Notes under the pieces: generated by a model | Seen by the model: the letters and a program-made list of their open reading frames with translations, nothing else | Database searches by the model: none | Told to the model about the DNA's origin: nothing | Shown here: one piece after another, positions 1 to 64,000 of the stretch | How positions within the stretch are numbered: the first letter of the stretch is position 1 | How the letters are laid out: the number at the start of each line of letters is the position of its first letter | Program-made: the position numbers and the translations under genes | Origin: Paraburkholderia ginsengiterrae | Lineage (GTDB): Bacteria > Pseudomonadota > Gammaproteobacteria > Burkholderiales > Burkholderiaceae | Direction: 5' to 3' | Length of the DNA: 64,000 nt | Assembly: GCF_001645125.1 (NCBI RefSeq) | Contig: NZ_LXKA01000243.1 | Coordinates: 1-64,000 of the forward strand

Positions 1-456
1 GTCCGGGGCGCCCGGTGCCGCCGCGATCCGCAGCGCGCCGCGCAGCGGATAACCGGGCGACACCCCCTTGACCGCAGCAAGCCGCGAGACCGGCTGCGTG
101 CCGGTCGAATTGATCATGCTGGGAAAGATCGCCGTGCTGGCGGTATCCAGACCGAGCGCTTTGGCCTTGTCCGCGAATTGCGAATCGACCGGATGATCGG
201 CCCGCACGATGAAGTCGGCGGCGATCATGCGCCGCGCATCGCGCTCGAGCCCCTGATGCAGACGGTCAGCCAGAAAGCCGACACTCGACAACGCCGCCAC
301 GGCCAGCAACAGCGCCAGCAGCAGCATCGTCAGCTCGCCCGCGCGCCAGTCGCGCGCCGTCATGCGGACGGCCTGGTGCACCAGATCTCTGGCGCCAAAG
401 CGGCGCGTCGGCAGAGCGGCCGTGCGCGCCGCGGAACCCCGTACCGTATCGCTCAA
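1..456 (-). CDS. ABC transporter permease, FtsX/YbbP type (N-terminal part)
   Basis: This reading frame runs off the left edge, so only about 152 N-terminal residues are visible. After a short cytoplasmic lead with a DLVHQAVRMTARDWRAGE segment comes one hydrophobic helix (LTMLLLALLLAVAALSSVGFLADRL, residues about 43-67). A periplasmic-looking stretch follows (HQGLERDARRMIAADFIVRAD). This is the usual start of large FtsX/MacB-like permeases that work in lipoprotein or envelope processes. The chosen start is a TTG that overlaps the stop of the upstream DUF4126 gene as TTGA, with AGGAG about 9 nt before it. The substrate cannot be judged from this fragment, and an ATP-binding partner is not in view. 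Confidence 0.72.
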   Translation of the reverse strand, partial: MSDTVRGSAARTAALPTRRFGARDLVHQAVRMTARDWRAGELTMLLLALLLAVAALSSVGFLADRLHQGLERDARRMIAADFIVRADHPVDSQFADKAKALGLDTASTAIFPSMINSTGTQPVSRLAAVKGVSPGYPLRGALRIAAAPGAPD

Positions 457-1064
457 TCGTGCCTGCTCCTGGCAAAGCGCGACACCATGTGCGTCGCCAT
501 GCCGCGAAAACCGCCCTGCACCCCGCGCCAGAGTGCCGGCAACGCCCAACTGGCCAGCATCAGAAATCCCACCATCAACACCAGAAACGCGATCGGCACG
601 AACAGCGCCAGCAACACGCCGCCGAACACGAGGCCGTCTTCAGCGGTGGAAGTCACGATGTTCGACACCGGTTCCGGTGACAGGTTGATCAGCGCACGCG
701 TACCGGCTTTGGCGAGATGGGCCGTGCCCGCGAGCGTGCCGCCCGCCAGCGCGGCGATGGTCAGAAGCGCCGGATCGGCGTGGCCGAGCGCGCCGGCCGC
801 CAGTACCGCGCCGGCCGGAATGCGGATGAAAGTATGGATCGCGTCCCACAACGAATCGAACGCGGGAATCTTGTCGGCGAGGAACTCGGTGACCGTCAGC
901 ACGCCCGCCACGCCGATAACCCACGGCGAGGACAGCGCGGACAGCGTATCGGGGAGGTGAATGAGGCCAAGACGGGCGAATACGCCGGCCAGCAGGACCG
1001 TCAGATAGAGGCGCAGACCGCTGCCCCATGAGAGGCCCGCAGCGAGCGAAAGTGATTCAAGCAT
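453..1064 (-). CDS. DUF4126 family membrane protein
   Basis: A 203-residue hydrophobic protein with about five membrane segments: residues about 5-25, 45-65, 80-105, 110-125 and 150-185. It has the DUF4126 look (SLAAGLSWGSGLRLYLTVL near the start, then EFLADKIPAFDSLWD). No biochemical function is established for the family. The start is the ATG preceded by GGAGG at 6 nt spacing; an in-frame start 13 codons further upstream is possible but less good. Its stop overlaps the start of the next permease gene, so the two are probably co-transcribed. Confidence 0.8.
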   Translation of the reverse strand: MLESLSLAAGLSWGSGLRLYLTVLLAGVFARLGLIHLPDTLSALSSPWVIGVAGVLTVTEFLADKIPAFDSLWDAIHTFIRIPAGAVLAAGALGHADPALLTIAALAGGTLAGTAHLAKAGTRALINLSPEPVSNIVTSTAEDGLVFGGVLLALFVPIAFLVLMVGFLMLASWALPALWRGVQGGFRGMATHMVSRFARSRHD

Positions 1065-1201
1065 GGCCGCCTCCGGGCGCGCTGTGCGTGCCGGGCGCTT
1101 CAACGGGCCGATAAAAAGGGGGCCGCACCGAAGTCGTCAGACCCGCGCCAAGCCGGCCGCGCCATAGAGGACGCGGGCAATTTCAGGTTGGATTCAGTCT
1201 C

Positions 1202-1207
1202 ATTATA
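1202..1207 (-). promoter_or_regulatory. Candidate -10 box for the DUF4126 gene
   Basis: A perfect TATAAT on the minus strand about 140 nt upstream of the DUF4126 start. No convincing -35 hexamer lies at 16-18 nt, so this is only a candidate. Confidence 0.3.
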
Positions 1208-1332
1208 GCCACGTAAATTCGCAGAACGCAGAGCGGCAATAAAATGGCGGTTTGAATGGGGTGCGAGCGCGGCTCAGGCAAGCTCGTGTCGCCAGACCGG
1301 TAACCGACTGAATAACGGGCCGAACTCGCGGC

Positions 1333-1653
1333 TCAATGCCCCGACGACAGCTTCAGCCCGATCAATCCGAGCACGATGAGTGACGCGCTGGCCACCCGCG
1401 CGACGGTCAACGCCTCGCCCATCATCACAATGCCGAAAATGAACGCGCCAACCGCGCCGATGCCCGTCCACACGGCGTAGGCCGTGCCGAGCGGCAACTG
1501 GCGCATGGCGACGGCGAGCAGCGCGAAGCTGCCGAGCGCGGTCACCAGCGTGAACACGGACGGCCAGAGACGAGTAAAGCCTTCAGAGGTTTTGAGACCG
1601 GCGGCCCAGGCAACTTCGAGCAAACCGGCGAGCAACAGAATAATCCAGGACAT
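1333..1653 (-). CDS. gdx: Guanidinium exporter, SMR family (Gdx/SugE)
   Basis: A 106-residue, four-helix small multidrug resistance protein that pumps guanidinium out of the cell in exchange for protons, acting as an antiparallel dimer in the inner membrane. The start [20 protein letters not shown] carries the essential glutamate of helix 1 (LLEV). [16 protein letters not shown] is the Gdx/SugE signature that separates this branch from drug-exporting EmrE. The length is that of the family. The gene sits alone behind a two-hairpin leader that matches a guanidine-II riboswitch, which independently supports guanidine as substrate. Confidence 0.93.
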
Positions 1654-1671
1654 GAGACTGCTCCATGATCA

Positions 1672-1718
1672 GATGGGGCCGTCCCCGTTGGCGCAATGCG
1701 TAAGGCCGTCCTTACGGA
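1672..1718 (-). promoter_or_regulatory. Guanidine-II (mini-ykkC) riboswitch upstream of gdx
   Basis: Read on the minus strand, the leader holds two short hairpins whose four-base loops are both ACGG. The first has stem GTAAGG/CCTTAC (1699-1716) and the second has stem GGGG/CCCC (1675-1686). Two tandem hairpins with ACGR loops are the defining feature of the guanidine-II riboswitch, which turns on guanidine exporters when the loops dimerise around guanidinium. The second hairpin ends about 20 nt before the gdx ATG, so ligand binding probably controls access to the ribosome binding site. Confidence 0.88.
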
Positions 1719-1723
1719 ATGTA

Positions 1724-1729
1724 ATTATA
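1724..1729 (-). promoter_or_regulatory. Candidate -10 box for gdx
   Basis: A perfect TATAAT on the minus strand lies 8 nt before the first riboswitch hairpin, which would place the transcript start at the beginning of the leader. No clear -35 hexamer is visible. Confidence 0.5.
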
Positions 1730-1809
1730 GCAAACCCTGGTGTGAGCCCGCTGAGGGCTGAGTGGCGACAGGCAACGAGCGTCCCGGCCGCAACGCCCGA
1801 CAGAAGACC

Positions 1810-2508
1810 TCAAGCCGCGCCTACCAGCCGGTATCCGACGCCCGTTTCCGTAATGATGTGCTCCGGCTGCGCCGGGTCGCGCTCCAGTTTGCCGCGCAGA
1901 TGCGCCATGTAGATGCGCAGATAGTGATGGCTCTCCACGTGCGACGGCCCCCACACGTCGCGCAGCAACTGCCGGTGCGTCAGCACGCGGCCGGCGTGAC
2001 GCACCAGCGTTGCCAGCAGCCGGTATTCGATCGGCGTCAGATGCACCGCCACGCCGTCACGACTCACTTGCCGCAGCGCGAGGTCGACGCTGACCGCGCC
2101 GAAGCGCACCAGCGGCGATTCGTTCGCGCCGCCCTGATTGCGCCGCCGCATATGCGCGCGAATGCGCGCCAGCAGCTCGGACACACCGAACGGCTTCGTG
2201 AGGTAGTCGTCCGCGCCGGCATCGAGCGCAGCGACTTTCTCGCCCTCTTGCGTGCGCGCCGACAGGACGATCACCGGTAACTCGCTCCAGCCGCGCAATT
2301 CGCGGATCACGTCGAGACCGTCGGTGTCAGGCAGGCCGAGATCGACGATCACCAGATCCGGCTTGCGCGTGGCGGCTTCGACGAGACCCTGCTTGCCGGT
2401 TTCGGCGTCGTGCACGACGATGCCCTCGCCTTCCAGCGCCGTTCGCACGAAGCGGCGAATCTGTTTTTCGTCTTCAATCAGAACGACTGTGATACTGGGG
2501 TCACTCAT
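1810..2508 (-). CDS. kdpE: KdpE response regulator
   Basis: A 232-residue OmpR-family regulator that activates the kdp operon under potassium limitation. The receiver domain (about 5-120) has the acidic pair in LIEDEK, the phosphoacceptor aspartate in VIVDLGLPDTDG (D56), and the conserved threonine/serine and lysine (VLSAR, YLTKPFG). A winged-helix DNA-binding domain follows (LTPIEYRLLATLVRHAG to the VGYRL end). It is the last gene of the kdp run, and its start overlaps the end of kdpD by 8 nt. Confidence 0.96.
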   Translation of the reverse strand: MSDPSITVVLIEDEKQIRRFVRTALEGEGIVVHDAETGKQGLVEAATRKPDLVIVDLGLPDTDGLDVIRELRGWSELPVIVLSARTQEGEKVAALDAGADDYLTKPFGVSELLARIRAHMRRRNQGGANESPLVRFGAVSVDLALRQVSRDGVAVHLTPIEYRLLATLVRHAGRVLTHRQLLRDVWGPSHVESHHYLRIYMAHLRGKLERDPAQPEHIITETGVGYRLVGAA

Positions 2509-5347
2509 GAGCGGGCTTGGAAAGCGGGTTGAGATTTGAGGCGCCGTCGGTCCCGGCGTGCGTTAGAGGATCGTCGCTCTCGTCTTCCAGCACATCCGGC
2601 GCTTCGGGCGGCGTTTCCACCGGCAGCGTGAACCAGAAGCGCGCGCCTTCGACGCGGCCATCCGCCGACACGCGATTGAGCGCGCCGATTGTACCGCCGT
2701 GCGCTTCGACGATCGCGCGGCAGATCGCCACCCCGAGGCCAATGCCCGGCTTGGCCGATTCCTTCTCGCCGCGTGTGAATTTCTCGAACACGCGCGCCTC
2801 CATGCCGGCGGGCAGGCCGGGGCCGCTGTCGTCAACGGTGACACGGACGAACGACTTGCCGTCCGCGTCGAGACGTTGCGCGCCGACCAGCAACGGCGTA
2901 TCGGGCGAGGTGTATTTGGCGGCGTTTTCGAACAGGTTGGAGAAGAGCCGCTCCATCAGCACGGCGTCGAGGTGCAGGAGCGGCAGATCGGCCTGCAACC
3001 TGACCTGCACCGGATGATTCGCCAGCACGCGCTTGCACGCACGCAACGCGGCGCCCACCGTTTCTTCGAGCAGCGTCCACTGCTGATTCAGTTGCAAACT
3101 GCCCGCCTGCAAGCGCGCCATGTCGAGCAGATTCGTCACGATGCCGGTCATGCGCAGCGCTTCTTCGTGAATCGCTTCGACCAGCTGACCGTTCGGCTGT
3201 GCCACGGCATCGGCCTCGTGCGCTTGAGCCAGCATCGACGAGAAGCCGACGATGGTCGTCAACGGCGTGCGCAGGTCGTGCGAAATCGCCGACAGCAGCG
3301 AGTTGCGCAGACGCTCCGACTCCATGCTGACGAGCGCGTCGCGCGCGATATCCACGTAGTGAACCCGTTCCAGCGCGAGCGCGATCTGCGCCGCGAACGC
3401 ATCGAGCATGCGCTGCTGTTCCGGCACGTCGAGCTCGCCCTCGTCACGCATCACGACCGCGAGCACCCCGCGCGTACGCATCGGCGCCTTGAGCGGCAAG
3501 TACAGCGCGGCGGCGGCCGGCAGCGTGTCGGTGCCGTGGCCGGCCGGCTTCTGCTGATCGTAGACCCATTGTCCGACATCGCTATCGAGCATTTCACCTT
3601 CGAGCGTGATCGCCGCGTCGGGATCCTCGATCTTCTGCTTGACCTGATCGGCGCTGTCCGGCAACAGCATCGCGACGCGCGCACCGAACACTTCGCTCAC
3701 GTGACGGCTGCCGATGCCGACAATCTGTTCGGTGGTCAGCGCCGCGGCCAGCTCGCGCGCCATCGCGTACATCGCACCGGTGCGTTGCTCGCGGCGACGC
3801 GCCACGCTAGCCTCACGGCGCAGGCTCGAGGTGAGATGGCTGATCACCAGCGACGTCAGCAACATGCCGACGAAGGTCAGCAGATACTGCGTATCGGAAA
3901 CCGACAGCGACATGCGCGGCGGCACGAAGAAGAAATCGAACGCGGCCACGCTGAGGAACGACAGCACCACGCCTGGCCCGCGCCCCAGCTTCACCGCGGT
4001 AAAGATCACGCCGAGCAGATACAGCATGACCAGATTGGTCAGATCGATATGGTCGATCAGCTGGCTCGACAACGCCGTAATGGCCGCGCAGATTGCCACC
4101 GCGAAGCCGTAGGCACGCGGCGGCGAACGGCGTTCGCGCGCCGCGCTGAGCGCCTCGCGCCACGCGTTCGCGGTGGTGTTCAGCAAATGGCGATGTTCGC
4201 CGCCATCGCCCGCGGAAGACGCGCGAATCAGCGTGAGATCGAGATCGCCGGTCTTTTCGGCAATCCGGTCGCCAAGCGGCCGGCGCAGCCAGCGCTTGAC
4301 GCCCGTGCGCGCCGAGGCGCCGGCCACCAGCTTCGATACATTGCGAGCCTGCGCATAGCCGATCAGTGCGGTGACCGCATCGGCGCCCGCGAGCGTCGCG
4401 GTTTCGGCACCGAGTTCAGCGGCTAGCTTCAACGCGTTCAGTGTGCGTTCGCGGCGCTCGTCGGGCAAACGCTGCAAGGCGGGCGTTTCCACATAAACGG
4501 CGATCCAGTCGGCCTTCAGACTCGCGGCGAGGCGCGCCGCCGCGCGCACCAGCATCGGCGCTTCCGGGCCTGGACCGACGCACACCAGCAAGCGCTCGCG
4601 CGCCTGCCAGATGCGCTGGATGGAACGGTCGGCGCGATATTCGCGCATTTGCGCGTCCACGCGATCCGCGGTGCGGCGCAGCGCCAGCTCGCGCAGCGCG
4701 ATCAGGTTGCCCTTGCGAAAGAAGTTGCGTACCGCGCGCTCGGCCTGCTGCGCCATATACACCTTGCCGTCGCGCATCCGGTCGAGCAGCTCCTCGGCGG
4801 GCAAGTCGACCAGCGTGACTTCGTCGGCACGATCGAACACGCGGTCCGGAACAGTTTCCCAGACACGAATGCCGGTGATCTGCCCCACCACGTCGTTCAG
4901 ACTTTCGAGGTGCTGGACGTTGACGGTCGTGTACACGTCGATGCCCGCGTCGAGCAATTCGTAGACGTCCTGCCAGCGCTTCAGATGCCGTGCGCCCTGC
5001 ACGTTCGAATGCGCGAGCTCGTCGACCAGAATCAGTTGCGGCTTGCGCGCGAGCGCGGCGTCGAGATCGAACTCGCCGAGCTTGCGGCCGCGATACTCGA
5101 TCTGCATGAGCGGCAGCACGTCGAGACCGCCGAGCAGCGCGGCGGTTTCCGTGCGGCCATGCGTTTCCGCGATGCCGACCACCACGTCCGCGCCTTCCTC
5201 ATGACGGCGCCGCGCGGCCTGCAACATCGCATAGGTTTTGCCCACGCCCGCCGACGCGCCGAAAAAAATCTTCAGCCTGCCACGCTGACGTTTTTCTTCG
5301 TCGCGTTGCAGCTTGTCTAGCAACTCATCAGGATCGGGGCGGTTCAT
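2501..5347 (-). CDS. kdpD: KdpD potassium sensor histidine kinase
   Basis: A 948-residue inner-membrane kinase that senses potassium and osmotic status and phosphorylates KdpE. Domains in order: N-terminal KdpD domain (about 20-230) with Walker A GASAGVGKTYAML and Walker-B-like LILVDELAH; a universal-stress-protein-like domain (about 250-370); a four-helix DUF4118 membrane block (about 405-505); a GAF-like region (about 530-650); HisKA with SHDLRTPLTTIVG; and an ATPase domain with NLFENAAKY, DSGPGLP and GIGLGVAICR. The ATG at 5347 is preferred to a TTG two codons upstream; neither has a strong ribosome binding site. It is separated from kdpC by 161 bp that hold a strong hairpin. Confidence 0.96.
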   Translation of the reverse strand: MNRPDPDELLDKLQRDEEKRQRGRLKIFFGASAGVGKTYAMLQAARRRHEEGADVVVGIAETHGRTETAALLGGLDVLPLMQIEYRGRKLGEFDLDAALARKPQLILVDELAHSNVQGARHLKRWQDVYELLDAGIDVYTTVNVQHLESLNDVVGQITGIRVWETVPDRVFDRADEVTLVDLPAEELLDRMRDGKVYMAQQAERAVRNFFRKGNLIALRELALRRTADRVDAQMREYRADRSIQRIWQARERLLVCVGPGPEAPMLVRAAARLAASLKADWIAVYVETPALQRLPDERRERTLNALKLAAELGAETATLAGADAVTALIGYAQARNVSKLVAGASARTGVKRWLRRPLGDRIAEKTGDLDLTLIRASSAGDGGEHRHLLNTTANAWREALSAARERRSPPRAYGFAVAICAAITALSSQLIDHIDLTNLVMLYLLGVIFTAVKLGRGPGVVLSFLSVAAFDFFFVPPRMSLSVSDTQYLLTFVGMLLTSLVISHLTSSLRREASVARRREQRTGAMYAMARELAAALTTEQIVGIGSRHVSEVFGARVAMLLPDSADQVKQKIEDPDAAITLEGEMLDSDVGQWVYDQQKPAGHGTDTLPAAAALYLPLKAPMRTRGVLAVVMRDEGELDVPEQQRMLDAFAAQIALALERVHYVDIARDALVSMESERLRNSLLSAISHDLRTPLTTIVGFSSMLAQAHEADAVAQPNGQLVEAIHEEALRMTGIVTNLLDMARLQAGSLQLNQQWTLLEETVGAALRACKRVLANHPVQVRLQADLPLLHLDAVLMERLFSNLFENAAKYTSPDTPLLVGAQRLDADGKSFVRVTVDDSGPGLPAGMEARVFEKFTRGEKESAKPGIGLGVAICRAIVEAHGGTIGALNRVSADGRVEGARFWFTLPVETPPEAPDVLEDESDDPLTHAGTDGASNLNPLSKPAHE

Positions 5348-5449
5348 GCTCAATGGTTTTCATCGTTAGGCTGGCGTCGTTGTGTGCATGGTGACACGCT
5401 GACAGCCCGGCCGCAAATGACGGCGCCCGACGGCGCGCCGCTCAAAAGG

Positions 5450-5480
5450 CCAAGGCGGCGTCGCACCGACGCCGCCTTGG
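5450..5480 (-). terminator. Strong hairpin between kdpC and kdpD
   Basis: A perfect 14-bp GC-rich stem (CCAAGGCGGCGTCG and its complement) with a 3-nt loop, followed on the minus strand by CCTTTTGAG. It could end the kdpFABC transcript or attenuate read-through into kdpDE. The T-run is only four bases. Confidence 0.55.
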
Positions 5481-5508
5481 GCAGGGCCACTGTAACGGCC
5501 TGCGCGAA

Positions 5509-6087
5509 TCAGCCGCGCTTCAACTCGTCCAATGCCAGGTTCAGTTGCAGCACGTTCACGCGCGCCTCACCCAGAATGCCGAATTGACGGCCGCTCGTAT
5601 AACGGTCGACCAGCGCCTGCACATCGTTCACCGCGAGCTTGCGCGCCTTGGCCACGCGCTCGATCTGGTAAGCCGCGGCTGCCGGGCTGATCTCGGGATC
5701 GAGACCGCTGCCCGAAGACGTCACCAGATCAACCGGCACCGGCTTCGACATATCCGTGCCGGCGGCTTTCAAGGCGTCGAGACGGCCTTTGATTTCGTCG
5801 AGCAGCGCCGGGTTGGTCGGACCGAGATTCGAACCACCCGAGTTCGTCGCGTTGTACGGCATCGGGCTGGTGGCCGACAGGCGGCCCCAGAAGTACTGCG
5901 GCGCATCGAACTGTTGGCCGATCAGCTTCGAGCCGACCACCTTGCCGTCCTGTTCGATCAGGCTGCCGTTGGCCTGATCGTGGAAGGCCGCCTGACCGAC
6001 GGCGGTCATGACCGCGGGATAAGCAAGTCCGGTGACGGCGGTGAGCACCGCAAAGATCACGATCAACGGACGGAACAGATTTTTCAT
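5509..6087 (-). CDS. kdpC: KdpC, potassium-transporting ATPase subunit C
   Basis: A 192-residue subunit with one N-terminal membrane anchor (residues about 8-30) and a periplasmic body. It stabilises the KdpFABC complex and assists ATP binding by KdpB. Recognisable KdpC segments are [43 protein letters not shown] and the C-terminal [17 protein letters not shown]. It lies 30 bp after kdpB and is read with it. Confidence 0.96.
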
Positions 6088-6117
6088 GATGAATATTTCC
6101 TCTTAGGCTGCCGCGCT

Positions 6118-8202
6118 TCAAACCCAGCCGAACGCGGCCAGCACCATATCGATCAGCTTGATGCCGATAAACGGCACGATGATCCCGCCCAGACCGTAAA
6201 TCAGCAGATTGCGGCGCAGCAGGATCGCCGCGCCCAGCGCCCGGTATTTCACGCCCTTGAGCGCCAGCGGAATCAGCAGCACGATGATCAGCGCGTTGAA
6301 AATCACCGCTGACATGATCGCCGAGGTCGGCGTGGCCAGATGCATCACGTTCAGCGCGTTCAACGCCGGATAGGTCGTGGCGAACGCGGCCGGAATGATC
6401 GCGAAGTACTTGGCGACGTCGTTCGCAATCGAGAACGTCGTCAGCGAGCCGCGCGTCATCAGCATCTGCTTGCCGATCTCGACGATCTCGATCAGCTTGG
6501 TCGGGTTCGAATCGAGGTCGACCATGTTGCCGGCTTCCTTGGCTGCCTGCGTGCCGGTGTTCATCGCCACCGCGACGTCGGCCTGGGCGAGCGCCGGGGC
6601 GTCGTTGGTGCCGTCACCGGTCATCGCCACCAGACGGCCTTCGGCCTGGTGCGCGCGAATCGTGGCGAGCTTCGCTTCCGGCGTGGCTTCGGCGAGGAAG
6701 TCGTCCACGCCGGCTTCCGCGGCGATAGCTGCAGCGGTCAGCCGGTTGTCGCCGGTCACCATCACGGTCTTGATGCCCATCTTGCGCAGTTCGGCGAAAC
6801 GCTCCTTGATGCCGCCCTTCACCACGTCCTTCAACTCGATCACGCCCAGCACGCGCGCGCCCTGCTCGCTCTTTTCGGCGACCACCAGCGGCGTGCTGCC
6901 GCGCCGCGCGACTTCGGCGACGGCGTTGCTGACTTCATTCGGGAAGCGGCCACCGTTATTCTCGACATACGTCTTGACGGCATCGGCTGCGCCTTTGCGG
7001 ATTTCACGGCCCGGCAGATCGACGCCGCTCATGCGCGTCTGGGCGGTGAATCCGAGGAACTCCGCATGCAGCGAGCCCATGTCGCGTTGACGGATGTTGA
7101 AGCGTTGCTTGGCCAGCACGACGATGCTGCGGCCTTCCGGCGTTTCGTCGGCGAGCGACGACAGTTGCGCGGCATCGGCGAGCGATTCTTCCGTCAAACC
7201 CGGCGCCGGCACGAACTGCGAAGCCTGGCGATTGCCGAGCGTGATGGTGCCGGTCTTGTCGAGCAGCAGCACGTCCACGTCGCCGGCCGCTTCGACCGCG
7301 CGGCCCGAGGTGGCAATCACGTTTGCCTGCATCATGCGGCTCATGCCTGCCACGCCGATCGCCGACAACAGCCCGCCGATGGTGGTCGGAATCAGACACA
7401 CGAGCAGCGCGACCAGCGCGGTAATCGTCACCACGTGGCCGGCTTTCGCGGCTTCAACCGAGAACATCGAGAACGGCAGCAGCGTGGCGGTGGCCAGCAG
7501 CATCACGATCGTCAGCGCGACCAGCAGAATCGTCAGCGCGATTTCGTTCGGCGTCTTCTGACGCTTCGCGCCTTCGACCATCGCGATCATGCGGTCGAGG
7601 AACGCCTCGCCCGGATTCGCCGTGACACGCACCACGATCCAGTCCGACAGCACGCGCGTGCCGCCCGTCACCGACGAGAAGTCGCCGCCCGACTCGCGGA
7701 TCACCGGCGCGGATTCGCCCGTGATCGCCGATTCGTCGACGGAGGCGACGCCGTCGATCACTTCGCCGTCGGCCGGGATCACGTCGCCGGTTTCGACCAG
7801 CACGACGTCGCCACGGCGCAGATCGGAAGCCGTCAGAATGCGGATCGGCGACTTCGGATGCGGCTCGTTGAGCTTCTTGGCCATCACGTCTTTCTTCGCA
7901 CTGCGCAGCGATGCCGCCTGGGCCTTGGAGCGGCCTTCAGCGAGCGCTTCCGCGAAGTTGGCGAACAGCACCGTGAACCACAGCCACAAGGTGACCGCGA
8001 GAATGAAGCCCGCGGGCGCCTCGGCCTGGCCGCCGAGCGCGGCGATCCAGAGAATGGTCGTCAGAATGCTGCCGACGTACACGCAGAACATCACCGGATT
8101 GCGGAACTGCGTGCGCGGCGTCAGCTTTTTAAAGGAGTCCACGATCGCCGGGCGCAGCAGCGCCGGGTCGAACATGGACCTGGTTGCATTATGTTCAGTC
8201 AT
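6118..8202 (-). CDS. kdpB: KdpB, potassium-transporting P-type ATPase catalytic subunit
   Basis: A 694-residue P-type ATPase that hydrolyses ATP to drive potassium through KdpA. It has the actuator motif ITGESAPV, the phosphorylation motif [10 protein letters not shown] (near residue 316), the KGAADAVK nucleotide-binding segment, and the hinge [20 protein letters not shown]. Membrane helices flank these domains. The length matches the family. It lies 56 bp after kdpA. Confidence 0.97.
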
Positions 8203-8258
8203 TGAATCCTCGAATTTCCCGTTTGCGCCTGTTCACTCGTTGGCTTGAAAGGGCCGCC

Positions 8259-10064
8259 TCAATGGGCGCCCAGCATCATCAGATGTTCAACACCAGGACC
8301 GAGCGCAAGCGCAGGCACATAAGTCAGCGCGCCGACCAGCAGCACCGTGCCGAGCAGCAGCACGACGAACAGCGGACCGTGCGTGGGCAGCGTGCCGCCC
8401 GTCACGCCGATGCGCTTCTTCGCGGCGAGCGAACCCGCAATCGCGAGCACCGGGATGATCGTGCCGAAGCGGCCGAACCACATCGCGATCGCCGTGAGCC
8501 AGTTGTAGAACGGCGTGCTCACGGTGAGGCCCGCGAACGCGCTGCCGTTGTTGTTGGCCGCCGAGCTGAACGCGTAAAGGATTTCGGAGAAGCCGTGCGC
8601 GCCGGGGTTGGCGATACCGGCCTTGCCCGCGTCGGTCAACACCGCGATCGAGGTGCCGACCAGCACCAGCAGCGGCGTGAGCAGCACGACGATCGACACC
8701 ATCTTCATCTCGTACGCTTCGATCTTCTTGCCGACGTATTCCGGCGTGCGGCCGATCATCAGGCCCGCCACGAACACCGCCAGCAACGCAAACACGAGCA
8801 TGCCGTACATACCGGAACCCACGCCGCCGAAAATCACTTCGCCGAGTTGCATCAGCAGCATCGGATAGAGGCCGCCGATCGGCGTGAGCGAGTCGTGCGT
8901 GTTGGCCACCGCGCCGCACGAAGCCGCCGTGGTCGCAACCGTGAAGATGCCCGACTGCGCGATGCCGAAGCGCGTTTCCTTGCCTTCCGCATTGCCGCCC
9001 GATTGCAGCGCATTAGCCGACTGGTCGACGTGCAATGCGGTAATGGCCGGATTGCCGCTCTGCTCCGCGCCGATTTCGCCGAACACACACACGCCGAATG
9101 CGATCGTCATGGCGGCGAGCACGGCCACGCCCTGCTTGCGGTCCATGATCATGCGGCCGAACACCAGCGCGAGAGCCGCCGGAATGATCAGCATCGAGAA
9201 GATCTGCAGGAAGTTCGAGAACGGCGTCGGGTTTTCATACGGATGCGCCGAGTTGCCGTTGAAGAAGCCGCCACCGTTGGTGCCGAGCATCTTGATCGCT
9301 TCCTGCGAGGCAACCGGACCCATCGCGAGGGTTTGCGTCTTCACCGGCGTATCGACCGTGACCGCGTTGCCCTTCGCGTCCTTCACCGGGTTGCCTTGCG
9401 CGTCGAGCTTCGGCGCGGCGTAGGTGGTGGTTTGCAGCGTCGGCACGTCCTGATAGGCCTTGAAGTTCTGGATCACGCCCTGGCTCATCAGCAGCGCGCC
9501 GACGATCGCTGCCATTGGCAGCAACACATACAGCGTGACGCGTGTCAGGTCGACCCAGAAGTTGCCGATGGTTTGCGCGGTGTGACGCGCGAAGCCGCGG
9601 ATCAGCGCGATCACCACGACGATACCGGTGGCCGCGGAGAAGAAGTTCTGCACGGTCAGGCCGAGCATCTGCGTCAGATAGCCCACCGTCTGCTCAGGGG
9701 TGTAATCCTGCCAGTTGGTGTTGGTGACGAAGCTGATGGCTGTGTTGAACGCGCCGTCGACCGTCATCGGGCCGAACTGCTGCGGGTTGCCCGGCAGCCA
9801 TTGCTGCACGCGCAGCAGCGCGTACAGGAACACCGTGCCGAGCACGTTGAACGCGATGGTGGCCAACGCGTAGTGCTTCCAGCTCATTTCCGTCGACGGA
9901 TCGACGCCCGCGATGCGGTACAGCAAACGTTCGATGGGGCCGCCGAAGCGGACCACGCGCGAGCTGCCGTCCATCACGGCGCTCAGATAACGGGACACCG
10001 GCACCGCGCCTGCCAGCAGCACGACGATGAACAGGCCCGCTTGCAGGACATTGTTCGAGTTCAT
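8259..10064 (-). CDS. kdpA: KdpA, potassium-binding channel subunit
   Basis: A 601-residue inner-membrane protein of the SKT superfamily with about ten helices and four selectivity-loop repeats. Visible loop segments include FVTNTNWQDYT, GTNGGGFFNGNSAHPYENP and SAANNNGSAFAGL, which match KdpA filters. The start overlaps the stop of kdpF as ATGA, so translation of the two is coupled. Confidence 0.97.
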   Translation of the reverse strand: MNSNNVLQAGLFIVVLLAGAVPVSRYLSAVMDGSSRVVRFGGPIERLLYRIAGVDPSTEMSWKHYALATIAFNVLGTVFLYALLRVQQWLPGNPQQFGPMTVDGAFNTAISFVTNTNWQDYTPEQTVGYLTQMLGLTVQNFFSAATGIVVVIALIRGFARHTAQTIGNFWVDLTRVTLYVLLPMAAIVGALLMSQGVIQNFKAYQDVPTLQTTTYAAPKLDAQGNPVKDAKGNAVTVDTPVKTQTLAMGPVASQEAIKMLGTNGGGFFNGNSAHPYENPTPFSNFLQIFSMLIIPAALALVFGRMIMDRKQGVAVLAAMTIAFGVCVFGEIGAEQSGNPAITALHVDQSANALQSGGNAEGKETRFGIAQSGIFTVATTAASCGAVANTHDSLTPIGGLYPMLLMQLGEVIFGGVGSGMYGMLVFALLAVFVAGLMIGRTPEYVGKKIEAYEMKMVSIVVLLTPLLVLVGTSIAVLTDAGKAGIANPGAHGFSEILYAFSSAANNNGSAFAGLTVSTPFYNWLTAIAMWFGRFGTIIPVLAIAGSLAAKKRIGVTGGTLPTHGPLFVVLLLGTVLLVGALTYVPALALGPGVEHLMMLGAH

Positions 10065-10153
10065 TCAATGTCCTCCGCGCGCAGCAGCGCATAGACCAGG
10101 TACACAAACAGCAGCGCGGTGGCCGCGCCGGACAACCAGAGGATCCAGTTCAT
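10061..10153 (-). CDS. kdpF: KdpF small membrane subunit
   Basis: A 30-residue single-helix protein (MNWILWLSGAATALLFVYLV, then YALLRAEDIE) that fits KdpF, the small peptide that stabilises the KdpABC complex. It overlaps kdpA downstream and another small ORF upstream, each by four bases (ATGA), so the three are translationally coupled. Confidence 0.92.
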   Translation of the reverse strand: MNWILWLSGAATALLFVYLVYALLRAEDIE

Positions 10154-10263
10154 GACCGCGCTCCCTGACCACGACGGAACTGCATCAACTTCTCGCAGCC
10201 CGCAATCAAACCGAAGGTCAGCGCGGCAAACAGCACCAGCCCCCCGACATACAGCACATCCAT
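10150..10263 (-). CDS. Small membrane protein at the head of the kdp operon
   Basis: A 37-residue ORF: MDVLYVGGLVLFAALTFGLI, then AGCEKLMQFRRGQGARS. It is one transmembrane helix with a basic tail. A GGAG lies 8 nt before its ATG, and its stop overlaps the kdpF start as ATGA, which is strong evidence that it is translated. It is not KdpF, which follows it. Its position suggests an accessory or assembly peptide of the Kdp complex, but this is an inference from context alone. Confidence 0.75.
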   Translation of the reverse strand: MDVLYVGGLVLFAALTFGLIAGCEKLMQFRRGQGARS

Positions 10264-10345
10264 TTTTGTTCTCCACGACACGGAATTTGGATAGGTGCAA
10301 CGGTATGCCGAAGCGCGTAAAGGCCTGGTCAAAGATAGGGAGGCG

Positions 10346-10351
10346 AGTATA
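10346..10351 (-). promoter_or_regulatory. Candidate -10 box of the kdp operon
   Basis: TATACT on the minus strand about 85 nt before the first kdp ORF, in a locally AT-rich patch. There is no clear -35 hexamer, as expected for an activator-dependent promoter. A KdpE site could not be assigned with confidence. Confidence 0.3.
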
Positions 10352-10369
10352 AAAATCGCGTAAACGGAA

Positions 10370-10401
10370 AAGGCCGTTCCATCGTGGGATGGAACGGCCT
10401 T
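10370..10401 (-). terminator. Rho-independent terminator of the quinone oxidoreductase gene
   Basis: A perfect 14-bp stem (AAGGCCGTTCCATC and its complement) with a 4-nt loop, followed on the minus strand by TTTTCCGTTT. It lies about 100 bp past the stop of the oxidoreductase and shields kdp from read-through. Confidence 0.75.
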
Positions 10402-10498
10402 GTGTTGCTGGGCATGGGTTTGCGGGCGGTTTCGCCGGCTCAGTCAGCGCGCCGCGGTGTCAATGCGCAGGCGGCCTTTTTACAGCTGCCGCGGTGAA

Positions 10499-11473
10499 TT
10501 ACGGCAGCAGCACCGTCGACCCCGTCGTGCGCCGCCCTTCGAGATCCGCGTGCGCCTGCCCGACATCCGTCAGCGCATAACGCTGATTGATGCTCGTCTT
10601 GACCTTGCCCGACACCAGCACGTCGAACAACTCGGCGGACATCGCCTCGTAGTCGCTGCGCTTGCCGATATACGTAAACAACGTCGGGCGTGTAAAGAAC
10701 AGCGAGCCGCGTCCGGCGAATTCCGACGAATCGATCGGCGGCAACGGGCCCGACGCGTTACCGAAGCTCACGAAGATGCCGAGCGGCGCGAGGCAATCGA
10801 GCGAGCCCGTAAACGTGTCTTTACCGATCGAGTCGTACACCACCGGCACACCGGCGCCGTTGGTGATCTCGCGCACGCGCTTCGTGAAGTTCTCGCGCGT
10901 GTAAACAATCGGATGATCGCAGCCGTGCGCCTTCGCGATCTCGGCCTTCTCATCCGAGCCGACTGTGCCGATCACCGTCGCGCCGAGCGCCTTCGCCCAC
11001 TGGCACACCAGCAGACCGACGCCGCCCGCCGCGGCCTGGATCAGGATCGTGTCGCCGGCCTTGACGGGATACGTGCGGCGCAAAAGATATTGCGCGGTCA
11101 AGCCTTGCAACATGACAGACGCCGCCTGCTCGTCGCTCAACGCGTCAGGCACCTTGACGACGAGCGCCGCCTGCAGCACGCGCTCCTGCGCGTACGCGCC
11201 GGGCGGGCGCGCCACGTAGGCGACGCGGTCTCCCACCTTGAGGCCGGTCACGCCCGCGCCGAGCGCCGTCACCTCGCCGGCCGCCTCCATGCCGAGCCCC
11301 CCCGGCAGCGGCAACGGATACAGGCCCGTGCGGAAATACACGTCGATATAGTTCAGCCCGACCGCCGTCTGCCGGATGCGGATCTCGCCCGCGCCCGGCT
11401 CACCGACGTCGACATCGACCCATTTCATCACCTCAGGGCCGCCGGTTTTTTCGAATCGGATTGCTTTGGCCAT
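10499..11473 (-). CDS. NADPH:quinone oxidoreductase, zinc-free MDR family
   Basis: A 324-residue protein of the QorA-like medium-chain reductase family, which reduces quinones with NADPH. The catalytic-zinc cysteines are absent. The N-terminal GroES-like half shows TAVGLNYIDVYFRTGLYP and GMEAAGEVTALG. The Rossmann half has the dinucleotide motif AAAGGVGLLVCQWAKALG and the VYDSIGKDTF segment. The ATG has AGGAG about 6 nt upstream; a GTG one codon earlier is in frame. It is close to Qor in length and motifs, but other enone reductases of this family cannot be excluded. Confidence 0.88.
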   Translation of the reverse strand: MAKAIRFEKTGGPEVMKWVDVDVGEPGAGEIRIRQTAVGLNYIDVYFRTGLYPLPLPGGLGMEAAGEVTALGAGVTGLKVGDRVAYVARPPGAYAQERVLQAALVVKVPDALSDEQAASVMLQGLTAQYLLRRTYPVKAGDTILIQAAAGGVGLLVCQWAKALGATVIGTVGSDEKAEIAKAHGCDHPIVYTRENFTKRVREITNGAGVPVVYDSIGKDTFTGSLDCLAPLGIFVSFGNASGPLPPIDSSEFAGRGSLFFTRPTLFTYIGKRSDYEAMSAELFDVLVSGKVKTSINQRYALTDVGQAHADLEGRRTTGSTVLLP

Positions 11474-11522
11474 CACGTCTCCTTGATGTTGAGTAGCGTT
11501 GGAACGTGCCGTGCGCGCGCGC

Positions 11523-11912
11523 TCAAACCTGCTGGCTCATGCGCAAAGTCAGCACGTCGAGAATCATTCGCGCCGTTGAAATGTTGGTCGCGCACGGAAT
11601 ATTGTGCACGTCGCATGCTCGCACCAGCGCGTTGATATCCGGTTCGTGCGGTTGCGGCGTCATTGGGTCGCGCAGAAAAATCACCATGTCCACGCGCCCT
11701 TCCGCGAGTTGCGCGCCAATCTGCAAGTCGCCGCCGTGCGGGCCGGACAGCATCCGTTCGACAGTCAAACCGTGCGTGTCGCTAATGCGGCCGCCCGTGG
11801 TGCCGGTCGCCACGATGTCGCAGCGGCGCAGCGTCTCGACGTATTCGCCGGCCAGTTTGACGATGTCGTCTTTCTTGTGATCGTGCGCGATCAGCGCAAT
11901 GCGGGTGGTCAT
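11523..11912 (-). CDS. mgsA: Methylglyoxal synthase
   Basis: A 129-residue cytosolic enzyme that converts dihydroxyacetone phosphate to methylglyoxal, bypassing lower glycolysis under phosphate limitation. The N-terminal [14 protein letters not shown] carries a catalytic-site histidine and lysine. TGTTGGRI binds substrate phosphate. [13 protein letters not shown] and [18 protein letters not shown] contain the catalytic aspartates and histidine. The length is slightly below that of the E. coli enzyme. Confidence 0.93.
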
Positions 11913-12005
11913 GACGTAAGACTCCTGAAACCGTTGTTGCTGTGATTGTCGTTGTTGTGGCGATGAGAAAAACGCTGCTTGATAAGAACGGCAGAACGCG
12001 CCCGT

Positions 12006-12785
12006 TCAAAAGGTGCCGGGATAAGCGCCGCCGTCGATCAGCCAGTTCTGCCCGGTGATGTAGCCGGCATGCACGCTGCACAGGAACGCACAGGCACGGC
12101 CGAATTCGTCGCTGGTGCCGAAGCGGCCGGCGGGGATGGTCTTCATGCGCTGCTTGCGCGCATCGTCGATGGAAATGCTCTGCGACTTGGCCTGCGCCTC
12201 GAACGTGACCGCGATGCGGTCGGTGTCGAACAGGCCAGGCAGCAGATTGTTGATGGTCACGCCGGTGGGCGCCACCTTGCGCGCGAGGCCCGCGACGAAG
12301 CCCGTCAGCCCCGAACGCGCGCCGTTCGACAAGCCGAGCACGTCGATCGGCGCCTTCACCGCCGAACTCGTGATGTTGACGATGCGCCCGTAGCCACGCG
12401 CGCTCATCGAGTCGATGGTCGCGCGGATCAGTTCGATCGGCGTGAGCATGTTGCTCTCGAGCGCGCGGATCCAGTCCTCATGCGTGAAATTGCGAAAGTC
12501 GCCCGGCGGCGGGCCGCCCGCGTTGTTGACCAGGATGTCCGGCTGCGGACAGGCGGCGAGCGCCGCGGCGCGGCCTTCCGGCGTGGTGATATCGCACGCC
12601 ACCGTTTTCACCTGCACGCCGCTTTGCCGGCGGATCTCCGCCGCGGTCGCCTCCAGCGTCTCGGCGGTGCGCGCGACGATCGTCAGGTTGACACCCTCGG
12701 CGGCGAGCGCTTCCGCGCAGCCGCGCCCCAGTCCCTTGCTGGCCGCGCAAACCAGCGCGGTACGTCCGGCGATACCCAAGTCCAT
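12006..12785 (-). CDS. SDR family protein lacking the usual catalytic Tyr-Lys pair
   Basis: A 259-residue Rossmann protein of the FabG-like short-chain dehydrogenase group. The cofactor loop is altered from TGxxxGIG to CAASKGLGRG. DILVNNAGGPPPG and the N-S (NITSSAVK) segments are present, as is the C-terminal ITGQNWLIDGGAYPG. Where YxxxK should lie, the sequence reads LGLSNGARSGL, so both catalytic residues appear to be missing. It may use another mechanism or may bind rather than reduce. The substrate is unknown. Confidence 0.8.
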   Translation of the reverse strand: MDLGIAGRTALVCAASKGLGRGCAEALAAEGVNLTIVARTAETLEATAAEIRRQSGVQVKTVACDITTPEGRAAALAACPQPDILVNNAGGPPPGDFRNFTHEDWIRALESNMLTPIELIRATIDSMSARGYGRIVNITSSAVKAPIDVLGLSNGARSGLTGFVAGLARKVAPTGVTINNLLPGLFDTDRIAVTFEAQAKSQSISIDDARKQRMKTIPAGRFGTSDEFGRACAFLCSVHAGYITGQNWLIDGGAYPGTF

Positions 12786-13000
12786 GTGCGTTCTCCTCGC
12801 TAGGTGGTGCGCTCTGAAGGCAAAGTTTCCCCGATTCTAGAAGAATCGGTGCCGGACTGCGCCGGGCCGTTGCAATCTCCGGTATCTAAGGGCGGCACTC
12901 TTTCGGTAAACTTGCGGCGTGGCGCGTCCGCCGAGCCAGCCGGTTTCCGGTGCGCGGGCGCGCCGAACCGATCCCTCTTGCCGCCGCGTGCGCCCCCGCC

Positions 13001-13651
13001 ATGACTCAGGACAGCCGTTTCCCCAATCTTTTCATCCTCGATCACCCGCTGATCCAGCACAAGCTGTCGCATATGCGCGACCGGGATACGTCGACTCGCA
13101 CGTTCCGCGAACTGCTGCGTGAAATCACGCTGCTGATGGGCTACGAAATCACCCGCAATCTGCCCATGACCACGCGCCGCCTCTCCACCCCGCTCGTCGA
13201 CATCGACGCGCCGGTGATCGCCGGCAAGAAGCTGGCCATCGTACCGGTGCTGCGGGCCGGCATCGGCATGTCAGACGGCCTGCTGGAGCTGGTGCCGTCG
13301 GCGCGCGTGGGCCACATCGGCGTGTATCGCGCGGAAGACCACCGTCCGGTCGAATATCTGGTGCGCCTGCCGGACCTCGAGGACCGCATCTTCATTCTGT
13401 GCGATCCGATGGTCGCGACCGGCTACTCGGCCGTGCACGCGGTCGACGTGCTCAAGCGCCGCAACGTGCCCGCCGAGAACATCCTGTTCCTCGCGCTGGT
13501 CGCGGCGCCGGAAGGCGTGCAGGTGTTCCAGGACGCGCATCCGGACGTCAAGCTGTACGTCGCCTCGCTCGATTCGCATCTGAACGAGCACGCGTACATC
13601 GTCCCGGGTCTCGGCGATGCCGGCGACCGCCTGTTCGGCACGAAAAACTGA
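13001..13651 (+). CDS. upp: Uracil phosphoribosyltransferase
   Basis: A 216-residue enzyme that makes UMP from uracil and PRPP in pyrimidine salvage. It shows the family start [21 protein letters not shown], the [15 protein letters not shown] region, the PRPP loop [18 protein letters not shown] (usually ATGGS, here ATGYS) and the C-terminal uracil-binding segment [16 protein letters not shown]. The ATG at 13001 matches the family start; the open frame extends 17 codons further upstream without support. Confidence 0.95.
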
Positions 13652-14158
13652 AAGCCACCTGAAAACCGCGTGACGGCGCGAGTAAAACCCCGCCGCCGCG
13701 CAGTTTTCGCACGATTTCCGGCGACTCCGCCCTCTGCCGCACCCCCGCGGCGTGATAAAATTCGAATCCGCTCCAAGAGCGGCTCAACTGCCCTGCGCCT
13801 CTCGCACCGCGCCTTTTGCAAGGCCCGGCAGGCCGGTGCGGCTTCCCCGCAGGGTCTCGCCGCACCACCTTGCCCCAACCGCGCTGCAGACCGGCGGTCC
13901 CGCTAGCGGGGCCCGGCCGGGTTCGTTCAGGCGTGAGCAGGCTCGAGACGGTTTGAACCGGGTGGTTTATCTGGCTGGCTCGCCTGGCAGGTTAACCTGG
14001 CAGGTTAACCTGGCAGATCAAGCTGGCAGATTAAGCACCGGGGCACCGGGCGGTTTGACATCGAGGCGCGCGCTCGCAATCACACGCGCAAGCGCCCGGC
14101 ATCGCAACGACAATTGCACTATGCGTGCGCCGAACCGGCGCGCGCGATGGAGAAAGGT
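13652..14158. other. Intergenic stretch between upp and yebC
   Basis: About 500 bp with no convincing gene. Open frames here lack family resemblance and ribosome sites. It holds a four-unit 13-bp tandem repeat near its right end and a TGATAAAAT patch at about 13752 that could be part of a yebC promoter. Confidence 0.6.
13983..14034. repeat. Four tandem 13-bp repeats
   Basis: Four head-to-tail units of CCTGGCAGGTTAA. Units 1 and 2 are identical; unit 3 is CCTGGCAGATCAA and unit 4 is GCTGGCAGATTAA. They lie 125-175 bp upstream of yebC. The copy number may vary by slippage. Confidence 0.9.
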
Positions 14159-14887
14159 ATGGCGGGTCATTCGAAATGGGCCAACATCAAGCATAAGAAA
14201 GCAGCGGCCGACGCCAAGCGCGGCAAGGTCTGGACGCGGCTCATCAAGGAAATTCAGGTTGCGGCGCGCATGGGCGGCGGCGACATCGACTCGAACCCGC
14301 GCCTGCGGCTCGCCGTCGAAAAGGCGTACGACGCCAACATGCCGAAAGATAACGTCAACCGCGCGATCCAGCGTGGCGTGGGCGGCGTGGACGGCGCAAG
14401 CTACGAAGAAATCCGCTACGAAGGCTACGGCATCGGCGGCGCGGCGGTGATCGTCGACACCATGACCGACAACCGCACGCGTACGGTGGCGGAAGTGCGT
14501 CACGCGTTTTCGAAGAACGGCGGCAACATGGGCACGGACGGCTCGGTGTCGTTCATGTTCGATCACGTCGGCCAGTTCCTGTTCGCGCCCGGCACAGCTG
14601 AAGACAAGCTGATGGAAGCCGCGCTCGAAGCCGGCGCCGACGACGTCGTCACGAATGAAGACGGCAGTATCGAGGTGCTGTGCCCGCCGAACGATTTCCC
14701 GAAGGTGAAGACCGCGCTCGAAACGGCGGGCTTCAAGGCCGAATTGGCCGAGGTGACGATGAAACCTCAGACGGAAGTCGAGTTCACCGGCGAGGACGCC
14801 GTGAAAATGCAGAAGCTGCTCGACGCGCTGGAAAATCTGGACGACGTGCAGGAAGTCTATACGAACGCCGCGATCGCCGACGAATGA
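14159..14887 (+). CDS. yebC: YebC/PmpR family protein (translation and transcription factor)
   Basis: A 242-residue member of the YebC/TACO1 family. Members bind ribosomes at difficult motifs and have also been described as transcriptional regulators. It shows the diagnostic N-terminus [20 protein letters not shown], then [36 protein letters not shown] and [18 protein letters not shown]. The ATG at 14159 gives this start exactly; a longer in-frame start 15 codons upstream is not needed. Confidence 0.95.
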
Positions 14888-15114
14888 GCGTGCCCCGGCA
14901 GCGCGTGGCGCGCGGGTTCCATCCGCGCCACGCTGCCGGCCGGCCCTCGCGTTGCTGCTGAGCGGGCGTCGTGTGTCTTCCGCGTCGCGTCCACCCCGGT
15001 TCGCACTGTGCCCGCGCCGCCACCTGGCTGCGGACCCGGAGCGATCCGCGCAGTTATTTCACGGCTGAGCGCCTGGCGCCAGCCGTTCATGGTTTTTAAG
15101 TCTCGGGGATTCAC

Positions 15115-16413
15115 ATGAAGTTACTCGTCGTCGGTTCCGGCGGTCGCGAACATGCGCTCGCATGGAAGCTCGCGCAATCGCCGCGGGTTCAGCTCGTCTA
15201 CGTCGCGCCAGGCAACGGGGGCACCGCTCAGGACGAGCGTCTGCGCAACATCGACATTACCGATCCGGCCGCGCTCGCCGATTTTGTCGAACAGGAGCAG
15301 ATCGCCTTCACGCTGGTCGGGCCGGAAGGTCCGCTCGCGGCCGGCATCGTCAATCTGTTCCGCTCGCGCGGTCTGAAGATTTTCGGACCGAGCCGGGAAG
15401 CCGCCCAGCTCGAAAGCTCGAAAGACTTTGCCAAGGCGTTCATGAAGCGCCACGCGATTCCGACCGCCGAGTACGAAACCTTCGCCGACGTCGCCGCCGC
15501 GCACGCGTATCTGGACGCCAAGGGCGCGCCGATCGTCATCAAGGCCGACGGCCTTGCCGCCGGCAAGGGCGTGGTGGTCGCGCAAACGCTGGAAGAAGCG
15601 CACGCCGCGGTCGACATGATGCTGTCGGACAACAAGCTGGGCGATGCCGGCGCGCGTGTCGTGATCGAAGAATTCCTCGCCGGCGAAGAAGCCAGCTTCA
15701 TCGTGATGGTCGACGGCAAGCATGTGCTGGCGCTCGCGTCGAGCCAGGACCACAAGCGCCTGCTCGACGCCGACCAGGGCCCGAACACCGGCGGCATGGG
15801 CGCCTACTCGCCCGCGCCGATCGTCACGCCGCAACTGCATGCCCGCGTGATGCGCGAAATCATCCTGCCGACCGTGCGTGGCATGGAGAAAGAAGGCATC
15901 CGCTACACCGGCTTCCTGTACGCCGGCCTGATGATCGACGCGCAAGGCAATCCGAAAACGCTCGAATTCAACTGCCGCATGGGCGACCCCGAAACGCAGC
16001 CGATCATGGCGCGTCTGAAGGGCGACTATTCGAAGGTGGTCGAGCAGGCCATCGCCGGCACGCTCGACACGGTCGAACTGGAATGGGACCGCCGTACCGC
16101 GCTCGGCGTGGTGCTCGCCGCGCACAACTATCCGGACACGCCGCGCAAGGGCGACCGTATCAGCGACATCCCCGCCGAAACCACGGATTCGGTCACATTC
16201 CACGCCGGCACCACGCTCGCGGACGGCAAGCTGACCACCTCGGGCGGCCGCGTGCTGTGCGTGGTCGGTCTGGCGGATTCCGTGCGCAGCGCGCAGTCGG
16301 TCGTCTATGAAACGATCAATCAGATCTCGTTCGACGGCATGCAGTACCGCCGCGACATCGGCTACCGTGCGCTGAACCGCAAGCACGACGTCAAGACCGA
16401 CGGCAAGCACTAA
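15115..16413 (+). CDS. purD: Phosphoribosylamine--glycine ligase
   Basis: A 432-residue ATP-grasp enzyme that makes GAR in purine synthesis. Motifs are [18 protein letters not shown] at the start, then [11 protein letters not shown] and [17 protein letters not shown]. The ATP-grasp parts [17 protein letters not shown] and [15 protein letters not shown] follow, with the metal site [13 protein letters not shown]. The length is normal. It is the first gene of a plus-strand run that continues with hemF. Confidence 0.97.
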
Positions 16414-16616
16414 GCCACCGCTCCCACTCGCTCGCGTGCGGCGCCAACGGCGCTACACTGCGGGCGGTGGCACCACTTGTGGCGGCTTTTGCGGCGGCGC
16501 TCGAGCAGGATTTCGCGGCAAACCGCTCGCTCCCGGCGCCACACGGCGGGCCCGCCCACCGCCCTTCACGAAGAACCCGCGGCACGATATACGTGCCGCC
16601 CTCAGCATCTGCACTC

Positions 16617-17540
16617 ATGACCGATTCGAGCTACGACGCACAGGCCGTGCGCAGCTGGTTGCAAGGCCTGCAAACGCATATCGCGGACACGCTCGGCGAA
16701 TTCGACGGCACGCCGTTCGCCACCGACGCGTGGCAGCGCGCGCCCGGCGAAAAGCTGCGCGGCGGCGGCTGCACGCGGATTCTCGAAGGCGGCAAGTTCT
16801 TCGAGCGCGCCGGCATCGGTTTTTCGGACGTCGCGGGCGACACCTTGCCTGGCTCGGCGAGCGCGGCGCGTCCGCAACTGGCAGGCCGCGGTTTCGAGGC
16901 GATGGGCGTGTCGCTCGTGCTGCACCCGCACAATCCGCACTGCCCGACCGTGCATATGAACGTGCGCCTGCTGATCGCAACCAAGGCCGGCGAAGAGCCG
17001 GTGTTCTGGTTCGGCGGCGGCATGGATCTGACGCCGTACTACGGCTACGAGGAAGACGCGCAGCATTTCCATCGCACCTGCCGCGACGCGCTGCAGCCTT
17101 ACGGCGCGGACCTCTACCCGAGTTTCAAGCGCTGGTGCGACGAGTATTTCTTCCTCAAGCACCGCAACGAGCCGCGCGGCATCGGCGGGATTTTCTTCGA
17201 CGATTTTTCCGCGCCGGGCTTCGCTCAATCGTTCGCAATGGCGAAAAGCGTCGGCGATGCGTTCCTCAAAGCGTACCTGCCGATCATCGAAAAGCGCCGC
17301 AACATTCCGTACGGCGAAGCCGAGCGCGATTTCCAGGCATACCGGCGCGGGCGCTACGTCGAGTTCAATCTGGTCTTCGACCGTGGCACACTGTTCGGGC
17401 TGCAAAGCGGCGGACGCACGGAGTCGATCCTGATGTCGATGCCGCCGGTGGCGAACTGGCGCTATAACTGGCAGCCCGAACCAGGCACGCCGGAAGCGCG
17501 TCTTTACAGCGATTTTCTCGTGCCGCGCGAGTGGGTGTGA
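16617..17540 (+). CDS. hemF: Oxygen-dependent coproporphyrinogen III oxidase
   Basis: A 307-residue cytosolic enzyme that decarboxylates coproporphyrinogen III to protoporphyrinogen IX using oxygen. Motifs include [78 protein letters not shown] and the C-terminal [28 protein letters not shown]. The start is the ATG of [11 protein letters not shown]; the open frame extends 50 codons upstream but that part has no family similarity. Confidence 0.96.
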
Positions 17541-17589
17541 CGGGCCGCGCCCGCTCAGTCCCCGCATCGTCACGACAAAGGATCCTCAC

Positions 17590-18306
17590 CTGAAGCCAAA
17601 CGCTCAACCTGTCGCCCTGCCCCGCCGGATCGGACTGCTCGGCGGCACGTTCGATCCGATCCACGACGGCCACCTCGCGCTCGCACGGCGTTTCGCCCAG
17701 GTGCTGCATCTGACCGAACTCGTGCTGCTGCCGGCCGGCCAGCCGTGGCAAAAAGCGGACGTGTCGCCGGCCGTGCATCGCCTCGCGATGACGCGCGCGG
17801 CCGCGGGCGAGTTGGTGTTGCCGGGTGCGAGCGTGCGGGTCGCGACCGACGAAATCGATCACGACGGCCCGACTTACACGATCGACACGCTGCAACGCTG
17901 GCGTGAACGCGAAGGTCAGGACGCCTCGATTGCGCTCCTGATCGGCGCGGACCAACTGGTGCATCTCGACACATGGCGCGACTGGCGGCGCCTGTTCGAG
18001 TTTGCCCACATCTGCGCGGCCACCCGGCCCGGCTTCGACCTCGGGTCGATTCCGCCGGCGGTCGCACAAGAAATCGACGCGCGCCGTGCCCGCGCCGACG
18101 TTCTGCAAGCCACGCCCTGCGGCCACTTGCTGATCGATACGACGCTTGCGTTCAACGTCTCGGCCACCGACATTCGCGCGCATCTGCGTGAACAGGTGAA
18201 CCGGCGGCTCGCCCTCGCGGGCGGCGAACAGCAAGGCCAGGCGGCGAGCCATGTCCCCACCGCGGTGTGGGACTATATTCTTCAACATCATCTGTACCAC
18301 CGGTAA
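17590..18306 (+). CDS. nadD: Nicotinate-nucleotide adenylyltransferase
   Basis: About 238 residues. It transfers AMP from ATP to nicotinate mononucleotide in NAD synthesis. The nucleotidyltransferase motif [20 protein letters not shown] holds the HxGH histidines, and the late motif [12 protein letters not shown] is the ISSTxIR-type site. No ATG, GTG or TTG is in frame upstream of the GGTFDP motif, so the start is placed at a CTG (CTGAAGCCAAAC) a few bases after AAAGGAT. The start is uncertain; the body of the gene is not. It ends 4 nt before rsfS. Confidence 0.9.
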
Positions 18307-18309
18307 CCC

Positions 18310-18768
18310 ATGGATATTCGCAAACTGCAACGCGTGATCGTCGACGCTCTCGAAGACGTCAAAGCGCAAGACATCAAGGTGTTCAACACCAGCCACCTGA
18401 CCGCGCTGTTCGATCGCGTGATCGTCGCGAGCGGCACCTCGAACCGGCAAACCAAGGCGCTCGCATCGAGCGTGCGCGAGGGCGTCAAGGAAGCAGGCGG
18501 CGACATCGTCAGCACCGAGGGCGAGGACATCGGCGAATGGGTGCTGGTCGATTGCGGCGACGCCATCGTGCACATCCTGCAACCGGCCCTGCGCCAGTAC
18601 TACAACCTCGAGGAAATCTGGGGCGACAAGCCGGTGCGCATCAAGCTGTCCACGCCCGATCCGTTCGGCGGCGCGCGCTCGAGCGAGCCCGATGAGGATG
18701 AGGACGAAGACGAAGCAGCGCCGGCCGTGAAGAAGCCCGCTCGCAAGACGGCTACGCGCCGCAAGTGA
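18310..18768 (+). CDS. rsfS: Ribosomal silencing factor RsfS
   Basis: A 152-residue protein of the Iojap/RsfS family that binds L14 and keeps ribosomal subunits apart in starvation. The core [39 protein letters not shown] and [17 protein letters not shown] matches the family, as does [10 protein letters not shown]. An acidic then basic tail (about 120-152) is typical of Burkholderiales. It starts 3 nt after the nadD stop. Confidence 0.96.
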
Positions 18769-18826
18769 GCGGCCTCGGACCGGCTCGCCGTCACAGTCCA
18801 CGCTTGCTTCTGCGTTTTTATCGGTC

Positions 18827-19297
18827 ATGAAACTGCATATCCTCGCCGTCGGCCACAAGATGCCGGACTGGATCGCCACCGGCTTCGACGAGTACGCGAA
18901 GCGCATGCCGCCCGAGCTGCGCATCGAGTTGCGTGAAATCAAGCCCGAGCAGCGTTCGTCGGGGCGGCCTGCGGAAAGCGTGATGGCGGCCGAGCGGGTG
19001 AAGATCGAAGCCGCGTTGCCGAAGAACGCGCGCATCGTGGCGCTCGACGAACGCGGCAAGGACTGGACCACCATGCAGCTCGCCGGCGCCCTGCCCGGCT
19101 GGCAGCAGGACGGCCGCGACGTGGCGTTTCTGATTGGCGGCGCCGACGGGCTCGATCCCGAGCTGAAAGGGCGCGCCGATATGCTGCTGCGCGTCTCCAG
19201 CCTGACACTGCCGCACGCGATGGTCCGCGTGCTGCTTGCCGAACAGCTTTACCGCGCGTGGACCATCACGCAAAATCACCCCTATCATCGCGTGTGA
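18827..19297 (+). CDS. rlmH: 23S rRNA pseudouridine-1915 methyltransferase RlmH
   Basis: A 156-residue SPOUT methyltransferase that methylates pseudouridine 1915 in helix 69 of 23S r[19 protein letters not shown] opens the protein. [16 protein letters not shown] and the knot segment [20 protein letters not shown] bind AdoMet. The C-terminal [24 protein letters not shown] with HPYHR is diagnostic. Confidence 0.97.
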
Positions 19298-19424
19298 GCG
19301 AGCGAGGCGGCGCACGGGTCGCGTGTTTCTAGCGGTGTCTTGTTAGCCATGCGTCGTGCGCTCATGCACCGCTCATGCGCCGCTCATGCACCCGACACGC
19401 ACTTCGCTTCATCGAGACCCGTTC

Positions 19425-20054
19425 ATGTCCACGCCCGCCGCTTCACTGCATCCGTTCGTCTACCTCGCCTCGCAAAGTCCACGCCGCCAGGAATTGCTGC
19501 AACAGCTTGGCGTGCGCTTCGAACTCCTGCTGCCGCGCCCCGACGAAGACGCCGAAGCGCTCGAAGCCGAGTTGCCCGGCGAGCGCGCGCACGACTATGT
19601 ACAGCGCGTGTGCGTCGCCAAGGCGCAAGCCGCCCGTGCGCGCCTCGTGGCCGGCGGCCATGCCGAGCGGCCGATTCTGGTTGCGGATACAACCGTCACA
19701 ATCGACGACGCGATTCTCGGCAAGCCGGTCGACGCCGACGACGCCGTCGCCATGGTCACCCGCCTCGCCGGCCGGGACCACGAAGTGCTGACCGCCGTGG
19801 CGGTGGTCGATGCCGAGGGCCGCTTGCTGCCGGCCGCGCTGTCCGTCTCGAAGGTGCGTTTTGCTGCGCTGCACGCAGACGCGATCCGTCGCTATGCGGC
19901 GAGCGGGGAACCGCTCGGCAAAGCGGGCGCGTATGGTGTGCAGGGACGCGCCGCGGAGTTTATCGAGCATATCGACGGGTCCTATTCAGGTATCATGGGT
20001 TTGCCGCTTTTTGAATCTGCTGCCCTCCTGCGCGCAGCACGCATCGACTTCTAA
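19425..20054 (+). CDS. maf: Maf-like nucleotide pyrophosphatase
   Basis: A 209-residue house-cleaning nucleotide pyrophosphatase. [20 protein letters not shown] is the N-terminal substrate motif, [16 protein letters not shown] the metal-binding motif and [31 protein letters not shown] the C-terminal motif. YceF and YhdE types cannot be separated safely by eye. It lies 10 bp before rng. Confidence 0.94.
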
Positions 20055-20063
20055 AATAACACC

Positions 20064-21533
20064 ATGAATGAAGAAATCCTGATCAATGTCACGCCGCAGG
20101 AAACGCGCGTCGCGCTCGTCCAGCAAGGCGCCGTCCAGGAACTTCACGTCGAACGAACACTGTCGCGGGGCCGTGTCGGCAACGTCTATCTCGGCAAGGT
20201 CGTGCGCGTGTTGCCGGGCATGCAGTCCGCCTTTATCGATATCGGTCTCGAACGCGCCGCGTTTCTTCATGTGGCCGACATCTGGCACCCGCGCATTGCC
20301 GGCGAACCGCAGCATCAGGCACCGCATCAGCCCATCGAAAAAATCGTCTTCGAGGGACAGACACTCATGGTGCAGGTCGTGAAGGATCCGATCGGCACCA
20401 AGGGCGCGCGCCTGTCCACGCAAGTGAGCATCGCCGGGCGCACGCTGGTGTATCTGCCGCAGGAACCGCACATCGGCATCTCGCAGAAGATCGAGAGCGA
20501 AGCCGAGCGCGAAGCCGTGCGCGCGCGTCTGACCGCCGTGCTGCCCAGCGACGAAAAAGGCGGCTACATTGTCCGCACCATTGCCGAAGACGCGACCAGC
20601 GAAGAGCTGGCCGGCGACGTCGCCTATTTACGCAAGACGTGGGCCACGATTCTGTCGCAAGCACAGCGCATGCCGCCGACGAGCCTGCTTTACCAGGATC
20701 TGAATCTCGCGCAACGTGTGCTGCGCGATTTCGTCAACGACGAAACATCGCGCATTCAGGTCGATTCGCGCGAGACGTATCAGATGCTGGCCGACTTCGC
20801 CGCCGAGTTCACGCCTGCGGTTTCGTCGAAGCTGCACCACTACACGGGCGAGCGGCCGCTCTACGATCTGTACAACATCGAGACGGAAATTCAGCGCGCG
20901 TTGTCGCGCCGGGTGGATTTGAAGTCGGGCGGGTATCTGGTGATCGACCAGACCGAAGCGATGACCACCATCGACGTGAACACCGGCGGCTATGTCGGCG
21001 CGCGCAATTTCGACGATACGATTTTCAAGACCAATCTCGAAGCCGCGCACACCATTGCCCGGCAACTGCGGCTGCGCAATCTGGGCGGCGTGATCATCAT
21101 CGACTTCATCGATATGGAAAATGGCGAGCATCGCGATCAGGTGCTGGGCGAGTTGAAGAAGGCGCTGTCGCGCGACCGCACGCGCGTGACCGTGAATGGT
21201 TTCTCACAGCTTGGCCTCGTGGAAATGACACGTAAGCGCACGCGCGAATCCCTCGCGCATGTGCTGTGCGAGCCCTGCCCGGTTTGCCAGGGCAAGGGCC
21301 AAGTCAAAACGGCGCGCACGGTGTGCTATGACGTGCTGCGCGAGATTCTGCGCGAGTCGCGGCAATTCAATCCGCGCGAGTTTCGCGTGGTGGCGTCGCA
21401 GCAGGTGATCGATCTGTTTCTTGAGGAAGAGTCGCAGCATCTGGCGATGCTGATCGATTTCATCGGCAAACCGGTGTCGTTGCAGGTGGAGTCGAATCTG
21501 AGTCAGGAGCAGTACGATATTGTGCTGATGTAA
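20064..21533 (+). CDS. rng: Ribonuclease G
   Basis: A 489-residue single-strand endoribonuclease of the RNase E/G family that matures 16S rRNA. An N-terminal S1 domain (about 38-125, SRGRVGNVYLGKVVRVLPGMQ) is followed by the RNase-H-like catalytic core with TTIDVNTGGYVGARNF and IIIDFIDMEN metal ligands. The zinc-link CEPCPVCQGKG follows and the C-terminus ends SQEQYDIVLM. It is complete despite the islands that begin directly behind it; parts of its 3' end recur twice further right. Confidence 0.97.
   Translation: MNEEILINVTPQETRVALVQQGAVQELHVERTLSRGRVGNVYLGKVVRVLPGMQSAFIDIGLERAAFLHVADIWHPRIAGEPQHQAPHQPIEKIVFEGQTLMVQVVKDPIGTKGARLSTQVSIAGRTLVYLPQEPHIGISQKIESEAEREAVRARLTAVLPSDEKGGYIVRTIAEDATSEELAGDVAYLRKTWATILSQAQRMPPTSLLYQDLNLAQRVLRDFVNDETSRIQVDSRETYQMLADFAAEFTPAVSSKLHHYTGERPLYDLYNIETEIQRALSRRVDLKSGGYLVIDQTEAMTTIDVNTGGYVGARNFDDTIFKTNLEAAHTIARQLRLRNLGGVIIIDFIDMENGEHRDQVLGELKKALSRDRTRVTVNGFSQLGLVEMTRKRTRESLAHVLCEPCPVCQGKGQVKTARTVCYDVLREILRESRQFNPREFRVVASQQVIDLFLEEESQHLAMLIDFIGKPVSLQVESNLSQEQYDIVLM
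21507..21530 (+). repeat. Putative attachment core, copy 1 (end of rng)
   Basis: The last 24 sense bases of rng (starting GAGCAGTACGATATTG). The same bases recur at 24497-24520 (identical) and 50581-50604 (one mismatch), flanking the two accessory regions. Confidence 0.7.
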
Positions 21534-21539
21534 ATCCGC

Positions 21540-21562
21540 AAATCCTTATCCACAAAGGATTT
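21540..21562 (+). terminator. Possible rng terminator
   Basis: An 8-bp stem AAATCCTT/AAGGATTT with a 7-nt loop directly after the rng stop. The stem is AT-rich and the T-run is three bases, so the call is weak. Confidence 0.4.
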
Positions 21563-21579
21563 CGCGCAACCACCACGCC

Positions 21580-21660
21580 TCAATTTAGCTTCTGGCTACC
21601 TATTGAGGGCGCGCCCGCTCCCAGAGCATCCTCATGGATCCGGCTCGTGACTTTGCTCAC
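21580..21660 (-). CDS. Small 26-codon ORF behind the membrane peptide (possibly a truncated gene)
   Basis: Reads VSKVTSRIHEDALGAGAPSI, then GSQKLN, from a GTG with GGAGG 4 nt upstream, overlapping the end of the 45-residue membrane peptide. It resembles nothing I know. It could be the N-terminal stub of a longer gene cut off by the rearrangement next to rng. Confidence 0.3.
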   Translation of the reverse strand: MSKVTSRIHEDALGAGAPSIGSQKLN

Positions 21661-21670
21661 GATGCCTCCA

Positions 21671-21808
21671 TCAGTCGCCTTCCTTGAACGCGAATGAAGC
21701 GGTGAGCAGGATGGCCGCGCTCCAAAGAAAGAACTGACCGATAATCCCGCTTGTCCCCAAGCCGCCGCCGACAAACGCAGCGCTCAAGTAGTAAAACACC
21801 GCTGCCAT
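21671..21808 (-). CDS. 45-residue hydrophobic membrane peptide
   Basis: Reads MAAVFYYLSAAFVGGGLGTS, then GIIGQFFLWSAAILLTASFA and FKEGD. It has two hydrophobic segments (about 3-18 and 20-40) with a glycine-rich turn. AGGGGA lies 6 nt before the ATG. It sits alone at the left of the first island. A holin-like or T6SS-accessory role would fit the lysozyme fragment nearby, but nothing in the sequence proves it. Confidence 0.5.
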   Translation of the reverse strand: MAAVFYYLSAAFVGGGLGTSGIIGQFFLWSAAILLTASFAFKEGD

Positions 21809-21919
21809 CTTGTTCCCCTAGAGGAACCCCCAGCACGTTTTTTTACCACTATACCGCGTTGGCGAGAACCTCGTGGCGCGCGGCTATCTGATGGGTTTGG
21901 TGGGATGAACTTCAAATTT

Positions 21920-22024
21920 TTACCATGTCCAGCCGCCATCAGCACCGCGGCAATCGCTAGCGGGGACGAGTTCGCAACACCACGTGCCATGGTCAAGCGG
22001 GACCGTCAGTCCGTCATACGACAT
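21920..22024 (-). pseudogene. Truncated copy of the 104-residue ORF at 23742-24056
   Basis: Encodes MSYDGLTVPLDHGTWCCELV followed by PASDCRGADGGWTW and a stop. The first 23 residues differ from the longer copy (MSYNGLTVPLDYGTWCCELV) at only two positions, then similarity ends. It lies inside the first 275-bp repeat copy. Confidence 0.6.
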
Positions 22025-22229
22025 GGCGCGCTCCGGACCACATCTGTATGAGAGTCTCCATATGCAGCTTTCCTCCGCGTCGTTTGAGACGCGTATACCT
22101 AGCACGCAAGCCCGGATGATCCGCAAAACATCGTCAAGAAGCGGCGCGCATTGCCCAGAAAGAACGAGCCCCTTTTTTCCTCATTGACTGCACTCCGCCG
22201 CAAGCCGTATGTCCATCCCACTGGATGTG
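21955..22229. repeat. 275-bp direct repeat, copy 1
   Basis: Matches 23987-24261 over its whole length without net gain or loss; roughly 85-90 percent identical by eye. It contains the start of the MSYNG/MSYDG ORF and, at its right end, a degenerate copy of the region upstream of the ribbon-helix-helix gene at 50791. Confidence 0.85.
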
Positions 22230-22373
22230 TAGTCTTCACAACCTGTGTAAAGCGGCAAGCAACCTATCCAAACCAATAGGTGTCCATGTGCTCTCCCCTC
22301 TCTTGTGTCAATATTTGACGCCGGCCGGTTTGGCGGCCGACCGAAGTGGAGGTAACACCTGCCTAACGAGAAT

Positions 22374-22589
22374 ATGCGGATAAGTGCGGCGGGCTACGCC
22401 GCTCTCCGTTTTAATGAGGGTGTTGTGATGCATTACTACAACGACGCCCCGGTCAACGGCAACTGCACCTGGGGTATCGGTACGCTCGCGCACCTCGGCC
22501 CCTGCACGCAGGAAGAGTTGCAGCGCACCGTGCTTCCGGAACAGGCGACAGCGCGAAACCGCCCCGTTCCGGCAGGGAGGACACTAACT
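22374..22589 (+). pseudogene. Truncated phage-type lysozyme (GH24-like) fragment
   Basis: About 50 residues starting MRISAAGYAALRFNEGVVMH, then YYNDAPVNGNCTWGIGTLAH and LGPCTQEELQR. The pattern is the N-terminus of phage/T6SS-type muramidases: catalytic glutamate in FNEG, YND, then a (G)xG(T/H) loop. The rest of the enzyme is missing and the frame runs on into the leader of the next gene without a stop. Lysozymes of this kind are common T6SS cargo effectors in Burkholderia, which is the likely origin. Confidence 0.55.
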
Positions 22590-23009
22590 GTGCGTAGACT
22601 TTGTACGGGCGTTGCCCTCTGTTTATTCGCGTCCCTGAGCACTGCGCAGGCTACCACCCCCTCCATTGATGACTTTCAAGGGAAGTGGACCGTTACCGAT
22701 GTTGTCGGCTATGGCAATACCTCGGGCGGAATACCAGAAGCAAAGAAGCTGTTAGGTAAGGTGCTGAGCATTTCGGCCGGCGGCATCGAGTTCGATCGTG
22801 AGCGCTGCAAGCCGCATAAGGTCGGCATCGCTATGGTCGATACCGCATCGCGGCTGAAAGATGATTTCGGCATCAATCTCGAGGACACTGGACTACCGGC
22901 CAACACGGCACTACTGGACAGCTCGAACTGCACAGCGGTGTACCGGATGGACGAACACCGCGTCCTGTTCGAGTGGGATGGTGTCGTGCTGAGGGCGGTT
23001 AAACACTGA
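22590..23009 (+). CDS. Exported small protein, possible immunity protein of the lysozyme
   Basis: A 139-residue protein from a GTG start with GGGAGG 9 nt upstream. It has a clear signal peptide (RRLCTGVALCLFASLSTAQA, cleavage after about residue 22) and a compact domain beginning DDFQGKWTVTDVVGYG, with two cysteines (CKPHK, SSNC) and a DEHRVLFEWDG end. The FxGxWxVTD start recalls lipocalin-like beta folds. Its place directly behind a muramidase fragment fits a periplasmic immunity protein, an inference from context. Confidence 0.6.
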   Translation: MRRLCTGVALCLFASLSTAQATTPSIDDFQGKWTVTDVVGYGNTSGGIPEAKKLLGKVLSISAGGIEFDRERCKPHKVGIAMVDTASRLKDDFGINLEDTGLPANTALLDSSNCTAVYRMDEHRVLFEWDGVVLRAVKH

Positions 23010-23162
23010 GAAGTGCCACACAAGGCGGCCTGCGCAGGGGCCGCGCTTTCTGACGCGGTTCAGATATCTCCGTAAGGCCATGGCGGAACGCATGAGCATG
23101 TCCTCCTCATCGACGCCTCGATCGTCATACCCAGGTGGTTGGAGATGCGCTCGACTCTGGCT

Positions 23163-23357
23163 TCAATCTGCAGCATCCAGTTCGCCGTCGCCTGACAACA
23201 AATCCGAGAAATCTACCGGCCGCAATCTTTGCATCGCCTCCTCCATTTGCTTGTCGTATCGTCGGTCGTTGGGATCGTAGCCGGCATGCGCCTTGCGGGC
23301 ATACGTCTGAACGAAACAGCCAAGTTGCCCGACCATGCGCTGATCTAGTTTTTTCAC
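23163..23357 (-). CDS. Small hypothetical protein coupled to the upstream gene
   Basis: A 64-residue soluble protein (KKLDQRMVGQLGCFVQTYAR, then KAHAGYDPNDRRYDKQMEEA). The start is a GTG that overlaps the stop of the preceding gene by four bases (GTGA), indicating translational coupling. No family recognised. It may work with its neighbour as an immunity or accessory pair. Confidence 0.55.
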   Translation of the reverse strand: MKKLDQRMVGQLGCFVQTYARKAHAGYDPNDRRYDKQMEEAMQRLRPVDFSDLLSGDGELDAAD

Positions 23358-23731
23358 GGCAATTCCGTGGAGCCTGAAACTACGTCGACCGTCTCGAATT
23401 CGACGAGTAACTCCGCACCAAGCGTTGCGGCGAAAACCGCGATTGGCTTTGGTTGGTGGTTTTCCTTTCCAAAGTACGACGTTTCAAGCGAATCGAGCGC
23501 GCGCTTGTATTCACTGGCGCTGTAGTCGGTAAGAATCTTTGCGTCATAAATGATGTTCTGAATCAAGAAATCATTCATATGACAGCGAGATGCACCTTTG
23601 AAGCGCACGCGGGCACGTGCCTTCCCGTCGTCGAACATTAATGCCAATTCAACGACCCCGGCTTTCATGTCTGCGGAGATGCCCATCAGATACCAGTCGT
23701 GAAATGATTCGAATTTCTTGAGAGTTTCCAT
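23354..23731 (-). CDS. Hypothetical protein (possible immunity protein)
   Basis: A 125-residue soluble protein starting METLKKFESFHDWYLMGISA, with alternating beta-strand-like segments (GVVELALMFDDGKARARVRF) and a SRCHMNDFLIQNIIYDAKIL stretch. The size and lone-domain nature are typical of immunity proteins in interbacterial toxin loci, but no family was identified. The internal ATG is preferred to a longer open frame because the upstream part overlaps the 104-residue ORF and has no sense. Confidence 0.55.
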   Translation of the reverse strand: METLKKFESFHDWYLMGISADMKAGVVELALMFDDGKARARVRFKGASRCHMNDFLIQNIIYDAKILTDYSASEYKRALDSLETSYFGKENHQPKPIAVFAATLGAELLVEFETVDVVSGSTELP

Positions 23732-23741
23732 CGCTAGCTCG

Positions 23742-24056
23742 TTAGGGATTCCAAGGGCTAAAGGGTACAACGTCGTCTCCACCGTCACGGACACCGTTGG
23801 TCCAATTGTGAGCGTGCGGCTGCAATCCGTTGTGCACGTGATCGAAATCGATATCGGTGGTGATCGTTCGCCGGAAGTCGTAGTTGGGTCGGAAGTACAG
23901 GTCGAAGGCGCGGCAATCCTCCTCGAGTTGCCTGCGTTCGCCGGCACTCAGGAAGGGAAGCCGGCCACCACCGGTACCTTCGTAGTCGCTAGCGGGCACC
24001 AGCTCGCAACACCACGTGCCATAGTCGAGCGGGACCGTCAGTCCGTTATATGACAC
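23742..24056 (-). CDS. Hypothetical 104-residue protein, possibly the end of a toxin
   Basis: Reads from a GTG as SYNGLTVPLDYGTWCCELVP; its C-terminal half is aspartate- and histidine-rich (TTDIDFDHVHNGLQPHAHNW). In both repeat copies a few residues before the start are conserved in frame (SYR-C/Y-GPERA), so the true gene may have been longer. It ends 10 nt before the METLKKF gene. It may be the C-terminal domain of a polymorphic toxin with its immunity gene behind it; the function is unknown. Confidence 0.4.
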   Translation of the reverse strand: MSYNGLTVPLDYGTWCCELVPASDYEGTGGGRLPFLSAGERRQLEEDCRAFDLYFRPNYDFRRTITTDIDFDHVHNGLQPHAHNWTNGVRDGGDDVVPFSPWNP

Positions 24057-24261
24057 GGCGCGCTCCGGGCCATATCTGTATGACTATCTCCATACACACC
24101 CTTCCTCCACGTCGATTTGAGGTGTGGATACCTAGCACGCAAGCCCGGAGGATCTGCAAAACATCGTCAAGAAGCGGCGCGCATTGCCCAGAAGAACGAG
24201 CCCCTTTGCTCCTCATTGACTGCACTCCGCCGCAAGGCTTATGACCATCCCACTGGATGTG
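23987..24261. repeat. 275-bp direct repeat, copy 2
   Basis: Partner of 21955-22229. Its right end continues to 24305 with a copy of the leader and first three codons (ATGCCCAAA) of the ribbon-helix-helix gene at 50791, then switches abruptly to rng sequence. Confidence 0.85.
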
Positions 24262-24305
24262 ATCTGGACGGCATTGAGACCTCGCCCGGAGTGCAAATGC
24301 CCAAA

Positions 24306-24523
24306 GCGAGCATCGCGATCAGGTGCTGCGCGAGATTCTGCGCGAGTCGCGGAAATTCAATCCGCGCGAGTTTCGCGTGGTGGCGTCGCAGCAGGTGATC
24401 GATCTGTTTCTTGAGGAAGAGTCGCAGCATCTGGCGATGCTGATCGATTTCATCGGCAAGCCGGTGTCGTTGCAGGTGGAGTCGAATCTAAGTCAGGAGC
24501 AGTACGATATTGTGCTGATGTAG
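24306..24523 (+). pseudogene. Duplicated, internally deleted 3' end of rng
   Basis: Bases 24306-24328 equal rng 21124-21146. From there the copy follows rng 21339-21533 with three mismatches, so 192 bp (64 codons, in frame) are missing between two GTGCTG direct repeats. It encodes the RNase G C-terminus to SQEQYDIVLM but has no catalytic core, so it is not functional. The near identity implies a recent duplication. Confidence 0.9.
24497..24520 (+). repeat. Putative attachment core, copy 2
   Basis: Identical to the last 24 sense bases of rng; separates the small island on the left from the large cluster on the right. Confidence 0.7.
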
Positions 24524-24581
24524 TCCCCGCGAAGGCCGGCCTCGGCGGACAAACATTGACGCGCGGCAGCACCGAACTGCA

Positions 24582-27500
24582 TCAGTCTGTGGACGTGGTG
24601 CGGCATATATCTGAAGATCCGCTCGCCATCGGATTCGCGGCAACACCGGCCGAGGAGAAATTCCCGCCCGTCACGGCCCGCCTGCGCGCAGTCAGCCGAT
24701 GGAACCACAGGTAAACGACGGGCGTCGTGAAAAGCGTCAGGATCTGGGAAACGATCAGCCCGCCGACGATCGCGATCCCTAGCGGTACGCGCAGCTCCGC
24801 GCCCGCGCCATGACCGAGCGCAAGCGGCAGCGCGCCGAACAACGCGGCGAGCGTCGTCATCAGAATCGGCCGCAAGCGCAGCAGGCACGCCTGCCGGATC
24901 GCGTCGAACGGCGGCACGCGCCGCTCGCGCTCTTCGACGAGCGCGAAGTCGATCATCATGATCGCGTTCTTCTTCACTATGCCGATCAGCAGAATGATGC
25001 CGATCAGCCCCATCACCGACATGTCCTGCCCGCAGATCGTCAGCGCCAGTAACGCGCCAAGCCCCGCCGACGGCAGCGTCGAAATGATCGTGAGCGGATG
25101 GAAGGGGCTCTCGTACAACATCCCGAGCACGAGATACACGACGACGAGCGCGGCCGCGATCAGCCACGGCTCGCTCGCGAGCGACGCCTGAAACGCCTGC
25201 GCGGTCCCCTGGAACGTTCCGGTCAGCGTGTCGGGCTTGCCCGACGCCGTCTCTGCGCGCCGGACCGCGTCGATCGCGTTGCCGATCGACTGACCCGGCG
25301 CGAGATTGAACGTGATCGTCACGGACGGAAACAGTCCCTGATGATTGACGGTGATCGGCGACACATCGTTCTCGACATGCACGAGCAGGTTCAAGGGTAC
25401 GAGCCCCTGGGTCGCCGGCGAGCGCACGTAAAGACGTGACAGCGCGGCGGTCGTGACCTGAAACGCCGGGCCGACCTCCTCGACGACGTGGTATTGATCG
25501 AGTTGCGTGAACATCGTTGCAATCTGCCGCTGGCCGAACGCGTCGTACAGCGTATCGTCGATCGCCTGGGCAGTAATGCCGAAGCGCGACGCCGTATCGC
25601 GATCGATGACGAGCGTCGCGCTTGTCGCGCTCGCCTGCAGGTCCGACGACACGTCGACGATCTCGGGCAACGCCGCAAAGCGCTTCGTTAGCGTGTTCGC
25701 CCACTGCGCAAGCTCGCCGACGTTCGCATCCTGCAGCGTGTACTGGTATTGCGCCGCGCTGATCCGCCCACCGACCTGAATGTCCTGGCGCAACTGCATC
25801 GACAGCACGATGCCCGGCACGTGCGCCGTGCCGCGCTTCAGCCTCGCGAGCACCTCGGCCGCGCCGGCCCGGCGCCGGTCGAACGGCTTCAGGTTGATCA
25901 TGAAGCGCCCCTGGCTGATCGTCGGGTTCGGGCCGATCCAGTAGTAGACGTTGCCGACCGCCGGGTCCGCCATGACGATCCGCCCGAGCTGCTGCATTTT
26001 CGTCGCCATCGCGGCAGGTGAGATGTCGGGCGCCGCCTGCGCGACTCCGATGATCAAACCCGAATCCGCCTGCGGAAAAAAACCCTTCGGAATCCAGACG
26101 AACAGCGTGCCGGTTGCCACGACCGTCGCGACCATCGCCGCCAGCATCAGCCGCTGCCGCGCGAGCACCCAGTCGAGCGCGCGCGCATAGCGTGCCTCGA
26201 CGCAGCGGAACCCCCCTTCGAACCACCGTTCGAGACGGCTTGGGCAACGCTCGTCGCACTCGACGCCGGTATCGCGAATCAACCAGCCACACAGCATCGG
26301 CGTGACCAGCAGCGACACGAATGCGGAGACGACGATCGCGACGCTCACAGTCACCGCGAACTCCCGGAACAGCCGGCCGACGATGCCGCTCATCATCAGG
26401 ATCGGAATGAACACCGCGACGAGCGACACCGTCATCGACACGATCGTAAAGCGCACCTCCATCACGCCGGAGAGTGCCGCGCGGACCGGCGCCTCACCTT
26501 TCTCGACGTGCCGCATCACATTCTCGATGACAACGATCGCATCGTCGACGACGAAACCGACCGCGATCGTGAGCCCCATCAGCGACAGGTTGTCGAGGCT
26601 ATAGCCGAGCAGATACATCACGCCGAAGGTGCCGACGATCGACAGTGGAATCGTGAGACTCGGAATGATCGTCGCCCAGACGTTGCGCAGGAATACGAAG
26701 ATCACCATCACGACGAGCGCCACCGTCAGCAGCAGCGTGAACTCGACGTCGCGCACCGACGCGTCGATCGTCTGCGTGCGGTCGCCGACCACACGCACAT
26801 GCGCCGCCGCGGGCAAATTCGCTTCGAGCGCGGGCAGGCGTGCCTTGATATTGCGGATCGTCTGCACGACGTTGAAGCCGGGCTGCTTGTGCACGTCGAT
26901 GATGATCGCGCGCTCGCGTTGCAGCCACGCCGCCTGCCACTGGTCCTCCGGCCCGCCGACGACCTCCCCGAGATCGCTCACGCGGATCGCCGCGCCATTC
27001 CGGTACGCGACGATCATGTTGCCGTACTGGCCAGGTGCGACGAGCTGATCGGTCGCGTTGAGCACGATCGACCGGTCCGGGCCGTTCAGCGCGCCCTTCG
27101 GCGTGTTGACCGTCTGGACGCCGACAATCGAGCGCACGTCCTCGAGCGTGAGGCCGCGCGCGGCAAGCTTGTCAGGATCGAGCCGGATTCGCACCGACGC
27201 GCGCTGCTGCCCGTGGAAATCGACGAGGCCGACACCGGGCATCTGCGAGATCTGCTGCGCGAGAAAATTCTCCGCATAGCCGTCGAGCTGGGTCAGCGTC
27301 AGCGTTGGCGATGTCAGCGCAATCGACAGCACCGTGAAGTCGGCCGGATTTACCTTCTCGTAGGTCGGCTGGTTCGGCATGTTTTTCGGCAGCATCCCCG
27401 CGGCCGCATTGATCGCCGTCTGCACGTCCTGCGCCGCGCCGCCGATGTCACGCGCAAGATCGAACTGCATCACGATGCTCGTTGTACCCGCTGAACTCGC

Positions 27501-27746
27501 CGACGTCATTTGCGCAACGCCGGAAATGTTGGACAACTGACGCTCGAGCGGCGTCGCGACGGAGGTCGCCATCGTCTGCGCGCTCGCGCCGGGCAGCGTC
27601 GCCTGTATCTGAATGGTCGGGAAATCGACCTGGGGCAGCGGCCCGACCGGAAGGTTCACGTAGGCGGCCGCGCCGACGAGCAGGACCGCGAGCGCGAGGA
27701 ACGACGTCGCCACGCGACGCTGGATCAGCAGCGCGAGCAGCTTCAT
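24582..27746 (-). CDS. RND efflux pump inner-membrane transporter (HAE1/MdtC-like)
   Basis: A 1054-residue proton-driven pump with the RND layout: helix 1, periplasmic porter loop, helices 2-7, second porter loop, helices 8-12. LPVGPLPQVDFPTIQIQATL and GASAQTMATSVATPLERQLS are typical of the N-terminal porter. Helix 4 has GFVVDDAIVVIENVMRHVE with the proton-relay aspartate pair. The sequence is closest in feel to MdtB/MdtC. It is the last gene of a seven-gene operon; its start overlaps the adaptor stop (ATGA). The substrate is unknown. Confidence 0.93.
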   Translation of the reverse strand: MKLLALLIQRRVATSFLALAVLLVGAAAYVNLPVGPLPQVDFPTIQIQATLPGASAQTMATSVATPLERQLSNISGVAQMTSASSAGTTSIVMQFDLARDIGGAAQDVQTAINAAAGMLPKNMPNQPTYEKVNPADFTVLSIALTSPTLTLTQLDGYAENFLAQQISQMPGVGLVDFHGQQRASVRIRLDPDKLAARGLTLEDVRSIVGVQTVNTPKGALNGPDRSIVLNATDQLVAPGQYGNMIVAYRNGAAIRVSDLGEVVGGPEDQWQAAWLQRERAIIIDVHKQPGFNVVQTIRNIKARLPALEANLPAAAHVRVVGDRTQTIDASVRDVEFTLLLTVALVVMVIFVFLRNVWATIIPSLTIPLSIVGTFGVMYLLGYSLDNLSLMGLTIAVGFVVDDAIVVIENVMRHVEKGEAPVRAALSGVMEVRFTIVSMTVSLVAVFIPILMMSGIVGRLFREFAVTVSVAIVVSAFVSLLVTPMLCGWLIRDTGVECDERCPSRLERWFEGGFRCVEARYARALDWVLARQRLMLAAMVATVVATGTLFVWIPKGFFPQADSGLIIGVAQAAPDISPAAMATKMQQLGRIVMADPAVGNVYYWIGPNPTISQGRFMINLKPFDRRRAGAAEVLARLKRGTAHVPGIVLSMQLRQDIQVGGRISAAQYQYTLQDANVGELAQWANTLTKRFAALPEIVDVSSDLQASATSATLVIDRDTASRFGITAQAIDDTLYDAFGQRQIATMFTQLDQYHVVEEVGPAFQVTTAALSRLYVRSPATQGLVPLNLLVHVENDVSPITVNHQGLFPSVTITFNLAPGQSIGNAIDAVRRAETASGKPDTLTGTFQGTAQAFQASLASEPWLIAAALVVVYLVLGMLYESPFHPLTIISTLPSAGLGALLALTICGQDMSVMGLIGIILLIGIVKKNAIMMIDFALVEERERRVPPFDAIRQACLLRLRPILMTTLAALFGALPLALGHGAGAELRVPLGIAIVGGLIVSQILTLFTTPVVYLWFHRLTARRRAVTGGNFSSAGVAANPMASGSSDICRTTSTD

Positions 27747-28948
27747 GACGGCATGTCCGTATCGGCCGCCGCGCCGGCGCGCGCGGCCGCCTTCGCGTCG
27801 ACAATCGTCGGCGCGACGGGAACGCCCGGGTTCAGCCGGCTCTGGCCGTCGAAGACGACGACGTCGCCCCGCGCGACGCCCCGCTTCACCTCGGTCATGC
27901 CGTCCGCGCTCGCGCCCGTCTCGACGGGCCGCAATCCGGCGTTGCCGTGCGCATCCACGACGTAGACCTGCGAGCCGTCCTGGGTATGGACGATCGCGCG
28001 GCTTGGCACCGCGACGCGCCCGGCATCGGTGCGCAGACGCACCCGCGCATCGACGAACTGGCCTGGCCAGAGCCGGCGGTCCGCGTTGCGAAACGACGCT
28101 TTCACCATCACCTCGCCAGTCGCGGGATCGACGTGGCTGTCGACAAACGCCAGCGTGCCACGCGACAGCGGTGCACCGCCAGCGTGCGCGAAGACCTCGA
28201 CCGGCAGCGCCCCCGCCTGCCGTGACGCAAGCAGCTCCGGCAGCACGTCCTGCGGCACCGAGAACTGCACGTCGATCGGCTCCATCTGCGTGACGGTGAC
28301 GATCCCCTTGGCGTCGCCCGGGTGGAGGATCGCGCCGACGTCGGCCTCCTTTGCGCCGGCGCGGCCATCGAACGGCGCAACGAGCGTCGTGAAGCCGACT
28401 TGCAGCCGACCGTTGCGCACCTGCGCAGCGTCGGCCGCGACCGTCGCTTGCAGCTCGTCGACCCGGGCCTTCGCCGTATCGATACTCTGCGCCGTCGCGG
28501 CCCCGATCGGACCGAGCTTCCGGTAGCGCTCGAGATCGAACCGCGCGTTCTCGAGGCTCGCGCGGTCCTTGCTCAGCGCCGCCCGCGCCTGATCGAGCTG
28601 CGCGCTGAGCACGCCGCGGTCCAGCTCCGCGAGCACCTGCCCCGCCTTCACGTCCTCGCCTTCGGTGAACGCGATCCGCTGCAGCGAACCGTCGACGCGT
28701 ACCTTGACGTCCGTCACGTTGAGCGGCGTCACCGTGCCGACCGCCGCCACATAGACCGGGAAGTCGGTCACGATCGCATGGCCCGCACTGATCGGCACCG
28801 GCGCCGGCAGTGCCGGCTGCGCGTGGCGCGGCGTGATCCGCAGCCCCCAGCCGAGCGCGAGCGCGGCCACGCTCGCGACGCCGAACACGACGCGCCAGCG
28901 TCGGCGGCTGAGGCGTTCAACACACACTTCCTCAATCGCCTGGCTCAT
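27743..28948 (-). CDS. RND efflux periplasmic adaptor (MFP)
   Basis: A 401-residue membrane fusion protein that links pump and outer-membrane channel. An N-terminal anchor (about 17-36) is followed by barrel/lipoyl halves (VDGSLQRIAFTEGEDVKAGQ, GFTTLVAPFDGRAGAKEADV) around a coiled-coil hairpin (about 115-175). Overlaps of four bases on both sides fix its place between channel and pump genes. Confidence 0.92.
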   Translation of the reverse strand: MSQAIEEVCVERLSRRRWRVVFGVASVAALALGWGLRITPRHAQPALPAPVPISAGHAIVTDFPVYVAAVGTVTPLNVTDVKVRVDGSLQRIAFTEGEDVKAGQVLAELDRGVLSAQLDQARAALSKDRASLENARFDLERYRKLGPIGAATAQSIDTAKARVDELQATVAADAAQVRNGRLQVGFTTLVAPFDGRAGAKEADVGAILHPGDAKGIVTVTQMEPIDVQFSVPQDVLPELLASRQAGALPVEVFAHAGGAPLSRGTLAFVDSHVDPATGEVMVKASFRNADRRLWPGQFVDARVRLRTDAGRVAVPSRAIVHTQDGSQVYVVDAHGNAGLRPVETGASADGMTEVKRGVARGDVVVFDGQSRLNPGVPVAPTIVDAKAAARAGAAADTDMPS

Positions 28949-30429
28949 GGTGCGAAGGACTCCCTGCGCTGCGTGCGCGACCCGGCCTCCGCCGCATCGG
29001 CCGTTCGTGCCATTTGATCGCCGCGCAAGCTGCCGTCGGCCACGCCCGCGATCACGCCGCCGCCGAACGCCCGAAACACGCCGACCGACGCCTGCAGACG
29101 CGCGAGCCGCGCCTGCTCGCGCGTGTCTTCGGCCTGGTAGCGGGTGCGTTCGGCATCGAGCACGGTCAGGAAGTCGACGGTACCGGCCACGTATTCGGCC
29201 CGCGCCAGCGTCGCGGTCTTGCCCGCAGCGTCGGCGGCCTCGGCATCGATCGCTTCCGCGCGGCCTTGTTCGTACGCGGCCGACAGCGCATCCTCGACGT
29301 CCTGAAACGCCACGACGACGGTCTGCCGGTAGGCGGCGGCGTTCCTGCCGAACGTCGCACGGCTCATATGCAGTTGCCCGGTCAGGGCGCCGCCTTCGAA
29401 CAGCGGCGCGACGAGCGATGCGCCAACCGCGCCGACCGGATCCGTCAGGAACCGCAGCAGCGACCGGCTGCTGGTTCCGCCTTGCGCGGTCAGCACCAGA
29501 TTCGGAAAGAACGCGGCGCGCGCCGCCCCGACGCTCTCGTTCGCCGCCTGCAGCCGTGCCTCCTGCGCGCGAATGTCCGGACGCGTTTCGAGCACGACGG
29601 AAGGCAGGTCCGGGCGCACGTCCGGAATCGCGATCGCGTCGAGCGCGATGTCAGGGACGTCGAGCTGCGCCGACACCGTGCCGACGAGCATCGCGAGCAG
29701 ATGCAGGTTCTGGTCGAGCTGCTGCTCGAGCGTCGGCACCGCGGCCTGGAACGTCGCGCGCGCATTGCGCTGCTGCTGCACCTGCAGCTCGGTTGCGACG
29801 CCAGCTGCCTGCTGCGCAAGCACGAGCTGTAGCAGCCGGCCGGCGTCGTCCGCCACCGTGTTCGCAAGCGCGAGCCGCCTGCGCAGCGACAGCACCTGAA
29901 AATACGTATCGGCCACGGATGCGGTCAGCGTCAGCGCGACGACGTCGCGATCGTATTCGGACGCGCGGGCGAGCAGCGCCGCCATCCGCGCATTCGCGGC
30001 ATTCATTCCCCAGAAGTCGATTTCGTAGGATGCCTGGGCGAACAGGCTCTGCTTCGCGGATCCCGAGCCGCTCGACGGGCTGTGGCCGCGCTCGAATGTG
30101 CCGTTCAGCGTCAGCGCCGGATAGAGCGGCGCGCCGGACTTCTCCGCGTTCGCGCGCGCGGCGTCGACGGTCGCGACGGCCGACGCGAGCGAGTCGCTGT
30201 GCGCGAGCGCCCGCCCGACAAGCGCATCGAGCGTCGCATCGCCGTACGCGCGCCACCAGCCGCTTTCGACCGGTATCGCGCCGGCGAGCGGCGCCGCGCC
30301 AGGCATGCTCCACTGCGCCGGCACCGGCGTGTCGGGACGCTGGTACGCGGGCACGAGCGAGCAGCCGCTCAACGCGCAGACGATGACACACGCGGCGCTC
30401 ATGAGGAGGAACCGTGGAAAACGCACCAT
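28945..30429 (-). CDS. Outer-membrane efflux lipoprotein, NodT/TolC family
   Basis: A 494-residue channel protein with a lipoprotein signal (VIVCALSGCSLVPAYQRP, lipid-modified cysteine near residue 22) and two repeats of the outer-membrane efflux fold (for example DATLDALVGRALAHSDSLAS; RPDLPSVVLETRPDIRAQEA). Such channels trimerise and dock to the adaptor. It follows the periplasmic binding protein gene by 16 bp, so efflux and binding functions share a transcript. Confidence 0.92.
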   Translation of the reverse strand: MVRFPRFLLMSAACVIVCALSGCSLVPAYQRPDTPVPAQWSMPGAAPLAGAIPVESGWWRAYGDATLDALVGRALAHSDSLASAVATVDAARANAEKSGAPLYPALTLNGTFERGHSPSSGSGSAKQSLFAQASYEIDFWGMNAANARMAALLARASEYDRDVVALTLTASVADTYFQVLSLRRRLALANTVADDAGRLLQLVLAQQAAGVATELQVQQQRNARATFQAAVPTLEQQLDQNLHLLAMLVGTVSAQLDVPDIALDAIAIPDVRPDLPSVVLETRPDIRAQEARLQAANESVGAARAAFFPNLVLTAQGGTSSRSLLRFLTDPVGAVGASLVAPLFEGGALTGQLHMSRATFGRNAAAYRQTVVVAFQDVEDALSAAYEQGRAEAIDAEAADAAGKTATLARAEYVAGTVDFLTVLDAERTRYQAEDTREQARLARLQASVGVFRAFGGGVIAGVADGSLRGDQMARTADAAEAGSRTQRRESFAP

Positions 30430-30445
30430 GGACGAATGTGCTCGC

Positions 30446-31486
30446 TCAATGCAACGCCCGCAGCGCTTCGTCGACGAACGCGTTCGTATAGGTGCGCTCG
30501 ACCTTCACCGACGCATAGACCGGATTGGCCGCGGTGAGCACCTGCCATTCCTTCGTCGCGGCGTCGTCGGGCATCCGCCCGTCGTTCGCGAACATCGGAA
30601 TCTCCTCCTTCAGCACCTTCAGATACGCGCCGCGATCCTTGCCGCTGATTTCCGGTGGAATCACGGCCATGATCTGCTCGGGTGTATGGGTGTTGATATA
30701 CCGCAGCGTGCGCACGAATGCGTCCGCGAGGTGCCGCGCGATCTCCGGGTGCGCGCTCACACGCGCGTTCGACATGTAGACCGTGCTCGACGGGAACAGC
30801 GCACCCAAGCTCTTGCGCGTGCCGTCGACCGAGGTCAGATCCGCGAACACCGTGGCGACGCCTTTCGACTCGTAGACGTCTCCGTCAGGCGTCGGCGCGA
30901 CGACGAAATCCGCCGAGCCGTTGCGCAGCGCGTCGACATTCTTGTCCTTGCCGTCGGTCCCGAGGCGCGTGTAGTCCGCAATGCCGTGACCGCCCGCGAG
31001 CACGAGCGCATTCGCGACCGTGCTCTTCGAAGAGCCCGCGCCACCCGCGATAAAGCGCGCGCCCTTGAGGTCGGCGGCGCTGCCGTACTTCTCCTTCGCC
31101 TGATTCGCGACGAGGACCTTCGCGCCCGGCGTGACGCCGAGCGTGACGACCGCTTCCGTGTCGATGCCGTGCGCCTGATTGACGACGTTGTGATGGTAAT
31201 AGGCGACCACCGCGTCGACCCGCCCGTCCTTGAGCATATCGGCGCTCGGCACGTCATCGCGGATGTTCATCACCGTGACGGTCGCGTTGCCGTCGTTCAG
31301 GTAGCCAAGCCGCTCGGCGAGCACGACCGGGAAATTGCGGATCGCCTTGATCTCGTCGACGAGCAAGACGATGCGTTGCGGCGACGCGCCGGGCATGGCC
31401 TGATCGGCCGCGTTGGCCGGTTCGCCGGCCAACGCATGGCCGCCGGCGACGCACGCGACAGCCAGCGCGAACATGAGCTTTTTCAT
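30446..31486 (-). CDS. Periplasmic substrate-binding protein, taurine/nitrate (SsuA/TauA-like) type
   Basis: A 346-residue exported binding protein with signal peptide MKKLMFALAVACVAGGHALA. The NMT1/SsuA-like fold is seen in FPVVLAERLGYLNDGN, GRVDAVVAYYHHNVVNQAHG and ARFIAGGAGSSKSTVANALVLAGG. It is clearly paralogous to the binding protein at 42521-43528, with shared RTLRYINTHTPEQI and YTNAFVDEALR segments. Here it is separated from the ABC permease and ATPase and sits in the TonB/efflux operon. It may feed the same ABC transporter or act as a periplasmic carrier. The ligand is unknown. Confidence 0.85.
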   Translation of the reverse strand: MKKLMFALAVACVAGGHALAGEPANAADQAMPGASPQRIVLLVDEIKAIRNFPVVLAERLGYLNDGNATVTVMNIRDDVPSADMLKDGRVDAVVAYYHHNVVNQAHGIDTEAVVTLGVTPGAKVLVANQAKEKYGSAADLKGARFIAGGAGSSKSTVANALVLAGGHGIADYTRLGTDGKDKNVDALRNGSADFVVAPTPDGDVYESKGVATVFADLTSVDGTRKSLGALFPSSTVYMSNARVSAHPEIARHLADAFVRTLRYINTHTPEQIMAVIPPEISGKDRGAYLKVLKEEIPMFANDGRMPDDAATKEWQVLTAANPVYASVKVERTYTNAFVDEALRALH

Positions 31487-31508
31487 CGGATATTTCCTGT
31501 GAGCGTTT

Positions 31509-32312
31509 TCATTGATCGACGGCGACGGGATCGGCGATCACCACCTGCTCCTCGGTGCGCACGTTTGTCTTGCTGTCGCTGATCGCCTTCCATTCCGGAT
31601 TGCTTTTCAGGCGCTCACGCACCCGCGCGACTACCGCCTCGCGCGCGCTGAGCGCGGTCTCGTTCCTGTATTGCAGCACCACCATCGCGTTCCAGGGCCG
31701 GCCGGCGGGAAACTGGCTCGTATAGAGCGCATAGCCGGACAGCACGCCTTCGTCCATCCAGCCGTTGAACTGCGGGAGCACGTAGCCGTCCGCATATTTC
31801 TCGTATTCGTCCTCCGGCACCAAAGTCTTGTACGGAATGACGACGTACACCGCATTCGGCGATTGCGCATCGCGCGCGACCGTGCGTTTCATGTCGACCG
31901 GCGTGGTATGGATCGAGGCCGTCACCGCGAGCGCCTTCCCGGACAGCGCCGCGGGGCGCGCCTGCTCGATCGTGCGCCAGCGATAGAGATCGTCCGGCGT
32001 CGCAAACGTCAGCACCGCCAGCGCGTCCCAATTGTCCGAATCGGCATAGCGATTGAACAGCAGGCTGTACTGCCTGATCCGTCCGTCGTGCTTCCACCGT
32101 GCGAGTTCGCGCGCGGTCGATTGCTGCAGCTCGCGGCGCAGCGCAGGCCGGTTCGCGGGCGCGGTCTGGTAGGTGATGATTAGCGACAGCGCGTCGCTGT
32201 CCGACGCCTGTACGGCATGTGCAACGCCGGCGTGAAGCACGGCGGCCAGCATGGCCCATGCAGCAAACGCGACGAGCGCACGGCCGATCGCCGCAATTGG
32301 GAAGGATTTCAT
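31509..32312 (-). CDS. Exported protein with two ferredoxin-like (NIPSNAP/Dabb-like) halves
   Basis: A 267-residue protein with signal peptide MKSFPIAAIGRALVAFAAWA (to about residue 34). Two halves of similar layout follow: about 40-125 (SLIITYQTAPANRPALRREL, then RYADSDNWDALAVLTF) and about 150-245 (YVVIPYKTLVPEDEYEKYAD, then GRPWNAMVVLQYRNE). Each has strand-helix-strand with a tryptophan before a hydrophobic strand, as in dimeric alpha-beta barrel domains. No activity can be assigned. An ATG at 32357 overlapping the TonB-receptor stop as TGATG is an alternative start that would add 15 residues. Confidence 0.65.
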   Translation of the reverse strand: MKSFPIAAIGRALVAFAAWAMLAAVLHAGVAHAVQASDSDALSLIITYQTAPANRPALRRELQQSTARELARWKHDGRIRQYSLLFNRYADSDNWDALAVLTFATPDDLYRWRTIEQARPAALSGKALAVTASIHTTPVDMKRTVARDAQSPNAVYVVIPYKTLVPEDEYEKYADGYVLPQFNGWMDEGVLSGYALYTSQFPAGRPWNAMVVLQYRNETALSAREAVVARVRERLKSNPEWKAISDSKTNVRTEEQVVIADPVAVDQ

Positions 32313-32356
32313 GAGGGTTCGTTCAACGAAAGGGAAAGAGAGGTCCGCGCGCCGCA

Positions 32357-35260
32357 TCAGAAATCCACCTTGGCGACGAACTTGATGCTGCGGTCCATCC
32401 CGATGCCGAGCGTGCCGGTCTGCACGGAATTCCAGTAGCGCTTGTTGAACAGGTTGTCGATGGCCGCCTTGAAATCGACGCGCTTGCCGGCGATGGTGGT
32501 CACGTACCCGACGCCGAGCGACCAGATCGTGTAGCCGGGAATGTAGCCCTGATCCTGCGGGTTCACCGGACGCTTCGTGATGAACGACGCCCGCGCCGTC
32601 AGCGACAGGCCGGGCAGCCATACCGGACGGTGCGTCAGGGCGATGTTGCCGATCCACTTCGGCGTGTTTTCCGGCGTGAGGCCGCGAATCAGCATGTCGT
32701 ACATCGGGTTCTGCACCGCATGCAGATACTCCACGGCTTCGGACACCGACCACTGACGCGAGATGTCCTGCGTCAGCACCGCCTCCATCCCCTGATACTT
32801 GATCGTGCCGTCGTTCGCGAAGACGTTCGTGATCGGGTCGGTCACCGCGTTGGCGCGAGTGATCTGGAACACGGAGGCCGTGAACTGCAGCCACTTGAGG
32901 TAGTTCTCGCGCACACCGACCTCGTACTGCGTCGACACGGCCGGCGCGAGAATCTGGTACGCGTTCTTCGCGTTCTCCGGCGCGACCCCGCCGTCTTCGA
33001 GGCCCTTCATGTAGCTCGCGAACAGCGTGGTTGCCGGCAGGAATTCGTAGAGGATGCCGGCCGCGGGCGACGGCACCCACACCGACGCCGACTTGTCGCC
33101 GGTGGTCGCGGTGGACCGGCTCTCGCGGAAGCCGAGCAGCACCTTCCACTTCGGCCCCAAGGAGATGCTGTCATACGCATACAAGCCGACATCCTCGTCG
33201 ATCTGGATCGGCAGCGCCGTGCCCGGATGAGTCGGCACGGGCGCGGGTAGCGCGACCGGATCGAAGATGTTGGTCTTCACCGGAATCACGATCGTGTTCT
33301 GCGAGAGCGTCTCGTCGATGCGCTGGCTGTCCGACACGCCGAGGGTCAGGTTGTGCCCCACCGGCCCCGTGTCGAACACACCCTGCAATTCGGCCCGCTT
33401 GTACTTGTTGAAGTAGTTCGCCGAGATCTCGCTGACCGTCGGCACGCCGCCGGCGCCCGTAAAGACGTTGTAGCCGCCGATCCGCGTGGTCAGGCGCGAG
33501 CGGTCGCCGTCCGACTGACCGATTTCGGCGAGGGCCTGCCAGCCTGGCGCGATGGTGTAGTCGACCCGCCCCTGCACGTTCTCTATCCTGGCGTTGAATA
33601 GCGCCCACGGGCCCGACAGCAGAATCCTCGGGTCCGGCACGCGCGGCACCGTGATCTGGCCGTTGACGGCCTTCGGCAGACTGATGCCGGCCTGTTCGAC
33701 CACCTGCTTGCTGTACGCTTCGTAGTCGAACTCGACGTGCAGCCGGTCGGTCACGTTCCAGTCCGCGCCGACGCTGCCGAACCAGCCGCGTCCGCCCGTG
33801 CCCCGCACGCCATTCTCGAGATGCGTATCGGACGCATTGACGCGGATCCCGAACTGCTTCTCGTTGCCGAACCGATGGCTCACGTCGGCCGCGACACCTA
33901 TTTGCCCGAACGAATTGCCGAGTATCGCGAGCGACGCCACGTCCTGATCGGGCGCGCGCTTCGTCACCATGTTGATGATGCCCGCCGGGCTCGCGACGCC
34001 GAACATCAGCGCGTTCGCGCCCTTCAGCGTTTCGACGCGTTGCTTGTCCTCCGACGGCACCGACATCACGTTCGCGGTCGGGAGGCCGCCGTTGAGCCGG
34101 TAGTTCGCGAACAGGTTGACCTTGATGCCGCGGATCTGCGCCGCATCCGCCGGGCTGCCCGACGAGTTGGTCGGCGACACGCCGGCCTGGTTCTTGACCG
34201 CGTCGGTCACGCCGTCCTGCGCACTCTGCAGCGCGGCGGCGCCCGTCACCTGCTTGCTCACCGGCATCGAATCGGTGTTGCCGACCGATTCCTGAGCGAA
34301 TTGCTCTGCGATCACCGACGTTGCAGCCTGCGAGCGCGTCGGTACGTAGAGCGCGGCCGCGTCGCGGATGCGCGGGCGCAGTTCGTCGCGGATCTTCTCC
34401 GCTTTCTTCACGAGCGCCGCCTGCTCGTCGCCGCTGCGATACGGCATCACGACGCCGAGCGCGCCGACGGTCGCCCCTGCCGCATCCTGCAGCGGCAGTT
34501 CCACTTCCAGGCGATCGCCGTCATGGCCGACTTCGACATGCGGCTTGCCCGATTCGATCACGGCCAGGTCGTCCGCATCGGCGGGCTTGCCGATGCGTCC
34601 GATGTTCGACGCGACGATCGGATAGTCGCCGCTCGGGCCCGGGCGCGCGGCGTGCATCGCGAGCACCATCACGTCCCGGCGTTTGCTGATCACGTCGTCG
34701 ACGAGGTTCTGCGCATACGGATTCGCCGGGATGCCGGTATCGGCGAGCACTGGGTCGAACATCTCATTGGCGTAGCGGATCTGCCGGCTCAGTTCGTCGC
34801 GAATGAGCGCGCCCGCGCTGATCAGCGCGTCCTTATCCATGCTCGATCCCGGCGGATACGGAAACGACATCTCGACTTCGCCGATCACCTTGCGCGTCAC
34901 GTCGAGGAGCGGCAAATGCACCTCGACGTTCTGATCGGCGCGCTTATTGATTTCGATGAAGGGCGTATCGGTCTTGACGACCGCAAGATCGTCCGGGTCC
35001 GACTTCGCGCCGATCCGCTTCGCCGATTTCGCGGCGACGATGACGCTTGTGGTGCTGCCGGGCGGCCGCATGTGAAGATCAAGCTCGACGAGCTCCGGGT
35101 GCCGTGCCGTCGTGCGGTCGACCAGCTGCTGCGCGTAAGTCTTCGACTGCCCCGGCTGTTCAGCCTGCGCCCCCCCCTGCGGAGCGTTGTCCGCCTGCGC
35201 GTAGAGCGCGGGTGAAAACACGGCCAAGACGGCCATCGCCACCATCGTCCTTTTTATCAC
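32357..35260 (-). CDS. TonB-dependent receptor with two N-terminal Cache-like domains
   Basis: A 967-residue outer-membrane receptor. The GTG start has GGAGG 5-6 nt upstream and gives a clean signal peptide (ending ALYAQA, residue 23). Two copies of a domain of about 120 residues follow (about 42-160 and 170-290), each starting YAQxLVD and containing a DPDDLAV/ADADDLAV loop and a late IRDEL helix. The plug (about 310-440, AAQIRGIKVNLFANYRLNGG and NALMFGVASPAGIINMVTKR) and a siderophore-type 22-strand barrel follow to the terminal KVDF. Siderophore receptors normally carry one secretin-like signalling domain here instead. The same extra domain occurs alone in two exported proteins at 46872 and 48756. 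Confidence 0.9.
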   Translation of the reverse strand: MIKRTMVAMAVLAVFSPALYAQADNAPQGGAQAEQPGQSKTYAQQLVDRTTARHPELVELDLHMRPPGSTTSVIVAAKSAKRIGAKSDPDDLAVVKTDTPFIEINKRADQNVEVHLPLLDVTRKVIGEVEMSFPYPPGSSMDKDALISAGALIRDELSRQIRYANEMFDPVLADTGIPANPYAQNLVDDVISKRRDVMVLAMHAARPGPSGDYPIVASNIGRIGKPADADDLAVIESGKPHVEVGHDGDRLEVELPLQDAAGATVGALGVVMPYRSGDEQAALVKKAEKIRDELRPRIRDAAALYVPTRSQAATSVIAEQFAQESVGNTDSMPVSKQVTGAAALQSAQDGVTDAVKNQAGVSPTNSSGSPADAAQIRGIKVNLFANYRLNGGLPTANVMSVPSEDKQRVETLKGANALMFGVASPAGIINMVTKRAPDQDVASLAILGNSFGQIGVAADVSHRFGNEKQFGIRVNASDTHLENGVRGTGGRGWFGSVGADWNVTDRLHVEFDYEAYSKQVVEQAGISLPKAVNGQITVPRVPDPRILLSGPWALFNARIENVQGRVDYTIAPGWQALAEIGQSDGDRSRLTTRIGGYNVFTGAGGVPTVSEISANYFNKYKRAELQGVFDTGPVGHNLTLGVSDSQRIDETLSQNTIVIPVKTNIFDPVALPAPVPTHPGTALPIQIDEDVGLYAYDSISLGPKWKVLLGFRESRSTATTGDKSASVWVPSPAAGILYEFLPATTLFASYMKGLEDGGVAPENAKNAYQILAPAVSTQYEVGVRENYLKWLQFTASVFQITRANAVTDPITNVFANDGTIKYQGMEAVLTQDISRQWSVSEAVEYLHAVQNPMYDMLIRGLTPENTPKWIGNIALTHRPVWLPGLSLTARASFITKRPVNPQDQGYIPGYTIWSLGVGYVTTIAGKRVDFKAAIDNLFNKRYWNSVQTGTLGIGMDRSIKFVAKVDF

Positions 35261-35358
35261 TGTCTCCTCCACGTTACTTGTAATGTCGATATCCAAATCG
35301 TCCCGGTCAAGCTTCGCGTCGGATCCGCACGCGTGCAACGCCGCCGCCCGCCCTCCGA

Positions 35359-37419
35359 TCAAATGTCCAGCACCAGCAAATCACTCTTCGCTCTCGAGCA
35401 GCAGGGCGTGAAATGCCCGTCGTCCTCGCGCTGCTCAGCCGTCAGCACGCAGTCGAGGTGCTCGACCTCGCCGTCGATCACGCGCGTCACGCAGGAGCCG
35501 CAGAAACCTTGCTCGCACGAGGTCGGGATACGGATGCCGTATTCGGCCAGCGACGCGGTGATGGTCTTGTGCTCCGCGATCCGGTAGATCCGCCCCGTGC
35601 TCGCGAGCTGGACGTCGAAGGCACGTGCGAGCTTCGGCTTGCCCGCGTGCGCGGCGAAGCGCTCGCAGTGCAGTTGCCGCTCCGGCCAGCCGCGCCGCCG
35701 CGCCGCGAACATCGTCGCGTCGATGAAGCCGGCGGGTCCGCAGACGTACAGATGCGTGATCGGCGACTGCCTGTTGAGCACACGCTCAATATCGAAGCGC
35801 TGCTCGACGGGGCCGTCACTGAAGTGGCACTGCACGCGATTCGCGAACGGCGCACGCACGAGCCGGTTCAGGAACGCCGCGCGGGGCCGTGAACGCGCGC
35901 AGTAATGCATCTCGAAGTCGGCGTCGCGTCGCGCGAGGCGCTCTGCCATGCCGAGAATCGGCGTGATGCCGATGCCGCCCGCGAGCAGCAGCGAACGCGG
36001 CGCCGCTTCATCCAGCGCGAAGCGATTGCGCGGCGCGCCGATGTCGAGCAGGTCGCCTTCGCGAACACGATCGTGCAACGCGGTCGATCCGCCGCGCGAT
36101 CCGTTGACGCGCAGCACGGCTATCAGGTAGCGCCGTCGCTCGCTCGGAGCGTTGCACAGCGAGTACTGACGCACGAGGCCGTCGCCGAGAAACACGTCGA
36201 TATGCGCGCCGGCGGCGAACGGCGGCAATTTTCGTCCGCGCGGGTCGATCAATTCGAACGCGCACACGCCGTCGGCTTCGATCGTCTTCTTCGCGACGCG
36301 CACTGTCAGCCGGGCGTCGCCGGATGCCGCGCCGCGAATGCGGCGCAGGAAGTTGCGCACGCCGGTGTAAGCGAGCACCGGCACCGCCAGCGCGCCGAAC
36401 AGCAGCAGCAGCTGCCCGAACACGCCGCCGACCGCGCCGGTATGCCATGACAGCACCCAGAAGTACAGCTTGTGCCCGGCGCTGCTCGTCGAATACGGCA
36501 CGAAGCGCAGCACGTTGCCCGAATACGCGTCGAGGTCCAGCATCGTGCGCGCATTCGGATGCGGCGCGTAGCGATCGATCAGATACATCTCGACCGGGTC
36601 GCGCGACGTCTCAGGGATGTGCATCAGCGCATCCTGCGGGTCGGGCGACAGCAACTGAGCGGTGCGCCAGAACGTCTCGAGCGGCAGGCGCTTCGCGCCG
36701 TCCGCCGGCGCCGCCGACTGCGGGGCCTTGGCGGGCTGCGGCGAGCCGGCGATCGCATAGATGCCGTGCGCGTACCAGTCGAATGCCCACGGCAATCCGG
36801 TCAGTACCATCGACAACAGCACCGCGCTCGCATACGCGCCGACTGTTCGATGCAGCCGGAACGTGAACGCGGGGCCTCGCGAAGCGGCGCCAAGCGTGAC
36901 CGCGTACCGCCAGCCACGACGCGTGCGCGGCCACCAGAGCACGACACCGCCCACGATCAGCAGCAATCCGAACGACATCGCGCTCGTGCCGGTGATCAGG
37001 CTGCCGTGCTTCATGAAACGAAAGCGATGAATCTGCTCGATCGTGCCGAGCAGGCCGCCATAGCGCGAGCGCTCTCCCAGCACCGCGCCGGTACACGGAT
37101 TGAGATAGACCGAATGCTGATCGTTGAAACGCACCATCGCGGCGGGCATGCGCGGCTCGCCCTCTTTGCCGGCGACAAGCCGGATGTAATCGGGCATCGC
37201 AGTCGGCCGGACGTGTGCTGCGTTGTCGACCAGCGTATCGAGCGGCACGCGCTCGGTGCAGGTCGGCACCGTCAGCAGGTCACGCTCGAGCACGGCCTCG
37301 AGGTCGGAACGGAAGACGATGGATGCGCCGGTGATCGCCATCAGGAGAATCACGCATCCAAAGGTCAAGCCGCACCAGCGATGGACTTGCAGCACGAAAG
37401 GACGAAAGACCGATTTCAT
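35359..37419 (-). CDS. PepSY membrane domain fused to FMN/2Fe-2S ferredoxin reductase
   Basis: A 686-residue inner-membrane protein. Residues 1 to about 410 form a PepSY-TM domain with four or five helices (VHRWCGLTFGCVILLMAITG, LLLIVGGVVLWWPRTRRGW, FRLHRTVGAYASAVLLSMVL). The C-terminal 260 residues are a phthalate-dioxygenase-reductase-like module: flavin site RQYSLCNAP, pyridine-nucleotide site LLLAGGIGITPILGMA and plant-type 2Fe-2S cluster site CEQGFCGSC with a later cysteine. It should pass electrons from NAD(P)H across or to the membrane, most simply to reduce a metal chelate delivered by the TonB receptor, as PepSY reductases do for siderophores. It is first in the seven-gene operon. 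Confidence 0.85.
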   Translation of the reverse strand: MKSVFRPFVLQVHRWCGLTFGCVILLMAITGASIVFRSDLEAVLERDLLTVPTCTERVPLDTLVDNAAHVRPTAMPDYIRLVAGKEGEPRMPAAMVRFNDQHSVYLNPCTGAVLGERSRYGGLLGTIEQIHRFRFMKHGSLITGTSAMSFGLLLIVGGVVLWWPRTRRGWRYAVTLGAASRGPAFTFRLHRTVGAYASAVLLSMVLTGLPWAFDWYAHGIYAIAGSPQPAKAPQSAAPADGAKRLPLETFWRTAQLLSPDPQDALMHIPETSRDPVEMYLIDRYAPHPNARTMLDLDAYSGNVLRFVPYSTSSAGHKLYFWVLSWHTGAVGGVFGQLLLLFGALAVPVLAYTGVRNFLRRIRGAASGDARLTVRVAKKTIEADGVCAFELIDPRGRKLPPFAAGAHIDVFLGDGLVRQYSLCNAPSERRRYLIAVLRVNGSRGGSTALHDRVREGDLLDIGAPRNRFALDEAAPRSLLLAGGIGITPILGMAERLARRDADFEMHYCARSRPRAAFLNRLVRAPFANRVQCHFSDGPVEQRFDIERVLNRQSPITHLYVCGPAGFIDATMFAARRRGWPERQLHCERFAAHAGKPKLARAFDVQLASTGRIYRIAEHKTITASLAEYGIRIPTSCEQGFCGSCVTRVIDGEVEHLDCVLTAEQREDDGHFTPCCSRAKSDLLVLDI

Positions 37420-37469
37420 AAGGTTGCCTAAGCGACGACGGTTTACATCCACCATCTTTGTCGGCAAAC

Positions 37470-37490
37470 CTGAATGAAAGCTGAATTTAG
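37470..37490 (-). promoter_or_regulatory. Phased TTCAG repeat (response-regulator box candidate) A
   Basis: On the plus strand CTGAAT occurs twice exactly 11 bp apart (37470 and 37481), so ATTCAG repeats read toward the PepSY/TonB operon, 51-71 nt before its start. Eleven-base direct repeats are the usual layout of OmpR/PhoB-family boxes. Confidence 0.6.
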
Positions 37491-37572
37491 GGCTGCGTCG
37501 GGGTAAGTCCCGATAGGTGATCTGCATGCGAAGATCGCATGCGGCGCCGATACGACCGAACACACCGCGAAC

Positions 37573-37610
37573 CTGAAACGGGCATGAACGCTTCCTGAAT
37601 TTCTATTCAG
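37573..37610 (-). promoter_or_regulatory. Phased TTCAG repeat B plus 9-bp palindrome
   Basis: CTGAA, ATGAA and CTGAA at 37573, 37584 and 37595 are each 11 bp apart. The last one is part of a perfect 9-bp inverted repeat (TTCCTGAAT, 4-nt gap, ATTCAGGAA). It lies between the divergent PepSY operon and the response-regulator gene and could serve both, including autoregulation. Confidence 0.65.
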
Positions 37611-37705
37611 GAATATCGGGAGAAACCCGGCTCATCGCGATGCTTCGCTTGTCACGTCAATCTGCGTGCGCTAGCCTGAAGTTACCGTCGACTGGCCCAT
37701 TTATC

Positions 37706-38371
37706 ATGAAAATCCTGATTCTCGAAGACCAACGCAAGCTGGGTCTTTTCCTCAAGCAGGCGCTGTCCGAACGCGCGTACACCGTGACTTGGGTCGAAAG
37801 CTGCGCGCAGGCACGCGAAGCGCTGTGCGAATCGAGCTACGACGTGATCGTGCTCGACCTGGGCCTGCCCGACGGCGATGGTCTCGACCTGCTGCGCGAG
37901 TGGCGCGGGGCCGGCTTCAACGAGCCGGTGCTGATCCTGAGCGCGCGCGACGCGGTCGAGGATCGCATCAAGGGACTCGACGTCGGCGCGGACGATTACC
38001 TGCCGAAGCCATTCAGCCTCGAAGAGCTGCTCGCGCGCATGCGCTCGCTGTTGCGGCGCCAGTCGTCGGTGAAGGAAACCGTGCTCCAGCATCAGGGCAT
38101 CAAGCTCGACCTGCTGAGCCGCACCGTTCACCTGAACGGCAAACCGGTCGACCTGACGAGCCGCGAATTCGCGCTGCTCGAGATCTTCCTGCAGAATCCG
38201 GGCCGCATCCTCACGCGCACGCTGATCGCGGAAAAGATCTGGGAATCCCATTACGACGTTGACACCAATCTGCTCGACGTCTACATGAGCCGCCTGCGCG
38301 GCAAGTTCGAGGCGCCGCTCGGCAAGCCGTTGTTCAAGACGGTGCGCGGCGTCGGCTATCAGCTGCTATGA
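37706..38371 (+). CDS. OmpR-family response regulator of the cluster
   Basis: A 221-residue regulator. The receiver domain has LILEDQRKLG, the phosphoacceptor D51 in VIVLDLGLPDGDG, LILSARD and YLPKPFSLEELLARM. The winged-helix part is LTSREFALLEIFLQNPG to VRGVGYQLL. It resembles the QseB/CusR-like branch. It is divergent from the PepSY/TonB operon and overlaps the histidine kinase gene by 4 nt. The 11-bp phased TTCAG repeats around the cluster are its likely targets, which is inferred and not shown. Confidence 0.9.
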   Translation: MKILILEDQRKLGLFLKQALSERAYTVTWVESCAQAREALCESSYDVIVLDLGLPDGDGLDLLREWRGAGFNEPVLILSARDAVEDRIKGLDVGADDYLPKPFSLEELLARMRSLLRRQSSVKETVLQHQGIKLDLLSRTVHLNGKPVDLTSREFALLEIFLQNPGRILTRTLIAEKIWESHYDVDTNLLDVYMSRLRGKFEAPLGKPLFKTVRGVGYQLL

Positions 38372-39783
38372 AATCCATCGGCGCGCGCCTCGCGATCTGC
38401 TACGTTCTCGCGTCGACCATTACCTTCGCGGCACTGTTCCTGACCGGGCGGTATTTCGTCGAATATCACGCAATCCACGCGCTGGACCTGGTCATCCATT
38501 CGGAGTTCGAGCAGATCCGCGCGAATGTCGCCGCGCTTGGTCCGACGCCGCCGGAAGCGGCGCTGCGCGAGCGCATGCAGGCTGTGACGCGCAACGATCT
38601 CGAACTGTTCTTCACCGAGATCTACGGGCCCGGCGGCACGATCGTCTATCGCTCGCCCGGGCTGCGCGGATTCGACATGATTCCGTCTGCCCGCGATCAG
38701 GAGTTCAACGTCAATCTTGCGGGCCTCGACGAGCTGCGCGCCGGCAAGTTCGCGCTCGGCCCGTACACGGTCGTGATAGCGACGACGAAGCACCACGTGC
38801 GCGTGGTCATGAGCGGATACGAGCGCACGTTCTACGGGCTGCTGCTCGTGATGATCGCGGTCAGCAGCGTGATCGGCTATGGCTTCAGCCGTATGGCACT
38901 GCGTCCGCTGCGGCTGATTCAGGATACGGCCGACCGCATCCGCTCGGACAATCTGAGCGAACGCATTCCGGTATCGAGTGCGCGTGACGAGATTTCGGAT
39001 CTCGCGCGCCTGCTCAATCAGATGTTCGACCGCCTCGAAGAGTCGTTCACCCAGATCCGCCGGTTTACCGCCGAGGCCTCTCACGAACTCAAAACCCCGC
39101 TGACCCTCGTGCGCCTGCAGGCCGAGAAGCTCGTCGTCGACGGCCAGTTGACGCCGGCGCAGGAACATGCGGTGCAGATCCAGATCAAGGAGCTCGCGCA
39201 ACTCAACCGGATCATCGAGGATCTGCTGTTTCTGTCGCGCGCCGACGCGTGCGCGATCACGCTCGATCTGCGGCAGCAGGATCCCGAACCGTTCCTGCAG
39301 AGCTTCGCGCAGGACGCGCACGTGCTCGCCGAGTATCGCGAGCAGCGCTTTAACCTGACGCACCACGGCGCGGGGCAGGTTGCAATCGAGCCGAAGTGGA
39401 TACGCCAGGTGCTGCTTAACCTGCTCAGCAATGCGCTGTCGGCGTCCCCGCCGGGCAGCCGCGTGACTGTGCGCTCCACGCTGGTCAATCGCTGCTGGCA
39501 AGTGCGTGTCGAGGACGAGGGCCCAGGCGTGCCAGCCGAGCAGCGCGAGCGGATTTTCGAGCGTTTCGTCCGCATCAATCGCCCCGGCAACGAAGACAAG
39601 GGCAGCGGCCTCGGCCTCGCGATCTGCCGCAGCATCGTCGCGCTGCACGGCGGCCGCATCTTCGCAGAAGCCGGCCCCGGTGGCCACGGGCTGTCGATGG
39701 TGTTCGAGATTCCGGCAACAACGTCTCCCGACGATGCCGGCAGCGTGCCGTTCGGCACCCCGCATTTGACCGACGCCGCCTGA
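38368..39783 (+). CDS. Sensor histidine kinase of the cluster
   Basis: A 471-residue membrane kinase. Helices at about 8-28 and 155-178 enclose a periplasmic sensor domain of about 125 residues. A HAMP domain follows (SRMALRPLRLIQDTADRIRS), then HisKA with the phosphorylated histidine in FTAEASHELKTPLTLVRLQ. The ATPase domain shows NLLSNALSASPPG, VEDEGPGVP and GSGLGLAICRSIV. The start overlaps the regulator stop as ATGA. The signal is unknown; the cluster suggests a periplasmic ligand or metal. Confidence 0.9.
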   Translation: MKSIGARLAICYVLASTITFAALFLTGRYFVEYHAIHALDLVIHSEFEQIRANVAALGPTPPEAALRERMQAVTRNDLELFFTEIYGPGGTIVYRSPGLRGFDMIPSARDQEFNVNLAGLDELRAGKFALGPYTVVIATTKHHVRVVMSGYERTFYGLLLVMIAVSSVIGYGFSRMALRPLRLIQDTADRIRSDNLSERIPVSSARDEISDLARLLNQMFDRLEESFTQIRRFTAEASHELKTPLTLVRLQAEKLVVDGQLTPAQEHAVQIQIKELAQLNRIIEDLLFLSRADACAITLDLRQQDPEPFLQSFAQDAHVLAEYREQRFNLTHHGAGQVAIEPKWIRQVLLNLLSNALSASPPGSRVTVRSTLVNRCWQVRVEDEGPGVPAEQRERIFERFVRINRPGNEDKGSGLGLAICRSIVALHGGRIFAEAGPGGHGLSMVFEIPATTSPDDAGSVPFGTPHLTDAA

Positions 39784-39816
39784 GCGCGGCTCAGGGACGC
39801 ACATCCGGGACGCGCA

Positions 39817-40626
39817 TCAGAGGTCGCGCTGATAGCCGACGTAGTAGGAAAAGCGATTGGTGTCGTTGACGTGCGTGATGCCGCGCCCAACGGAGAACAG
39901 GATCCGATCGTGCTCGCTCAGTCCGTAGCTGCCGCCAACGTTGAAGCCGAGCGCGGAAGGATCGATCGTGGTCGCCGCGCCGGTGTAGAACAGCTCGCCG
40001 CCGAGTTCGAGCTTGTCGCCGAACTTGCGCAGCACGGCCCAGCCGGCGGTCCAGTAGCCCTTCTGTCCCGCGTGACGGTTGACGACGTAGCCGCCGCCGC
40101 CGAAGGTTGTCCAGTCGCCGATCGACTTCTGCATCCACAGCGGCAGCAGCACCTGCACATGTCCGGTGCCAAGATCCAGGTGATCGTTGCCGGTCGGCAG
40201 CGTCACGCTCGGCGAGAACGCGACCTGCGGACGCCAGCCCGCTTCGTCCTCCGTAATGAAGCGATATTTCGCACCGAGGTCGATATCGCCGAAACCGTAT
40301 CGGGTCGGGTTGCCCGACTCGTGCGTGAACGCCATGCCGAACTTCGTGCCGATCTCCAGATTGTCCAGCAATCCATAGTTGACTTCGAGACCCGGCAGCA
40401 TCCCGCTGTGGCTGCCCTCGCGCACGGTGCCGATCGCGGCGGCGTCGATCTGGAAGTGCCCTCGGTCGATGGGCTCGGGATCGTCGGTCACGAACGGCGG
40501 GCCGGCGAACGCGCCATGACTGGCAAGGCAGGCACCGAGCGCGAGCATCGCATGAATGATCCGGACGCGACGCGGCCTGCGCCGTGCGGCTGGTTGCCGC
40601 GGCGTCGAATGACGGCTGAATAACAT
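39817..40626 (-). CDS. Outer-membrane beta-barrel protein, phenol MetA-like (PF13557-type)
   Basis: A 269-residue exported protein. After a basic, arginine-rich lead and a signal segment (MLALGACLASHGAFA) it shows GPPFVTDDPEPIDRGHFQID, a hallmark of MetA-like transporter barrels. Regular amphipathic strands follow (YGLLDNLEIGTKFGMAF, PQVAFSPSVTLPTGND), ending with the aromatic SYYVGYQRDL. The family is usually called an outer-membrane transporter without known substrate. It is read in the same direction as the ABC genes beside it. Confidence 0.75.
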   Translation of the reverse strand: MLFSRHSTPRQPAARRRPRRVRIIHAMLALGACLASHGAFAGPPFVTDDPEPIDRGHFQIDAAAIGTVREGSHSGMLPGLEVNYGLLDNLEIGTKFGMAFTHESGNPTRYGFGDIDLGAKYRFITEDEAGWRPQVAFSPSVTLPTGNDHLDLGTGHVQVLLPLWMQKSIGDWTTFGGGGYVVNRHAGQKGYWTAGWAVLRKFGDKLELGGELFYTGAATTIDPSALGFNVGGSYGLSEHDRILFSVGRGITHVNDTNRFSYYVGYQRDL

Positions 40627-40715
40627 GAAGCCGATACTCCTGATCGGAAGTTGAACCATGCACTGCGCGCCGCGCCGGTCCGGCAGACTGACGGACCGGC
40701 GGGATGGAGATAGGG

Positions 40716-41585
40716 TCAATGACCTGCGTCGGAGAACTGCGGCGGGCGCCACTTCAGCAGCTTGTTCTCGACTTGCGTGAGGATGAACTCGGCGCCGAGC
40801 GCGACGACGGCGAGCACGATCATCGCGGCGAACACACCGGCGGCGTTGAACGCGCCTTGCGCGGTCGAGATCAGGAGGCCAATGCCCTGCTTCGAGCCGA
40901 GAAACTCGCCGACCACGGCGCCGACGAGCGCAAAGCCGAAGCTCACGTGCAGACTCGCGAGAATCCAGCTCATCGCGGCCGGCAGCACGACCGTCAGCGT
41001 CACATCGCGATTTGTTGCACCCAGGATGTGCGCGTTGGCGATCAGATTGCGATCCGCCTCGCGCACGCCCTGGAACGCATTCGCGAACACCACGAAAAAC
41101 ACCATCACGACCGCCAGCGCGACCTTCGACGCCATGCCGAGCCCGAGCGCGATGATGAACACCGAGCCGAGCACCACACGCGGAATCGAGTTGGCGATCT
41201 TGATGTAGATGCTGAACACGTCCGCGAGCAGCTTGTTCCGGCCGAGCGCGATCCCGGCTACCACTCCGCCCACCGCGCCGATCAGGAAGCCGAGCGAAGT
41301 CTCTTCGAGCGTCACCAGCACCTGCACCCACAACGGCCCTTGCGACGTGCCCTCGGTCAACCACTGCCAGATCTGCGCGGCGATCAGCGAGGGCGTCGAG
41401 AAAAAGAACGGATCGATCCAGCCGAGCCGGCCGGCCAGCTCCCACCCGCCGAGCGTCACGACTAGCACGGCGACTTGCAACGTGTGCACCAGCATCTTGC
41501 GCCGGCGCATGCTCTCCTGAGCCCGCGTTTCGAGCTGACGCATCTCGGCTTCGTGCGGGGCGGTTCCTGTCATCGGTGTATTCAT
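40716..41585 (-). CDS. ABC transporter permease, taurine/sulfonate (SsuC/TauC) type
   Basis: A 289-residue inner-membrane permease with about six helices. The binding-protein-dependent transport signature is NAHILGATNRDVTLTVVLPAAM, preceded by GSVFIIALGLGMASKVALAVVMVFF. The preferred ATG has GAGGAA about 6 nt upstream; an in-frame start four codons earlier has less support. It partners the ATPase 27 bp upstream and the binding protein at 42521. Confidence 0.92.
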   Translation of the reverse strand: MNTPMTGTAPHEAEMRQLETRAQESMRRRKMLVHTLQVAVLVVTLGGWELAGRLGWIDPFFFSTPSLIAAQIWQWLTEGTSQGPLWVQVLVTLEETSLGFLIGAVGGVVAGIALGRNKLLADVFSIYIKIANSIPRVVLGSVFIIALGLGMASKVALAVVMVFFVVFANAFQGVREADRNLIANAHILGATNRDVTLTVVLPAAMSWILASLHVSFGFALVGAVVGEFLGSKQGIGLLISTAQGAFNAAGVFAAMIVLAVVALGAEFILTQVENKLLKWRPPQFSDAGH

Positions 41586-41612
41586 GCTGTTCCTCAACGC
41601 GCCGCGAAGCGC

Positions 41613-42431
41613 TCAGATGTGGACCTCGTCGCGGAGATCGTTCCAGATCTGACGCGACAATTCGATAAAGCGGGGGGAATAGCGCGCCTCCCCGACATCG
41701 CGCGGGCGCGCCAGATCGATCTCATACGACGTCTTGACGGTAGCGGGCCCCGCCGTCAGCACGAACACCTTGTCGGCCAGCGCGATCGCCTCCTCGATGT
41801 CGTGCGTGACGAACACCACCGATGCGCCGTTCGCGCTCCACAGGTGCAGCAGCTCGTCCTGCATCAGCGTGCGCGTCTGCACGTCGAGGGCGGAGAACGG
41901 CTCGTCCATCAGCAGGATTTCGGGCTCGTTAATAAAGGTTTGCGCGAGCGCGACGCGCTTGCGCATGCCACCCGAGAGCTGGTGCGGATAGTGGTGCTCG
42001 AAGCGCACGAGGCCGACGCGGCGAATCCATTCCATCGCGCGGTCGCGCGCCGCCGACTTGTTCTCTCCGCGATACAGCGGACCGGCCGCGACGTTGTCGA
42101 GCACGCTCTTCCACGGAAATACCGCGTCGGCCTGGAACACGAAGCCGATGCGCGGATCGATGCCACTCACCGGATTGCCCCAGATGCGGACGTTACCGGC
42201 ACTGGGCTTCGCAAGACCGGTGATGAGGCTCAGCGTGGTGGATTTGCCGCAGCCGGTCGGGCCGACGACGGCGCAGAACTCGCCCTTCGCGACAGTCATG
42301 CTGAAGTTGCGCAGCGCCATGATCGCCTTGCCTTCCGGGCTGACGAAGCGGCGGCTGACGCGATCGAGCTCGATCGCCGGCACGTCGTTGCCGGCGCAGG
42401 TGTGCAGCGCGGTTACCTTGGGGGCTGTCAT
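41613..42431 (-). CDS. ABC transporter ATPase, taurine/sulfonate (SsuB/TauB) type
   Basis: A 272-residue ATPase with Walker A VVGPTGCGKSTTLSLITGL, Q-loop FVFQADAVFPW, signature HQLSGGMRKRVALAQ, Walker B ILLMDEPFSALD and H-loop VVFVTHDIEEA. FPWKSVLDNV and GENKSAARDRA match the nitrate/sulfonate/taurine subfamily. The start is the ATG at 42431. Confidence 0.93.
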   Translation of the reverse strand: MTAPKVTALHTCAGNDVPAIELDRVSRRFVSPEGKAIMALRNFSMTVAKGEFCAVVGPTGCGKSTTLSLITGLAKPSAGNVRIWGNPVSGIDPRIGFVFQADAVFPWKSVLDNVAAGPLYRGENKSAARDRAMEWIRRVGLVRFEHHYPHQLSGGMRKRVALAQTFINEPEILLMDEPFSALDVQTRTLMQDELLHLWSANGASVVFVTHDIEEAIALADKVFVLTAGPATVKTSYEIDLARPRDVGEARYSPRFIELSRQIWNDLRDEVHI

Positions 42432-42520
42432 TGGATTGCCTGCCTTAGCCAGATTGGGCCAGATTGAAATCGACGAAGTGCCCGCGACTGTCCGGCGGAG
42501 GAACATCGCGGCGGGCGCGG

Positions 42521-43528
42521 TTACTTGACCTGCACGGCGCTGACGAACTCGGTCGTGTAAGTCTTCGACAGATCGATCTTGTGGCCCGCCACCGCTTTGT
42601 CGAACGACGACAGGACCTTGAGCACGGTCGGCGGACCCGATTCCGGCATGCGGCCATCCGGGATGAACGTGACCTTGCCGCCAGCGAGCGCCTTCACGTA
42701 CGCGGTGCGATCGCCCGCGTAGTAGTCGGTGGGCATCTGCGCGGTGATCTCGTCGGCGCTATGCGTGTTGATGTAGTGCAGCGTCTTGACGAACGCATTC
42801 GTGAGCTTCTGGACCGTCGCCTTGTGCGATTGCACCCAGTCGTTCTGCATGTAAAGGCTTGCTGCCGGATAGAGTCCGCCTAGCCATTTCTGCGTGCTTT
42901 CCGGCGAGCGCAGATCGATCAGCACCTTCGCGTCGCCGCCGTTGACGAGGCGCGAGACCGTTGGCTCGGTCGTCATGCCACCGTCGATCTTGCCCTGCTT
43001 GATGGCGGCGATGAACGTGTTGCCGGCGCCGACCGCGAGCGAAGTCATCTCCGACGTCTGCACCCCGTGCGACACGCCCAGATACTGCGTGAGGAAGTTC
43101 GTCGACGAGCCGAGCCCGGTGACACCGAGCGTCAGCCCGCGAAAGTCCGCTGGCGATTTGACCTTGTTGGCCAGCCTCGTCGAGATCACCTCGACTTCGC
43201 CCGGCGTATGGCTGAACTGCACGACCGACTCGATGTACTTGCCCTTCGCCTGCAAGTCAATCGTGTGATCGTAGAAGCCGACGACGCCTTGCACCGTTCC
43301 GGCGACGAGTTCGTTCTCGGCATCGACGCCGGCCGCCTCGTTGATGAGCTCGACGTCGAGGCCCTGTTCCTTGAAATAGCCGAGACGCTCGGCGAGCTTG
43401 GCCGGCAGATAGATCTGCTTTTCCATGCCGCCGACAATCAGCGTGAGCTTCTCGTCGGCGTGGACGGCCGGGGCCAGGGCGCCGAGCGACAGCGCGCCAA
43501 CGGCAAGGCGCAGGATTGTCTGTTTCAT
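42521..43528 (-). CDS. ABC transporter substrate-binding protein, taurine/nitrate type
   Basis: A 335-residue exported binding protein (signal peptide about 1-24, ALAPAVHADE). LPAKLAERLGYFKEQGLDVELINEA, then GTVQGVVGFYDHTIDLQAKG and LGVTGLGSSTNFLTQYLGV show the SsuA/TauA/NMT1 fold. It is 89 bp upstream of the ATPase and is the obvious partner of that transporter. The paralogue at 30446 shares the C-terminal pattern HYINTHSADEI and YTTEFVSA. The ligand is unknown. Confidence 0.88.
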   Translation of the reverse strand: MKQTILRLAVGALSLGALAPAVHADEKLTLIVGGMEKQIYLPAKLAERLGYFKEQGLDVELINEAAGVDAENELVAGTVQGVVGFYDHTIDLQAKGKYIESVVQFSHTPGEVEVISTRLANKVKSPADFRGLTLGVTGLGSSTNFLTQYLGVSHGVQTSEMTSLAVGAGNTFIAAIKQGKIDGGMTTEPTVSRLVNGGDAKVLIDLRSPESTQKWLGGLYPAASLYMQNDWVQSHKATVQKLTNAFVKTLHYINTHSADEITAQMPTDYYAGDRTAYVKALAGGKVTFIPDGRMPESGPPTVLKVLSSFDKAVAGHKIDLSKTYTTEFVSAVQVK

Positions 43529-43645
43529 CAGATGTTCTCCTCAGGTTCGATATGGGTCGCGTGCCGCGCTCGATGCGGCGGCCGCGCCGTGTTCCGGATC
43601 TGCATGTGCGGACTCACGGACTGCTGTCAGTTATACGGAGCAACC

Positions 43646-43672
43646 TTAAAATCAGGCTGAACCGAAAATGAA
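43646..43672 (-). promoter_or_regulatory. Phased TTCAG repeat C, before the ABC operon
   Basis: On the plus strand TTAAA, CTGAA and ATGAA lie at 43646, 43657 and 43668, each 11 bp apart, 118-144 nt before the binding-protein start. Read toward the gene they are TTCAT, TTCAG and TTTAA. Confidence 0.5.
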
Positions 43673-43711
43673 TGTCCGTTCAGGGACCGCCGGAACGGAC
43701 CCGCACGGCGG

Positions 43712-45265
43712 CTACCGTAGCTTCGCCAGTTCCTCGCGCGCCTCGGCCGCGGTCAGCGGGAAATAAGCCGAATAGCGCACCGGCTCCTGACCCTCGCGGC
43801 TCAGGATGTAGCGCAGGAACGCCTTCACCGGCGCACTCAGCGGACGGTTGATCCGGATGTACATGTAGCGCGTCAGCGGATAGCGGCCGCTCGACGCGTT
43901 CTGCGCATCGAGCGTGTAGAACGGCTCGCCCGCGCGTCGCGCTACCTCGAGGGTCTTCAGGCCGGGGCCGCCTTCCTCGAGCCCGCCGAAACCGATTGCG
44001 CCGGCATCGCGGGCGATCGCTCGCGCGGTATCGTCGATCGAGCCCTCCTGCACGGCAGCGTTCCACGGCCCGCCTCCAAGCACCATGATCTGCATCGACA
44101 TCGCGTTGGGTGCGACGTGCGGCGGCATGTAGATCGTGATCGGACGGTCCGCCCACGCGCCGGTCAGGCCGAGCTGCCCCCAGCGGGTAATGCCGGGGTT
44201 GCGCTGCAGGATCGACGCGAGCTGTGTCAGCGTGATGCCGGTAAGTGGATTGTCCGGGTGCACGAAGACCGCCTGCGCCGTCGTGCGCTGCGGCGTGTTG
44301 AAACCGCCGCGTGCGACGCGAATTTCGAGCGGCTCGGCGCCGTGACGGACCTGCGCGTATGCTGCCCGCTCGTCCGGCCACAGCTCGCGGCCCATCGGCG
44401 CGATCTCGGTGTCCCCGTCGAGCAGCGCGTGAAAACCGTTCAGCGTGCCGAGATGCTCCCATCGCTCGCCCTTTTGCACGCCCGGCTGCACGTGCTCGAA
44501 TGCACCGATCCAAGTGTCCATTAGCGATTTCATGCCGTCGCTGCCGATGCTGTCGATCGCGCCGTGCAAGCCGGCCACCGGACGATAGCCGGGCAGCGCC
44601 GCATCCAGGGGCGGCAGGAAGCCGTCGAGCTTCGCGCGTTCGCGAGCCGCATCATCGGCGGTGAGCGGTGTGTAATGCGGCTGCGCCGAGACGATCGACT
44701 GCCCTTCCCCGCTCAGCGCGAATTCTAGAAACGCCTTGATCCTGGGCGGTAACGGCGCGCCGGGACGCCGGTTCACCGCGAGATACGCGGGCTGACCGTC
44801 GCGATCCGCGACGCGCACGAGCAGCGGCGCCTTCATCATGTCGCCCGCGTACTGATGCGCGTACGGCTGCAACTCCGTCGGCAACGGCTCGCGCGCGAGC
44901 GGCGCGATGTCGGCGTCGCCGAACATCAGCCCGCCGAACGCGGTCGCACTGCCCGCGTGACGCCAGTTTGGCCCGCGCCGGATGCCGGGCTGGTATCGCT
45001 CGAATGCCGCCAGCCATGCGTCGAGCAGCGGCCCCATCGCATCGTCGCCGACGCAATTCAGTGCTCCGCTCAGATTCGCGTCGGGTCGATAGGTGGGCAG
45101 GCTGGCGCCGGGATCCGCCGCGAACGCGAGACAGGCGGCCAGTGCGAGACCGGCCGCGGCACCGCGCCGGAGCACCGGTCGCAAGCCCTGCGCGTGAAAC
45201 TGGGAGGGGCGCGACGCGCGCGCGAGCGGCCGGGCGCGCCACAAGGAAAAACCGAAAGGGACCAC
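43712..45265 (-). CDS. Exported protein with two PstS-like binding domains
   Basis: A 517-residue protein from a GTG start with GGAG upstream and a signal peptide at about 32-50 (AAAGLALAACLAFAADPG). Two PstS-like units follow: a shorter one at about 55-215 (SGALNCVGDDAMGPLLDAWL, LMFGDADIAPLAREPLP) and a full one at about 220-517 (GAIDSIGSDGMKSLMDTWIG, LLDGDTEIAPMGRELWP, ITRWGQLGLTGAWADRPITI). The phosphate-binding RSDGSGT loop of true PstS is absent; the region reads IYMPPHVAPNAMSM. No PstA, PstB or PstC is nearby. The ligand is therefore probably not phosphate. Confidence 0.8.
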   Translation of the reverse strand: MVPFGFSLWRARPLARASRPSQFHAQGLRPVLRRGAAAGLALAACLAFAADPGASLPTYRPDANLSGALNCVGDDAMGPLLDAWLAAFERYQPGIRRGPNWRHAGSATAFGGLMFGDADIAPLAREPLPTELQPYAHQYAGDMMKAPLLVRVADRDGQPAYLAVNRRPGAPLPPRIKAFLEFALSGEGQSIVSAQPHYTPLTADDAARERAKLDGFLPPLDAALPGYRPVAGLHGAIDSIGSDGMKSLMDTWIGAFEHVQPGVQKGERWEHLGTLNGFHALLDGDTEIAPMGRELWPDERAAYAQVRHGAEPLEIRVARGGFNTPQRTTAQAVFVHPDNPLTGITLTQLASILQRNPGITRWGQLGLTGAWADRPITIYMPPHVAPNAMSMQIMVLGGGPWNAAVQEGSIDDTARAIARDAGAIGFGGLEEGGPGLKTLEVARRAGEPFYTLDAQNASSGRYPLTRYMYIRINRPLSAPVKAFLRYILSREGQEPVRYSAYFPLTAAEAREELAKLR

Positions 45266-45312
45266 GTGTGTCTCCTGCCTGATAAAAACCGTCCCAACGG
45301 TACGGCGGCACG

Positions 45313-45339
45313 CTGAAGCGAACCTGAATCAACGCTGAA
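45313..45339 (-). promoter_or_regulatory. Phased TTCAG repeat D (three perfect units)
   Basis: CTGAA occurs at 45313, 45324 and 45335, exactly 11 bp apart, 48-74 nt before the double PstS-like gene. Read toward that gene the units are TTCAG. This is the clearest of the boxes. Confidence 0.72.
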
Positions 45340-45378
45340 ATTTCGTTCATCCTCGGCCCGGCATTCCATGAACGCATT

Positions 45379-45405
45379 TTCAGGATGCCTTCAGACTGCG
45401 TTCAT
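45379..45405 (+). promoter_or_regulatory. Phased TTCAG repeat E
   Basis: TTCAG, TTCAG and TTCAT at 45379, 45390 and 45401, each 11 bp apart, oriented toward the plus-strand PstS-like gene that starts at 45562. Together with the mirror set at 45313 this makes a two-sided divergent control region. Confidence 0.7.
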
Positions 45406-45561
45406 TCAACGGCGGTATCGTGATTTCGCATTGGCTCGCTCCCTGGTTTGCCTGATTTCGCGCCGGTCGGCACTACGCTCACAATTGACCTATTGGCGCC
45501 GCCGACCACACATCGAAGCGGTCCGTAAAACGCACGCATTCAAAAAAGGAGGAGATATCTC

Positions 45562-46773
45562 GTGAATCGAAACGAACCCTGTTTCGCGGCGCCCGCGTCC
45601 GGCCCGGCCCACCATCTGCGCTATCTGGCCGTGGCCGCGGCCGCTGCGACAGCCGCGTCATGGGCGATGAACGCCGAATGCGCGGACGCCCAGGGCACCA
45701 CCGCACCGCCGATGGTCGAATGGGTTGTGCCTGCGCTGAAAACAGTCGCGCCGCAGACCAAGGAGCAAGCCGACGAGGGCGAGAAGTCGGGACGCGCGCT
45801 GCCCGAGCCGGAAATCCTGCAGCCACGCCTCGACGCCGCATTGCCCGACTATCAGCCCCGCACCGACCTCAAACTGTCAGGCTCGTTCGCGGGCGCGACC
45901 TCGGACGTGCTGCCATTTCTCGCTCAACGCTGGATCGAAGGCTTCAAGAAGTACTATCCAAACGTCGACATTCACATTGCGCCGCCGTACGCGGGCAGCC
46001 TCGGCGCGAAGGAACTGGTCAAGCAGAAGCTCGACTTCGTGTTCGTGTCGCGCGAGCTGAAGCCGAGCGACATCACCGACTTCAAGGCCAAATTTGGCTA
46101 CGACCCGCTGAGCGTTCCGGTCTCCGGCGGCTCGTACCGGCATTTCGGCTTCCTCGACGCCGTCGGCTTCTTCGTCAATAAGGACAACCCGATAGAGAAG
46201 CTGACGTATCAGCAGATCGACGCGCTGTTCTCGCGCACGCACCTGCGCGGCGGCAAGCCGATCAAGACCTGGGGCGATCTCGGGCTGACCGGTGACTGGG
46301 CGGACAAGCCCGTGCACGTCTACGCGATCAAGCCGTGGAACGGTTTCGAGGAGTTCGTCCGGCAACGCGTGCTGAGCACCGACGGTCAGCGCGGCGAGTG
46401 GCGCGACGACATCCATTACGACAAGCTGGTGTTCCCGCTCGCGAAGGACGTTGCCGACGATCGCTACGGCATCGGCTACTCCGGCATCGCGTACATCGAC
46501 GCGCCGGTCAAGATGCTGCCGCTCGCCGTTTCGGACAACGCCCCGTTCGTCGCGCCGACTTACGAAAACGTCGCGCGTGCAACGTACCCGCTAAGCCGCC
46601 TGATCTGCTTCAACACCAACAAGGCGCCAGGCAAGCCGCTCGAACCTGCTATCGCCGAGTTTCTGCGCTACGTGCTCAGCAAGCAGGGCCAGCAAGCCGT
46701 GCTCGACCACGGGATGTACATGCCGCTGCGCGCGCAGCAAGTAGACAGCTCGCGCGCGATGCTGAGCCCCTGA
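45562..46773 (+). CDS. Exported PstS-like binding protein 2
   Basis: A 403-residue protein. The GTG start has AAGGAGGAG upstream. A hydrophobic signal segment (about 15-37) and a linker of about 50 residues precede the PstS-like fold: SGSFAGATSDVLPFLAQRWI, PYAGSLGAKELVKQKLDFVFVSREL, KTWGDLGLTGDWADKPVHVY and FVAPTYENVARATYPLSRLI. In place of RSxGSGT it has AIKPWNGFEEFV, so the phosphate site is not conserved. It opens a plus-strand group with the small Cache-like protein 99 bp behind. Confidence 0.82.
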   Translation: MNRNEPCFAAPASGPAHHLRYLAVAAAAATAASWAMNAECADAQGTTAPPMVEWVVPALKTVAPQTKEQADEGEKSGRALPEPEILQPRLDAALPDYQPRTDLKLSGSFAGATSDVLPFLAQRWIEGFKKYYPNVDIHIAPPYAGSLGAKELVKQKLDFVFVSRELKPSDITDFKAKFGYDPLSVPVSGGSYRHFGFLDAVGFFVNKDNPIEKLTYQQIDALFSRTHLRGGKPIKTWGDLGLTGDWADKPVHVYAIKPWNGFEEFVRQRVLSTDGQRGEWRDDIHYDKLVFPLAKDVADDRYGIGYSGIAYIDAPVKMLPLAVSDNAPFVAPTYENVARATYPLSRLICFNTNKAPGKPLEPAIAEFLRYVLSKQGQQAVLDHGMYMPLRAQQVDSSRAMLSP

Positions 46774-46871
46774 CGCTTCCGCTGAACTTTCGCCGCCTCA
46801 CTTCCGCCGTATCCCGTGCCGCCCGCTCGCCTTTTTCGTTTGCGGGCGGCAACTTCTTCAGGAGCTTCCCC

Positions 46872-47336
46872 ATGCACCGCTCATCCAGAGCCGCGACCGC
46901 GGCGCTGCTGCTCGCATTCGCGCTGCCCGCGCGCGCCGGGATGCAAGCCGCGCCTTACGCGCAGCAACTCGTCGACACCACGCTCGCCGCGCATCCCGAG
47001 TTGACGATTCTCGCGCTTCACGTCACGCCGCCCGCCGGCGCGGAAAACGTGATCATCGCGTCGAATATTGGCCGCATTGGCAAGCCGGCCGACGCGGACG
47101 ATCTGGCCGTGCTCGGCAGCGGCAAGCCGCGTGTCGAGACCACAAAGACCGGCGACCTCTCGGTCGAGCTGCCGATGCGCGACGCCGCGGGCCAGACCAT
47201 CGGCGTGATCGGCTCGACATTCCACTACACGCCCGGCGGCGACCGCGACGTAATCGTGCAGCAGGCCGAGCGCGTGCGCGACGAACTCGCTGCCCGCACG
47301 CCGTCGCTGTCCGCGCTGTTCCAGCCGGCACACTGA
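46872..47336 (+). CDS. Small exported Cache-like protein 1
   Basis: A 154-residue protein with signal peptide (MHRSSRAATAALLLAFALPA, cleavage after RARA near 22) and a single domain that repeats the extra domain of the cluster's TonB receptor. YAQQLVDTTLAAHPELTILA aligns with the receptor's YAQQLVDRTTARHPELVELD. SNIGRIGKPADADDLAV is identical to a segment of the receptor's second copy. GxIGVIGxxFxY and the late RVRDEL helix are also shared. The pattern resembles single-Cache (PDC-type) sensor domains, but here it is free in the periplasm with no kinase attached. Confidence 0.75.
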   Translation: MHRSSRAATAALLLAFALPARAGMQAAPYAQQLVDTTLAAHPELTILALHVTPPAGAENVIIASNIGRIGKPADADDLAVLGSGKPRVETTKTGDLSVELPMRDAAGQTIGVIGSTFHYTPGGDRDVIVQQAERVRDELAARTPSLSALFQPAH

Positions 47337-47364
47337 ACGTCGCCGGCGCATTCCTGAATTTTCA

Positions 47365-47391
47365 TTCAGACGAACTTCAGGTCGGCTTTAA
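47365..47391 (+). promoter_or_regulatory. Phased TTCAG repeat F
   Basis: TTCAG, TTCAG and TTTAA at 47365, 47376 and 47387, each 11 bp apart, about 125-150 nt before the third PstS-like gene. A partial palindrome (TTCCTGAAT, gap, ATTCAG) sits at its left side, as in box B. Confidence 0.65.
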
Positions 47392-47516
47392 CTTCGTGGA
47401 CGACGATATTGACAGGCGACCTCATTGAGCGCGGTACGCACCGGCTCCGCCACCGCCGTCGGGCCTGCATGCGCGGCCACCCGATCGACAACGACGACAC
47501 AAATCAGGAGACGTCC

Positions 47517-48617
47517 ATGAAGCAACAGAAGGAGATGCGCGTTTTGCGCAAGTACGCGGCAGTCTCGAGCGCAGCGATGATTGGCATCGCGGCGCTCGGC
47601 ACGCTAGCGTCGCCGTCCGCGTTCGCGCTGAAATATGCAGCGGTCGAGCATCACCTCACGGTCGACTCGTCGATTCCGAGCTGGCAGCCGGGCCCGGTCG
47701 ACGTGCACCCCGAAGAGGAACTGAACATTGTCGGCGCGGACGTGATGGACGAAATCACGCTCGGCTGGATCAAGGAATTCCGCGAGGCGTATCCGCGCCT
47801 GAGCGTGACGATGGAAGCGCGGGCGTCCGGCTCGGGCGGCCCGGCGCTCACCGCGGGAACGGCGGATCTGGCGCCAGTCGGACGTGAGCTGCTGCCCGCC
47901 GAGGAGAAAGCGTTCGTCGACAAGTACGGCTACAAGCCGCTCGCGATCCGCGTGGCGACCGGCAGCGTCGGCTCGCTCGGCAAGACCGCGGCGTCGGTCG
48001 TGATCGTCGACAAGGACAATCCGATCAAAGGCCTCACGCTCGCGCAACTCGACGCGATCTATTCGAAGACGCGCAATCGCGGACACGCCGACATCAGCAC
48101 ATGGGGCGATCTGGGGCTCGGCGGCGACTGGGCCAACCGGCCGATACACCTGTACGGCCTGAAGCCGGTCAACGGCATCGAGTACTACCTGCAGATGAAC
48201 GTGCTCGAAGGCGGCGCTTACAAGGACAACATCCAGTTCGTGAAGGGCAAAGGCTTCACGCACGCGTTCACGGTCGCTGCCGAGGACATGGCAACGCATC
48301 CGGGCGGACTCACCTACGCGCTGCTCGCGAACGTCAGGCCGAACGTGAAGGTCGTGCCGCTCGCCACAACCGACGGGCAGCCGTTCGTACTGCCGACGGT
48401 GCAGACCGTCTACACGCACCAGTATCCGCTGTCGCGCTATGTGTACATCTTCGTGAACAAGAAGCCCGGCGAGCCGCTGCAGCCGAAGATCAAGGAGTTC
48501 CTGAAGCTCGTGCTGAGCAAGCAGGGCCAGGACGTCGTTGCGAAGGAAGGCGTCTACATTCCGCTGACCCCGGCCGTCGTGAAGGAAGAGCTGGCGAAGC
48601 TCGATCAGGCGAGTTGA
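47517..48617 (+). CDS. Exported PstS-like binding protein 3
   Basis: A 366-residue protein. The ATG is preceded by AGGAGACGTCC. The signal peptide is at about 18-38 (AAMIGIAALGTLASPSAFA). The binding-protein fold shows NIVGADVMDEITLGWIKEFR, ARASGSGGPALTAGTADLAP, STWGDLGLGGDWANRPIHLY and TVYTHQYPLSRYVYIFVNKK. It is a close relative of the proteins at 45562 and 43712 and likewise lacks the RSxGSGT phosphate loop (LKPVNGIEYY instead). Confidence 0.82.
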   Translation: MKQQKEMRVLRKYAAVSSAAMIGIAALGTLASPSAFALKYAAVEHHLTVDSSIPSWQPGPVDVHPEEELNIVGADVMDEITLGWIKEFREAYPRLSVTMEARASGSGGPALTAGTADLAPVGRELLPAEEKAFVDKYGYKPLAIRVATGSVGSLGKTAASVVIVDKDNPIKGLTLAQLDAIYSKTRNRGHADISTWGDLGLGGDWANRPIHLYGLKPVNGIEYYLQMNVLEGGAYKDNIQFVKGKGFTHAFTVAAEDMATHPGGLTYALLANVRPNVKVVPLATTDGQPFVLPTVQTVYTHQYPLSRYVYIFVNKKPGEPLQPKIKEFLKLVLSKQGQDVVAKEGVYIPLTPAVVKEELAKLDQAS

Positions 48618-48663
48618 ATGCGCAACCGCGCGGGCGGGCGCGCCGTTGCAAGCTGAATTCGCA

Positions 48664-48689
48664 TTCAGATGACGTTAACGCTCGTTCAA
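48664..48689 (+). promoter_or_regulatory. Phased TTCAG repeat G
   Basis: TTCAG at 48664, TTAAC at 48675 (11 bp later) and TTCAA at 48685 (10 bp later), 67-92 nt before the second small Cache-like gene. It also has the partial palindrome CTGAATTCGCATTCAG. Confidence 0.55.
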
Positions 48690-48755
48690 GGTGGCGAACC
48701 TACACTCGACTCGCACCTGCTTTCATCACGCTCGTATGACAAACAGAGGAGAGAC

Positions 48756-49310
48756 ATGAAGACCCTGACCCAAACCCTTCTCATCGCGATGTTCGGCGCC
48801 ATGTCGGCATCCGCGGTGTACGCGGCCGATGCAGCGCCTGCCGCTCCCGCCGCCCCTGAAGCGCACCCGAAGAACTGGACGCCGCCGAGCGAGAAGATCT
48901 ACGCGCAAAAGCTGTCCGACCAGATCATGGCGCAGCACCCCGAACTGCTCAGCGTGACGTTCCACGGCACACCTCCGGGCATGACGGATGGGTACACAAT
49001 GTTCGCCGGCTCCTATCACGACCGCATCGGCAACGCCGACGATCCGGATGACATCGACATCTCGAAGAAGGGCATCACGATCGTCGATCCGCGCTGGCAC
49101 CGCCCGAACGATACCGTCCAGAAGTTCGTCATGATGCTGCCGCTGCGTGACGCGAAAGGCAATAACGTCGGCGAAATCGTGCTCGCGTACAAGAACGACG
49201 CCGCGCACACGAAGAGCGAGACGCAGTTCTTCCTCGCGTCGACGCACCTGCGCGATGCGCTTGCCAAGCAGATTCCGACCTTCGGCACGCTGTTCGAGGC
49301 CGCCAAGTAA
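48756..49310 (+). CDS. Small exported Cache-like protein 2
   Basis: A 184-residue protein. The ATG has GAGGAGAG upstream. The signal peptide ends near residue 24 (SASAVYAAD), and an alanine/proline linker precedes the domain. IYAQKLSDQIMAQHPELLSV, then FAGSYHDRIGNADDPDDIDI, MMLPLRDAKGNNVGEIVLAY and HLRDALAKQIPTF match the TonB receptor's extra domain and the 154-residue protein, with about 15 additional residues in the loop (PRWHRPNDTVQKF). A hairpin terminator follows. Confidence 0.72.
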   Translation: MKTLTQTLLIAMFGAMSASAVYAADAAPAAPAAPEAHPKNWTPPSEKIYAQKLSDQIMAQHPELLSVTFHGTPPGMTDGYTMFAGSYHDRIGNADDPDDIDISKKGITIVDPRWHRPNDTVQKFVMMLPLRDAKGNNVGEIVLAYKNDAAHTKSETQFFLASTHLRDALAKQIPTFGTLFEAAK

Positions 49311-49339
49311 GCGGCGCGCGACCCGGCATTGACTCTTTG

Positions 49340-49379
49340 AAGCGCCTTCTCCGGTAGGACCGGTGGGGCGCTTTATTTA
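49340..49379 (+). terminator. Terminator after the second Cache-like gene
   Basis: Stem AAGCGCC/GGCGCTT with an inner stem CCGGT/ACCGG, followed by TATTTAA. It lies 30 bp past the stop. Confidence 0.6.
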
Positions 49380-49405
49380 ACGATCCCCCTTTCAGGAGAT
49401 TGAAC

Positions 49406-50509
49406 ATGCGTGTGCGAATTTCCGTGATCCTGTCGCTGGCGGCATTCGCGGTCGCGGGACTGGGCGCGACGCTGCCGGACAACGCGCTCGCCACGACGCC
49501 GGCGTCCGACGTATCCGCACCAGTCGGCACGCCGCTGCGGCTTGCCAGCAGCACGTTATTGCCCGACTACAAAGGCGATTTCGACCACTTCGCGGTCGAC
49601 GTGGCCGGCGGCCGGTTGTTCCTTGCCGGTGAAGACGGCGCAACGCTCGAAGTGTTCGATCTCGGCAGCGGCAAGCATCTGCATACGATCAAGGGCTTCG
49701 ATCAGCCGCACGCGCCGCTCTTCCTGCCCGACGTGAACCGCCTGGTCGTCACTGACAGCGGCACCGGCATGACGCGCATCGTCGACGGCGCGAGCTATCG
49801 GATCATCGGCTCGATCCCGCTCGTCGTCGGCGCGGACTCGATGCTCTACGATCCGTCGAGCCGGCACATGTACGTCGTGACCGGCGGCAAGAACGCCGAG
49901 CCAAAGATGGCGAAGACGGTCGTCTCGGAGGTCGATCCGCGTACCGGCAGCCACATCGGCGACGTGACGTTCGACACCGACTTCACCGAATCGATGGCGG
50001 CCGAGCAGCACGGCAATCGCCTGTTCGTCAACGTGACCGGCCAGAGTACGCTGGCGGTCGTCGACAAGAAGACGCGCAACGTGACCGCGAACTGGCCGAT
50101 CCACGGTGCGGAGCTCAATGCGCCGATGGCGTTCGACGAAAAGCACCACCGGTTGTTCGTCGGCACGCGCAAGCCGTTCAGGCTGCTCGTGCTCGATGCG
50201 GCCAACGGCAACACGATCGCGTCATTCGATGCGCCGCAACGTACTAATCAGGTGATCTTCGACGAAGCGAACCGGCGCATCTACATGGCCGGCGACGACT
50301 ATCTGGGCGTGATCGAGCAGAAGGATGCCGACCACTACCAGGAGATCGCGCACGTGCCGACTGCCAAGGGCGCAAAGACAGCGATCCTCGTGCCCGAGCG
50401 CCACGCGCTGTTCATCGCGGTCTCACCCGGCGAGTCCGGCGCGGGCGGCAAGGTGCTGCGCTTCAACGTGCTGCCGGGTAATGGGGTGAAGACGGTCGCG
50501 GGGAAGTAG
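49406..50509 (+). CDS. Exported YncE/YVTN-type beta-propeller protein
   Basis: A 367-residue exported protein. CAGGAG lies upstream of the ATG and the signal peptide ends near LGATLPDNALA. Repeated blades are visible: DHFAVDVAGGRLFLAGEDGA, LFLPDVNRLVVTDSGTG, MLYDPSSRHMYVVTGG, QHGNRLFVNVTGQSTLAVVD, KHHRLFVGTRKPFRLLVLDA, EANRRIYMAGDDYLGVIEQ and PERHALFIAVSPG. This fits a seven-bladed YncE-like fold. Members are often periplasmic ligand- or metal-linked proteins; the role here is unknown. It is the last gene of the large cluster. Confidence 0.8.
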   Translation: MRVRISVILSLAAFAVAGLGATLPDNALATTPASDVSAPVGTPLRLASSTLLPDYKGDFDHFAVDVAGGRLFLAGEDGATLEVFDLGSGKHLHTIKGFDQPHAPLFLPDVNRLVVTDSGTGMTRIVDGASYRIIGSIPLVVGADSMLYDPSSRHMYVVTGGKNAEPKMAKTVVSEVDPRTGSHIGDVTFDTDFTESMAAEQHGNRLFVNVTGQSTLAVVDKKTRNVTANWPIHGAELNAPMAFDEKHHRLFVGTRKPFRLLVLDAANGNTIASFDAPQRTNQVIFDEANRRIYMAGDDYLGVIEQKDADHYQEIAHVPTAKGAKTAILVPERHALFIAVSPGESGAGGKVLRFNVLPGNGVKTVAGK

Positions 50510-50580
50510 GTACTGGCGCGCCTTTGCAGCGAGGATCAACAGATCCCGGGCAGCCAGCAAAGGACACTAGCTGAAAAATA

Positions 50581-50604
50581 GAGCAGTACGATATTGCGCT
50601 GATG
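50581..50604 (+). repeat. Putative attachment core, copy 3 (right end of the large island)
   Basis: Matches the last 24 sense bases of rng with one mismatch (GCGCTG for GTGCTG), isolated from any other rng sequence. Ordinary chromosome resumes behind it. Confidence 0.65.
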
Positions 50605-50691
50605 TGAATTGTCGTCGCCTGACTAGCCCGCCCGCGGCGCTGGATCAACCTCAATAGTTCAGGGGTTGGCATGACCCACACAATCAGGTAA

Positions 50692-50799
50692 TGCCCCCTT
50701 TTTTCCCCATTGACCGCGCTCCGCCGCAAGGCGTATAACCATCCCATTGGATGTTATACGGATGGCGATCAGATGCCTCCGGGAGTGCAAATGCCCAAA
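50692..50799 (+). repeat. Third copy of the leader block found at 22160-22229 and 24195-24305
   Basis: The leader and first codons of the ribbon-helix-helix gene, also present at the ends of both 275-bp repeat copies. This is the only one attached to an intact gene and is probably the original. Confidence 0.75.
50733..50759 (+). promoter_or_regulatory. Palindromic operator upstream of the ribbon-helix-helix gene
   Basis: Arms GTATAAC(C)ATCC and GGATGTTATAC around a CATT centre: 11 paired bases on each side with a single extra C. It lies about 30 nt before the start codon and fits an autoregulatory operator. The outer arms are degraded in the two island copies, while the inner CATCC/GGATG arms persist. 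Confidence 0.55.
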
Positions 50800-51216
50800 C
50801 TCAGCCTCATCGACACCTCGCGCCCCAAGGGCGGCGAGACCGAAAAAATCACCATCAACCTCGGCCCGGTCGACCTCGGCCAGATCGATCTGCTGGTCGA
50901 GGAAGGTTTTTATACGAACCGCACCGACCTGATCCGCACCGCCATCCGCAACCAGCTCGCGGTGCATGCTCAAGTCGTGTCGGAAACGGTGACCCGGCGC
51001 GAAATGGTGCTTGGCCTGCAGCACTTCTCGCGGCAGGACCTCGAAGCTGCTCGGGCCGCCAAAGAGCAACTCGACATTCACGTGCTCGGCCTCGCCAGCA
51101 TCGCAGCAGATGTGCCGCCCGAACTTGCCGCGGCCACAATTGCTTCGGTGGTGGTGCTCGGCGCGTTTCACGCGTCGCCCGCCGTCAAGGCAGCCCTCGC
51201 CGGCCGCATCAGCTAG
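50791..51216 (+). CDS. CopG/ribbon-helix-helix type transcriptional regulator
   Basis: A 141-residue protein. The ATG has GGGAG upstream. Residues about 18-58 (EKITINLGPVDLGQIDLLVE, then GFYTNRTDLIRTAIRNQL) form a strand-helix-helix DNA-binding unit. The C-terminal part holds two helical, alanine-rich segments of unknown function. No toxin gene is beside it, so a simple repressor role is more likely than an antitoxin. It probably controls itself through the palindrome upstream and perhaps the esterase 56 bp downstream. Confidence 0.8.
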   Translation: MPKLSLIDTSRPKGGETEKITINLGPVDLGQIDLLVEEGFYTNRTDLIRTAIRNQLAVHAQVVSETVTRREMVLGLQHFSRQDLEAARAAKEQLDIHVLGLASIAADVPPELAAATIASVVVLGAFHASPAVKAALAGRIS

Positions 51217-51272
51217 GCTCGTCGGCTCCCCATCTCCGCCACTAACCAAGGCCAACCCAGGTCATCATCAAG

Positions 51273-52358
51273 ATGAACGACGACTTCCTGAAGTCGATGA
51301 AAGACGCCTTCGAGCTATTGCGCACGAAGGGTCCGAAAGAAGCCACTGCGGCGATTCAACGCGCGCTCTCCGGCAGCAAGGGCCATGTGCAGCGCACACG
51401 AGCATCGCAGGCGCCATCGACGGCCAGTGATTGGGCGCAAGCCTGGACACAGACGCAAACGCAAACGAACCCCACACCACACGCCCCTGCCGCGCCGACC
51501 TTCGACGCCGACACCCCCGGCACCTTCAGCACACACACGTTCAGCAACGCAGCGGGACAACGCCAGTACAAGCTGTACGTGCCGGCCGTCTACAACGGCC
51601 AACCGTTGCCGCTGATCGTGATGCTGCACGGCTGCACCCAGAACGCCGACGACTTCGCAGCCGGCACGCGCATGAACGCGTTGGCCGAGCGCCACGGATT
51701 CATCGTCGCTTACCCGAATCAATCGAAAGCGGCCAATCATTCGGTGTGCTGGAACTGGTTCAGGCCTGCCGACCAGCAGCGCGATCACGGCGAGCCCTCG
51801 TTGATTGCCGGCATGACACGCGAAGTGATGGAACACTATCGCGTGGATCCAGCGCGCGTGTACGTGGCCGGTTTATCGGCAGGCGGCGCCATGGCGGACG
51901 TCATGCTGAAAACCTCGCCCGATCTGTACGCGGCAGCGGGTGTGCATTCGGGCCTCGCCTATGGCAGCGCACGGGATCTTCCCTCGGCGCTCGCCGCGAT
52001 GAAAGGCGGCAAGGTGCGCCACACTCGCTCGCATGGCGCGCCGCAGCGCCCGCTCATCGTGTTCCATGGCGACGCGGATTCGACGGTTCATCCGGCCAAC
52101 GCCACCGAGATCGTTGCGCCATTCGATGCCCACATCAGCACGCAATCGAGCGGCGCGACCGGCACGAGCAACCGCCGCGCCTACACGCAGCAACGTCGCA
52201 TCGCGGCGAACGGTGTCGAAGCGGAATATTGGGTCATCCACGGCGCAGGCCACGCGTGGGCCGGCGGCAGTCAGCGGGGCTCCTACACGGACCCGTCCGG
52301 GCCCGACGCCGCCGCGGAAATGGTTAGATTTTTTCTCGCTCATCCGCGCGCTCAGTGA
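51273..52358 (+). CDS. PHB depolymerase/esterase family hydrolase
   Basis: A 361-residue alpha/beta hydrolase of the extracellular-type PHB depolymerase (LpqC) family. It opens with an intracellular-type helical segment ([20 protein letters not shown]) and no signal peptide. The core has [40 protein letters not shown], the nucleophile serine in [17 protein letters not shown], and [15 protein letters not shown] and [11 protein letters not shown] for the aspartate and histidine. Substrates may be short-chain polyesters or aromatic esters. Confidence 0.85.
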
Positions 52359-52373
52359 GCAAGGCCCGGCGCG

Positions 52374-54110
52374 TCAAATCGCGCCCAAAGGCCTCAACAA
52401 ATTGCGCAGCGCCGCGACGGTGATCGGCCGCGAAAACCAGAAGCCTTGCGCCTCGTCGCAACCGAGCGCCTCAAGTTGCACGGCCTGCTCTGCGGTTTCG
52501 ACGCCTTCCGCCGTCACACGCAGCTTGAGCGAATGCGCCATCGCGATGATCGCCCCAACCAGCGCCGCGCTCTGCGGATCGGTGTTCATGCGCATCACAA
52601 ACGAGCGATCGATTTTCAGGCGATGCAGCGGAAAGCGCGTGAGATAGGCGAGGCTCGAGTAGCCGGTTCCAAAGTCGTCCACCGCGACCTCCACCCCCAG
52701 TTCACGCAACGCATGCAGTGTCTGCAAGGCCTGCTCGGTATCGTCGAGCAACACGCCCTCCGTGATTTCCACCTCGAGATAACAAGGATCGAGCGCGGCG
52801 TCGGCCAGCGCTTCCTGAATCGTTTCGAACAGGTTGTGCCGCTGAAACTGTTGCGGCGAGACGTTCACCGCGAAACGCGGCAAGTTGCCGGTCTGCCTCA
52901 GCAATTTACCCGCGTCGCGGCACGCGGTCCGGATCACCCACTCGCCGATCTGTTCAATCAGGCCGGCCTCTTCCGCCACCGGCACGAACTCTAGCGGGCT
53001 GATCAAGCCACGCTGCGGATGATTCCAGCGCAGCAGCGCCTCCACTTGTGCGATGTGTCCGTTGGAGAGCGTCACCTGCGGCTGATACACCAGATGCAGT
53101 TGCTGACGCGCAATCGCTTCGCGCAACATCGCCGCCAGTTCGAAGCGTCGCGCCGCCTGGCCTTCGAGCGCGGTGGAAAACCGCCGCACCGCGTTGCCGC
53201 TCACCGCCGATGCCGCCGACAATGCCACCCCCGCGCGGCGCATCAGCGTAGGGGCATCGGCGCCGTCGGCCGGATAAGCCACGATGCCGATGCTCGCGGT
53301 AATGCTCAGCGCGGTCCCGGCGTAGTCGATCGATTCGGCGATGCGGCCCAGCGCCTCGGCAGCAAACGCATCAGCGGCCGCGCCGCTTTCGTTGATCAGC
53401 AGCGCAAACTGCGTACCGCCAATCGACGCAATCGTGCCGTCGTTCGGAAACAGGCCGCCCAACCGTTCGCCGACAATCTGCAGCACGAGTTCCGCCGCGT
53501 GCAAACCCAGCGCGTCGCGCAGTTTGCGCAGATGATCGAGTTCGGCGATCAGCACGGTAAAGCCGCTGCCGCTGCGCTGACAACGCGCGATCGTCAACTC
53601 CAGGCGTTCGGTGAACAGCGTCTGATTCGGCAGGCGAGTCACGCCGTCGTGATGGGCGACGTACCACAGGCGCGCTTCGGATTGCGCATAGCGCGTCATG
53701 TCGACGACGATGCCAACGTAGCCCGGCGGACAGGCCGCCTGCGCCGTCTCCGTAACGAGCGGCGCCAGCGCGAGGACCACGCGAACCGGCGTGCCGTTAC
53801 GCCGCAACACAATCCATTCGCCTTCATAGCGCGTGCTCACCGTCGCCAGCGGCGGCAGTTCGGCGCGGCGCTTGGCGAACTCGGCCGGATCGAGCAAAGA
53901 CTCAAACGTACGGCGCCCAATCAACTCCGTGGCCGCGAATCCAGTCAGCTTTTCGAAAGCGGCATTGACGGATTCGAGCGTGCCATCCGCGGCGCAGATG
54001 AACATGCCGTTGGGCGCCGAGGCAAGCACGGCGTCGTGTGGACGTGTTTCGGCGTAGAGGTCGTCTTGCATCGCGCCGGTCTGTTGATATTTATGGGTGG
54101 TGAAAGGCAT
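52374..54110 (-). CDS. PAS-GGDEF-EAL cyclic-di-GMP phosphodiesterase
   Basis: A 578-residue signalling protein. A PAS domain (about 20-140, SAPNGMFICAADGTLESVNA) is followed by a GGDEF domain whose signature is degenerate (SIGGTQFALL instead of GGDEF), so diguanylate cyclase activity is unlikely. An EAL domain with QVEALLRWNHPQRG and VDDFGTGYSSLAYLTRFPLH looks intact, so cyclic-di-GMP cleavage is the probable activity. The start is the ATG at 54110; a TTG ten codons further upstream and an ATG 13 codons downstream are alternatives, none with a good ribosome site. It converges on the esterase. Confidence 0.9.
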   Translation of the reverse strand: MPFTTHKYQQTGAMQDDLYAETRPHDAVLASAPNGMFICAADGTLESVNAAFEKLTGFAATELIGRRTFESLLDPAEFAKRRAELPPLATVSTRYEGEWIVLRRNGTPVRVVLALAPLVTETAQAACPPGYVGIVVDMTRYAQSEARLWYVAHHDGVTRLPNQTLFTERLELTIARCQRSGSGFTVLIAELDHLRKLRDALGLHAAELVLQIVGERLGGLFPNDGTIASIGGTQFALLINESGAAADAFAAEALGRIAESIDYAGTALSITASIGIVAYPADGADAPTLMRRAGVALSAASAVSGNAVRRFSTALEGQAARRFELAAMLREAIARQQLHLVYQPQVTLSNGHIAQVEALLRWNHPQRGLISPLEFVPVAEEAGLIEQIGEWVIRTACRDAGKLLRQTGNLPRFAVNVSPQQFQRHNLFETIQEALADAALDPCYLEVEITEGVLLDDTEQALQTLHALRELGVEVAVDDFGTGYSSLAYLTRFPLHRLKIDRSFVMRMNTDPQSAALVGAIIAMAHSLKLRVTAEGVETAEQAVQLEALGCDEAQGFWFSRPITVAALRNLLRPLGAI

Positions 54111-54478
54111 CAAGCGAGCTGTTGGCGCGTCGGAAGCCAACGGTAAGGCCGGGCAATTTCGGTCCCGATCCGGCCAACCGTCCGTATGATAGCGGCTTTC
54201 CTGCTCCCCGCTCCCTCACCGGCCGTACATTCTTCACGTCTGTCGTTTCCATCGGCTGGCCCTCCATTTATTCAAACCGGCACCCGCACCATACACGGCT
54301 CGCTATTGCCAGGATACCCCATCCTTCATGAGTCAATGCACAAGGGCACTCGAAGCTCGCATGCAGGGCTGTGCCGGATTGACGACCGTTATATCCGTAT
54401 ATATATTTCGATGACGATTCCCCTCTAAAAACCGCTGTTGCGCCGCGCGAATCCGCGCGCGCCGGCGCTCCGCATTTC
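54111..54478. other. Divergent control region between the EAL protein and the LysR gene
   Basis: 368 bp without a gene. The right third is AT-rich (TATATCCGTATATATATT near 54389-54406) and probably contains promoter elements of the LysR gene. No firm boxes could be assigned. Confidence 0.5.
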
Positions 54479-55399
54479 ATGTCCAAGGAAGTCATTGACT
54501 CGCACCTCCTCAAGGTGCTGCACACGCTGCTGACCGAATCAAGCGTGTCGCGCACGGCGGCGTTGCTCGGACAATCGCAGCCCACTGTGAGCGTGGCGCT
54601 GCGCAAACTGCGGGAGATGACAGGCGATCCGCTGCTGGTGCGCAGCGGCAGCCGGATGGTGCCCACGGCGCACGCGCTGACACTAATCGAACCGACCGCG
54701 CAGGCACTGAGCAGCATCGCGGCGATACTGAATCCCACCACGTCGTTCAATCCCGCCACCACCAGCCAGACCTTTCGCATTGGATCGCCGGACTATCTCG
54801 ACGCGTTCTTCGTGCCCGCCGTGGTCGATGCGTTTCATCGCGAAGCGCCGCACGCCAAGCTCGAATTCCGGCACCTGATGATGGTGGATGGTGGCTACGA
54901 ACACGGTCTGGAAAGCGGCTTTCTCGACCTGGTGATCGGCAATTGGCGCACGCCGCCGGAACATCTGCATTTGCAGCCTCTGTGCAAGGACGAACTGGTG
55001 TGCCTGATGCGCAACGGCCACCCGATCAACCCGGGACACCTGAGCAAGCCCGTCTATGAAGAGGCCGACCATCTGGCCGTCACGACCTACAACACCACGG
55101 CGTGGGGCACGGTCGATGTGGAACTCGCACGCAATGGCCTGTCGCGTACCGTCACGACAACGCTGCCGTACTTCGGCATGGCGCCTTATGTTCTTGCGCG
55201 CTCCAACCTGCTGTTCACCACCACTCGCGCACTCGCCACGCATTACACAAAACTCTTGCCGCTGCGTATCGAGCCGGTGCCAGGGGAGCCGCGCGCTCTC
55301 ACCTACTACCAACTCTGGCACGACCGCACGCATCGCAGCGTGGCCGCGGTATGGCTGCGCAGGCTGATTGCCACTGTCGCCAAAGAGCTGGCTTCCTGA
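54479..55399 (+). CDS. LysR-family transcriptional regulator
   Basis: A 306-residue regulator. The helix-turn-helix is at about 8-65 (LHTLLTESSVSRTAALLGQS, QPTVSVALRKLREMTGDPLL). The effector domain begins at about 92 (TFRIGSPDYLDAFFVPAVVD). It resembles the NodD/NahR/LinR-like branch that often controls aromatic catabolism. The target genes are not evident; the Rieske operon downstream is convergent. Confidence 0.9.
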   Translation: MSKEVIDSHLLKVLHTLLTESSVSRTAALLGQSQPTVSVALRKLREMTGDPLLVRSGSRMVPTAHALTLIEPTAQALSSIAAILNPTTSFNPATTSQTFRIGSPDYLDAFFVPAVVDAFHREAPHAKLEFRHLMMVDGGYEHGLESGFLDLVIGNWRTPPEHLHLQPLCKDELVCLMRNGHPINPGHLSKPVYEEADHLAVTTYNTTAWGTVDVELARNGLSRTVTTTLPYFGMAPYVLARSNLLFTTTRALATHYTKLLPLRIEPVPGEPRALTYYQLWHDRTHRSVAAVWLRRLIATVAKELAS

Positions 55400-55430
55400 T
55401 CCAACGGCCAGGCGCTTTCCTTCTGCATGC

Positions 55431-55462
55431 AAAAAAAACGCCGCAAGCAGAGCTTGCGGCGT
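55431..55462 (-). terminator. Rho-independent terminator of the Rieske/rubredoxin operon
   Basis: A perfect 10-bp stem ACGCCGCAAG/CTTGCGGCGT with a 5-nt loop. On the minus strand it is followed by eight T, so it mainly ends the minus-strand operon; it may also stop the LysR transcript. Confidence 0.88.
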
Positions 55463-55556
55463 GAATGCAATCATCGGATACCTTCGAGGTGACAGGCCCC
55501 TTTCAGACACCGAGCGATCACAAAGTGAGGTCGGTCAGACGGAACATTGTTATGGG

Positions 55557-56741
55557 TTAGTTTGCGCGTCCCGCGGCCATCGCCTTGACGAGTGCCGCTT
55601 TGCCTTCCACCGCGGCGCCGAGCAGTGCGAATCCTAACGGCCGTTCACTCGCGGCGTCCTTGCACACGGCACGTGCCGCGTGGTCGGCCGCATCGGCGCC
55701 CATTTCGATCGACCACGCGCCCTCGCCTTCGGGCGTCACGACGACTGCCGGGCTCGCCGGCGTTTTCACCGTGATCGGCATGACCGGAAAGGCGACGCGC
55801 GTCGGTTCGCCTACGAGCGTTCGTGCAAGTGCCCGCGCGGCGTGCATGATTGGCAGAACGTACGGTTGCACTTTGCCATCTATAGCCGCGCAGTCGCCGA
55901 GCGCATAAATATCCGGCGCGCTGGTGCGGCACCACGCATCGGTACGGATACCCTGATCGATTTCGAGTCCTGCGTCCGCGGCCAATGCCGTGCGCGGCGC
56001 AAGTCCGATCGCCGACACGACCAGGTCGGCGGCGATCGGCTCGCCTTCCACGAAGCTCAGCCGGTAACCGTCCGGCAAACGGTCGATCCGCTGCACACTG
56101 CGCCCGGGATGAAAGCGGATGCCACCCGTGCCGAGGCCGCGCGCAAAAATCTCGCCGACTTCTTGCGGAAGCAAACGCGCCAGCGGCGTCGCGGCAGGAT
56201 CGATCAGGTTGACCGCATAGCCGGCGGCCGCCAGATCGTTGGCGAATTCGCAGCCGATCAGGCCCGCGCCCAGAATTGCCACTGAACGGCAAGGCGTGAG
56301 CGCCGATCGGAAGCGCGCGTAGTCGTCGAGATCGTTGATCGACAACACGTCGCCCGCACCGTCACCCTCCAGTCGCAGGCGGCGCGGATCGGCGCCGGTG
56401 GCCAGCACCAGTTTGCCGTAGCCAACCAGCGCGTTATCCACGACCAGCGTGTGCTCCGCCGGCAAGATGCGCTCGACCTTCTGACGCACACGAATCCACG
56501 CGCCCAGTTGCGCGGCCATCGCCATCGCGTCGAAACTGACCAGCGTTTGCGGCTCTTTCTTCATCGCCAGCGCGTTCGACAACATGGGCTTCGAATAGAA
56601 ACTGCCGTCGTCGCGGCTGATCATCACGATCGGCACCGTGCTGTCGAGCTTGCGCAATTCGCGCGCAACGGTATAGCCCGCCATGCCGGTGCCCACGATT
56701 ACCACCGGCGGCTCCTTGCCCGCCTGCTGCGCGGCCGTCAT
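55557..56741 (-). CDS. Rubredoxin reductase-like FAD-dependent NAD(P)H oxidoreductase
   Basis: A 394-residue flavoprotein of the pyridine-nucleotide disulfide family. The FAD motif is [20 protein letters not shown], the NAD(P)H motif [20 protein letters not shown], and [11 protein letters not shown] is the second FAD contact. Length and [15 protein letters not shown] match rubredoxin reductases (AlkT/RubB-like) better than NADH dehydrogenases. The start overlaps the rubredoxin stop as ATGA, tying the two functionally. Confidence 0.9.
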
Positions 56742-56905
56742 ACGACCACCTGCATCTCGAAGTCGTGCTTGCCGGTCGCGCAATCCGGACACAACCAGTC
56801 GTCCGGCACATCCTCCCAACGCGTGCCCGGCGCGATGCCCGCTTCAGGCAAACCCAGCGCCTCGTCATAGCGAAAGCCGCAGATCACACATTCCCATACT
56901 TTCAT
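56738..56905 (-). CDS. Rubredoxin
   Basis: A 55-residue iron-sulfur electron carrier: [20 protein letters not shown], then the second cysteine pair in [17 protein letters not shown]. Four cysteines in CxxCG and CPDC bind one iron. It lies between the Rieske oxygenase and the reductase and overlaps the latter by four bases, so it should carry electrons from the reductase. Confidence 0.95.
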
Positions 56906-56932
56906 CACATCTCTCCCGAATCGCCGCGTGTT

Positions 56933-58009
56933 TCAGCGCACATAAGCCTGGCCGAGACCGATCTCGGCCAGCGCGCGCCGGTATGCGCCCGACGAACGAT
57001 CGGCCAGAATCGGCGCTTCCGCCGCCCGGTCGATCGGCAGGTCTTCCGGACGCTGCTGCTCGACGATCGCGCGATCTTCTTCGAACACCTGACGATTGAA
57101 CGCGTACACATCATCGAGCGGCAGGTCCTTGTCGAAGTTGCGCACGATCGGTACGAACAGACGCGTCTTGCGCGCCGACACAGGACTTGCGGCGTTCAGG
57201 ATCGACAGACGTCCGCCTTCGGGAAAGTGCACTGTCAGACGCGCGAAGAACGGCACGTCCACTTCGAACACGCGGCGCCACTCATAACCTTCGGGCGCGC
57301 GATGCTGCATGGACTTCGGAAAGTTGCTGACAGTGCTCACGTACTCCGCATGCATGCCGCGTTCGCGCCGCTCAACGGAATATTGCGGCACGACCGGATT
57401 CCGCCGGTCGGCGAAACTATCGTGATGGATCCACGCAAAATGCGCGACGTCGATGAAGCCTTCAGTCTGGCGCCCGGCCGACGCGTTGATATCGATCGAA
57501 GGCGGCAGGATCTGCTGGAAGTCGGGGTCGTCCCAGTTAGGAAATGCCGGCAACGGTTCGGTGCCGCCGCCGAGCGACACCCACACGAGGCCATACGCCT
57601 CCTGCGTCGCATAGGTGACGAGATGCAGGCGATCGGGAATCGGCCCGTCGGTTTGCGACGGAATATGTTTGCACTTGCCCTCGCTGTTATAGGCAAGGCC
57701 GTGATACGGGCACACGATGTTGCCGTTATCGACCCACCCCTGGCTGAGCGGCGCACCCCGATGCGGGCAGACGTCGCGCGCGCTCACCAGTTGACCGTTC
57801 GAGCGGAACACGACCAGCGGCTCATCGAGCAGCGTCACGCTAATGGGCTTGTCGGCGACGTCGGCGGCGAATGCCACCGGATGCCAGTAGCGGCTGAGAA
57901 TCTCCCAGTCGTGGCTGTCGAAAGTGCAGTTGCGGGGTAAAGCGGGGGAACGTTGAAACGTCAGCGGGGCAGAGGTGGAATTAGCAATGACAGTAGCGGC
58001 GGAACTCAT
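56933..58009 (-). CDS. Rieske [2Fe-2S] ring-hydroxylating oxygenase, alpha-subunit type
   Basis: A 358-residue oxygenase. The Rieske centre is CPHRG with CPYHGLAYN (about residues 75-100). The catalytic mononuclear iron site is in GFIDVAHFAWIHHDSF. It resembles the phthalate/vanillate O-demethylase class that uses one oxygenase subunit. The usual partner would be a ferredoxin-type reductase; here rubredoxin and rubredoxin reductase follow in the same operon. Two starts are equally possible: 58009 (GGAG 6 nt upstream, chosen) and 58048 (AAGGGG 7 nt upstream). The substrate is unknown. Confidence 0.88.
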   Translation of the reverse strand: MSSAATVIANSTSAPLTFQRSPALPRNCTFDSHDWEILSRYWHPVAFAADVADKPISVTLLDEPLVVFRSNGQLVSARDVCPHRGAPLSQGWVDNGNIVCPYHGLAYNSEGKCKHIPSQTDGPIPDRLHLVTYATQEAYGLVWVSLGGGTEPLPAFPNWDDPDFQQILPPSIDINASAGRQTEGFIDVAHFAWIHHDSFADRRNPVVPQYSVERRERGMHAEYVSTVSNFPKSMQHRAPEGYEWRRVFEVDVPFFARLTVHFPEGGRLSILNAASPVSARKTRLFVPIVRNFDKDLPLDDVYAFNRQVFEEDRAIVEQQRPEDLPIDRAAEAPILADRSSGAYRRALAEIGLGQAYVR

Positions 58010-58206
58010 GCGTGTCTCCAAAACCTGGTGGGGGTTCGTCGCGCTCATGTGCTGCCCCTTGAACGAAACTCTTTCGGGGCATGCCGAGCGCGTGGAGAGA
58101 ACGATAACGGGATGAGGTCCGCCGACCCATCCCCTGAACTGCATCTACTCTATGTACGAAAGCGCATGGGCGCCCCGCGCATAGGCGCCCCGCTGCCGCG
58201 TGTTCT

Positions 58207-58716
58207 TCAGGACGCCGATGCGGCGCGCGGCATCGCTGCTTCGATGAACACCGCGCACAGCGCTTCCATGCCCTTCGCGTCTTCTTCGTCGAAGCGCGCC
58301 ACGATCGGGCTGTCGACGTCCCACACGCCGATCAGCGTGCCGTCTGGAGCTACGAGCGGCACGACGATTTCCGATTGCGAAGCCGAGTCGCAGGCGATAT
58401 GGCCGGGAAACTCATGCACGTCGCGCACGACCTGCGTCTGCCGGGTTTGCGCGGCCGTGCCGCACACGCCCTTGCCAAGCGCGATGCGCACGCACGCGGG
58501 CTTGCCCTGAAACGGTCCGACGACCAGTTCGCGGCCGTCGTGGAAATAGAAACCGGCCCAGTTCAGGTCGCTGAGGGAATGAAACACGAAGGAAGAAAAA
58601 TTGGCCGCGGTGGCGATCCAGTCGGTTTCGCCCGCGAGCAGCGAGCGCGCCTGGGCGACCAACTCTTCGTATTGCGCGGCTTTGGACAGATGCGAGGTGG
58701 AGGAGACTTCGAACAT
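58207..58716 (-). CDS. msrC: Free methionine-(R)-sulfoxide reductase (fRMsr)
   Basis: A 169-residue GAF-domain enzyme that reduces free methionine-R-sulfoxide with thioredoxin. NWAGFYFHDGRELVVGPFQG, then CVRIALGKGVCGTAAQTRQT and PGHIACDSASQSEIVVPL carry the three conserved cysteines of the family. The ATG at 58716 gives the usual N-terminus. It stands alone. Confidence 0.92.
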   Translation of the reverse strand: MFEVSSTSHLSKAAQYEELVAQARSLLAGETDWIATAANFSSFVFHSLSDLNWAGFYFHDGRELVVGPFQGKPACVRIALGKGVCGTAAQTRQTQVVRDVHEFPGHIACDSASQSEIVVPLVAPDGTLIGVWDVDSPIVARFDEEDAKGMEALCAVFIEAAMPRAASAS

Positions 58717-58905
58717 AACGGCGTCCGTGGAAAAAGCGGAAAGGGATGGCAAGTCTTGCAGTGTAAAGCAAGCTGGCATTTCCTTCGCGGAACGCCGCAA
58801 GCGGCAGCGCGTACGCCGCGATGAAAATCCGCCTTCCCTGCGTTTCCAGGCATTCCGTTGGCCGTCACCGCGCGCGACGAGCCAACGGGACAAGCCGTAC
58901 GGCCA

Positions 58906-59328
58906 TTATTCGACGCCGACGATCACGCTCGACGCCTTGAAAATCGCCGTCGCCGACTTGCCGTTCGCGAGGCCGAGACGCTCGACGCTCTCATTGGTGA
59001 TGATCGCCGCGATCTGCGCACCACCCGCGCTGATGCTCACTTCCGAATTCACCGCGCCCTTGGTGACCGCCGACACCGTGCCGGCGATGCAATTGCGCGC
59101 CGACACCTGGTTCTTCGCCACGTCGACCATCACGATCACCGACGAAGCCTTGACCAGCGCGAACGCTTTCTTGCCCACCGAGAGGCCGAGCGAACTCGCG
59201 CTGCCGTGCGTGATGATCGAGACGATCTCCAGGCCGTCCTGGGTGCGCAGCGTGACTTCGTCGTTCACGGCGCCGTGTTTGAGATCGGTGACTTCGCCGG
59301 CGAATTGATTACGTGCGCTAGTTTGCAT
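58906..59328 (-). CDS. Tandem TOBE (molybdate-binding, Mop-like) protein
   Basis: A 140-residue cytosolic protein made of two Mop/TOBE repeats: SARNQFAGEVTDLKHGAVND at about 4-65 and SARNCIAGTVSAVTKGAVNS at about 75-138, each ending with KASSVIV. Such di-Mop proteins bind and store molybdate. AGGAGAG lies 5 nt before the ATG. No molybdate transporter is adjacent. Confidence 0.92.
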   Translation of the reverse strand: MQTSARNQFAGEVTDLKHGAVNDEVTLRTQDGLEIVSIITHGSASSLGLSVGKKAFALVKASSVIVMVDVAKNQVSARNCIAGTVSAVTKGAVNSEVSISAGGAQIAAIITNESVERLGLANGKSATAIFKASSVIVGVE

Positions 59329-59585
59329 GTTGCTCTCCTGGTTGTGCGGCCCCGCACGAGCATGTCGAGGCGCTGCGTTGGGGTAGGCGGCGAGTGTAGT
59401 GGAACGCTCGGCGGTTGCGGCCGCACGCACGTGAAGTGCGGTATGGCGCGGCCGCTATTGACGGTTCAACAATCAATGAAACCACATAAACGTTGTGTAT
59501 AGATATGCATAACGGGTGGGCGCAACGTGCCGCACACTCCGCCGACACCGTATCATCATGCCCTGCACTTTCTCCTTCGAATCTC

Positions 59586-61187
59586 ATGCCCGCTGCCGCT
59601 CTATCCCGCCTTGCCGCCACATGGCCGACCGCCTGCCGCGCCGCCGTGTTATGCGCCGCTCTGGCGGCGATCAGCGCCTGCAGCAACCCATCGCCGGCGC
59701 GCGACGCGCACGCACCGGCCGACAACGTCACGCTGTTCCCGATGGCCGGTTACGACCAGAATGTCGACCACTGGCTGGAGCCGGACAGCCCGAACTACGA
59801 CCAGCCGTTCCTGAGCCGCGAGGATCAGCAGGCCCACTTTCAGGCGCTTTACGCGCGCTACTTCGGCACCGGCACCTCGGCGCCCTCCCCGTGGAATGCG
59901 GCGTTTGTGACCACGCGCATCTATCGCGAGCAAGGCGCGGACATTGCCGCATGGCAGCAGCGGCGCATCGACAAATTCGACAACACCGGCAAGCAAGGCG
60001 CGGAGCTCGGCTACGGCGAGAACTTCCGCCCGCACGACAAGGCGTGGATCGACGCCATTGCGCAAAACATGAATGTCGGACAGTTCACGCAGGCGCCCGT
60101 TTATCAGCCCGAGCGCCGCGCGATCGCCACGAGCAACCTCATGGTGCGCGAACTGCCGACCATGGATCCGTCGTTTTACGACCATCATCTGGCGGGCGAA
60201 GGCTATCCGTTCGACAACCTGCAAATCTCGGCCGTGCGGCCGGGTACGCCGCTGTATGTGCTGGGCAGCAGCGCCGACGGCGCATGGCAGTACGTGCAGA
60301 CACCCGACGTGCAGGGCTGGGTGCGCAGCGACGGCGTCGCCATGGCCGACGGACGCTTCGTCGACATGTGGCGCGCCGCGACGGGCAAAGCGCTCGGCGC
60401 GGTGATCGTGGCGTCGGCGCCGGTGCGCGACAGCCGCGGCGTGTTCCGTTTCGACGCGCCGGCCGGCACGCTGCTGCCGATCGTCCCGGCCACCGCTGTG
60501 CGGCCGGCGGCCGGACAACCCGCCGCGAGCCAGGCAAGCGGCACGGACACGGCCAACGCGGCACGCCATATCCTCGTGCCCGCTCGCGATACGGAAGGCC
60601 GGGCGTTGATCCGCAGCGCCGTCCTGAGCGACGCGCAGATCGCGCCGGCGCCGCTCGCCGCCACGCCGCGCCATCTGGCCATGCTGATGAAAGCGCTGAT
60701 CGGGCGGCCCTATGGCTGGGGCAATAGCGGCCTCTATAACGATTGTTCGTCGGAACTGCAGAGCATCTTCGCGGCATTCGGCGTCTGGCTGCCACGCCAT
60801 TCGTCCACGCAGATGGACGCCGGGCGCATGGTCGATCTGTCGTCGTCCACGCCCGCCGAACGGCTCGAGTATCTCGCGCAGCACGGCGAACCGATGCGCA
60901 CGCTGATCTATATCGGCGGCCACGTGATGCTGTACATCGGCAACACGACCCGCAACGGCAGCGTGGTGCCGGTCGTCTATCAGGACGTGTGGGGCCTGCG
61001 CCCCGCCGATAACAGCCGGCGCGCGGTGATCGGCGGCTCGGTGATTCTGCCGCTCGTCGAACGCATTCCCGAAGACGCCACGCTCCAATCGCTCGCGGCC
61101 ACGCGAACGTTCCAGATCAGCATTCTCGGCGCGCCGCGCGGCAGCACCGCGTCGCCGTCACCGGATGAGGACAACCCGGCCGGGTAA
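59586..61187 (+). CDS. SH3/NlpC-P60 peptidoglycan hydrolase lipoprotein
   Basis: A 533-residue envelope hydrolase. Starting at the ATG of MPAAALSRL it has a lipoprotein signal ending AAISAC (cysteine near residue 31). The middle region has SH3-like domains (about 190-330; GTPLYVLGSSADGAWQYVQT and VQGWVRSDGVAMADG). The NlpC/P60 core is GRPYGWGNSGLYNDCSSELQ with the catalytic cysteine and IYIGGHVMLYIG with the histidine. It probably cleaves peptide cross-links. The longer open frame upstream has no signal logic. Confidence 0.88.
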   Translation: MPAAALSRLAATWPTACRAAVLCAALAAISACSNPSPARDAHAPADNVTLFPMAGYDQNVDHWLEPDSPNYDQPFLSREDQQAHFQALYARYFGTGTSAPSPWNAAFVTTRIYREQGADIAAWQQRRIDKFDNTGKQGAELGYGENFRPHDKAWIDAIAQNMNVGQFTQAPVYQPERRAIATSNLMVRELPTMDPSFYDHHLAGEGYPFDNLQISAVRPGTPLYVLGSSADGAWQYVQTPDVQGWVRSDGVAMADGRFVDMWRAATGKALGAVIVASAPVRDSRGVFRFDAPAGTLLPIVPATAVRPAAGQPAASQASGTDTANAARHILVPARDTEGRALIRSAVLSDAQIAPAPLAATPRHLAMLMKALIGRPYGWGNSGLYNDCSSELQSIFAAFGVWLPRHSSTQMDAGRMVDLSSSTPAERLEYLAQHGEPMRTLIYIGGHVMLYIGNTTRNGSVVPVVYQDVWGLRPADNSRRAVIGGSVILPLVERIPEDATLQSLAATRTFQISILGAPRGSTASPSPDEDNPAG

Positions 61188-61350
61188 GCAGGACCTGTGC
61201 CCGGCTTGCGGACGTCCGGACTCAAGAATATTTTTTCCGGAGTGTCGATTCGCCGGTGATGCGTTCGTCGTAACGTTGAAGGCCTGGCTCACAAGGCTCG
61301 CCCAGCCGGTCTTTCAAGTCACAAACCTGTCACTTCAAGGAGTCGCTGTC

Positions 61351-61815
61351 ATGTCCAGTTCCGCTGTCAAACCGATCCCCGAAGGGATGCACTCGATCAC
61401 CCCGCATCTGGTCTGCGCCAACGCGGCCGAGGCCATTGAGTTCTACAAGAAGGCCTTCAACGCCGTCGAACAGTTTCGCCTGCCCGGTCCGGGCGGCAAG
61501 CTGATCCACGCCTGCCTGAAGATCGGCGACTCCATGCTGATGATGACCGACGAATGGCCGGAGCATCGGGCGCTCGGTCCGCTTTCGCTGAACGGCACGC
61601 CGGTCACGATTCACCTCTACGTGCAAGACGTCGACGCGAGCTTCAAGCAGGCCGTGGACGCCGGCGCGACCGTCGTGATGCCCGTCGCCGACATGTTTTG
61701 GGGCGATCGCTACGGCCATGTGAAGGACCCGTTCGGCCATAGCTGGTCGCTAGCGACCCACACGCGCGACCTGAGCCCGGAAGAAATCCAGCAGGGCATG
61801 GCCGCCATGAAGTAA
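61351..61815 (+). CDS. VOC (PhnB/glyoxalase-like) family protein
   Basis: A 154-residue protein with AAGGAG upstream. PHLVCANAAEAIEFYKKAFN, then LKIGDSMLMMTDE, VTIHLYVQDVDASFKQAVDA and GDRYGHVKDPFGHSWSLATH are typical of PhnB-like VOC proteins. These have a paired beta-alpha-beta fold and often a metal site. Substrate unknown. Confidence 0.88.
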   Translation: MSSSAVKPIPEGMHSITPHLVCANAAEAIEFYKKAFNAVEQFRLPGPGGKLIHACLKIGDSMLMMTDEWPEHRALGPLSLNGTPVTIHLYVQDVDASFKQAVDAGATVVMPVADMFWGDRYGHVKDPFGHSWSLATHTRDLSPEEIQQGMAAMK

Positions 61816-61879
61816 TACGCGGCATACGCAGGGACAAGCAGGAACACACGGCCCGTCCGGTGCCAGGGAGGAAAACGTC

Positions 61880-62353
61880 ATGCAGAAAATTGCGCCGTGC
61901 CTGTGGTTCGACGGCAATGCGGAAGAAGCCGCGCGCTTCTATACGTCCGTCTTCGGCGATGCCCGCATCGCCACCACGATGCATCACACCGAAGCCGGCC
62001 CAGGACCCAAGGGCAGCGTGCTGGCCGTCACGTTCGAGATCGAAGGCCAGGAGTTCATTGCCCTGAACGGCGGCCCGCAGTTCCCGTTCACGCCGGCGAT
62101 CTCGCTGTTCGTGCACTGCGGCTCGCAAGAGGAAGTCGACCGGTATTGGGCAAAACTGGCCGACGGCGGGAAGGAGTGGCAATGCGGCTGGCTTCAGGAC
62201 CGGTTCGGCGTCTCGTGGCAGATCGTGCCGGATGTACTCGACGTGATGCTGCGCGACCCGGACGCCGCCCGCGCCAGCCGCGTGATGGCGGCCATGATGA
62301 AAATGGTCAAGCTGGACATCGCGCAGCTCGAAGCAGCCTATCGGGGTGGCTGA
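61880..62353 (+). CDS. VOC family protein, 3-demethylubiquinone-methyltransferase-like (PhnB subgroup)
   Basis: A 157-residue protein with GGGAGGAAAAC upstream. MQKIAPCLWFDGNAEEAARF, then FEIEGQEFIALNGGPQFPFT and CGWLQDRFGVSWQIVPDVL match the subgroup misnamed 3-demethylubiquinone methyltransferase. No methyltransferase motifs are present. It follows the other VOC gene by 64 bp and may share a transcript. Confidence 0.88.
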   Translation: MQKIAPCLWFDGNAEEAARFYTSVFGDARIATTMHHTEAGPGPKGSVLAVTFEIEGQEFIALNGGPQFPFTPAISLFVHCGSQEEVDRYWAKLADGGKEWQCGWLQDRFGVSWQIVPDVLDVMLRDPDAARASRVMAAMMKMVKLDIAQLEAAYRGG

Positions 62354-62437
62354 AGCCGGGGTACCTGAAACCAGGGTAACTGAAACCGCCATCTTTGATA
62401 GGATCGGTTTCGACCCATCACCGGCGGAATTCGAACA

Positions 62438-63646
62438 GTGCGCGTCAACCATCTGGCTTTCTTCTGCTCGCTGTTTGTCGCGCGCCTGGCCGATCAGGTC
62501 CTGCTGTTTCTCGTGCCGCTCGTCGTCTTTCAAACGACGCACCAGGTCTCGTGGTCGGGGCTGGCGTTCTTTATCGAAACGCTGCCCCGCTACCTGGTGT
62601 TTCCTTTCTTCGGCGCGTTATGCGACCGCGTCTCGCCGCTCAGGCTGATGCGGGTGAGTCAGGCCGTGCGGGCACTGGTGTGCTTCGGCGGAGTGCTCGG
62701 CTATGCGCTGTTCGGCGGCATCGGCTGGCTGATCGCGCTGTCGGCCGCATGCGGCGTGCTGACGAGCCAGGGGCTGGTCGCGCGTGAAGTCATGCTGCCG
62801 CAGATTTTCAGCACGCAGCAGTTTCAGCGCGTGCTCGCCTACTCGCAATTGGCCGACCAGTTGGGTTTCGTGCTGGGTCCGATGCTTGCCGCGCTGCTGC
62901 TCGGCCTGTGGCGTTGGGAATGGGTGGTCGGCGCGACCGGCGGGCTGTTCCTGCTGGCCGACGGCGCGCTGCTGCTATGGCAGCGCACAAGCGGTTTTCG
63001 CGCCGCCGCAGTGGCGCCCGCTGCTCCGGGTCACTGGACGCTGCCGGTGCGCATCGCACTGCGCCATGTGCTGCTGTTGCCGGGTTTGAAAAAAGTCGTG
63101 CTGCTCGCGGCCGCCGAAAATCTGGTGATCGGCGTGACGCTCGCGACTTCCGCCGCGATGGTGACCGGCTTTCACGCACAATCGAATCGCTACTATGCCG
63201 GGCTGCAAACGGCCGGCGCGGTAGCCACGGTGCTGATCCTTCTGACGATCGCGCGCGCCGCGTGGCCGGCCCGGATGTTGGGCCGGGTCGCCTTCGCCGC
63301 GATCTGCGCGGGCGGCGTCATCGCCGGCGCGAGTGCGGCGCCGTGGGGCTACGCGCTGGGCTTCCTGTTGATCGTCGGCTTCGACAAGATGTTCAACGTC
63401 TATATTCGCAGCGCGCGGCAGCGAATCATTCCGCCGCAGGACTACGGCAAAACGACTGGCGTGGTGATCCTCCTGAACAACATGACGCAGCCGCTTGCCG
63501 GTTTGCTGGTCAGCCTGTTCTCGGCGCGCGCGCAGACCGGCCCGCTGATCGTGATTCTGTCGCTGACGATGGGCGGCATTGGCGCGGCGGTATGGACCGC
63601 CGCGAAACTGGTGCGGCGCAGGCGCCCGCTGGCACTCGGGGATTAG
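62438..63646 (+). CDS. MFS transporter, EntS-like exporter type
   Basis: A 402-residue inner-membrane protein with about 12 helices. Starting at a GTG it reads RVNHLAFFCSLFVARLADQV; the loop FFGALCDRVSPLRLMRVSQA is the MFS cytoplasmic A-motif variant, and SQLADQLGFVLGPMLAALLL is typical of the EntS/MFS_3 exporter branch. Substrate unknown; no siderophore biosynthesis genes are in view. Confidence 0.82.
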   Translation: MRVNHLAFFCSLFVARLADQVLLFLVPLVVFQTTHQVSWSGLAFFIETLPRYLVFPFFGALCDRVSPLRLMRVSQAVRALVCFGGVLGYALFGGIGWLIALSAACGVLTSQGLVAREVMLPQIFSTQQFQRVLAYSQLADQLGFVLGPMLAALLLGLWRWEWVVGATGGLFLLADGALLLWQRTSGFRAAAVAPAAPGHWTLPVRIALRHVLLLPGLKKVVLLAAAENLVIGVTLATSAAMVTGFHAQSNRYYAGLQTAGAVATVLILLTIARAAWPARMLGRVAFAAICAGGVIAGASAAPWGYALGFLLIVGFDKMFNVYIRSARQRIIPPQDYGKTTGVVILLNNMTQPLAGLLVSLFSARAQTGPLIVILSLTMGGIGAAVWTAAKLVRRRRPLALGD

Positions 63647-64000
63647 CGCAATTCACGCCGGCTTCGCAGCCTTCATTAATATCGCATACCGGCACACATT
63701 AGATCATCGACACCGGTTTAATGCCCGCGCCTCAAATACGCCAATTCGAATTTACTGCTCAATTCGAATTGCATAGTCACACATATTTACAATATGAATC
63801 TTGAATTTTAAGAACAATAGATAGTTAGAAAAAACTACCGCGTATAAGCATTTCGCCCTTCGTCAATTCAGAAACAATTGCTCACACCCAACCGACAGCC
63901 CATTATTAGCGCGACTCTTATCCGATATCGAAGAAAAATTCACTAAGTCACTATTTGTATGACATTGAAAGTATGGTGTAGACTTATTTCCAAGAATTAC
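63647..64000. other. AT-rich stretch without a recognised gene
   Basis: About 350 bp of clearly lower GC than the rest of the window. It contains two close AATTCGAATT palindromes (about 63741-63750 and 63760-63769) and AT-rich patches toward the right edge. No open frame with a ribosome site was found. It may be a promoter region for a gene beyond the edge or the start of another foreign segment. Confidence 0.5.

Follow-up and report, generated by a model that had tools for sequence, protein, structure and literature searches.

A window of 64,000 bp from Paraburkholderia ginsengiterrae (contig NZ_LXKA01000243.1, positions 1 to 64,000) was found to carry four homologous copies of one Cache-like domain, two of them (D1 and D2) standing in tandem ahead of the plug of a TonB-dependent receptor and two (S1 and S2) forming free exported proteins. 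In other bacteria, the tandem is also fused to YncE-like beta-propellers, and the genes around it recur. We read the domain as a periplasmic part for docking and ligand hand-over in a metallophore-type uptake island, taking an STN-like place on the receptor, and give this reading a probability of about 0.45. The island points to an undescribed periplasmic uptake machinery; no published description of the layout was recognised in the literature searched, which leaves out most subscription journals and is weak evidence in this respect. All features concerned are listed in Table 1.

Table 1. Genes and domains of the window, in order of position.
Feature	Position	Strand	Basis
Second NMT1-type binding protein	30446..31486	minus	Pfam
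Exported-looking protein, no known family	31509..32312	minus	homologues in 8 of 75 loci
TonB-dependent receptor, siderophore-receptor type, two N-terminal Cache-like domains	32357..35260	minus	Pfam plug and barrel, NCBIfam TIGR01783
Cache-like domain D2 of receptor	about 34331-34735	minus	residues 177-300 of 962-aa model
Cache-like domain D1 of receptor	about 34736-35149	minus	residues 37-163 of 962-aa model
PepSY membrane protein with reductase and 2Fe-2S domains, adjoins receptor	35359..37563	minus	Pfam
Response regulator	37640..38371	plus	88% identity to annotated response regulator in locus L005
Sensor histidine kinase	38368..39783	plus	best NCBIfam match heavy-metal sensor kinase group, below cut-off
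ABC permease, ATPase, NMT1-type binding protein (three genes)	40716..43528	minus	permease 83% and ATPase 79% identical to annotated genes of locus L005; binding protein by Pfam
Larger PstS-like protein, divergent	43712..45265	minus	PF12849, two stretches
PstS-like binding protein	45562..46773	plus	PF12849; TIGR02136 below cut-off
S1, exported protein, one Cache-like domain, 154 aa	46872..47336	plus	model pLDDT 96.4
PstS-like binding protein between S1 and S2	47409..48617	plus	PF12849; TIGR02136 below cut-off
S2, exported protein, one Cache-like domain of a distinct subfamily, 184 aa	48756..49310	plus	tree
YncE-like beta-propeller, 89 bases past S2	49400..50509	plus	Pfam and NCBIfam matches, both below cut-off

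The receptor harbors D1 and D2 within its first 300 residues, followed by the TonB plug and barrel. Its likely start, as read by eye, is the GTG at 35260, which follows GGAGGAG and precedes a signal-peptide-like stretch, the TTG at 35362 being merely the mechanical start of the open reading frame (ORF). With 226.1 bits, it narrowly passed the cut-off of 223.5 of the model for TonB-dependent siderophore receptors (TIGR01783), and FemA and BauA were the nearest chains in the PDB. In FemA/FecA-type receptors, the signalling domain is the STN. Like the STN, the tandem is N-terminal to the plug and barrel of a siderophore-type receptor, but it differs in fold, and the Pfam scan of the receptor revealed the plug and two barrel models only, with no match to STN. 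No FecI/FecR-type sigma/anti-sigma genes were recognised nearby in translations read by eye and in the part of the ORFs that was scanned. The model of the full receptor, with a mean pLDDT of 65.4 and about 25–35 in the plug, was relied on for D1 and D2 only. Between D2 and the plug, the receptors of Paraburkholderia, Burkholderia and Pandoraea carry a TSVIA/STVAA-like string, as seen by eye, that may be a TonB box and is absent from those of Ralstonia.

S1 and S2 consist of a signal-peptide-like start and one domain, with nothing else, and lie exactly where the preliminary description had placed them. It had also proposed that both are homologous to the two receptor domains, and this was borne out for all six pairs among D1, D2, S1 and S2, which revealed BLAST identities of 28–49% and local alignment scores of 115–310, far above chance, since 1,000 shuffles of each pair gave no score higher than 67 (z 18–49). 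Across the four copies, 21 columns are invariant, and the stretch SNIGRIGKPADADDLAV, noticed before as identical in one pair, is indeed shared by D2 and S1. The earlier size estimate for the receptor domains had to be raised from about 120 to about 125–138 residues. Neither outcome named beforehand as refuting the idea was observed: the small proteins do carry the receptor's domain, and Pfam and NCBIfam gave no match to any known receptor extension. Beyond these four, a protein search (E 0.001) of the window's own 8.5 Mb genome revealed no further copies.

Kinases, cyclases and chemoreceptors are the main setting in which Cache domains are known, where they act as sensors. Three lines of evidence support the term Cache-like, as first applied to these domains, at the level of fold. 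A profile of 109 members found its best PDB matches in the Cache domains of DcuS and CitA (E 0.015 and up); the model of S1 (pLDDT 96) revealed an antiparallel sheet with N- and C-terminal helices in PAS/GAF order, which places it in the PAS/GAF/Cache superfamily; and nine weak outside matches in a search of 369 genomes all overlapped PAS domains. The term does not extend to a Pfam assignment, as S1, S2 and the receptor, searched up to an E of 1, gave no match to the Pfam Cache models; among the 109 members, sCache_3_2 was the Pfam family most often matched (11 members, best E 6.2e-5). Nor does it extend to a signalling output, which was found neither on the receptor (plug and barrel) nor on S1 or S2, while nine scanned relatives carried a propeller, TonB parts or nothing. 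The window module is not a classical Cache sensor with cytoplasmic output. In Foldseek and VIA structure comparisons, GAF and IclR-type domains outrank Cache (DcuS is not among the 50 VIA matches listed, which excludes nothing), so that the choice of Cache as nearest kin rests on sequence profiles of this modest E. The single Cache 3 domains of DcuS and CitA resemble the module in the best profile matches, the sCache_3_2 matches and the fold class, but the module has a signal peptide, lacks transmembrane helices and a kinase, and occurs on a receptor, on a propeller or free. From GAF domains (e.g., A. aeolicus NLH1), it differs in being exported, as judged by the signal peptide, and in a sequence profile that leads to Cache and not to GAF. 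By its description, SMP_2 of the Cache superfamily, which comprises Cache proteins without a known output domain, offers a precedent for such domains outside classical receptors (PMC4822843). That 2016 survey derived its models from proteins that have output domains, and its main text makes no mention of TonB (PMC4822843).

A pattern-limited scan of genome contigs turned up 84 relatives; 80 of them, from 72 loci, were retained. The plasmid collection yielded four records, namely Paraburkholderia PGU19, two of Polymorphobacter, and Azoarcus KH32C. An iterated profile was then run over the stop-to-stop ORFs of these loci and of the window, and with identical ORFs and loci of the window's own genome dropped, 125 distinct ORFs carrying the module were obtained. 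Sorted by length, 83 consisted of a single domain, 17 of two and one of three; a further 15 were TonB receptors with two domains (13, the window's counted) or one (two, L013 and L026), and in the remaining nine the tandem was followed by a shorter tail. Seven of these tails are propellers (four of them among the nine scanned relatives), one (L023) is cut at the contig end, and the ninth (L062) belongs to a receptor cut at the contig end. Record titles include Burkholderia, Paraburkholderia, Pandoraea, Ralstonia, Collimonas and Rhodanobacter as well as Sphingomonas, Acidobacteria, Opitutae and Eremiobacterota; fusion to a receptor was limited in this sample to Burkholderiales-type receptors and one Deltaproteobacteria MAG. 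With S1 as query, no homologue was found in 24 further congeners or in 16 additional genomes of the order, and the profile search detected the module in 10 of 145 genomes of the genus, the window's own included. In six of these ten, two domains in a frame of about 1,000 residues were accompanied by two free copies. We read this patchy presence as movement of the set, and the island may have spread horizontally.

Thus, the layout proved to be wider than first seen, with the tandem occurring free, on TonB receptors and on YncE-like propellers, and accompanied by PstS-like proteins and a propeller, in many cases also by a two-component system. The propeller part of all seven fusions compared was 45–51% identical over 307–359 residues to the free propeller of the window. 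When 109 domains were placed in a tree, one branch separated the 27 that stand first in their tandem, be it free, receptor-borne or propeller-borne, from the other 82. This arrangement suggests one ancient tandem, a wording kept cautious because the branch had a support of 52/53 in a tree built on few columns; the subfamily of S2 comprised 34 rows with a support of 100/100. Since the two partners to which the tandem is fused are also its neighbours, receptor, Cache-like proteins and propeller may well meet in the periplasm.

On the plus strand of the window, the order PstS-like gene, S1, PstS-like gene, S2 and propeller, with gaps of 72–138 bases, looks like an operon. Neighbours were counted within 5 kb of a Cache-like ORF on 70 distinct contigs, in stretches of unequal length. 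A propeller was detected on 53 contigs and a TonB receptor on 41, counts that take in the fused proteins themselves, while a PstS-like gene was present on 42, an NMT1-like gene on 19 and a PepSY gene on 12. No propeller was detected on 17 of the 70 and no receptor on 29, some stretches being short and detection of receptors by BLAST being incomplete. As a yardstick for the own genome only, its 8.5 Mb contain one YncE-like and three PstS-like genes at E 1e-8, all of them in the window. For 53 S2-like ORFs, defined as single-domain ORFs with a match of at least 133 residues, the next detected gene within 500 bases was a propeller in 22 cases, a PstS-like gene in four and a TonB receptor in one; in 24 no gene was detected, and two had no room for one. 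The exported-looking protein on the other side of the receptor adjoins it in relatives as well and had no match in scans for known families.

On the preferred reading, the four copies would represent one Cache-like module working in the periplasm for a mobile uptake island, at whose centre stands a siderophore-type TonB receptor. The tandem would hang into the periplasm ahead of the plug, at the place of the STN in FecA/FemA-type receptors. There, the soluble copies, the YncE-like propeller and perhaps the PstS-like proteins would dock to it and be received, so that the imported substrate, most likely a metal chelate or the organic portion of one, would be passed on or reported within the periplasm. 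Such a docking module is supported by the homology of the copies, their fold, the identity between fused and free propellers, the neighbourhood counts and the own-genome yardstick, and further by the full set in six of the ten positive congeners, the kept residue pattern described below, the siderophore type of the receptor and the PepSY reductase. It is weakened by the contigs without propeller or receptor, the narrow range of receptor fusions, losses of conserved residues in Ralstonia and the narrow pass of the siderophore model. A bolder version, in which the tandem is the hub of an undescribed TonB-coupled periplasmic machine spread horizontally through several phyla, where free, receptor-borne and propeller-borne copies assemble with one another and a sensor fold familiar from kinases directly gates the hand-over of an imported metal chelate at the outer-membrane transporter's periplasmic face, seems improbable to us. 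If the docking reading is true, a Cache family would have a place apart from signalling proteins, namely at the inner face of a transporter in the outer membrane, as free proteins beside it and on propellers, which would widen the role of the fold, and a neglected step would become testable, namely what takes the substrate after a TonB receptor has admitted it to the periplasm. As the same components recur across numerous soil bacteria, the system lends itself to comparative and biochemical study.

The place shared with the STN of FemA, the nearest solved receptor, would also suit surface signalling, in which the tandem stands in for the STN and signals to the adjacent histidine kinase, with or without the soluble copies as go-betweens, that the receptor is occupied, inducing the island. 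Cache-type folds are mostly sensory, and within 5 kb a kinase was present on 35 and a response regulator on 29 of the 70 contigs, 23 regulators being at least 60% identical to that of the window. Against this stands the sensor part of the kinase, which has no Pfam match of its own and is the least conserved part of the protein, with 21–33% identity in 25 of 35 aligned kinases and 51–72% in the other ten, four of which are repeats of one contig. To our knowledge, no TonB receptor signals straight to a histidine kinase, and we regard this explanation as doubtful.

Residues Q9, H28, R46, D52, D54, D55, D82 and R114 of the family pattern are kept in all four window copies, an argument for a shared task. 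In some of the receptor domains of Ralstonia, R46 or part of the D-x-D-D loop is missing. The same polar pattern despite identities of 28–49%, the many relatives of the fold that bind small molecules, and the adjoining binding proteins and ABC importer would fit a plain relay or buffer, as the preliminary description had suggested, with all copies binding one small molecule and passing it from the receptor via soluble carriers to the importer. The pocket columns speak against it. They were mapped on what we take to be the DcuS chain numbering, and, as counted along the sequence alignment, those equated with Arg107, His110 and Arg147 hold V/V/P/M, A/A/A/G and S/E/E/V in the four copies of the window; across all 109 members, basic residues at these columns number 2, 0 and 0. 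These three are pocket residues of DcuS, according to a study that itself cautions about sequence alignments here (PMC8639471). The dicarboxylate-binding basic residues thus seem not to be kept, so that one cannot conclude from the fold that a ligand is bound, and a plain relay appears unlikely. That the domains merely stabilise or space proteins, without a specific partner or ligand, would agree with the varying number of domains on receptors, two of which have one only, but is very unlikely given the conserved polar pattern and the fusion of the domains to two distinct proteins, each of which is also encoded in their neighbourhood. An EF-hand reading of the D-x-D-D loop was dropped, as DcuS and CitA are acidic at the same place of the alignment, where these residues may cap a helix.

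Our best guess for the substrate is a metal chelate, based on the siderophore-receptor type, the kinship to FemA and BauA, the PepSY reductase with its 2Fe-2S domain and the below-cut-off match of the kinase to heavy-metal sensor kinases. Some hints led to citrate, namely the kinship to DcuS and CitA, an annotated 2-hydroxycarboxylate transporter and a citrate-lyase-type gene in locus L006, a large CoA-ligase-like protein in L005, L006, L010 and partly L011, one of three scanned showing a weak citrate synthase match, and a TctC match in locus L056. Citrate was not adopted as ligand, since the DcuS pocket residues seem not to be kept and a close copy (88%) of the CoA-ligase-like protein lies on another contig of the own genome. 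By description, the lut lanthanide cluster of Methylorubrum extorquens likewise combines a TonB receptor, an ABC importer and small exported proteins but, unlike the window, has no Cache-like domain named in the sections considered here (PMC7391723, PMC8969499). Lanthanide uptake, as considered for lut-like or xoxF-linked layouts with YncE and TonB genes (PMC7391723, PMC8969499, PMC10875860), may serve as a lead.

Two proteins of the window, an exported-looking one and an exported one, both encoded on the minus strand, found no family match in Pfam or NCBIfam. The first adjoins the receptor or PepSY gene, an arrangement also seen for its homologues in several relatives. Judged by eye, the second looks like an outer-membrane barrel, and its 68% identical homologue in L005, a locus from another genome, is annotated as 'transporter'. 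Directly after the putative uptake island, three further genes read by eye like a candidate RND efflux operon; homologues of the adaptor and outer-membrane genes were located near the islands of two Burkholderia relatives (L038 and L040).

Features in the window and in loci of relatives
Feature	Location	Strand
Exported-looking protein	window 31509-32312	-
Exported protein, barrel-like	window 39817-40626	-
Three RND-like genes	window 24582-30429	-
CoA-ligase-like protein	L005:28297-31002	
CoA-ligase-like protein	L006:695-3406	
CoA-ligase-like protein	L010:14945-17758	
CoA-ligase-like protein	L011:19470-20378	
Second receptor copy, Pandoraea terrae	L013:14786-17734	
DUF347 membrane protein, Collimonas	L015:3061-3864	

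A large CoA-ligase-like protein of the citrate-lyase type is encoded near the island in four loci, and the Paraburkholderia ginsengiterrae genome encodes such a protein on a contig other than that of the window. Beside Cache-like genes, runs of nine, eight, and six PstS-like genes were detected in L014, L067, and L066, respectively, each in a stretch of about 20 kb.

In the second receptor copy of Pandoraea terrae, the N-terminal Cache-like domain D2 is cleanly absent, while D1, the linker, and the barrel are present. Close to the Collimonas island lies a DUF347 membrane protein, whose protein cluster has members in four loci.
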